DNA of 26,024 bases, taken from the IMG/VR virus record IMGVR_UViG_3300018046_000029, positions 1-26,024 of that record. One strand, given 5' to 3'. Source of the DNA: a virus. Below are positions 1 through 26,024 of the stretch, piece after piece; position 1 is the first letter of the stretch, and each line of letters starts with the position of its first letter. The notes beneath the pieces are model-generated. The model was given only the letters and a program-made list of their open reading frames with translations, searched no databases and was not told the origin of the DNA. The position numbers and the translations under genes are program-made.

Positions 1-1720
1 CCTTACTGAGCATCCTATCGTTGTTTCCCCTGAAGTTAGGGTTTGGTTTGCTTAGTGATTCTGGGACAGATCCTACCCATCCCCACCGTCCGGTCGGATA
101 CTGCTGCAAATGCAATCCCATCTTGCCATTCGGTGTTATCTGCTCCGGTGTGGGCGCCGTCACTGGTGGTGTTACTTCTGCTTGCGCTACTGCCTCACCA
201 GGAGCCGTTTCCTGGGGGGGTGCGAGTGCTTCTGGTGCAATTGTGCCTGCCGGGGGAGCTACCTCCGTTGGTGTGACCTCTGGGGCTACGCTGGGGACAA
301 CAGGCGGCGCTTCAGCAGGAGCTTCTTGGCCTGCCTGCGCCGGGAGTGCCTTCATCGGTTGAACGCCATTTCTGGCTGCTGCCTGCTCTGCCTGGAACTG
401 ATTATGGATGTCCTTCAGTTTCACGGTAAAATCAGCGTAAGCATCGTAGGCCGTCTTGGCCTGCGGAGAGTCATCACCGTACTTGGCCTTGGCATCAGTC
501 CACGCCTGTTTACTCTTCTGCCACTGATCCTTAATGCCCACGAACTGAGTTTGCAGGGAGTCATCGAAGTCCTTAACATCCGCATCGGAAGCCGGCCTGG
601 ATGACCAGCCCTGTCCTCTCTGCTCTCCGGGTTGCAATCCTTCCACCAGACCTGCCTGAGCGCCAAATCCGGCGCCCATTCCCCCGGCCTGCATCACACC
701 CTTGAGGTAGTCCTTCCACGTTTCCGTTTTATCCATAACGTCAAGAAGGCCGGAAGTGGCTTGCCCTGCTGCCATAGCGGGAGCCATCTTCGCAGCGCCG
801 CGGGCCACGCTTCCCAATACGCCCTGGCTGGCCGGGAGAATATTCCCGGTCAAAGGCTCTAATGCTTCACCAACACCATGAGTCACACCACCGAAGAGGA
901 GACCGCCAAGCGTCCCAAGAGCGGCCTGCGCTGCTGACTCTTTCCCCTCAATTGCCTTCCCGATGTTTTGTACTCCCGCCAGAGATCCGAAGGTGCCAAG
1001 ACTCTTTGCGATAGCAGATAGTTTCTCTGGACCTCCAGCCATTTCCGCTATCTTCGCCAACCAGGGAGCCACATCTTCTGCGCCAGCAGCGACACCTACG
1101 CCTGCTCCGGCCACTTCACCAGGGCCGAAAGCTGCAGCTACCAGGGGAACTAAACTACCCACTACCTGCCCGGCACCTCCAGCCAATTTCTCCCCTATGT
1201 TCTTGGGGGCGCCCTGCGCCTGTAATTCTTTGTTGACTTCGGGATCTAAGCCCAGAGTAGCATTCTGTAGCAAGTTGCCGAAGAAAGGCGTTCCGTATTC
1301 ATTGATTGGCGCTTCGATCTTTTGCTCTATAGGCGCAACGGCTGGAGTTTTCAGGTTCTGATTGCCAAATATCCCTCCGCCAAAAGGAGCATAAGGTGCT
1401 GGGGATGATGTTGGTGCCGGTTGTCCAGCTACCTGCACGTCGCCCATGCCAATATAGGGAGCAGGAGCGACAGCGTTCTTAACCTTGTCCCATTCGCTGC
1501 TTAACCTGCTAAGTAGAGAGGGCTGAGCCGGAGCAGCAGGCTTTTGAACCGGGACAGGGTTAACCGGTGGCACAGGCTGCTGTGCCTGTGCGGGTGCGGC
1601 AGTATTACCACCTTCGAGAAAGCTAAACCCCTTGTTGTAGTCATACTGCTGGGGTTCATTCTGCTGTGGTTGCTCTAAAAAGCTAAACCCCTGGCTATAA
1701 TCGTACTGCTGATCGGCCAT
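1..1720 (-). CDS. Large Ala/Pro/Gly-rich virion protein, probable ejection protein (partial, runs off window start)
   Basis: The frame is open from ATG 1718-1720 to base 1 with no stop, giving at least 573 codons; the C-terminus lies outside the window. GGAG lies 6 bases before the ATG. The protein opens with a duplicated motif, QQYDYxxGFSFLE, at residues 4-16 and 24-36. A Pro/Ala-rich linker follows. Around residues 175-260 there is a hydrophobic Gly/Ala-rich segment of glycine-zipper type, with runs such as GAGVGVAAGA, that could cross or insert in a membrane. A charged helical stretch (KDQWQKSKQAWTDAKAKYGD) and another Pro/Ala/Val-rich stretch come later. It is the last visible member of the gene group 4940 to 1. 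No enzyme domain is recognised. The ejection-protein role is inferred from position, composition and the glycine-rich hydrophobic core. Confidence 0.8.
   Translation of the reverse strand, partial: MADQQYDYSQGFSFLEQPQQNEPQQYDYNKGFSFLEGGNTAAPAQAQQPVPPVNPVPVQKPAAPAQPSLLSRLSSEWDKVKNAVAPAPYIGMGDVQVAGQPAPTSSPAPYAPFGGGIFGNQNLKTPAVAPIEQKIEAPINEYGTPFFGNLLQNATLGLDPEVNKELQAQGAPKNIGEKLAGGAGQVVGSLVPLVAAAFGPGEVAGAGVGVAAGAEDVAPWLAKIAEMAGGPEKLSAIAKSLGTFGSLAGVQNIGKAIEGKESAAQAALGTLGGLLFGGVTHGVGEALEPLTGNILPASQGVLGSVARGAAKMAPAMAAGQATSGLLDVMDKTETWKDYLKGVMQAGGMGAGFGAQAGLVEGLQPGEQRGQGWSSRPASDADVKDFDDSLQTQFVGIKDQWQKSKQAWTDAKAKYGDDSPQAKTAYDAYADFTVKLKDIHNQFQAEQAAARNGVQPMKALPAQAGQEAPAEAPPVVPSVAPEVTPTEVAPPAGTIAPEALAPPQETAPGEAVAQAEVTPPVTAPTPEQITPNGKMGLHLQQYPTGRWGWVGSVPESLSKPNPNFRGNNDRMLSK
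1613..1711 (-). repeat. Tandem 39-bp coding repeat (QQYDYxxGFSFLE twice)
   Basis: Bases 1673-1711 and 1613-1651 encode the same 13-residue motif, 20 residues apart. Eleven of 13 residues match; only the two positions after QQYDY differ (SQ versus NK). The DNA differs mostly at third codon positions, so the peptide appears to be kept by selection rather than copied recently. It lies at the extreme N-terminus of the large protein. It may be a docking or packaging peptide; that role is inference. Confidence 0.75.
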
Positions 1721-1741
1721 AGTGATCTCCTATTGCCGGAT

Positions 1742-2506
1742 TTAAAGTAAGCTCTTTATCAACCCTAGCAGACCGCCAGTGTTCGCTGTCGGTGCCGGCG
1801 CCGGAGGACCAGGGTTAGGGCTAGGAGGGCCGGGCTTACCTACCACAGTTCCCTCGTCTTTGTATAATTGTACAGCATAAGCATGCGCTTGTGCTGGCGT
1901 CACACCATTCTGGGTGAGTACATTGGCCTCGCCATCGATCATCTTCTCAACTTGAGCCTGCGTATATCCCTGATCGTGCCAACTGCTGATCGCTTGCTGC
2001 ACCTTACTGAGCGCATCGGTTTTTGCTTGAGTAGTCGTCGGCTTGTCTACTTTTTCCTGATCTATGGTGTTCTTCCCGGTCAGGTAATCCATATACTGCT
2101 GCCCGTAAGCCTGATTCTGGGCGTTCTCCTGCTTCTCGTAATCCAACTGCTGCTGGGTATAAGGCACATAGGTGCCCCCGCCGTTATTGGGGCCTACGCC
2201 CATAGAACCAATGGCATTCTGCAAATTGTCCCACCAGGAGTTATTTGTCCCTTCATCGTCGCCGTATTGCTGCTGCTGCAACCCCTGGGTTATATTGTCG
2301 GCAAACTGAACCGCCTTCGGATCTGCCTTGCCGGTCGAATCTGTCTGAGAAGGGAACATCGTCGCGCTCATGGAGAATCCCCCGGGGGATTGACCGGCTA
2401 CCTGCACCCCTGGATTGTTGTATTGCAGATTGCCAAAGCTGATGCTCGGGTCTGCTGCCAATGCTTTCTTTTGAATCAGGGCATTTTGCTGGGTGATTGT
2501 CGGCAT
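1742..2506 (-). CDS. Gln-rich virion-associated protein, unknown function (254 aa)
   Basis: ATG at 2504-2506 with AGGAGG about 9 bases upstream. The protein is hydrophilic. It contains a Q-run (GLQQQQYGDD) near residue 75, a Tyr/Gln-rich helical stretch (QQQLDYEKQENAQNQAYGQQYMDYL, about 118-142), a helical section with ISSWHDQGYTQAQVEKMIDG (about 168-187), and a C-terminal PGPPSPNPGPPAPAPT linker followed by a short hydrophobic tail GGLLGLIKSLL. The tail could be an amphipathic anchor. It lies in the same operon as the SLT-domain protein and the large partial protein, with short intergenic gaps. No family is recognised; an ejection or core protein role is inferred from context only. Confidence 0.75.
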   Translation of the reverse strand: MPTITQQNALIQKKALAADPSISFGNLQYNNPGVQVAGQSPGGFSMSATMFPSQTDSTGKADPKAVQFADNITQGLQQQQYGDDEGTNNSWWDNLQNAIGSMGVGPNNGGGTYVPYTQQQLDYEKQENAQNQAYGQQYMDYLTGKNTIDQEKVDKPTTTQAKTDALSKVQQAISSWHDQGYTQAQVEKMIDGEANVLTQNGVTPAQAHAYAVQLYKDEGTVVGKPGPPSPNPGPPAPAPTANTGGLLGLIKSLL

Positions 2507-2519
2507 TTCAGACTACCTC

Positions 2520-2843
2520 CTATCTCTTTACGGCCAGAGCCTGCTGCAAGTTCTGTAACAACTGCGGAGGGACTTGTGAAGGCTGTTGTGGTGCAGCCTT
2601 AGGGGCTGCTGCCTGCAAAGAGTTAATAACATCCTGCAAGGTCATCCCCTTTGCCAGCGCAGTTTGCAGTATCGGCAAGAATATAGCGACCATGTTGGGC
2701 TGCATTGGCATCTGAGCGCCAGGCTGTTGTGCCGGCATTCCTGCGGGTATCCCTGGTCTAGCCATCGGTTGCCCTGCCGGCTGTCCCTGGGGCGGCATCG
2801 GTTGTTGTGGCATTCCTTGTGGAATAGGCTGACGCATGGACAT
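2520..2843 (-). CDS. Small Gln/Pro/Met-rich protein, probable virion component (107 aa)
   Basis: ATG at 2841-2843 with GGAGG 10 bases upstream. The N-terminal half is a low-complexity PQGMPQQPMPPQGQPAG-type sequence (residues 6-50). The C-terminal half is helical, with MVAIFLPILQTALAKGMTLQDVINSLQ (about 51-77) followed by a Gln/Pro linker and QLLQNLQQALAVKR. The hydrophobic part could be a helix that packs against partners. The gap to the flanking genes is 13 and 21 bases. No family is recognised. The compositional match to its neighbours suggests the same particle compartment. Confidence 0.7.
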   Translation of the reverse strand: MSMRQPIPQGMPQQPMPPQGQPAGQPMARPGIPAGMPAQQPGAQMPMQPNMVAIFLPILQTALAKGMTLQDVINSLQAAAPKAAPQQPSQVPPQLLQNLQQALAVKR

Positions 2844-2864
2844 ATCTGAATCGCCTCCATTATT

Positions 2865-3587
2865 TTAATATCCGTGATAAGATCCGCTCATAAGCCCCGG
2901 TATGTTGGCCGGAGATCCGTACCTGCTCTTGATGTAATTTATCGCGGCTACGGCATTGGCTACCGGGTCGTTGATGTTGGTCATGCCTGGCGCCGCATTG
3001 GCCTTGAACGTCGAAGGGAGTGTCTGCAAAAAGCCAGTCGCGTGTTCCCCGCCTACGGCTGTCGGATTGATCGCATTGGGATCGCCGCTTGCGTTCTCAC
3101 GCTGCACCAGTTGATTCAGATATGGCGCCCAACTTGCATCCACACCGGTTATCTGCATGGCGGTCTGTATGGTCGGGTTCGTCGTTCCCCCAGCGCTGGC
3201 AGGAGCAGGAGTACCCTGGCCTCCACTACTTGCCGGGCTTGGTAGCATCCCGTTTTGTAGGTAGTATTGCAGATTCTGAACCAGGGTGCTGGGTGTGGGC
3301 ACACCGGCTACGGTCTGCGATGTATTATCCTGCGGCAAATTCGGCGCTGACGGTTGAATATTAGGTGCCTGCTCCTGATTCTGAGGGGCTGCCGGCTGAG
3401 GCATAGGTGGTCCTTGCACGGACTGACCACCACCTGCCCCCATCTGCACCTTCGGAATACCGCCCGATGGCGCAATAGAATAGGGCATCGCCCCGGTCTG
3501 GGTCTGCATCAGGTCTTGCATACTTGACTGTCTCTGCGCCAGTTGAGTGAGCATGTTCTGTATGTTCGGGCTGAGTGTAAGCGGCAT
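2865..3587 (-). CDS. Virion-associated lytic transglycosylase-like (SLT) protein (240 aa)
   Basis: Predicted peptidoglycan cleaver carried in the particle. ATG at 3585-3587, with GGGGGT about 7 bases upstream, overlapping the region just after the stop of the 446-aa gene. Residues 1-140 are Gln/Pro/Ala-rich and disordered. Residues about 150-230 resemble the SLT/goose-lysozyme fold found at the ends of phage tail proteins: VQRENASGDPNAINP places a likely catalytic Glu at 164, GFLQTLPSTF at 185-194 matches the conserved motif, and NINDPVANAVAAINYIKSRYG (205-224) is the usual following helix. The domain ends at the C-terminus with GLMSGSYHGY. Family knowledge: such domains open a local hole in the wall for DNA entry. 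The catalytic role is inferred from motifs. Confidence 0.82.
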   Translation of the reverse strand: MPLTLSPNIQNMLTQLAQRQSSMQDLMQTQTGAMPYSIAPSGGIPKVQMGAGGGQSVQGPPMPQPAAPQNQEQAPNIQPSAPNLPQDNTSQTVAGVPTPSTLVQNLQYYLQNGMLPSPASSGGQGTPAPASAGGTTNPTIQTAMQITGVDASWAPYLNQLVQRENASGDPNAINPTAVGGEHATGFLQTLPSTFKANAAPGMTNINDPVANAVAAINYIKSRYGSPANIPGLMSGSYHGY

Positions 3588-3599
3588 TTCGTGACCCCC

Positions 3600-4940
3600 T
3601 TATCCCTGCGCCGTGGCAACCTGGACACTGGTGTATGCGCCAGGCGATCCACCGGTGATCTTATAGTAACTGCCGCCGACACTCACGATTGCCCCGATGG
3701 GTAGCGAAGTCGTTGTGCGGCCACTTGCGTCTATGGTGATCGGTATCACCTGCCCAGTAGTAGGATCGTATGCCGTGTCTGCGGTGCCGGCAGTAGGACC
3801 GGATGCCGGGGTGGTACTGGTTGTAGCAGGCGTGTTTGTCGCTCCCCCTGATACTGTCCCGGTATTGTTCACTGTCGGCGTAGTCACGGTCGGGCTGGTT
3901 GTGCCCGTTGTTGCGCCCGTTCCCCCCGTCACCGAGCCAGCTAACTGTAACTGCACACCCAATTCATTCAGGGACAATGCGGCATTGAGCATCCCCTGAA
4001 GATCGCTGTTCTGCGCCGAAGTGTAGTATTCATTCAGGCTCTCGGCATACTGAGAGGCAAGTTGGCCTTGCTGGGTGGAAAGGCTTGTCTGCTGATTGGC
4101 AATGTTTGATTCCGTGGTTCCCAGGGCGTTTATGGCTGATTGCTGCTCTGCTGTCGATTGAGCTTCGGCGGCGTTGACCTGCTCCATGATCGGCGTCTGT
4201 AACTGCTGCTCATCATAGTCATAGACCCCGCTCGTACCTGCGCCCCTGGCTGCGGCATCAGCTTGAGCCTGCTGCCCGGCGTTAGTGAGCATCGTCTGTG
4301 CCTCTTCAGGAAGTTGAGAATTGGCCGCCTGTATCTGTGAAATCTGCCCCTGCTCTGCGGTCTGGGCAGAAGCAAGCTGGTTCTGTAAGGCCGTAAGTTG
4401 GGGATCAACCTGAAGCTGGGCATACTGATTAGCCAGGGTACTCTGCTGGGCGGCTGTCGGTGCGGTACTTGATGTAGTCGTGCCTAGAAGGCTGGTGATC
4501 GCTGCTTGCAACTGAGTAAGTAGGCTATTGGTGGAACTAACGGGAGCGGTCGACGTGCTTGTGCCTGCCCCTGTTGTGCTGCTTGTTGTGCCAGCAGTGC
4601 TAGTTGGTGCCGGGGTTGCTGCCGCAGCTGGTGTCGAACTCGTCGAAGGTTTGCTGCTTGTGTTCGTCCCTGCCCCGGTGGTAGCCGTTGGTGTATTGGC
4701 AGTAGTAACGGGCGTGGTCGAGTACGTAGATGCCCCGGTGCTCGTTGTCGGCGTCGATACTATCTGGCCATTTGCATTGACCTTGGCTCCAACGGGATAG
4801 GCGGGGTTGCTGCTCTGAGTAACCACTCCGTTGTAGGCAGACCAGTTACTTCCCGCCATGATCCCGGCGCCAGTGCTCGGGGTAGCAGTAGTGGTCGACG
4901 GCTTGCTGTTACTGGAAGAGGTTCCCGCGCTGCTGCTCAT
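3600..4940 (-). CDS. Thr/Ser/Ala-rich coiled-coil virion protein (446 aa)
   Basis: The ATG at 4938-4940 directly abuts the TAA of the GNAT-like gene, with GGGGGTG upstream inside that gene. Residues 1-150 are Ser/Thr/Ala low complexity. Residues about 150-330 are Gln/Ala-rich and helical with heptad-like spacing (QLQVDPQLTALQNQLASAQTAEQGQISQ region). A second Thr/Gly-rich linker follows. A small C-terminal beta domain contains SLPIGAIVSVGGSYYKITGG. The architecture of two disordered arms around a long helix bundle suits an internal or neck-associated phage protein. Homology is not recognised. It is first in the run of putative ejection proteins. The repetitive Thr codons are the reason for a long antisense open frame here, which is ignored. 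Confidence 0.78.
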   Translation of the reverse strand: MSSSAGTSSSNSKPSTTTATPSTGAGIMAGSNWSAYNGVVTQSSNPAYPVGAKVNANGQIVSTPTTSTGASTYSTTPVTTANTPTATTGAGTNTSSKPSTSSTPAAAATPAPTSTAGTTSSTTGAGTSTSTAPVSSTNSLLTQLQAAITSLLGTTTSSTAPTAAQQSTLANQYAQLQVDPQLTALQNQLASAQTAEQGQISQIQAANSQLPEEAQTMLTNAGQQAQADAAARGAGTSGVYDYDEQQLQTPIMEQVNAAEAQSTAEQQSAINALGTTESNIANQQTSLSTQQGQLASQYAESLNEYYTSAQNSDLQGMLNAALSLNELGVQLQLAGSVTGGTGATTGTTSPTVTTPTVNNTGTVSGGATNTPATTSTTPASGPTAGTADTAYDPTTGQVIPITIDASGRTTTSLPIGAIVSVGGSYYKITGGSPGAYTSVQVATAQG

Positions 4941-5456
4941 TTACTGCACCCCCGCTTTCCAGGCATCATAATGTTCCTTTAATACTTCGTACCATTTGAT
5001 GTCATATAGTTGGCCGTCATACAGCTTGGTGTCTCTTGTAAACGTGCCGACTATCCTACCCCCAAGCCTGGCTACACTGGCGTCATGCAGCTTCTCTGCG
5101 GGGTTGCCTACGATCACGCACCATACAACCCTCTGCGCCCCATATTGCTCAAACAGAGAGCGGAAAAACGCCTTGCGGTCGGCAGAAAAAGCCTCGTTTC
5201 TGTCCTCAAAGTTAATTATCTGAAGGTCAAAGGCTGTATTTGTTTCCCTGTCTATCCTGCACCCGAAATAACCCATCAGGTGTCTGTCACCCTCTGCGAT
5301 GCTCACAAATTGTAACCCATCGCGAGAATTGTTATAGATGGGAAGGCAGTAGTCTATCGCGGTGCCTGTCCGGTAGAACTTGAAATGATCCTGAAACGCT
5401 ATCTCGACAAAGCGTTCCTGTAAAACATTGGTGTGTTTGATGGCTAGATCCAGCAT
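4941..5456 (-). CDS. GNAT-like acyltransferase-fold protein (171 aa)
   Basis: ATG at 5454-5456, one base after the stop of the 81-aa gene, with GGCAGG about 7 bases before it. The C-terminal part, RLGGRIVGTFTRDTKLYDGQ followed by LYDIKWYEVLKEHYD (about 128-163), has the pattern of the last strands of GNAT acetyltransferases (a Gly-rich turn, then a strand ending in an aromatic). A central YFGCRIDRETNTAFDLQIINF looks like the paired middle strands. GNAT-like proteins are encoded among structural genes of other podoviruses. The acceptor is unknown, and the acetyl-CoA loop is not clearly canonical, so it may be a non-enzymatic structural relative. Confidence is high that it is a gene and moderate for the fold. 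Confidence 0.7.
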   Translation of the reverse strand: MLDLAIKHTNVLQERFVEIAFQDHFKFYRTGTAIDYCLPIYNNSRDGLQFVSIAEGDRHLMGYFGCRIDRETNTAFDLQIINFEDRNEAFSADRKAFFRSLFEQYGAQRVVWCVIVGNPAEKLHDASVARLGGRIVGTFTRDTKLYDGQLYDIKWYEVLKEHYDAWKAGVQ

Positions 5457-5457
5457 A

Positions 5458-5703
5458 TTAAACCTGCCCCCCGTTTTGAAGTAGATTTAATTCAGGGTTA
5501 AACAGCTTGATTATCTGAGCTACCGTAGCAGCCTTTTCCCCGAGGAATAGCTTGCAATTGTCGAAATGGCTGTATTCAATACTGAAATCGCCGGTATTGA
5601 TCAGGATTTCGCACTCATGGAAGGAGCACGCCCACCAGGAAGCGCCATCCAGGAGTATTTTTTGTTTTTCGTAAATCTCATCTCGCAGTTGAGGTCTGAG
5701 CAT
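5458..5703 (-). CDS. Small Cys/aromatic-rich protein, unknown function (81 aa)
   Basis: The frame is open back to TTG 5751, but AAAGGGTGA stands 5 bases before ATG 5701-5703, so that start is chosen. The longer start would overlap the divergent CHAP promoter. The central part WWACSFHECEILI, followed by FSIEYSHFDNCKLFLGEKAATVAQIIKLF, alternates F..C and strand-like residues in a way that recalls a short pentapeptide-like or beta-solenoid turn, followed by a helix. No enzyme motif is seen. It is the first minus-strand gene after the tailspike and is probably co-transcribed with the GNAT-like gene. Confidence 0.65.
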   Translation of the reverse strand: MLRPQLRDEIYEKQKILLDGASWWACSFHECEILINTGDFSIEYSHFDNCKLFLGEKAATVAQIIKLFNPELNLLQNGGQV

Positions 5704-5730
5704 TTCATTCACCCTTTCTGATAAATATAC

Positions 5731-5759
5731 TTGACAGCCAGTGAATACCAATTTAGTAT
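5731..5759 (+). promoter_or_regulatory. Sigma70-type promoter for the CHAP gene
   Basis: A perfect -35 TTGACA (5731-5736), a 17-base spacer and -10 TAGTAT (5754-5759). The expected start near 5766 lies just before the AAAGGAG ribosome site (5767-5773). The region is the only gap between the divergent CHAP gene and the 81-aa gene. An autonomous host-type promoter is unusual inside a phage late region and is typical of independently expressed accessory genes. Confidence 0.75.
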
Positions 5760-5783
5760 GAAGGCGAAAGGAGCGTGAACCGC

Positions 5784-6287
5784 ATGAAGAAAATTATTCC
5801 GATTATCGTGTTGCTGATGATGCTTTTTGCAAGCCCGGCGTGGGCTGGCGTCTGCCTTCCTTCAATCTTTTCTGATCGGCCTTTTGTTGCACCTCCCTAC
5901 TCGCTTTATGGAGGCGGTAATTGCACTTGGTTTGCCTGGGAAATGGCCTATCAGTATTATGGAGTCAAGTTGCCTTATGCCGGAAACGCTAAAGAATGGG
6001 TATCATTAAACGGTCAAGACGTCTCTGTTGGTGACGCTGTTTACCGCATTTCCTTATCGGATAAACTCGAGCCCTACAGCATTGCTGTTTGGCAAGATGG
6101 CTTTTATGGTCATGTTGCTTGGGTTGAGAATCGCTTAGAATTTGGCCTGCCTACCATGTTGCAAAGTTTGATGTACCCGCCTGTAACAATCTCGCAGGCT
6201 CCTAATATGTACTGGCACGACTGTTTCTGGAAAGAGGCAGGTTCTTTCCCCCCTGCTCAATACCTGATATTTAGCTTGGCGTCGTAG
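5784..6287 (+). CDS. Exported CHAP-domain peptidoglycan hydrolase (167 aa)
   Basis: AAAGGAG (5767-5773) is 10 bases before ATG 5784; the in-frame GTG at 5775 is too close to it. Residues 1-21 form a classic Sec signal peptide: MKK, a hydrophobic core, then SPAWA|GV. The mature part has CHAP motifs: GGGNCTWFAW with the nucleophile Cys at about 47, GNAKEWV, GDAV, and SIAVW...YGHVAWVE with His about 110 and Glu about 115. CHAP proteins are Cys amidases or endopeptidases acting on wall peptides. The usual C-terminal wall-binding domain is absent. The gene opposes its neighbours, has its own promoter, and its last 17 bases overlap the tailspike end. It could be a signal-peptide endolysin, or an accessory protein acting outside the cell. 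Confidence 0.88.
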   Translation: MKKIIPIIVLLMMLFASPAWAGVCLPSIFSDRPFVAPPYSLYGGGNCTWFAWEMAYQYYGVKLPYAGNAKEWVSLNGQDVSVGDAVYRISLSDKLEPYSIAVWQDGFYGHVAWVENRLEFGLPTMLQSLMYPPVTISQAPNMYWHDCFWKEAGSFPPAQYLIFSLAS

Positions 6288-8643
6288 ACCATGCTCCGGA
6301 ATTAACCCGATTGCCAGCGCCAAAGTTGGTTGATGTGCCTGAATCTTTTATCCCCGCCGTTGTTCCTCCGGTATAGCAATCATTGCTAGTTATTAGATTA
6401 TCCAAGCTGTAAGGGCTGGCCACCACGATTCCATACGTCTGATGGCCATTGCTTCTTATTGTATTTCCCTGAATATTGTTATAAGATGCGCCGTTGGAGC
6501 CTAAATATCCTAAACTTATCCCTGACAAATAGTTACCTGATATAGTGTTTCCTTGAATAGAATTATGATTAGAAGTAGCGTCTACATACACGCCATCGCT
6601 TGCATTTAAAGTTATTTGGTTGCTACTTACTGTTACACCACCAGTTGTTGCACCCCCTATATACACGCCATAATCATTGTTTGTTATTGTGTTATTGCTA
6701 ATAGTGATTGAATTTGATGTATTGGCAGATATCCCTCCACCGAAATTATTTTGTATTATATTGTTTGTAACAATCGCTGCTATGTCTCCAGATAATAACA
6801 TCCCGGTGCCGCTTCCCAAAGCTACGGATTCACCCATTATATTCTGTATAGTGCAACCTGTGATCGTAACAGAACTTACGCCGCTAGATTGAAAATAAGC
6901 ACCATAAGATTGACTATAGGGAGATTGGTTAGCATAATTTCCGTCTATCAATAAATTACTTATTGCGACGCTAGTATTCCCTGCTGCGTTAGCATAAGTT
7001 AGCATCTGTGCAGCAATTCCTGCTTTTAGCTTTATAACCGTGCTCGAACCCTGCCCAACCACCGTGACAAAAGATTGTGTTTGCAAAGAGTCGTCGATCC
7101 AAAACGTCCCATCCAGCAGCGTGACACTCCCGCCCGTAGCCGGAAGTTCGCTCATCGCCTGCATGATCGTGGCCTCTGCCGTAGTCCAGCCGGTGGGCAC
7201 GATATGTGTCGCCGTAGAAGGATTGTTGGTCGTCAGTGCATCAGCTACCACGAAAGCACCCTGGACGTTGGTAAGCCTCTGCACGGATGTCTGCCGGAGC
7301 GTCTGGTCAAACTCCATCAGGAGCGTCGTGTTGGCGTCTACCGGATGGGGAGCATTGCTGCTGATGTAGTTCTGATGGTCTGTGATGGTATGGGCGACGT
7401 TGGAGATGCGGAGGTCGTCGATGATGCCGTCACATGGGTAGGTATAGTTATACTCAGTACCGACATTAAGGTACGCCGGGAGAGTTCCTACCGGTTCACT
7501 ATAAGATGCGCTCCCAATCTGAACCCCGCTATTACAAAGGGTTAGAGTGCTTCCGTTCCCTGAAAGCATTATTTCGTAGGTAGTATTGGTACTTAATGGG
7601 GTAGTGGACATTATGGCATAATAATTGCCACCCGACATCGCTTCCCCATATAAATTGCCAGATTGGTTCACGCAAAAGCCCAGGTAATTACTCGAATTGA
7701 TCCACAAACGGAACAGCACGCGAAACGTACCACTAACAGGATTACATATCGGTTTGTACTTCATCTCCACCGTCCACGATCCCGGAGTCCATATTCCTGC
7801 GCTTGGGATGATCATGGTTTCGGCGGCACGGGAAGATGCCCCGGTGATCCACGAGGTTGCGTAGGCTTTCTGCTCGATCTGAATGCCATCGATCCACCAT
7901 GTATGACTATTTGCGTCATTTGAGAAGCACAACAGGTATATGCCTGCCTCCCCTGTTGGTATTTGTGCAGTGATAGATATCCTTTGCCAACCTGTGGTCA
8001 GCGTAATGGCGTTGCCACCCAGATATGTCCCATCATTGGCATACATGGACAGTCCGATAGGCTCTCCACCGGCATTGCCTCTTAGATATGCTGATGCGGT
8101 ATAATATTGTCCTGCTGTGACAGCCCAAGATCCTCCTGTGCCATTTTTCAACCATGACCCAGAGTATATGGCTGCTTGACTGACAACCTTGATGCTTGCG
8201 GTGCCTTCCCAGAATTGCGCTGTATCTCTCGCTACTGTTCCTGTTCCGTTTGGCGCATAGCCAGGATCAAGGGAAGTTTCCACGCTGCTCTGATTAGCCG
8301 TTAAAAGGTTGGTCGTGCCTTCCTCGATTAGCAGCCCATACAAAAAATCATTCGTATCAATCTGCTCATACCGGGGAATATGCGTCTGGGTCAGCACCCC
8401 TTCTTCCGTGTAGGCAGTAGATGGCCGACTGAACCCCGCGATCTGCGAACCCAGGATCTCCGTATTGGCAACACCGGAGAGATTGATCGCCGGAGCCACG
8501 GAATTGTTGCAATAGCCCTGAGTGGCCTGAAGCCCCGCCACAATAGCCGCGAAGTTTTGCTGCAAGGCAGAGAGCAACTGCGCCTGATTGAAGTTATTTG
8601 TGATGGTCACGGGAAGCTGTGTCGGCGTGATCACATTGCCCAT
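6271..8643 (-). CDS. Tailspike / receptor-binding protein with LamG-like and beta-helix domains (790 aa)
   Basis: ATG 8641-8643 with AAAGGGAGTG inside the end of the nozzle gene. Residues 1-110 are a probable virion anchor, with LIEEGTTNLLTANQ at 105-118. Residues about 120-270 form a jelly-roll carbohydrate-binding-like unit ending WWIDGIQIEQKAYATSWI. Residues about 280-430 resemble a LamG/concanavalin sandwich (DGIIDDLRISN at 405-415). From about 480 the sequence is a right-handed beta-helix of pectate-lyase type, rich in NSITISNNTITNN-like rungs, beginning with GTFWIDDSLQTQ and VVGQGSSTVI as in other tailspikes. Such proteins bind or cut surface polysaccharide. Catalytic residues were not assigned. 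DNA for the distal helix, below about 7010, is clearly more AT-rich than the rest. Confidence 0.85.
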   Translation of the reverse strand: MGNVITPTQLPVTITNNFNQAQLLSALQQNFAAIVAGLQATQGYCNNSVAPAINLSGVANTEILGSQIAGFSRPSTAYTEEGVLTQTHIPRYEQIDTNDFLYGLLIEEGTTNLLTANQSSVETSLDPGYAPNGTGTVARDTAQFWEGTASIKVVSQAAIYSGSWLKNGTGGSWAVTAGQYYTASAYLRGNAGGEPIGLSMYANDGTYLGGNAITLTTGWQRISITAQIPTGEAGIYLLCFSNDANSHTWWIDGIQIEQKAYATSWITGASSRAAETMIIPSAGIWTPGSWTVEMKYKPICNPVSGTFRVLFRLWINSSNYLGFCVNQSGNLYGEAMSGGNYYAIMSTTPLSTNTTYEIMLSGNGSTLTLCNSGVQIGSASYSEPVGTLPAYLNVGTEYNYTYPCDGIIDDLRISNVAHTITDHQNYISSNAPHPVDANTTLLMEFDQTLRQTSVQRLTNVQGAFVVADALTTNNPSTATHIVPTGWTTAEATIMQAMSELPATGGSVTLLDGTFWIDDSLQTQSFVTVVGQGSSTVIKLKAGIAAQMLTYANAAGNTSVAISNLLIDGNYANQSPYSQSYGAYFQSSGVSSVTITGCTIQNIMGESVALGSGTGMLLSGDIAAIVTNNIIQNNFGGGISANTSNSITISNNTITNNDYGVYIGGATTGGVTVSSNQITLNASDGVYVDATSNHNSIQGNTISGNYLSGISLGYLGSNGASYNNIQGNTIRSNGHQTYGIVVASPYSLDNLITSNDCYTGGTTAGIKDSGTSTNFGAGNRVNSGAWSTTPS

Positions 8644-8648
8644 ACTGG

Positions 8649-10094
8649 TTACACTCCCTTTGCTTTTGTCTGCGGTGTTCCACCCTTGGTAGCAATATCA
8701 AGAACCAAATTCCTCACTTCATATGGCCCCAAGTAGGTATGTGAAAGCTTAGCCTGCAACTGATGGAATCTATAAGTGCCGTAAACCCTGAAAACCTCAC
8801 GCAGGCTGTCAGTCAGTTCAGTGTCCACCGTCGCCTGAGTGTAGGAGCCGGAGTCCTCGGTAGCCACAAACAGATCCGCCCTGGTGGTCCAGCCGGGAGT
8901 GTCGGCTATCGAAGCCTTGCCCAGCATCTTATAAGTGCCGATGTTCTTGTCGATGGTCTGCGGTATCCAGTAAGCAGAGATCGCATTGCCGAAGTCGCTC
9001 GATCCGGTATCCAGTTGGTTGACATAGCCATTCGGATCTCCGGCAAAGAACTCCAAACCGGAGCCGGTGTTATATCTCAAGAACTGCTGAGCGTTGATCC
9101 CGTTCAGAATGAAGAACTTGCCCCCTGTCGCTCCTGTGGCCGGGGGAATATAAAGCACCACGGCATTGTTCGTGGTGGATGAGCCGGTCGGCAGGGCGAA
9201 CCAGATCCAGTTGCGCCATACTCCACAAGCTGCTTTGGTGATCGCCGCCGCATTGACGTTGTTCCTAAACCAGTTGGGGATGCGGTCATAGCTGATGCTT
9301 CCGGTGTCCACCCCGTCAAAATAGTAGAGTCCATCATCGGCCACGAACCATATCAATTCATTGAACACGCACGCGGCTTGTGCCCCTACGCAGCCAATCC
9401 CCTGCATGTAATCAACCATGCTATAGTCTTCGATAGATGCCCCTTTTAAGACGTGAACGGAATAGCGTTTAAACACCACCAAGTCATTGAGGAACGGCAC
9501 CAGGGCAGTAATCACATCGCCGTCGCCCTGCCATACCTGCCAGTAGTATTGCAAGTCCATGAAGTTAGCCGGGTAGAACGGGGCAGACCAGAGCAATTCG
9601 GATGATGTCGTGCTGCTGCTTGGAGCACCGACAACAAAGAGACAATCAGCGAAGAAGGTAGGGAACTGGCCGCCAACAGGAGCACCTGTCAATGGCGTGG
9701 CCGAACCAGAGCCGGTATATGATGCAGGCGTGTTTACGCCGTCCGAGAATACTACCTGGTTGATCAGGGTGCAGAAGTTGATCTGTGCTGTCGTGCTGAG
9801 GCCAGAGTAAATAGATGACCAGGCCGATCCTGTCCAGACATAAACAGATCCGTTGGCCGCGGCTAGAATCTGCCTCACTCCACCGATATAGCAGGCATAA
9901 AGCCCCTGAATGGGGCCTCCCAGAGCGATAGAGTTGAGATGCACCTGGCCGTTGCGCTTGTCCAGGGCGCCCACTTGCCAGCCGATGAAGTTAGAGCAGG
10001 CTTGTGCAGAATTGACCGGGATCTTGGAGTCAAGCGTCCGGTCAATCAAGCCTTCACTGAAATCCGAAAAATCTAGCCGAGAGTAAGCAGGCAT
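8649..10094 (-). CDS. Tail nozzle / packaged-DNA stabilisation-like protein (481 aa)
   Basis: ATG 10092-10094 with AGAGAGGGA upstream. The protein is almost entirely beta. It opens with SRLDFSDFSEGLIDRTLDSKIPVN and SNFIGWQVGALDKRNGQVHLN, the style of the N-terminus of P22 gp10 and related nozzle proteins. Repeated short blade-like units follow (GSVYVWTGSAW, LFVVGAPSSS, LVVFKRYSVHVLKG, DDGLYYFDGVD). Length is close to that of P22 gp10 (472 aa). It lies between the adaptor cluster and the tailspike, as expected for the closing component of a short tail. Assignment rests on fold-like pattern, length and gene order rather than on a signature residue. Confidence 0.7.
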   Translation of the reverse strand: MPAYSRLDFSDFSEGLIDRTLDSKIPVNSAQACSNFIGWQVGALDKRNGQVHLNSIALGGPIQGLYACYIGGVRQILAAANGSVYVWTGSAWSSIYSGLSTTAQINFCTLINQVVFSDGVNTPASYTGSGSATPLTGAPVGGQFPTFFADCLFVVGAPSSSTTSSELLWSAPFYPANFMDLQYYWQVWQGDGDVITALVPFLNDLVVFKRYSVHVLKGASIEDYSMVDYMQGIGCVGAQAACVFNELIWFVADDGLYYFDGVDTGSISYDRIPNWFRNNVNAAAITKAACGVWRNWIWFALPTGSSTTNNAVVLYIPPATGATGGKFFILNGINAQQFLRYNTGSGLEFFAGDPNGYVNQLDTGSSDFGNAISAYWIPQTIDKNIGTYKMLGKASIADTPGWTTRADLFVATEDSGSYTQATVDTELTDSLREVFRVYGTYRFHQLQAKLSHTYLGPYEVRNLVLDIATKGGTPQTKAKGV

Positions 10095-10122
10095 CGCTAT
10101 TTCCCTCTCTTAGAAGTCATGC

Positions 10123-10151
10123 TTGTAATAATCTATCAACTGCCATATAAT
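10123..10151 (+). promoter_or_regulatory. Sigma70-type promoter for the HNH gene
   Basis: -35 TTGTAA (10123-10128), a 17-base spacer and a perfect -10 TATAAT (10146-10151). The expected start near 10158 falls inside the 20-bp palindrome at 10154-10173, and the ribosome site AAGGGGTGA follows directly. The arrangement promoter, operator at +1, ribosome site, start codon is compact and suggests a repressible transcript. Confidence 0.7.
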
Positions 10152-10153
10152 TG

Positions 10154-10173
10154 TTGGTAAGTAAACTTAACAA
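10154..10173. promoter_or_regulatory. Palindromic operator-like site, copy 1 (HNH promoter / upstream of nozzle gene)
   Basis: TTGGTAAGTAAACTTAACAA is an inverted repeat of 9-base arms with one mismatch around a central AA. It covers the predicted HNH transcription start. It is also 60 bases upstream of the minus-strand nozzle gene, so one bound protein could affect both directions. Confidence 0.6.
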
Positions 10174-10186
10174 GGGGTGATACTAT

Positions 10187-10771
10187 TTGGGACGCTTTCA
10201 ACCTGGTCGTACAGTTCCTCAAGAGGAACGAGACAGAAACCGTTTGGTGATGAAGAGAAACATAGAATTGGGCCTTATTAAACCTGGAACCTATTGGACG
10301 CCAGAATCTATTGCCAAGCATAGAGAAACGATGAAAAACAAAAACATTGGTAAACTATATAACACAGCATCAGGGTATGTTTTCATTAAAACAGCAGAAG
10401 GTTTTGAAAGATACCATAGATATTTGATGGAACAACAGTTAGGACGTAAGTTACTGCCTGGAGAAATAGTGCATCACATTGATGGGAAAAAATCAAATAA
10501 CGATATTTCTAATCTTGTGTTAGTGTCTGGAGGCAACTCGGAACATCTCAGGCTCCATCGCCATACTCCCCTTCCATTTGCAAAAACAGGACAATGGTCA
10601 GTTCATCACGACTGTTGCGTTATTTGCGGCAAAACCGATTCTCCACATAATGGGCGAGGTGTCTGCGGCCGGTGCTATTTGCGTCTGTGGAAAACTGAGC
10701 CTGAACGCCTCCAGCAATTAAAAGCAAGTCACCCAAACACAAGCCCTAAACAAGTCAACAACAGGAAATAA
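10187..10771 (+). CDS. HNH endonuclease with C-terminal zinc motif (194 aa)
   Basis: TTG start at 10187; AAGGGGTGA (10172-10180) lies 6 bases before it. The N-terminal third, with TPESIAKHRETMKNKN, resembles DNA-binding modules of phage homing endonucleases. Residues 91-124 form an HNH_3-type core: PGEIVHHIDGKKSNNDISNLVLV with His96-His97, Asn105 and Asn109, then His120/His124. A zinc motif follows (C144-x2-C147 and C160-x2-C163). The gene is on the strand opposite its neighbours, ends one base from the stop of the convergent 56-aa gene, and is AT-rich (a hand count of line 10321 gives about 32% GC). It is probably a free-standing mobile endonuclease; a packaging helper role is less likely because it lies far from terL. 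Confidence 0.9.
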   Translation: MGRFQPGRTVPQEERDRNRLVMKRNIELGLIKPGTYWTPESIAKHRETMKNKNIGKLYNTASGYVFIKTAEGFERYHRYLMEQQLGRKLLPGEIVHHIDGKKSNNDISNLVLVSGGNSEHLRLHRHTPLPFAKTGQWSVHHDCCVICGKTDSPHNGRGVCGRCYLRLWKTEPERLQQLKASHPNTSPKQVNNRK

Positions 10772-10772
10772 G

Positions 10773-10943
10773 CTATCGCCTCTTCTTCTTGCTCTTGGCC
10801 TTGGCTTTCTTGACATGCACAGGGAGATTCTTCTCTCCCTTGCTTGCCTTGTCCCACTTGGCAACTTCCTTCTTGCTCACCGGGCTGTTGGGGCTGTGAA
10901 AGAGGCCCCTTTGGGCGACGCTTAAATAAGGTATTGCACTCAC
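10773..10943 (-). CDS. Small very basic protein (56 aa)
   Basis: GTG 10941-10943 overlaps the TGA of the upstream 56-aa gene as GTGA, so translation is probably coupled. The protein is SAIPYLSVAQRGLFHSPNSP, then VSKKEVAKWDKASKGEKNLP, then VHVKKAKAKSKKKRR. The Lys/Arg tail suggests nucleic-acid contact or binding to the particle interior. It converges on the HNH gene with one base between stop codons. No family is recognised. The ATG-less start is supported only by the overlap and the uninterrupted frame. Confidence 0.6.
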   Translation of the reverse strand: MSAIPYLSVAQRGLFHSPNSPVSKKEVAKWDKASKGEKNLPVHVKKAKAKSKKKRR

Positions 10944-11110
10944 CACCCAGTTTTCATCTTCATTTTCGGGGTGACAGTTGCCAGCGTACTCTTGGCCTTC
11001 ATCACGCTGTCCGGCACACCCGGATACCTGGCATCGCTCGATGTTGCCTTTTCCATCTTGCCGGTCTTGGGGTTGACCGGTGGCTGTTTGTTGAATCCAA
11101 CGTTAGGCAT
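10940..11110 (-). CDS. Small basic protein ending in GW (56 aa)
   Basis: ATG 11108-11110 lies one base after the TAA of the 45-aa gene; AAGGAAAGAAGG upstream inside that gene serves as ribosome site. The protein begins MPNVGFNKQPPVNPKTGK and ends TPKMKMKTGW, with a charged, probably helical middle (SDARYPGVPDSVMKAKS). It belongs to a run of three short basic genes between adaptor and nozzle. Function is unknown. The tight spacing and the coding-like Lys/Pro usage argue for a real gene. Confidence 0.6.
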   Translation of the reverse strand: MPNVGFNKQPPVNPKTGKMEKATSSDARYPGVPDSVMKAKSTLATVTPKMKMKTGW

Positions 11111-11111
11111 T

Positions 11112-11249
11112 TTACAACCTTCTTTCCTTGGTGTTCTTGCCCCAACTGGCCGGGGCAGACTGAATCGCTATCTGCGGCTTGCCTGCCTTTACCGATCCCG
11201 GTGTGGGGGTATGGGCTTTGGTTTTGACGGGCGGATCCATTTTAGCCAT
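11112..11249 (-). CDS. Small basic Pro/Lys-rich protein (45 aa)
   Basis: ATG 11247-11249 with GAGAGGAG about 11 bases before it. The sequence begins MAKMDPPVKTKAHTPTPGSV and ends WGKNTKERRL. It follows the adaptor-like gene by 17 bases and nearly touches the next small gene. Disordered and basic; function unknown. A competing ATG (11260-11262 region) gives only 23 codons and sits directly on the ribosome site. Confidence 0.55.
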   Translation of the reverse strand: MAKMDPPVKTKAHTPTPGSVKAGKPQIAIQSAPASWGKNTKERRL

Positions 11250-11266
11250 TCAGAAGGCATCTCCTC

Positions 11267-12418
11267 TCACCTGAAACTGCTGACCTTTATCTGCCTATTA
11301 AATCTTTTTTGCATCTGATCTAATGCAAGTTGAACTTTTCCCCGAAACTCGCTATAACGCTGAGAAGTGTCTTTATCGTTAGGAAAGTCCACGCTGGCGA
11401 AACGATACGCCAAATAGTACGGAAGTGCATTGGCGATCAGGGGATGGCATGGCAACGGATCTGTCCCTGACATATTGCTCACTATCGGTGGCAACTGGTA
11501 ATATCGCACCGTGTAAAGAGAACCGCCGTAGTCAAACCACATAAAGGCACTGTCACATTCGTAGTCGTAGAAGTCGTCACCGTTGCTGTCATAAACCGCA
11601 TATACCCGAAGGAAATCGAGCGGGACAGCGTAGGCCACATTATACTGCGCCGTGGGAATCGTCCAGTTGTTGAACAGGCAGGCGTCAGCCATAAGCTCTA
11701 CCTGCATACAGTCGTTGATCCAGGGGATCACGTCGGAGTAGCTGAGTGTCTTTCTGATCAGGTTGTTGGAGCAGTAATTTGCGACATCGGCCACAGTGTT
11801 AAAATAGCCTGCTGTCTGGTAGGTGAACTGGTCAGCAGAACTTGTGGTGCTGGTGCCATACGGAGACACGACGGTTACGTCCACCTGGCCGGCTGTTAAT
11901 GCCGGAGGTGCGACCGCGTATATCTGCGTCCCGGTCTGATTGATCGTGAAGCCCGATCCCCACGGATATCCGGTGCCGCCCGGTACGGTATTCGCAGCCT
12001 GCGAACTGCCCGAGGTCGATCCGGAAAAGACCGGCACGGTGCCGAAGTAGACGACAGTGGTGTTCTGGAAGTTGTACCCGTTAATGGTCACGTTCTGGCC
12101 GCCTGCGGTGATACCCCTGGCCGGGGATACGCTGGTTACTACTGGCACGCCTGAATAGGTGAACTGATCCCCGGAATTGATCGAACTGGACCCGCCGGAC
12201 GTGGTCACGATCACGTTGTAAACACCGGGCGTCGGGTTGGGCGGTGTGATGCAGACTATCGAAGTCGCGCTGATCACGTTGATACCGGCAGCCGGCAACC
12301 CGCCAATATTAACGGTACTGGCGCCCACAACAAAGCCGGTGCCGGTGATAGTGATTGGCGTGCCTCCCATGAGAGGACCGCTATTCGGACTAACGGCAGA
12401 TACGGTCGGCGCAGCCAT
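11267..12418 (-). CDS. Head-tail adaptor-like protein with two N-terminal TIG/IPT domains (383 aa)
   Basis: The start overlaps the preceding stop as TAATG (12416-12420), so translation is coupled to the 133-aa gene. Residues 3-89 and 91-201 are two Ig-like TIG/IPT domains, each opening PxVxxVSPxxGxxxGGxxxxIxGxxF and ending in GDQFTYS or ADQFTYQ. Residues about 205-383 are helical, with DVIPWINDCMQVELMADAC, VPLDFLRVYAVYD, LIANALPYYLAYRFAS and a final long helix, the style of short-tail adaptor/gatekeeper proteins (P22 gp4 or T7 gp11 type). The Ig-like domains would project from the neck and may bind surface sugars. Adaptor identity is inferred from pattern and from its place before the nozzle gene; the TIG call is strong. 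Confidence 0.78.
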   Translation of the reverse strand: MAAPTVSAVSPNSGPLMGGTPITITGTGFVVGASTVNIGGLPAAGINVISATSIVCITPPNPTPGVYNVIVTTSGGSSSINSGDQFTYSGVPVVTSVSPARGITAGGQNVTINGYNFQNTTVVYFGTVPVFSGSTSGSSQAANTVPGGTGYPWGSGFTINQTGTQIYAVAPPALTAGQVDVTVVSPYGTSTTSSADQFTYQTAGYFNTVADVANYCSNNLIRKTLSYSDVIPWINDCMQVELMADACLFNNWTIPTAQYNVAYAVPLDFLRVYAVYDSNGDDFYDYECDSAFMWFDYGGSLYTVRYYQLPPIVSNMSGTDPLPCHPLIANALPYYLAYRFASVDFPNDKDTSQRYSEFRGKVQLALDQMQKRFNRQIKVSSFR

Positions 12419-12819
12419 TACAGAACCTCCCAGGCGGTCTTTGCAAACTCCTTCTGATGCTCTCTTGCCAGGTTGTCATTGCGGGTGTCGAAAGCCCTGG
12501 CGAGCATAGCCTCATGCCTTTGGTTGAACTTATCGATCTCGGCAAATGCCTCTGCGCTGCGCTCAACGGAATTTTCCCTGGCCTTGTCCAGAACGCGGGT
12601 GTCGAGATCCTTCCATGGCACTATCCAGGCGTAGGTATGGGGATAGTGGGCAGTAGAATGACACTCCCAGTTTGGCCCTAGATCGTTTCTCGCTATAAAA
12701 AGCGTTTCGTCGATCTCCCTGATCCGGTTGCAGATGTCGTGAACATCATCAAATATTGGGTGAAGCCAAGGTTTCCCTGAAAGCCGGGATAGTACTTCGT
12801 TGCGGAAAGCTGAGTCCAT
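12418..12819 (-). CDS. Unknown helical neck-region protein (133 aa)
   Basis: ATG 12817-12819 with AAGGTGG about 6 bases upstream. Mixed N-terminus (GKPWLHPIFDDVHDICNRIREIDETLF), an aromatic middle (YPHTYAWIVPWKDLD), then a long charged helix (residues about 82-130) that could form a coiled coil. It overlaps the adaptor start by one base, suggesting the two products are made together and may interact. One palindromic operator-like site lies just upstream. No family recognised. Confidence 0.7.
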   Translation of the reverse strand: MDSAFRNEVLSRLSGKPWLHPIFDDVHDICNRIREIDETLFIARNDLGPNWECHSTAHYPHTYAWIVPWKDLDTRVLDKARENSVERSAEAFAEIDKFNQRHEAMLARAFDTRNDNLAREHQKEFAKTAWEVL

Positions 12820-12831
12820 TTAGCCACCTTC

Positions 12832-12851
12832 TTGGAAAGTTTACTTAACGC
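12832..12851. promoter_or_regulatory. Palindromic operator-like site, copy 2 (upstream of 133-aa neck gene)
   Basis: TTGGAAAGTTTACTTAACGC shares the AAGT-WW-ACTT core (12837-12846) and the left TTGG arm with the other copies; the right arm is less conserved. It occupies the intergenic gap 12820-12895, 13 bases before the ATG on the minus strand. No convincing sigma70 boxes were found in this gap. Confidence 0.5.
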
Positions 12852-12895
12852 TTGGTGCAATCAGGTTCTGCTACTCTCGCCCCTGCAAGGTAATA

Positions 12896-13789
12896 CTATC
12901 CAGAACCAGCTTGCAAATTCCTAATACTTGCTAAGCGTCTCGCCGACGGCAATACTCTTGGTACATCGCCTACTGCACCAAACACGTTCAATGCCCCGCC
13001 TGTCGCTCCATTTGGTGGCTGATCATGTAGATGAAACATGGAGTACGGAACGCCAAGGCTAATACATTTATTTATAAACGCTGCTACCTGAGCGGGTGTT
13101 GGGTCAACGCCGTTATATGTCCACATCTGGCCAATCGGTGCAATCGGAAATCCAGGTGTTAGAGTGTTAATGGCCGCTACAGACTCCTGCACCCACAAGG
13201 CAATATTCGCTGGTGTTGGGGGATAGGTTCCATACGTCATCATCTTTACCCAGTATAACTGTGGCAAGACAATGTTGTAATAAGCAGCACAGTCTATATA
13301 CGTCTGAGGGTATGTTGCCCAAGGAGCAATGTTATCCACGGTTTGCGGATTTAACACCGTTACCGCTAATGGGTAGTTTACGCCCAAGGTTGTGCGTATA
13401 GCCGAGCTAAATGCTATAAAGTTGGTGTCGGGGGTCAGGTTTACCTCTACATCAATGATTATTCCATCCGCCTTATCCCCACTTGGAGTTTGATAATTTG
13501 CTACTGATACTGTCAGCGATTCGTAGGTGGAAAGGTTTGCACTTAGCAAATCTGGGCTAATTGCAGGAAAAACTGCAATACCAGCCGCGTGAGCTTTTGG
13601 AAGTAAGTCGTTTAAGAATGCCTGGCCATAAAAGCCCGACCCGATATTGGCAACACTACCAGCATAAATACAGGTACATCCTGCCGTTTTGGCAAGAGTG
13701 ACGATGGGGGTGGCGTTACTTCCATATGCGAACTGCCAATCCCAGTAGCTATCTATCCATAAGCCTTTGTTAAACATAGCCATATTCAT
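12896..13789 (-). CDS. TIM-barrel glycoside hydrolase-like virion protein (297 aa)
   Basis: ATG 13787-13789 with AAGGGAGTG upstream. Strand-helix alternation runs through the whole protein as in an eight-fold barrel: KGLWIDSYWDW (8-18), CTCIYAGSV (38-46), AHAAGIAVFPAISPDLL (66-82), KADGIIIDVEVN (106-117), PLAVTVLNPQ, YNIVLPQLYWVKM, GFPIAPIGQMWTYN, GVPYSMFHLHDQPP. The DGIIIDVE motif puts Asp108, Asp113 and Glu115 at the end of strand 4, where GH18/GH25-type and related barrel hydrolases carry their acids. Substrate unknown: peptidoglycan or surface glycan. The gene sits among head-surface and neck genes, so it may be displayed on the particle. No signal peptide. Confidence 0.7.
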   Translation of the reverse strand: MNMAMFNKGLWIDSYWDWQFAYGSNATPIVTLAKTAGCTCIYAGSVANIGSGFYGQAFLNDLLPKAHAAGIAVFPAISPDLLSANLSTYESLTVSVANYQTPSGDKADGIIIDVEVNLTPDTNFIAFSSAIRTTLGVNYPLAVTVLNPQTVDNIAPWATYPQTYIDCAAYYNIVLPQLYWVKMMTYGTYPPTPANIALWVQESVAAINTLTPGFPIAPIGQMWTYNGVDPTPAQVAAFINKCISLGVPYSMFHLHDQPPNGATGGALNVFGAVGDVPRVLPSARRLASIRNLQAGSG

Positions 13790-13801
13790 GGTGTCACTCC
13801 C

Positions 13802-14617
13802 TTAATACTTCAGCACTACATCGAAAAATGTCAGGTAACATATATCTGTCGCCACTGAGGTATATCCTTGCAAGGATATACTACTATTGTACGCTCCAAA
13901 CACACTCATAAATTGCCCGCTAGTAAGGGGCATGGGATTACCTAAAGGCCCCTGAACGATTGCTCCGTTGATCGAACCTGTTCCAATTCTGTTGGCGACG
14001 GCGGCTACAGAGGCCAATCCGGAAAAGGTGATTTCCAGACACTCAGTTAATGAAGCAGCAGCTGTTCCCACGCCATACCAGAGTTCCGTCGAGTTGGCGG
14101 TGATTGTGGCTGTCCCTGAAGAGGTGTTCCAGAAGAAGAAATACAGAGTATGCACTCCACCGTCGAGCAGATTGTTAAATACTGCGGTGGATGGAAATCC
14201 TGCTCCGTTACCTGTTGCTCCGTTTGGCACTTCATCTTTCACGAACAACTGCGCCGTAGTGCCTGTCCAACTCACATCAAAAAGCCTATGAGAAGCATCT
14301 TGAGCATCAATATAAACCCTGCAATGAAGGGTGTTGGGATTTGTGCTGGCCGTGCAGGAGAGCCGCGCGGCGATTCTCTCGAAAATAACCCTGGGATCCC
14401 CCGGCGCAGCAACTGCACTCTGATTAACAGTCATAGCGGAGGACATAGCCGTGATCGAGACGTGACCGTCCGCATTTCCCGTCCCTACCGCCTCTGCTAC
14501 CGCTGTGACGTTGTGGGCGGTTGTCAAACCTGTGATGGTTACGGTGGTGTCCAAGTAGTTCGGGTTCGGTGCCCACATGATCTGGTCAGTTCTTGTCGTG
14601 TTGTTCTTCAGCCCCAT
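13802..14617 (-). CDS. Beta-rich head or neck surface protein, unknown function (271 aa)
   Basis: ATG 14615-14617 is chosen because GAAGGTG is 5 bases upstream; an earlier in-frame ATG at 14635 would overlap the preceding gene. The stop-to-start gap is two bases, so coupling is likely. The protein has almost no predicted helix: repeated Thr/Ala/Val/Gly strands (TTVTITGLTTAHNVTAVAEAVGTG, TLHCRVYIDAQDASHRLFDVSW, HTLYFFFWNTSSGTATITANSTELWYG). This fits an Ig-like or jelly-roll decoration or fibre protein. No signature domain recognised. Confidence 0.72.
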   Translation of the reverse strand: MGLKNNTTRTDQIMWAPNPNYLDTTVTITGLTTAHNVTAVAEAVGTGNADGHVSITAMSSAMTVNQSAVAAPGDPRVIFERIAARLSCTASTNPNTLHCRVYIDAQDASHRLFDVSWTGTTAQLFVKDEVPNGATGNGAGFPSTAVFNNLLDGGVHTLYFFFWNTSSGTATITANSTELWYGVGTAAASLTECLEITFSGLASVAAVANRIGTGSINGAIVQGPLGNPMPLTSGQFMSVFGAYNSSISLQGYTSVATDICYLTFFDVVLKY

Positions 14618-14619
14618 AA

Positions 14620-15837
14620 TTACACCTTCCCCCATGCCCGATATGCACCCGTAGTAGTTACCGCTACGGATGCAATCTGTTTACTATATTGCTCGTTGCT
14701 AATCTCTCCTGCCATCAGAGTGACAGGGCCAAGCGTGGTTGTATCGGCAAACGTGAGTGTGAAGGTAAGAGAACTAGTTCCATCATTACTGATTTCAAAT
14801 CCCTGCCCTGGCGTTGTCATTGTAAGCGTTGCGGTCGTCGACCCTGAGAAGTATTGATCAACATAAGTCCCGACAGGGGAGACAGCTTGAATTGGAATAA
14901 TTGTATATGTGTCTCCAGAAACATAGGTCGGGTTAGACCCTACTGCAAAAGCGATGGCGGTTGAGCTATTTCCGGTGATACTCAACGGGCCAAACCTAGT
15001 ACCGCTGTGGGTGATATAAGCTACAGCACCAATAAGCGCTCCCACTGTCCACGATTGTGAGGTATCAACTAGACCTGACGTGCTTCCACCCGTAGCGACT
15101 CCGACAAGAGTTGTGCCGCCAGATTGAATATCAACCGGCATCTGAATCGTGCTAGACGAGCCTGAAGCGGCGATCTTGTAGGTGTCCCCTGCCGTTATTG
15201 CTGGCGCACCCGTAGGAGCAGGGAACACTAAGCCCTGGTAAGTGTTCGACGTGATCGAGACCGCAGCATACTGTGCGCCAGCACGGAACAGGGTAAGGAT
15301 CGCGCCTGACCATAAGTTAGTGCCCCAGTCCTTGCTTGTATCGATCAGGGTAGTGCCTGAGCCGCCTGTTGCGGTGCCAGAGTCAACTGCTATACTCCCA
15401 GAGATTGCGACATCAACAACCCCTGAAAGGGTTTCCGGCTCCTGCATATAAAGGCACAGTCTTGCATCAATCGGCGCAGGATTTGTCTGCTGGGCGTTGG
15501 CATAAATATCCCCGCCCTGCTGGGTAGCGCCATTGATGATCTGCACTTGGAAATAACGCATGGTAGGATTTACCCACCCGCTATCCAAAAGTTCACCAGC
15601 AGTGTTGGCCCCAGAATACAGGATAGACCAGTTTATTCCATCATTGCTCTGTAGGATGTTCAGGGTAAGCCCATAGGGGGCAAAAATGAGCACCCGCACG
15701 GAATCATTGATTTGGTTGTTATTCATCTTGTACATGGGACTCTGGGTACTTGGTTGGGCTGTGGTGCTAGGCCATGTTGCGCCAGGAGCCAATACCGGGA
15801 CGTTTAACGGCATTATGATTGAATTGGGACCCTGCAT
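14620..15837 (-). CDS. Beta-rich structural protein with a duplicated 70-residue unit (405 aa)
   Basis: ATG 15835-15837 with AAAGGGAG about 8 bases upstream. Residues 30-130 form an N-terminal beta domain containing SNDGINWSILYSG and WVNPTMRYFQVQI. Residues about 153-222 and 246-313 are two copies of a unit with GTATGGSxTxLxDTSxxW, SITxN, and GDTYxI. That pattern recurs in many phage surface and baseplate proteins, although no formal family name is claimed. The last 90 residues form a third beta region (TATLTMTTPGQGFEISNDG). Probably a capsid decoration or fibre protein. Follows a GC-rich hairpin after the 259-aa gene. Confidence 0.75.
   Translation of the reverse strand: MQGPNSIIMPLNVPVLAPGATWPSTTAQPSTQSPMYKMNNNQINDSVRVLIFAPYGLTLNILQSNDGINWSILYSGANTAGELLDSGWVNPTMRYFQVQIINGATQQGGDIYANAQQTNPAPIDARLCLYMQEPETLSGVVDVAISGSIAVDSGTATGGSGTTLIDTSKDWGTNLWSGAILTLFRAGAQYAAVSITSNTYQGLVFPAPTGAPAITAGDTYKIAASGSSSTIQMPVDIQSGGTTLVGVATGGSTSGLVDTSQSWTVGALIGAVAYITHSGTRFGPLSITGNSSTAIAFAVGSNPTYVSGDTYTIIPIQAVSPVGTYVDQYFSGSTTATLTMTTPGQGFEISNDGTSSLTFTLTFADTTTLGPVTLMAGEISNEQYSKQIASVAVTTTGAYRAWGKV
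14899..15381 (-). repeat. Two divergent copies of a 70-residue beta unit
   Basis: Copies at 15172-15381 and 14899-15102 encode the same layout: SGTATGGSGTTLIDTSKDW versus GVATGGSTSGLVDTSQSW at the start, VSITSN versus LSITGN in the middle, and AGDTYKI versus SGDTYTI at the end. The DNA has diverged, so the duplication is old or was acquired as a two-unit module. Confidence 0.75.
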
Positions 15838-15861
15838 CTGATCAACTCCCTTTAGAGTAAA

Positions 15862-15883
15862 GCGGGGGAGATTAAGCCCCCGC
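15862..15883 (-). terminator. GC-rich hairpin after the 259-aa gene
   Basis: A perfect 7-bp stem, GCGGGGG with CCCCCGC, around an 8-base loop, located 6 bases after the stop of the 259-aa gene and before the ribosome site of the 405-aa gene. On the minus strand it is followed by TTTACTCT, only a weak T tract. It is more likely a partial terminator or mRNA-stabilising hairpin than a full stop. Confidence 0.55.
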
Positions 15884-15889
15884 CCGTCT

Positions 15890-16669
15890 TTATCTGTTCT
15901 GCGAGAACTGCGCGTAGTCGATGGTCATTGTGTTGGCCTGCGCTGCGGCCTTGTTGTCCAGATAGAAATACGGGGCAAGCGTGGTCAAAGGCGATTGAAT
16001 CAACTGAGTTGCCGGTAGCAGAGCCGGGGGTACTTGGATGTCGTTGATCCAGACGTTCATGCCTGCGGTGGTAGCGCCGGAAGCCTGAGGCAGAATCTCG
16101 ATCCTGATCTTGAAATAGGTGTTGACGGCCACGCTCGGAGCACCTGGATACCCGGTGAGGAGCGTTGCAACTTCACCAGCGCCGTTGTTATTGGTGGAGA
16201 GGTAGAGGCCGGTGGTGGACAGGGCGGTGTCGTATTTGACATATGCCCAGTTGCTTGCAGAAGCGTAAAGTCCCATCCTTGCGGTCAGGTTGGCAGTGAC
16301 GTTGTTCACCTGTAGCAGCGCCTCGAATGACGGGTTCTTGACCATACTGAAAAGCTGCTGGGTGAAGGTCAGGGTCGAAGTGCTAGACGATGTGGCAGTA
16401 GTCGCCAGAACCATCGTGCCGTTAGGGTTGGCGGTGACTGTCTGGGTGCCGTTAGTGCCAGCGCCGGTCCAATGCGCCTTGGCGATCACGGTAGAAGCCA
16501 GAGCAGCAGGAGCTTCGAGGAAATCCTCGATTAGCCACATGCCATACGGCTTGATCTCGGAGAGTTCTATTGTGTCTATTGCCCGGAGCCATATACCGGG
16601 GCCTCCCGCCGATCTGTTGTACGCAGCATCTTCGGGTCGTAGTAAGGCGCTATCAATGCCTCTCGGCAT
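15890..16669 (-). CDS. Beta-sandwich head surface/decoration protein (259 aa)
   Basis: ATG 16667-16669 with a near-perfect TAAGGAGGT ribosome site. It is the first gene after the capsid gene. The N-terminus (MPRGIDSALLRPEDAAYNRS) is followed by a beta sandwich of LamG/jelly-roll style: PSFEALLQVNNVTANLTARMGLYASASNWAYVKYD, TYFKIRIEILPQ, GMNVWINDIQV, LAPYFYLDNKAAAQANTMTIDYAQFSQ. Proteins with this pattern appear as capsid-associated or fibre subunits. High expression is suggested by the strong ribosome site and the shared transcript with the capsid gene. The exact role is inference. Confidence 0.72.
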   Translation of the reverse strand: MPRGIDSALLRPEDAAYNRSAGGPGIWLRAIDTIELSEIKPYGMWLIEDFLEAPAALASTVIAKAHWTGAGTNGTQTVTANPNGTMVLATTATSSSTSTLTFTQQLFSMVKNPSFEALLQVNNVTANLTARMGLYASASNWAYVKYDTALSTTGLYLSTNNNGAGEVATLLTGYPGAPSVAVNTYFKIRIEILPQASGATTAGMNVWINDIQVPPALLPATQLIQSPLTTLAPYFYLDNKAAAQANTMTIDYAQFSQNR

Positions 16670-16694
16670 ACAATTACCTCCTTATAAGTTTTCC

Positions 16695-16724
16695 CCTGGC
16701 GACCCCCCGAAGGGAGCCACCAGG
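16695..16724 (-). terminator. 13-bp cUUCGg hairpin directly after the capsid gene
   Basis: On the minus strand, CCTGGTGGCTCCC pairs with GGGGGTCGCCAGG (three G-U wobbles, no mismatches) across a TTCG loop closed by C-G, the most stable RNA tetraloop class. It starts 15 bases after the capsid stop codon. GGGAAAACTTATAAGG follows, without a proper T tract, so read-through is expected. It may protect the abundant capsid message or reduce downstream expression. Confidence 0.65.
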
Positions 16725-16739
16725 AGGAGGAACGCTATT

Positions 16740-17999
16740 TTAGTGCTCTACAATGCCCTGTAGCCAAACCTGAGCACGCGGTTTTTGGCAACCTAAGTCC
16801 GCATATTTTACCATCGTCGCCTCATACGCGGGTACGTTCGCAACCCTGCTCAGGATCGCCCCGTCCTCGTCCATCCAGGTCCAGTCCTCAAGCTCATAGA
16901 CTTTGAAGTCGTCGGTGTCCAACAGGAACATGGAGCCGGTCGGGCAATACTGGTCAGCCGTGATCGGGAGGGACTTCTCTCCGCCCTGGTATTCGAGAGC
17001 CTTCCAGCCACCCTTCAGTTCCAAGGTGTTGATCTGCCTCTTCTGGGATTGCAGCATGTACTGGTAGGCACGCCGGCCGCCGAAGCTGGTCACGATGAAC
17101 TTGATATGGCCGGCAGCGAACATGCGGGAGTTGTCGATGCCAGCCTGAATCACAACCTCGGAAATTTCTCCGTTGACCGCTGTGGGCACCTGAGCGTTGA
17201 ACCAGTAGTTGCTTGACCGGTTGATGTTATAGAGGGTGGTGCCGTTGTTGAAGATAGCGCCCAGACCAGTGATCTCGCCGTTCAGGGTAGTGCCGGTAGC
17301 CACGTTCTGCACAACGATGTAGTCAGTGCTGACCATACCAATCGAGGCGCAGGTGACGTTCCATGTAACGGTTGATGTAGCGTTGTTCACCGCGGTGATC
17401 TGGATCGGGGTGCCGGGTGTGTTGCGCTGAGTAGTCGGGTAGGCGCCTGCCGCCAACACATCGCAGAGCATACCTTCAGCCAGGACGTTGATCCCACCGA
17501 TTGAGTAGTTGGTGAACGGAGTGTACTGGTTGACGGTCGTGGTCGAACCGGAAGCGACGTTGACTACAGCGAGGACACCAGAGCCATCCCAGAATACTGA
17601 CCGGGCGACGTTTTCTTTCGCGTCGTCCTGGCAATCCTGAAGTTCCTGCTTGAACATATTGGCGAAGGCGCCGACATTCGAGCGGGAAGATCGGAGCAAC
17701 TTGTCGGAAAGCTGAATCCGAGCGTACATGTTCTTGGTCTGCCAATTGGCCTGCGCGGTCTGACGGCTGTTGGTGACGGGCAGGGACGAAATATCGGAGC
17801 CGGCCCCGTAGCCGCCGTTACGACCGTACCGGAGGGCCATGGTGATCGAGCTACCGACGACGCCTTCCTTGCCGCGCTCGAACTGTGCGAACACGACGCT
17901 TGCCCCGATGTTTAGCTGATACCGGAGCGAGGGGAGGAAAAAAGTCTTGAGGGCGTTGGCTGCGCTAGTTAAACCGGTTACGTTAGGGTTGGTCGGCAT
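16740..17999 (-). CDS. Major capsid protein (419 aa)
   Basis: ATG 17997-17999 with AAGGAG about 11 bases upstream. The sequence has the features of a P22/N4-type HK97-fold coat protein: LNIGASVVFAQFERGKEGVVGSSITMALRYGRNGGYG near the N-terminus, then RQTAQANWQTKNMYARIQLSDKLLRSS and FANMFKQELQDCQDDAKENVARSVFWDG (the spine-helix region). A beta insertion follows (about 150-260, VNVASGSTTTVNQYT through NNGTTLYNIN). The C-terminal domain has AGIDNSRMFAAGHIKFIVTSFGGRRAYQYM and a final KPRAQVWLQG. It follows portal and scaffold, precedes decoration proteins, and is framed by a palindromic site upstream and a tetraloop hairpin downstream. No cleavage site was identified. Confidence 0.9.
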   Translation of the reverse strand: MPTNPNVTGLTSAANALKTFFLPSLRYQLNIGASVVFAQFERGKEGVVGSSITMALRYGRNGGYGAGSDISSLPVTNSRQTAQANWQTKNMYARIQLSDKLLRSSRSNVGAFANMFKQELQDCQDDAKENVARSVFWDGSGVLAVVNVASGSTTTVNQYTPFTNYSIGGINVLAEGMLCDVLAAGAYPTTQRNTPGTPIQITAVNNATSTVTWNVTCASIGMVSTDYIVVQNVATGTTLNGEITGLGAIFNNGTTLYNINRSSNYWFNAQVPTAVNGEISEVVIQAGIDNSRMFAAGHIKFIVTSFGGRRAYQYMLQSQKRQINTLELKGGWKALEYQGGEKSLPITADQYCPTGSMFLLDTDDFKVYELEDWTWMDEDGAILSRVANVPAYEATMVKYADLGCQKPRAQVWLQGIVEH

Positions 18000-18025
18000 T
18001 TATCATTCACTCCTTGATCATTTTT

Positions 18026-18045
18026 TTGTTAAGTTTACTTGCCAT
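18026..18045. promoter_or_regulatory. Palindromic operator-like site, copy 3 (between scaffold and capsid genes)
   Basis: TTGTTAAGTTTACTTGCCAT matches the consensus with core AAGTTTACTT at 18031-18040. It lies between the scaffold stop (18057) and the capsid start (17999), 26 bases before the capsid ATG. A poor TTGTCC-17-TAACAA pair overlaps it on the minus strand, so a capsid-specific promoter here is possible but weakly supported. Confidence 0.55.
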
Positions 18046-18056
18046 GCTGGACAAGT

Positions 18057-19124
18057 TTAAAACCAGTCTCCGAACTGACCGGACGCCTTCATCGCTTTTA
18101 GCGAATCATTCAGATCGTGCATTTCATTCCCCGATACCATCGGTGGGCGACCACCTCCTGACATTGCACCCATTACAGGCGGGGGCTGACCGTTCTTGAT
18201 CGCTTGCAGGTTTTCGGCCAGTATCTCTTCCTGGAGTGCCTGTTTGAGAGCACCCTTGATTGTCGGATCGGCCATCAGCGTTGCTAAGTCTGTAGTCTTA
18301 ACCGGTGCAGGAGCGGCGGCCGTGGTAATGGCGTTCTTGGCCTGAGTGCGGGAATGAATGATCTCGTAGGCAGATACCAGAGCGCCTTCAGGATCGACCT
18401 CTACCATGCGCCGGAGTGCCGGGCTTTCTTTGAGCAGAAGATCGGTGATCTCCTGGGCATGGGATTCAATCTCCGGGGCGCCGTATTTGTCCTTCAAGAT
18501 GTTGTATCCGCGGGCCAAAGAGTCATTCCTAACCTGCTGAAGTTGCTGTACCTGCTGTTGTCTTACCTGATTTGCGGCATAGATGATCTCGTCTTTCTTG
18601 TTGGCTTGCCAGAGATTGATCTTGGCGAGAGCATTGGCCTCTGCCTTGGCGTCAAAATCCTCTCTTGCTTTGACAAACTCATTTTGTAACTCTTCGGGAA
18701 TCTCTAATGCTTTCGAGAAGTCTAGTGCCGGTGGCGGTGCCTGGGGTGCCGCTTGTTGGGTCGGCGTTCCCTGGGGCTGCGCTTGCGGCTGTCTCATTGC
18801 CTGTACCTGTTCTGCCAAAAGCCGTACTGCTTCTGTCAACTGAGCCTGCGTCTGCATGACAGCTTCCAGAGGTTGCGGTGCTGCGGTCTGATGATGCGAT
18901 GGTTCCTGCGTCTGGGGTGCGACTGGTTCCTGCGTAGATACCTGGATAATTGGTGGAATATCTGTCGGCAACGTAGCCGGTTCAGTCGTTACGGGAGGTG
19001 TTGCTGTCTGGGTAGGTTCCGTAACGGGTTCAGGGGGAGTATCATCCCCTAACCCTTGATCGGTGAAAAAGGTTGCCAACTGTTCACTGGTCGGTGATGC
19101 TATTGCCTCAAATTCTTCTGGCAT
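18057..19124 (-). CDS. Scaffolding protein (355 aa)
   Basis: ATG 19122-19124 with GAGGAG 5 bases upstream, overlapping the end of the portal gene. The N-terminal 130 residues are acidic/Pro/Thr/Gln-rich and disordered. A long charged helix follows (EELQNEFVKAREDFDAKAEANALAKINLWQANKKDE and QVRQQQVQQLQQVRND, about 143-205). The C-terminal part holds LKQALQEEILAENLQAIKNG and a short Gly-rich tail ending SGQFGDWF. This is the normal build of a core scaffold that directs coat assembly and leaves before packaging. Position between portal and coat is diagnostic. No protease motif seen. Confidence 0.82.
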   Translation of the reverse strand: MPEEFEAIASPTSEQLATFFTDQGLGDDTPPEPVTEPTQTATPPVTTEPATLPTDIPPIIQVSTQEPVAPQTQEPSHHQTAAPQPLEAVMQTQAQLTEAVRLLAEQVQAMRQPQAQPQGTPTQQAAPQAPPPALDFSKALEIPEELQNEFVKAREDFDAKAEANALAKINLWQANKKDEIIYAANQVRQQQVQQLQQVRNDSLARGYNILKDKYGAPEIESHAQEITDLLLKESPALRRMVEVDPEGALVSAYEIIHSRTQAKNAITTAAAPAPVKTTDLATLMADPTIKGALKQALQEEILAENLQAIKNGQPPPVMGAMSGGGRPPMVSGNEMHDLNDSLKAMKASGQFGDWF

Positions 19125-19136
19125 TTACGCTCCTCC

Positions 19137-21404
19137 TCATTGCGCCGCCGCTTGTTGCGGGGCTGCTGCTATTTGTGGCGGTCCTCCTGGCGAGGGTGCC
19201 GCTTGTGGCTGTCCCGGTGGTGTTGGCGCACCAGGTTGTGCTTGTGCTTGGCCGTGCATCTTCTGGAGATGCATCAGGGTGTGCATTTTGAATATCTGAT
19301 CCAGCGTGCCACCCGCCGCCTGATTCATCTGATCGTATTCATCTGTCAGGCGGTAGTTATTGTGGTGAGTGACATGGAGAACATCATCGTCCACGTCGGA
19401 GACCTGAACTTGCTGCCCCTGATCCATGACGCGGTTCTCCTTTTCCGCCCGGCTGATCTGCCGGGAGTCCACGGCATCGCTTAATTCCCAATGCCCAAAC
19501 TGCATCAGATCAAGTACCTTGGCGCGCCCGTCCTTGGTCAACTTGCCGGTGTCTGGATCATTGAACAGACCACTCTGCATCATGTCAAACACCATCGCCC
19601 GGCGCTGGGCAGGAGTCTCTGCAAGCATGGCCGATGTCTCAATGATTACGTCGTCGCTTCGTACATCCCGGTTGTCCCACTGCATCATCTCAAGCTCCAT
19701 GTCAGGGCCAATGGTTCTAACCATTCTCTTCTGGGTGGCGAACTGGCGATAGAGCCGGATCACCTGTTTACTTATGTCCACCAGTCCCATCTCATAGTTG
19801 CCTACAGTATGGGAAAGGCGGGTATCGTCCTGCTCTATAGCGATAGCGAGAGCTACACCGGACTTGATCCCAGGAGGCGCTTCGCTGTTCCTGGCGATCT
19901 CACTGACGCCGGATATATAAGTAAACTCATTCAGCAGAGCACCCTCTTCCTCGCGGAACTCCGGGGGGAGGCCAGGGGTCTCCATGAAGTGCGGATCGGC
20001 AAAGCCTTTCTTCTTGATCCAGATCGCCCCGGGAGAACCGGCGTTATTGGCTGCCCAATCGGCGTCGACACTGTTCTCCTCGATAATTACCTGGCCGATA
20101 GCCACCCGGTTAAGGTGCTCGGCTTTACGGTTTCTCACGGCATTGTAGCGGCGCTGTACCGGAACAATCCGCTCGATAATAGAGCGTCCCCAGAAGCAAC
20201 CTGGGCGCCGTATGCAATCGAACTTGGTGATGCCGATGTCTGCTTTGTCATCCGGCCCCACTCGGTAGGGCAGCGCCCCGACGTGCAAGAGCTTGTGGCC
20301 GGCAACGACGATCAGGCGTCCGTCAGGATAGGCCGAAGTTGGCTTCTCGTATTCCTCTTTCAGGACGGCATAGCCATCTATCTTGCTGACTGTCTGGTTG
20401 AAGTTATAGAACCCATAGCCCAGACCGGCCAGGCCAAGGGTAGTAGTCTGAATCTTGTAGGAGTCTACCGGCTCGGAGTCAACCTTGACCCCGTACATCT
20501 CATAGATTTCCTCCACCGGGTAGGCTCTGGCGTGCATGATTCTCCGGCAATCATCTATTGTCGGATGCCAGGGGGAATCGGGGAATATCTCATAGGGGGG
20601 GACTACCACAACGTCAATGTCGCCCTCGTATATCGGTTCGAGCGTACCGGCAACGATGCCGCCACCGTCCTGCTCGATATTGATATGTTGGCGCTCAAAC
20701 TCTTCAGGGGTGGGATCGCCGGACATGTCATCATATATTTTCTTGCCCGCATTATCCAAACTCAGGCCAGTGCCATCACCCGTATTCAGAATGTCATCTA
20801 CCTTATCGTCGTCTTTCTTCTTCTTGCGAGAGAGGCTGTCTGGGGCGGTAGCATCCTTGAACTCGCCCTTAATGGACATCATGCCGACTTTCGCTCCGAG
20901 CTTGCTATCCCAGATCGGCTTAAGAAATGCCGTGCCACAACCCTCCATCCACTGGAAGAGGGTGTTGCGGTCCTCCATAGTCAGGCGTTCATTCAGGAAA
21001 TAATCGAGCAGACGGGTTTCAACCTTGGCGCCCGAGAGATCATAGTCCTCTGACGTGGCCGGGCGTACTTTCAGGATGGGCTGCATACGTGATATGCGGG
21101 CTATGCGGGTTTCAATGATGGGGGCGCAGTGGTTGAATACTTCCCGTTCTTGCCACCAGTAAAGCTTCGGTATCTCAAATAAGTCCATGATGGCAGCATT
21201 TATGTCCATGTACTGGTTGCCGTCAATGAAGGCCATGTTCAGGCGCCACTGTAATTCAAATGGCCGACGTTCGTTACGCCGGCGCTCAAATTCCTGGTCA
21301 ACGTGAGAAACGAGATCGGTATCATAACCGAAGTCTGTTGGCTTCGACCTGACAGCGATTCGTGATATGCCTCTTTTTACGGCAGAGAGCATGGATTCTT
21401 TCAT
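19137..21404 (-). CDS. Portal protein, P22-like (755 aa)
   Basis: The open frame reaches GTG 21452, but that lies in the loop of a strong hairpin. GGAGG stands 4 bases before ATG 21402-21404 (MKESMLSAVKRGISR), the preferred start. Portal features include VDQEFERRRNERRPFELQWRLNMAFIDGNQYMDI, APIIETRIARISRMQPILKVRPATSEDYDLSGAKVETRLLDYFLNE, and WMEGCGTAFLKPIWDSKLG. The clip/stem region has GCFWGRSIIERIVPVQRRYNAVRNRKAEHLNR and SEIARNSEAPPGIKSGVALAIAIEQDDTRLS. A Lys/Asp low-complexity loop (SRKKKKDDDKVDD) interrupts the wing. The tail is Gln/Pro/Ala-rich. Length fits P22 gp1 (725 aa). It forms the dodecameric DNA entry ring for TerL. Confidence 0.9.
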   Translation of the reverse strand: MKESMLSAVKRGISRIAVRSKPTDFGYDTDLVSHVDQEFERRRNERRPFELQWRLNMAFIDGNQYMDINAAIMDLFEIPKLYWWQEREVFNHCAPIIETRIARISRMQPILKVRPATSEDYDLSGAKVETRLLDYFLNERLTMEDRNTLFQWMEGCGTAFLKPIWDSKLGAKVGMMSIKGEFKDATAPDSLSRKKKKDDDKVDDILNTGDGTGLSLDNAGKKIYDDMSGDPTPEEFERQHINIEQDGGGIVAGTLEPIYEGDIDVVVVPPYEIFPDSPWHPTIDDCRRIMHARAYPVEEIYEMYGVKVDSEPVDSYKIQTTTLGLAGLGYGFYNFNQTVSKIDGYAVLKEEYEKPTSAYPDGRLIVVAGHKLLHVGALPYRVGPDDKADIGITKFDCIRRPGCFWGRSIIERIVPVQRRYNAVRNRKAEHLNRVAIGQVIIEENSVDADWAANNAGSPGAIWIKKKGFADPHFMETPGLPPEFREEEGALLNEFTYISGVSEIARNSEAPPGIKSGVALAIAIEQDDTRLSHTVGNYEMGLVDISKQVIRLYRQFATQKRMVRTIGPDMELEMMQWDNRDVRSDDVIIETSAMLAETPAQRRAMVFDMMQSGLFNDPDTGKLTKDGRAKVLDLMQFGHWELSDAVDSRQISRAEKENRVMDQGQQVQVSDVDDDVLHVTHHNNYRLTDEYDQMNQAAGGTLDQIFKMHTLMHLQKMHGQAQAQPGAPTPPGQPQAAPSPGGPPQIAAAPQQAAAQ

Positions 21405-21421
21405 GGTGCCTCCGCTGGCCC

Positions 21422-21480
21422 AATTAAAAACGGGAAGTTCGCCAAGTACCACTTATCAAGGTGTTGGCGAAACTTCCCGT
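21422..21480 (-). terminator. Strong hairpin plus T tract just before the portal gene
   Basis: On the minus strand the arms ACGGGAAGTTTCGCCAA and TTGGCGAACTTCCCGT pair over 16 bp with a single bulged T around an 18-base loop, and are followed by TTTTTAATT. This is a textbook intrinsic terminator or attenuator, placed only 18 bases before the portal ATG and after the 66-aa gene. Transcription reading from terL would meet it before reaching portal. Confidence 0.8.
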
Positions 21481-21506
21481 CGGTTGTTCATCGTCCGGGT
21501 TTTATG

Positions 21507-21515
21507 AAGTTACTT
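21507..21515. promoter_or_regulatory. Degenerate operator-like site upstream of the portal leader
   Basis: AAGTTACTT keeps both AAGT/ACTT half-sites of the dispersed palindrome but with a 1-base instead of 2-base centre and poor outer arms. It lies just downstream of a possible minus-strand promoter, the same relative place as the site in the HNH promoter. It may be chance. Confidence 0.25.
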
Positions 21516-21526
21516 ACAGCACAAGC

Positions 21527-21553
21527 ATATTACGGCAAATCAGATATTGTCAA
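21527..21553 (-). promoter_or_regulatory. Possible promoter for the portal transcript or leader RNA
   Basis: On the minus strand, a perfect -35 TTGACA (21548-21553), a short 15-base spacer and TAATAT (21527-21532). The predicted start near 21520 would yield a roughly 95-base leader ending at the hairpin 21480-21422. The short spacer lowers confidence. Confidence 0.4.
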
Positions 21554-21740
21554 GATTTATTTTTATTGGCTTCACGCTTTCGGTCTTGATGATCCGAACT
21601 ATGCTCCTGCCCTGGATCAGAAGCTCTACCCTTCCCCATTCAAGAGAGCGCAGAACATCGAGCGCCTGCCTCTCTTCGTCGCTGACGCCCAATAATATTC
21701 TCTTGTCTGGGTCAATGAAGTCATGGGGCAAAGGTATCAC
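21540..21740 (-). CDS. DUF2292 (YezD-like) small protein (66 aa)
   Basis: GTG 21738-21740 starts one base after the TGA of the previous gene; AGG inside that gene's end serves as ribosome site. The segment ALDVLRSLEWGRVELLIQGR followed by SIVRIIKTESVKP (about 26-58) matches the compact pattern of DUF2292/YezD proteins (helix, GxVxxxxxxGxIVxIxxTE). That family is common in Firmicutes and of unclear function; the Bacillus member lies in a sulfur-related operon. The phage copy carries an extra acidic N-terminus (HDFIDPDKRILLGVSDEER). Role in the phage unknown. Last gene before the portal leader hairpin. Confidence 0.65.
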   Translation of the reverse strand: MIPLPHDFIDPDKRILLGVSDEERQALDVLRSLEWGRVELLIQGRSIVRIIKTESVKPIKINLDNI

Positions 21741-21741
21741 C

Positions 21742-22008
21742 TCACCTGCGGCCTGGAATGAATAGAGGGCTTCTCTCTTGCTGCTCTGGCTTAGGTTGAA
21801 AGTCTACGGTAGCCATCGGCATCAGGCCGTCATAGACGCAATCATCGACATCCAGGGTGGTCGGGTTGCCATCCTTGTCGTAGGCGAAGAGTCTGTTTAC
21901 CCAATATATCTGTGCCCCTGTCTTTATGGAATGGCTCAACATCCCCATTACAAGAAACTGCTCACCAGTCTCTTTTACTTTGACCAGATGCGGGAACATC
22001 TCACTCAT
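21742..22008 (-). CDS. Unknown small protein (88 aa)
   Basis: ATG 22006-22008 overlaps the end of the 76-aa membrane gene by 8 bases; GGGAGGAG lies inside that gene just upstream. The protein begins MSEMFPHLVKVKETGEQFLV and has a YWVNRLFAYDKDGNP turn and a D-rich LDVDDCVYDGLMPMATVDF motif, suggesting a small beta barrel with a charged C-terminus. No family recognised. Its place in the terL-portal interval is typical for accessory packaging or host-interaction genes. Confidence 0.6.
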   Translation of the reverse strand: MSEMFPHLVKVKETGEQFLVMGMLSHSIKTGAQIYWVNRLFAYDKDGNPTTLDVDDCVYDGLMPMATVDFQPKPEQQERSPLFIPGRR

Positions 22009-22231
22009 CTCCTCCCATGCTCATGCTTCTTCTGATACTTTCACTGATTGGATTTCTGCCCTTTGGCGGGGGACCGGCCTGGTTGCTGATGTAATCCGTC
22101 AGAGTCTCGGCCTTGATCAGGCGGTAGAGGTCTTTACGCTCCTTGGCATGCTGCATTTCGAGAGCGTAGAACAGTCCGCCGAACAGGGCTAGGAAGAGGA
22201 CGGCGCAGATGGCGTTTACCATATCGGTCAT
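22001..22231 (-). CDS. Single-pass membrane protein (76 aa)
   Basis: ATG 22229-22231 overlaps the preceding stop as ATGA. Residues 5-23 (VNAICAVLFLALFGGLFYA) form one hydrophobic helix. The soluble remainder, AKERKDLYRLIKAETLTDYI followed by PPPKGRNPISESIRRS, is charged and resembles short membrane proteins often found next to packaging genes. No lipobox, no second helix and no lysis motif, so calling it a holin or spanin is not justified. Membrane location is confident; function unknown. Confidence 0.65.
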   Translation of the reverse strand: MTDMVNAICAVLFLALFGGLFYALEMQHAKERKDLYRLIKAETLTDYISNQAGPPPKGRNPISESIRRSMSMGGDE

Positions 22232-22413
22232 ACTGCCCCACGCTCCTTCATGAGATCATGAAACGCTTCACACCTGGCAACATTTTCATTGACAGAAATA
22301 CCTGCGTTAATCTTTTTGGCTCTATCCCACGCGTCTAAAAGCACAGGCATTGGAGCATCCTTATACATCTTTCTGAACTTTTCCACCTGTTTCTGATAAA
22401 CAGTGCCATCCAT
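22228..22413 (-). CDS. Unknown small helical protein (61 aa)
   Basis: The frame is open to 22596 but that part overlaps the 200-aa gene out of frame. The ATG at 22411-22413 is one base after that gene's TAG, with AGGG upstream, and is the sensible start. The protein is MDGTVYQKQVEKFRKMYKDA, then PMPVLLDAWDRAKKINAG, then ISVNENVARCEAFHDLMKERGAV. It looks like two or three amphipathic helices. Translation is coupled to the downstream membrane protein by ATGA. No family recognised. Confidence 0.6.
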   Translation of the reverse strand: MDGTVYQKQVEKFRKMYKDAPMPVLLDAWDRAKKINAGISVNENVARCEAFHDLMKERGAV

Positions 22414-22414
22414 A

Positions 22415-23017
22415 CTAATACCCTGGCCCTTCTGCATCTGCATCGGGCACATGCTCCACCTTGTTTCCGAAAACATCGCCCTCGCCGGCCATCCCCACAT
22501 TGCGGTACTTATCTCCATATGCTTCTTTGAAGTCGGCGGGAGACTGTCGATCTCCAGTCTTAAAGAATATACCGCTTTCCTCGGTGATGGGCGCACCCAC
22601 TACCACATGGCAATGCTGCTCATGGATGCTACGTGCTGCCGGGTTCTTCAACAGCTTGCCGCACTTGTAGCATGGATATGTTTTCTTCTCTGGGGGAGCC
22701 GCCGTCGCCCTGGCTTCTTCCTCGATCAAGGCGGCTAGATCGGACTCTGCCTTTTGGTCAACGTCGGCATACTCGATAAGCTTATCTCTCCCCATCTTCC
22801 TGGCAATAGGGCCATACTCAGGATCATCAAAGATTGTTTCGATCAGGGCTACCATGTGGTTGTGGCAAATATAATGATTGGTGAACCCATTGGATGGCGT
22901 GGTGTTAAAGGCAACGGCTGCGGGCATGTTCGAACCGTGCTGGGTACCTATCTCGCATGAACCGTACTCGCACGATTGCCCCATGACGCTTCGGTGAATC
23001 TTGATGGGATTGAACAT
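22415..23017 (-). CDS. Zinc-finger-containing protein, unknown function (200 aa)
   Basis: ATG 23015-23017 with AGGAGGAGG about 6 bases upstream. The N-terminal 60 residues carry spaced Cys/His (C16, C21, C51, H54: CEYGSCEIG ... YICHNHM), a possible metal site. The middle is acidic and helical (KAESDLAALIEEEARAT). Residues 114-137 form a C2H2-like finger: YPCYKCGKLLKNPAARSIHEQH, with C116, C119, H132 and H137 or C136. The tail is hydrophilic and Gly/Asp-rich. DNA- or protein-binding is inferred. It follows a run of small basic genes and has the strongest ribosome site in this block, so it may be well expressed. Confidence 0.65.
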   Translation of the reverse strand: MFNPIKIHRSVMGQSCEYGSCEIGTQHGSNMPAAVAFNTTPSNGFTNHYICHNHMVALIETIFDDPEYGPIARKMGRDKLIEYADVDQKAESDLAALIEEEARATAAPPEKKTYPCYKCGKLLKNPAARSIHEQHCHVVVGAPITEESGIFFKTGDRQSPADFKEAYGDKYRNVGMAGEGDVFGNKVEHVPDADAEGPGY

Positions 23018-23044
23018 CTTGTTCCTCCTCCTAAAACAGATTGC

Positions 23045-23155
23045 CTAGAGCTTGAAGTTGGGAGCCTTCGGCACTCGTGGTGTCTTAGGCTTTGGCACCT
23101 TCGGGCTTTTCACCCTTGACTTAGGGACGGTAGGCTTCTTGATTCTGGTCGTCAT
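23045..23155 (-). CDS. Tiny Lys/Pro-rich basic protein (36 aa)
   Basis: ATG 23153-23155 begins one base after the TAG of the 55-aa gene. The protein is MTTRIKKPTVPKSRVKSPKV followed by PKPKTPRVPKAPNFKL, almost wholly a K-P/V repeat. Such disordered cationic peptides can bind DNA or acidic surfaces. The start has only modest ribosome-site support (GGGGTGG inside the upstream gene). Read directly from the minus strand; function unknown. Confidence 0.5.
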   Translation of the reverse strand: MTTRIKKPTVPKSRVKSPKVPKPKTPRVPKAPNFKL

Positions 23156-23156
23156 T

Positions 23157-23324
23157 CTACCACCCCGGAATCAGAGCAGACTTCTTGGGGTTTCTGCTCG
23201 CAGGAGTAGATCCATGCGTGCTAGTGCCCTTCTTCGGGTGCTTGACCATCCCGATTGCTCCGGGGCTGGTGATGTTGGTCGGGCCGGGGATCTTGCCGGC
23301 TATTTTCGTTTTCTTCTTTGCCAC
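23157..23324 (-). CDS. Small basic protein (55 aa)
   Basis: GTG 23322-23324 with AGAGAGGAG about 10 bases upstream. The product opens (as translated) with VAKKKTKIAGKIPGPTNITS and ends NPKKSALIPGW; it is basic and probably disordered. The next gene starts one base after its stop. It resembles the basic GW-ended protein at 10940-11110 in size, composition and final GW, but alignment by eye is too weak to claim homology. Function unknown. Confidence 0.5.
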   Translation of the reverse strand: MAKKKTKIAGKIPGPTNITSPGAIGMVKHPKKGTSTHGSTPASRNPKKSALIPGW

Positions 23325-23375
23325 AGCGATGATGCTCCTCTCTGCTAGTTTTATAGGATGCCTTGCGGCTAATCC

Positions 23376-23726
23376 TCACTTTATGCTAAACCTCTCTCGA
23401 TCCCATTCTCTGCGCTGTATCCATTCAGGATCGTTACGAGTTTTTATCCTGTGCCACAATGCCATACACAACCATATTTGATAGGGCATCTTTGACTCTT
23501 GATAGCACCAGTCTATAATCTGCTTTTCGAGCAACCAAGAGAGAAATTCGGTCTCTTTCCAACTGAGCCAGTGGCAAAACCGATAAGGATATTGCAGCAA
23601 AGAATACGGGAATTGCTTATGGGTGACAAGGAGCGCATGTCTATTGGGAACAAATCTGAGCACCGTGTAGTTTCTCTCGACGTACTCCAAATCGCCGGTA
23701 TTGCAGCAGTTTATTTCCCAGATCAT
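23376..23726 (-). CDS. Unknown Trp/aromatic-rich protein (116 aa)
   Basis: ATG 23724-23726 is two bases after the stop of the zinc-ribbon gene; TTGGGGGCG acts as a weak ribosome site. The protein has an unusually high Trp/Tyr/Cys content: MIWEINCCNTGD, KQFPYSLLQYPYRFCHWLSWKETEFLSWLLEKQIIDWCYQ, YQIWLCMALWHRIKTRNDPEWIQRREW. Helical and probably soluble; no transmembrane run. Cys pairs (C7-C8, C66 area, C89, C102) do not form a clear zinc pattern. More AT-rich than terL. No family recognised; about 50 bases without a gene follow it. Confidence 0.6.
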   Translation of the reverse strand: MIWEINCCNTGDLEYVERNYTVLRFVPNRHALLVTHKQFPYSLLQYPYRFCHWLSWKETEFLSWLLEKQIIDWCYQESKMPYQIWLCMALWHRIKTRNDPEWIQRREWDRERFSIK

Positions 23727-23728
23727 CT

Positions 23729-24001
23729 CTACGCCCCCAATACCCTTCTGACATCTTCCCTCGCAACGAGAAACTTCTTATATGCCTCTTGCTGGGCTTC
23801 AGCCTGCGCCTTCTTTTGAATCATAACCCGATATTCAGGTAAGGTATCGTGCAGGAGTTTGCCTCTGATTTCGACATGGCTTTTGATAGTGTTGAAACAG
23901 GATGGACACATGATGACTTTCAGGTCGGCCATGATGATGCCATCAGTGAGGCGGTTGGACTTGCGGTTGCAGAGAGAACAACGGTTGTGAAGGACTCTCA
24001 T
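23729..24001 (-). CDS. Zinc-ribbon protein (90 aa)
   Basis: The ATG overlaps the preceding stop as ATGA (23998-24001). Residues 8-11 and 32-35 form a CxxC ... CxxC pair (RCSLCNRKSN, MCPSCFNTIKSH), a zinc ribbon of rubredoxin-knuckle type. Residues 45-90 are a charged helix (EYRVMIQKKAQAEAQQEAYKKFLVAREDVRRVL). The four Cys recall the truncated HNH-like zinc cores of phages, but no HNH histidines follow, so nuclease activity is not claimed. Binding to DNA, RNA or terminase is inference. Confidence 0.65.
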   Translation of the reverse strand: MRVLHNRCSLCNRKSNRLTDGIIMADLKVIMCPSCFNTIKSHVEIRGKLLHDTLPEYRVMIQKKAQAEAQQEAYKKFLVAREDVRRVLGA

Positions 24002-24246
24002 TTACTCACCCTTTTCTTAGGCATACCACCTATTCTAATAGCTTTGTTATATGGTTTTACAATGATAGCTGATTTATCTACAAGGAATTGTCCACCCTTG
24101 TCATCCAGTCCGCCTTTGACTAATTTCTTTGTGATTTTAGGGTCTGTAGTTTGGATTCTGGCAAAATCCTCGCCCGGTAAAAAGTAAATATTCAATTCGT
24201 TGTGCTTGTAGCGAAGGCTTTGTAAATATGTCATTACTTCTGTCAT
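23998..24246 (-). CDS. Unknown small protein following terL (82 aa)
   Basis: ATG 24244-24246 with GGGGGGAG about 8 bases upstream, 14 bases after the terminase stop. The sequence begins MTEVMTYLQSLRYKHNELNIYFLPGEDFARIQ and continues TTDPKITKKLVKGGLDDKGGQFLVDKSAIIVKPYNKAIRIGG, i.e. a helix then alternating short strands. Basic C-terminus (PKKRVSK). No family recognised. AT-rich relative to terL. Confidence 0.6.
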   Translation of the reverse strand: MTEVMTYLQSLRYKHNELNIYFLPGEDFARIQTTDPKITKKLVKGGLDDKGGQFLVDKSAIIVKPYNKAIRIGGMPKKRVSK

Positions 24247-24260
24247 AGTCTCTCTCCCCC

Positions 24261-25697
24261 CTAACTATTCAACGCCCTGGCGTGCATATCATCATACTTG
24301 CCTACCCTGGCCAGCTTCTCCTTGTAAAGTTGCAACCGGGTCTTCTTTTCCTCCGGCGCCTTGGATTCCGAGGCATGGTAGGACACAAGCCCCATCCCAC
24401 CGCAATCGTAGCCGTGGTTGTCTGAACTCGGAGCGTCGCTTACCTTGTCGCTGTCCATCTCGTCCTCTTGCAGTTGCGGGATGGAACTGATCAGATAGCG
24501 GCAGGTAGAGAATATCTTGAGCCGCGGCCCCACTTCAGGATCGTTTCGCAAGTACTCATGCCATGTGGCTTTCCTGATCTTCCGGTCGGTATCCCCCCTG
24601 ACGAAACCAGAGAGGCCGCCGTCCTGGTAATAATCGATCAGCGTCTTGCCCTCGGTATCCCTATGGTGCTGGCTCCACGCGTCATGTCCGGCAACAATGA
24701 CATCGTGCTTCTCGACAACCTCTTCATCGCACCGGGAGACCTCATCATATCGGGTGAATGTGGATAGCTGTACCACCCGCCTGGCCTGGTCGGAGTATCC
24801 CACCCTTTCCTCATGTTTGTTGCGGGTGAACTCCCGGTAGATGTATACCTGACCATCCTCGTCAACGGTGAACCAGAGCCAACAGAAGGGATCGGCCATG
24901 CCGTTATCGACGGACATCCATTTTCGCCAGTGATCCGGTATAACAAATGGCCTGACAACATGGATTGCCGGGTCAAATTCCTCGAAAGCCTGCCCCTCGT
25001 AGGAGTCCCAATCGCCATAGAGAAGGGCTCTCTTCTTGGCGGGTGACAGGTTTTCCAGGCGCTTGACATAAGTGGGGTCGTTGTCCATAAGGGTCTTGTT
25101 GTCGTAGACAGTAGCCGGGATGTAGGCGATAGAGTTGCCTGTTTGCTTATCCCGATACATGCGCTCCCCTTTATTGGTAGGGGTGACGTAGCGCTTCTTA
25201 GCCCACTTATGCCCCTTCTGGCCGGGGTTGCTAGTAGACCTGAACCGGGGCGGGTACCCCCTCGGTGAACGCAGGCAGGAGAGAAGGATCTGGATCTCTT
25301 CCTGGACATGCTTGGTAAGCTCATCGACACCGATGTAGTCTATCGAGCGACCATCGTACTTGCTGGCGTCCTCGACACAATCACAGAACCGGAAATACAC
25401 CCTGGAACCATTAATCAGAGTGGCAATATGCTTGCTCTCATGGTACTTGTAAAGTTGCTGCGGAATCTTGGACTTCCACTCTGAAATCAAGTTGGATTCA
25501 AGCTCATCAAAAGTCTCCCGGAAGAGGTAGCATATGGCCCCTTTATACTGCATGGCGTAGGAGAAACAATCCATGACCAGGGCCGCCGATTTCCCGCCCC
25601 CTTTTGCTCCGCCATAAAGAATCTCGTCGGCGTCGCATTCATGGAACCGGACCTGCTTCGGGTTTGTGTAGGGGTCGTATGCCAGGGTTAGTTCCAT
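24261..25697 (-). CDS. terL: Terminase large subunit (478 aa)
   Basis: ATPase-nuclease motor that packages DNA through the portal. ATG 25695-25697 with AAAAAGG about 7 bases upstream. ATPase part: a Q-motif-like NPKQVRFHE (12-20), Walker A GGAKGGGKS (29-37), Walker B YIGVDE (121-126, acid pair D125/E126), coupling motif STSNPG (154-159). Linker LLYGDWDSYEGQAFEEFDP (225-243). Nuclease part: MSVDNGMADP with Asp264, a second acid in IVAGHDAWS (about 340-348), and a late GMGLVSYH region. Length is normal for the family. The small terminase subunit is not evident in the window and may lie just beyond its high end. Confidence 0.95.
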   Translation of the reverse strand: MELTLAYDPYTNPKQVRFHECDADEILYGGAKGGGKSAALVMDCFSYAMQYKGAICYLFRETFDELESNLISEWKSKIPQQLYKYHESKHIATLINGSRVYFRFCDCVEDASKYDGRSIDYIGVDELTKHVQEEIQILLSCLRSPRGYPPRFRSTSNPGQKGHKWAKKRYVTPTNKGERMYRDKQTGNSIAYIPATVYDNKTLMDNDPTYVKRLENLSPAKKRALLYGDWDSYEGQAFEEFDPAIHVVRPFVIPDHWRKWMSVDNGMADPFCWLWFTVDEDGQVYIYREFTRNKHEERVGYSDQARRVVQLSTFTRYDEVSRCDEEVVEKHDVIVAGHDAWSQHHRDTEGKTLIDYYQDGGLSGFVRGDTDRKIRKATWHEYLRNDPEVGPRLKIFSTCRYLISSIPQLQEDEMDSDKVSDAPSSDNHGYDCGGMGLVSYHASESKAPEEKKTRLQLYKEKLARVGKYDDMHARALNS

Positions 25698-25700
25698 GAG

Positions 25701-25835
25701 CTACCTTTTTCCCCTGGTAAGTAAACTTGCCAACATGCCCAGAAACTCTTTGAAATCGGCGTGCTTGGGTGGCCTACGGTTACCGTTACATTTGGCGAAG
25801 AAAGCTTCTTTGGCGGATTGGCGGGCGGTTTTCAT
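25701..25835 (-). CDS. Small basic protein upstream of terL (44 aa)
   Basis: ATG 25833-25835 overlaps the preceding stop as ATGA; GAGAGGAG lies about 9 bases upstream. The product is MKTARQSAKEAFFAKCNGNR followed by RPPKHADFKEFLGMLASLLTRGKR: basic with an amphipathic C-terminal helix. The stop is 3 bases before the terL ATG. Its last third overlaps the palindromic site at 25714-25733. Too short for a normal small terminase subunit. Read directly from the minus strand; function unknown. Confidence 0.6.
   Translation of the reverse strand: MKTARQSAKEAFFAKCNGNRRPPKHADFKEFLGMLASLLTRGKR
25714..25733. promoter_or_regulatory. Palindromic operator-like site, copy 4 (upstream of terL)
   Basis: CTGGTAAGTAAACTTGCCAA has the core AAGTAAACTT (25719-25728) with outer GG/CC arms, ending 17 bases before the terL ATG. 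Here the site lies inside the end of the 44-aa gene, so its conservation is not simply due to being intergenic. No clear sigma70 boxes were found around it. Confidence 0.55.
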
Positions 25836-25960
25836 GGCTTATCTCCTCTCTCCTTGCAGATGAAACTATCCTCATGGCTCAATGTGTGCATGGTGTCCTG
25901 GGCAATAGCTGTCATAGCAACTGATTCGTAATAGGAATAACAATCATAGATCGTCATCAT
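25832..25960 (-). CDS. Small acidic/aromatic protein at window edge (about 42 aa, start uncertain)
   Basis: The stop overlaps the start of the 44-aa gene as ATGA. GGAAGGAG lies 2 and 5 bases before two consecutive ATGs (25958-25960 and 25955-25957), supporting a short product: MMTIYDCYSYYESVAMTAIA then QDTMHTLSHEDSFICKERGDKP. The same frame stays open to the window end, with a GTG at 26014 and no stop before 26024, so a longer protein starting outside cannot be excluded. No family recognised. Confidence 0.5.
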   Translation of the reverse strand: MMTIYDCYSYYESVAMTAIAQDTMHTLSHEDSFICKERGDKP

Positions 25961-26024
25961 GACTCCTTCCCATGGATGGCTAGGAACAGGGTTTTTCATA
26001 CGGAACACGGCCACAAACTGATCA

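Follow-up and report, generated by a model that had tools for sequence, protein, structure and literature searches.

Introduction

Lambda- and P22-type CI operators are palindromic sites for an HTH dimer that lie in tandem on a promoter, and in the classical case these operators do not extend beyond the switch region. Other phages disperse their repressor sites. In the cluster A mycobacteriophage L5 many sites are found across one genome, in promoters and short gaps between genes alike (PMC9283540), and the L5 stoperators are asymmetric, oriented, and bound by a monomer (PMC9283540, PMC6550527). Phage P1 carries 22 C1 repressor sites dispersed over one temperate genome (PMC8546580), and in SPbeta, a temperate phage of the Firmicute Bacillus, dispersed SPBRE sites serve one master repressor, MrpR (PMC10516654).

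Two further systems bear on sites that sit near start codons or inside genes. In cluster K mycobacteriophages, SAS/ESAS repeats directly precede start codons, and some of them contain inverted repeats; SAS is 13 bp long, includes the ribosome-binding region, and has a proposed role in translation initiation (PMC3203893). The controller protein C.Kpn2I has two modes of action, blocking a promoter and, from a site within a gene, forming a roadblock to elongation (PMC6237814).

The best-known dispersed repressor sites that reach structural genes are those of mycobacteriophages, which are asymmetric and whose orientation matters. Here we describe a set of 20-bp palindromes in the virus record IMGVR_UViG_3300018046_000029, all 26,024 bases of which were analysed and are referred to below as the window. 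Reading from sequence, we propose that the palindromes probably serve a temperate Peptococcaceae podovirus as operators for a dimeric repressor that it encodes, most likely its immunity repressor.

The phage, its relatives, and the host

Protein-family matches identify a major capsid gene, a portal gene, terL, and a phage-structural nozzle-like gene in the window, which is distant from named phages (terL identity about 34% or lower, capsid about 28% or lower). Its close relatives are L010 (IMG/VR 3300037196_000046), L011/L013 (IMG/VR 3300050010_000077), L012 and L014 (IMG/VR 3300037076_000264 and _000190, which are probably a single genome), and L032, L034, and L033, loci on contigs C69 and C143 of the Peptococcaceae MAG nzgw226. 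A homologue of window gene 2-1720 holds both the end of C69 and the start of C143; because the break falls inside this gene, we treat the two contigs as pieces of one phage or prophage.

The gene content of C143 includes an amidase, a tyrosine integrase, and an excisionase-like gene, and the presence of the latter two on the same contig as late genes was counted for lysogeny. The integrase could instead be a gene of neighbouring host DNA rather than the phage's own—the end of C143 overlaps the small contig C10, the only one to which contig-end overlaps led, and since C10 carries pilus-like genes, C143 may reach host DNA. Used as a query among viral contigs, the integrase found no relative.

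A conserved 20-bp palindrome

The four palindromes singled out in a preliminary description of this DNA are all present exactly (Table 1), reading TTGGTAAGTAAACTTAACAA, TTGGAAAGTTTACTTAACGC, TTGTTAAGTTTACTTGCCAT, and CTGGTAAGTAAACTTGCCAA in coordinate order, and they are the only places in the window with an exact AAGTNNACTT. The site consensus is TTGGTAAGTAWACTTACCAA, with a half-site of approximately TGKYAAGT; the GxxAAGT bases are nearly invariant on both arms, and the AA/TT centre is found in both orientations. All four sites avoid the called genes in a window of which 6.8% is non-coding, and the next minus-strand start codon is 59, 12, 26, and 16 nt away from sites 10154, 12832, 18026, and 25714, respectively.

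Table 1. Coordinates of the palindromic sites and of associated genes and promoters in the window.
Feature	Coordinates	Strand	Details
Palindromic site 1	10154..10173		Exact sequence; PWM 30.5; at HNH promoter start site
Predicted sigma-70 promoter of HNH gene, TTGTAA-N17-TATAAT	10123..10151	+	Score matched by 1.5% of random 200-bp segments
HNH endonuclease gene, mobile cargo insert	10187..10771	+	PHROG HNH families, best 3.6e-15
Palindromic site 2	12832..12851		12 nt 5' of minus-strand 133-aa gene
133-aa gene downstream of site 2	12418..12819	-	No PHROG match
Palindromic site 3	18026..18045		26 nt 5' of major capsid gene
Major capsid protein gene	16740..17999	-	phrog_14242, E=1.6e-55
Palindromic site 4	25714..25733		16 nt 5' of terL
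Terminase large subunit gene (terL)	24261..25697	-	phrog_979, E=6.7e-47
Fifth, weaker site	5718..5737		PWM 19.2; 19.9 with independent matrix
Predicted promoter of reverse-oriented gene 5775-6287, TTGACA-N17-TAGTAT	5731..5759	+	Promoter scan
Exported, weakly endolysin-like cargo gene	5775..6287	+	phrog_8781, E=7.6e-05; signal-peptide-like start by eye

A weight-matrix scan, the check that the preliminary description had proposed, places the sites well above chance: with a 20-bp matrix they score 24.3-30.5, and none of 200 dinucleotide shuffles contains a score of 23 or more (mean best score 8.4). A non-circular matrix, built from the sites of other genomes with the window sites left out, puts the same four at the top (23.7-29.5) and 5718-5737 in fifth place, with the next match at 10.2; a matrix made from the four window sites alone also finds sites in the relatives. 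The short core with one mismatch allowed occurs at chance level, and the signal is therefore the full 20-bp site. This last result is what could be said for palindromes arising by chance or for a short mobile repeat, an explanation contradicted by the shuffles, the independent matrix, the orthologous conservation, and the promoter geometry described below, and one to which we give virtually no weight. That the palindromes are a real, conserved operator set is close to certain.

Conservation upstream of orthologous genes differs from site to site. The capsid site is found in 5/5 capsid loci (the window, L010, L011, L012, and the MAG phage), and the intergenic DNA around it has diverged. Elsewhere conservation is incomplete, which counts against the proposed reading: the terL site is present in the window and L013 and absent from L014 and L032 (two of the four phages), and the site of the 133-aa gene, kept in L012, has moved or gone missing in others, being absent in L032 and represented in L010/L011 by a strong copy (23.6) within the first codons of the gene. 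The 133-aa product itself had been taken for a neck protein, an assignment that finds no support, as PHROG matching detects no family for it.

Among the genomes scanned, the site set is private to this phage group. The 3.6-Mb MAG has nine places within two mismatches of GGTAAGTAWACTTACC—a search pattern chosen after the phage sites had been seen—and every one of them falls on the two phage contigs, which make up 1.3% of its bases. A scan of 2.9 million viral contigs found, besides the relatives, no phage with a clustered site set; 49 viral contigs with GGTAAGTAWACTTACC and five with tandem half-sites have isolated or coding matches, L151 excepted. L151 was rejected as another owner of the site, since its arrays differ (23-bp period) and constitute a separate system. 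L015, with a terL 45% identical, has neither this site nor, by count, another repeated palindrome, and none of the 20 genomes searched around the MAG has such a site set. Because the sites are private to the phage contigs, their regulator is most likely phage-encoded.

Sites on promoters

The near-consensus sigma-70 promoters that lie ahead of genes on the phage contigs overlap sites—those of terS, the HNH gene, the exported gene, and two other minus-strand genes. These promoters mostly score 10.5-11 out of 12.5 against the sigma-70 consensus, and a score of 10.5 or higher occurs in only 1.5% of random 200-bp segments. Two of the window's sites (10154 and 5718) are on such promoters; the remaining high-scoring promoter matches in the window are inside genes or antisense to them.

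The sites occupy several positions relative to these promoters. At the terS promoter (TTGAC[A/T]-N17-TANCAT) of three phages, the site fills the spacer and the -10 at identical spacing, with its centre at about -16.5, and in 3/3 phages a weaker tandem copy is found exactly 29 bp upstream of the site. Three copies contain the -35 hexamer and are centred near -38.5; at window 5731, L013:475, and L032:5597 its first base is position 14 of the site. The transcription start is covered at the HNH promoter and by the second L032 copy (5544). One promoter with a site on C143 (13019) has no ORF downstream, and a terminator-like hairpin is found there instead.

The two window sites on promoters belong to cargo genes. 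Each palindrome had been thought to open a structural step, which lacks support at the 133-aa gene and is wrong for 10154: the -10 TATAAT of the plus-strand HNH promoter ends 2 bp before this site, and 13 nt after it comes the TTG start codon of the HNH gene, with a ribosome-binding sequence in between. The site, the promoter, and the HNH gene are together missing from L010, L011, and L012, in which the nozzle gene is otherwise conserved. Because the gene's own promoter runs into the site, and because of this joint absence, we assign site 10154 to the HNH gene as its operator; judged by the arrangement of the DNA, the nozzle gene is a mere opposite-strand neighbour, 59 nt from the site. At 5718-5737 it is the right arm that contains the -35 hexamer of the plus-strand promoter, and at L034:6016 a site likewise precedes a similar reverse-oriented exported gene.

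Since sites cover the -35, the spacer and -10, or the start site of near-consensus promoters, the protein that binds them is very likely a repressor rather than an activator. The preliminary description had also considered a late-activator regulon, in which a phage regulator would bind the palindrome and switch on the structural modules. Such an activator would be in keeping with sites ahead of capsid, terL, and other late genes, and the three copies centred near -38.5 are close to the position at which some activators bind; however, the site-bearing promoters already match the sigma-70 consensus, and copies in the spacer, on the -10, at the start site, and on cargo promoters are better explained by blocking, which makes activation quite unlikely. 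The other suggestion made at that stage, operator- or stoperator-like sites for a dimeric DNA-binding protein, gains support from their conservation, their restriction to the phage group, and their position on promoters in the relatives.

Copies inside operons

A second class of copies looks like stoperators. The copies at the capsid, 133-aa, and terL genes are located just 5' of the ribosome-binding site, as are those at L033:10765 (a 75-aa membrane-protein-like gene) and L034:7920 (a transglycosylase-like gene), and further weak copies are found between terS and terL. No sites lie in the operons for replication and integrase found on these contigs (best score about 6).

The position of these copies within operons, together with the L010/L011 copy that falls within the coding sequence, fits an elongation block better than a promoter operator, and we put the chance that they act as a roadblock to elongating polymerase at about even. 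Alternatively, weak promoters, or promoters not of the sigma-70 type, could lie at these copies. If many weak, separate promoters were present, each copy would control its own initiation site with no roadblock to elongation, and -10-like words (TAAACT) do occur within some of the sites; yet the best promoter scores around most of them are 7-8.5, ordinary for random 200-bp segments (37% reach 8.5 and 63% reach 8), the promoter-like hexamers are not conserved between relatives, and the L010/L011 site is downstream of a start codon. We regard this arrangement as possible but improbable.

The location of several copies directly 5' of a ribosome-binding site also raises the question of whether the element works in RNA, as an mRNA leader hairpin or a start-associated sequence controlling translation. 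Pairs 4/17 and 5/16 are Watson-Crick in just 8/24 and 11/24 sites, the bases at positions 4 and 5 change on one arm independently of the other, the folds of most sites are no better than those of shuffles, and there is no Rfam match. Moreover, the promoter copies over the -35 or the spacer fall outside the transcript made from those promoters. Because the arms vary independently, most sites lack a stable fold, and several copies are upstream of the transcription start, the element is DNA and not RNA; an RNA hairpin is rejected on these grounds, in line with the outcome of the earlier reasoning against one, and an mRNA element of any kind is extremely improbable.

The probable repressor and a proposed mechanism

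No gene for the repressor was found, and none of the phage contigs carries the immunity region. There is no S24-type match in the MAG; the proteins scanned, from contigs without the immunity region, include no stoperator-type repressor (HTH plus stoperator domain); and the HTH_3 loci of the MAG have no phage-type operator set. An HTH_3 gene on C128 with two similar sites was considered as the phage repressor and set aside as a host gene.

The host does offer a hint as to the protein family. Directly upstream of 3/25 HTH_3 genes in the host MAG there are paired similar sites (15.2-17.6, partner at least 11), and 1/550 control segments scores at least 13. As short XRE regulators of the host seem to recognise a similar sequence code, an XRE-type phage repressor seems likely, the link being a correlation only, drawn from sites upstream of host HTH_3 genes. 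We consider it reasonably likely that the repressor is the immunity repressor and probably of the XRE type.

The proposed repressor, then, would belong to the XRE (HTH_3) family and would act in two ways. In the lysogen, repressor on the promoter copies would block RNA polymerase, and at the terS promoter the tandem copy 29 bp upstream would let it bind cooperatively; bound to the intra-operon copies, it would halt read-through into capsid, terL, and similar genes in the manner of a stoperator. Cargo genes would be silenced through operators at their own promoters. At these sites the phage's repressor very probably keeps packaging, capsid, and cargo genes silent during dormancy.

A more specific proposal, which we put forward tentatively and with somewhat less than even confidence, is that this is an independently evolved stoperator system, with palindromic sites and a dimeric repressor, inside the late operon and at the cargo promoters of a Peptococcaceae podovirus. 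Capsid, terminase, and cargo genes would then be silenced one by one by an elongation block, and roadblocking would proceed without the site asymmetry and orientation that L5 requires. If true, palindromic sites of this kind in an uncultured Firmicute podovirus would mean that genome-wide repressor silencing evolved more than once, and they would allow a test of whether an oriented site is needed for roadblocking. As a tag, the palindrome also helps to bin fragments of these phages and to track down their repressor.

Comparison with known systems

The absence of a match to any named site set, stated in the preliminary description, holds as far as checked, and each of the systems introduced above shares some features with the palindromes and differs in others. 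Of the start-associated repeats, SAS includes the ribosome-binding region, whereas here the ribosome-binding site is outside the palindrome and copies are also found on promoters. C.Kpn2I is a restriction-modification regulator, unlike the phage repressor proposed here. In contrast to sites of the late-activator type, which are upstream of promoters without a good -35, the palindromes accompany a near-consensus -35 and often cover it.

Lambda/P22-type CI operators are similar in being palindromes whose tandem copies overlap a sigma-70 promoter, as seen in the 29-bp pairs at three terS promoters, and the AAG-N4-CTT of the palindrome is reminiscent of P22 operators. Unlike the classical CI operators, the palindrome copies continue through the late genes and cargo.

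The dispersed systems are closer in arrangement. Like the L5 operators and stoperators, the palindromes occur in multiple copies, in promoters and in the intergenic gaps of lytic operons; in contrast to the asymmetric 13-mers of L5, which follow the direction of transcription and bind a monomer, they are 20 bp long and palindromic, and belong to a non-actinobacterial podovirus. The P1 C1 sites are asymmetric 17-mers (ATTGCTCTAATAAATTT), from which the palindrome sequence differs by inspection, and SPBRE is set apart by its description as a 15-bp motif in promoter regions for a recombinase-like repressor. The arrangement works like those of L5, P1, and SPbeta, yet we do not count it as a member of these systems, because its palindromic form departs from the defining feature of the L5 and P1 sites.

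Terminase region and large late protein

The terL of the MAG phage (contigs C69 and C143 of a Peptococcaceae MAG) is split within its Walker A motif by an apparent intein (GGAKGGGK ... HNSCALV), whereas the terL of the window is without one. In one relative, a TnpB-like ORF (IS605 type, by eye) lies between the terS region and terL. A late protein of the MAG phage, 1826 aa long, carries a helicase domain of the strawberry-notch type (AAA_34 and Helicase_C_4).

Further palindromes and promoters

In the window, between gene 21742-22008 and the portal gene, a promoter-like TTGACA-N18-TATGCT precedes GTAAGTAACTTCA, which may be a variant site whose centre is a single base. Beside the MAG phage integrase, an operator copy overlaps a promoter and a terminator-like GC hairpin comes next, with no ORF; this stretch is possibly a small RNA or att region. 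An unrelated 128-kb viral contig (IMGVR_UViG_3300030376_007544) has palindrome arrays of the ATGTTAGGTATGCTTAACAT type, placed in small-gene gaps with a period of about 23 bp. In the host MAG, paired palindromes like the phage operator lie directly upstream of three XRE (HTH_3) genes (C25/L076, C128/L067, and C162/L059), where they are probably autoregulatory sites.

Positions of the features discussed
Sequence	Position	Feature
Window	21553-21524 (- strand)	promoter-like element
MAG phage, L032	8632-11199	terL with apparent intein
MAG phage, L033	68-5548	late protein
MAG phage, L033	13006-13130	promoter, operator copy, hairpin
Relative IMG/VR 3300050010_000077, L013	2455-3531	TnpB-like ORF
Unrelated contig, L151	6540-6700	palindrome array
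Unrelated contig, L151	11830-11970	palindrome array
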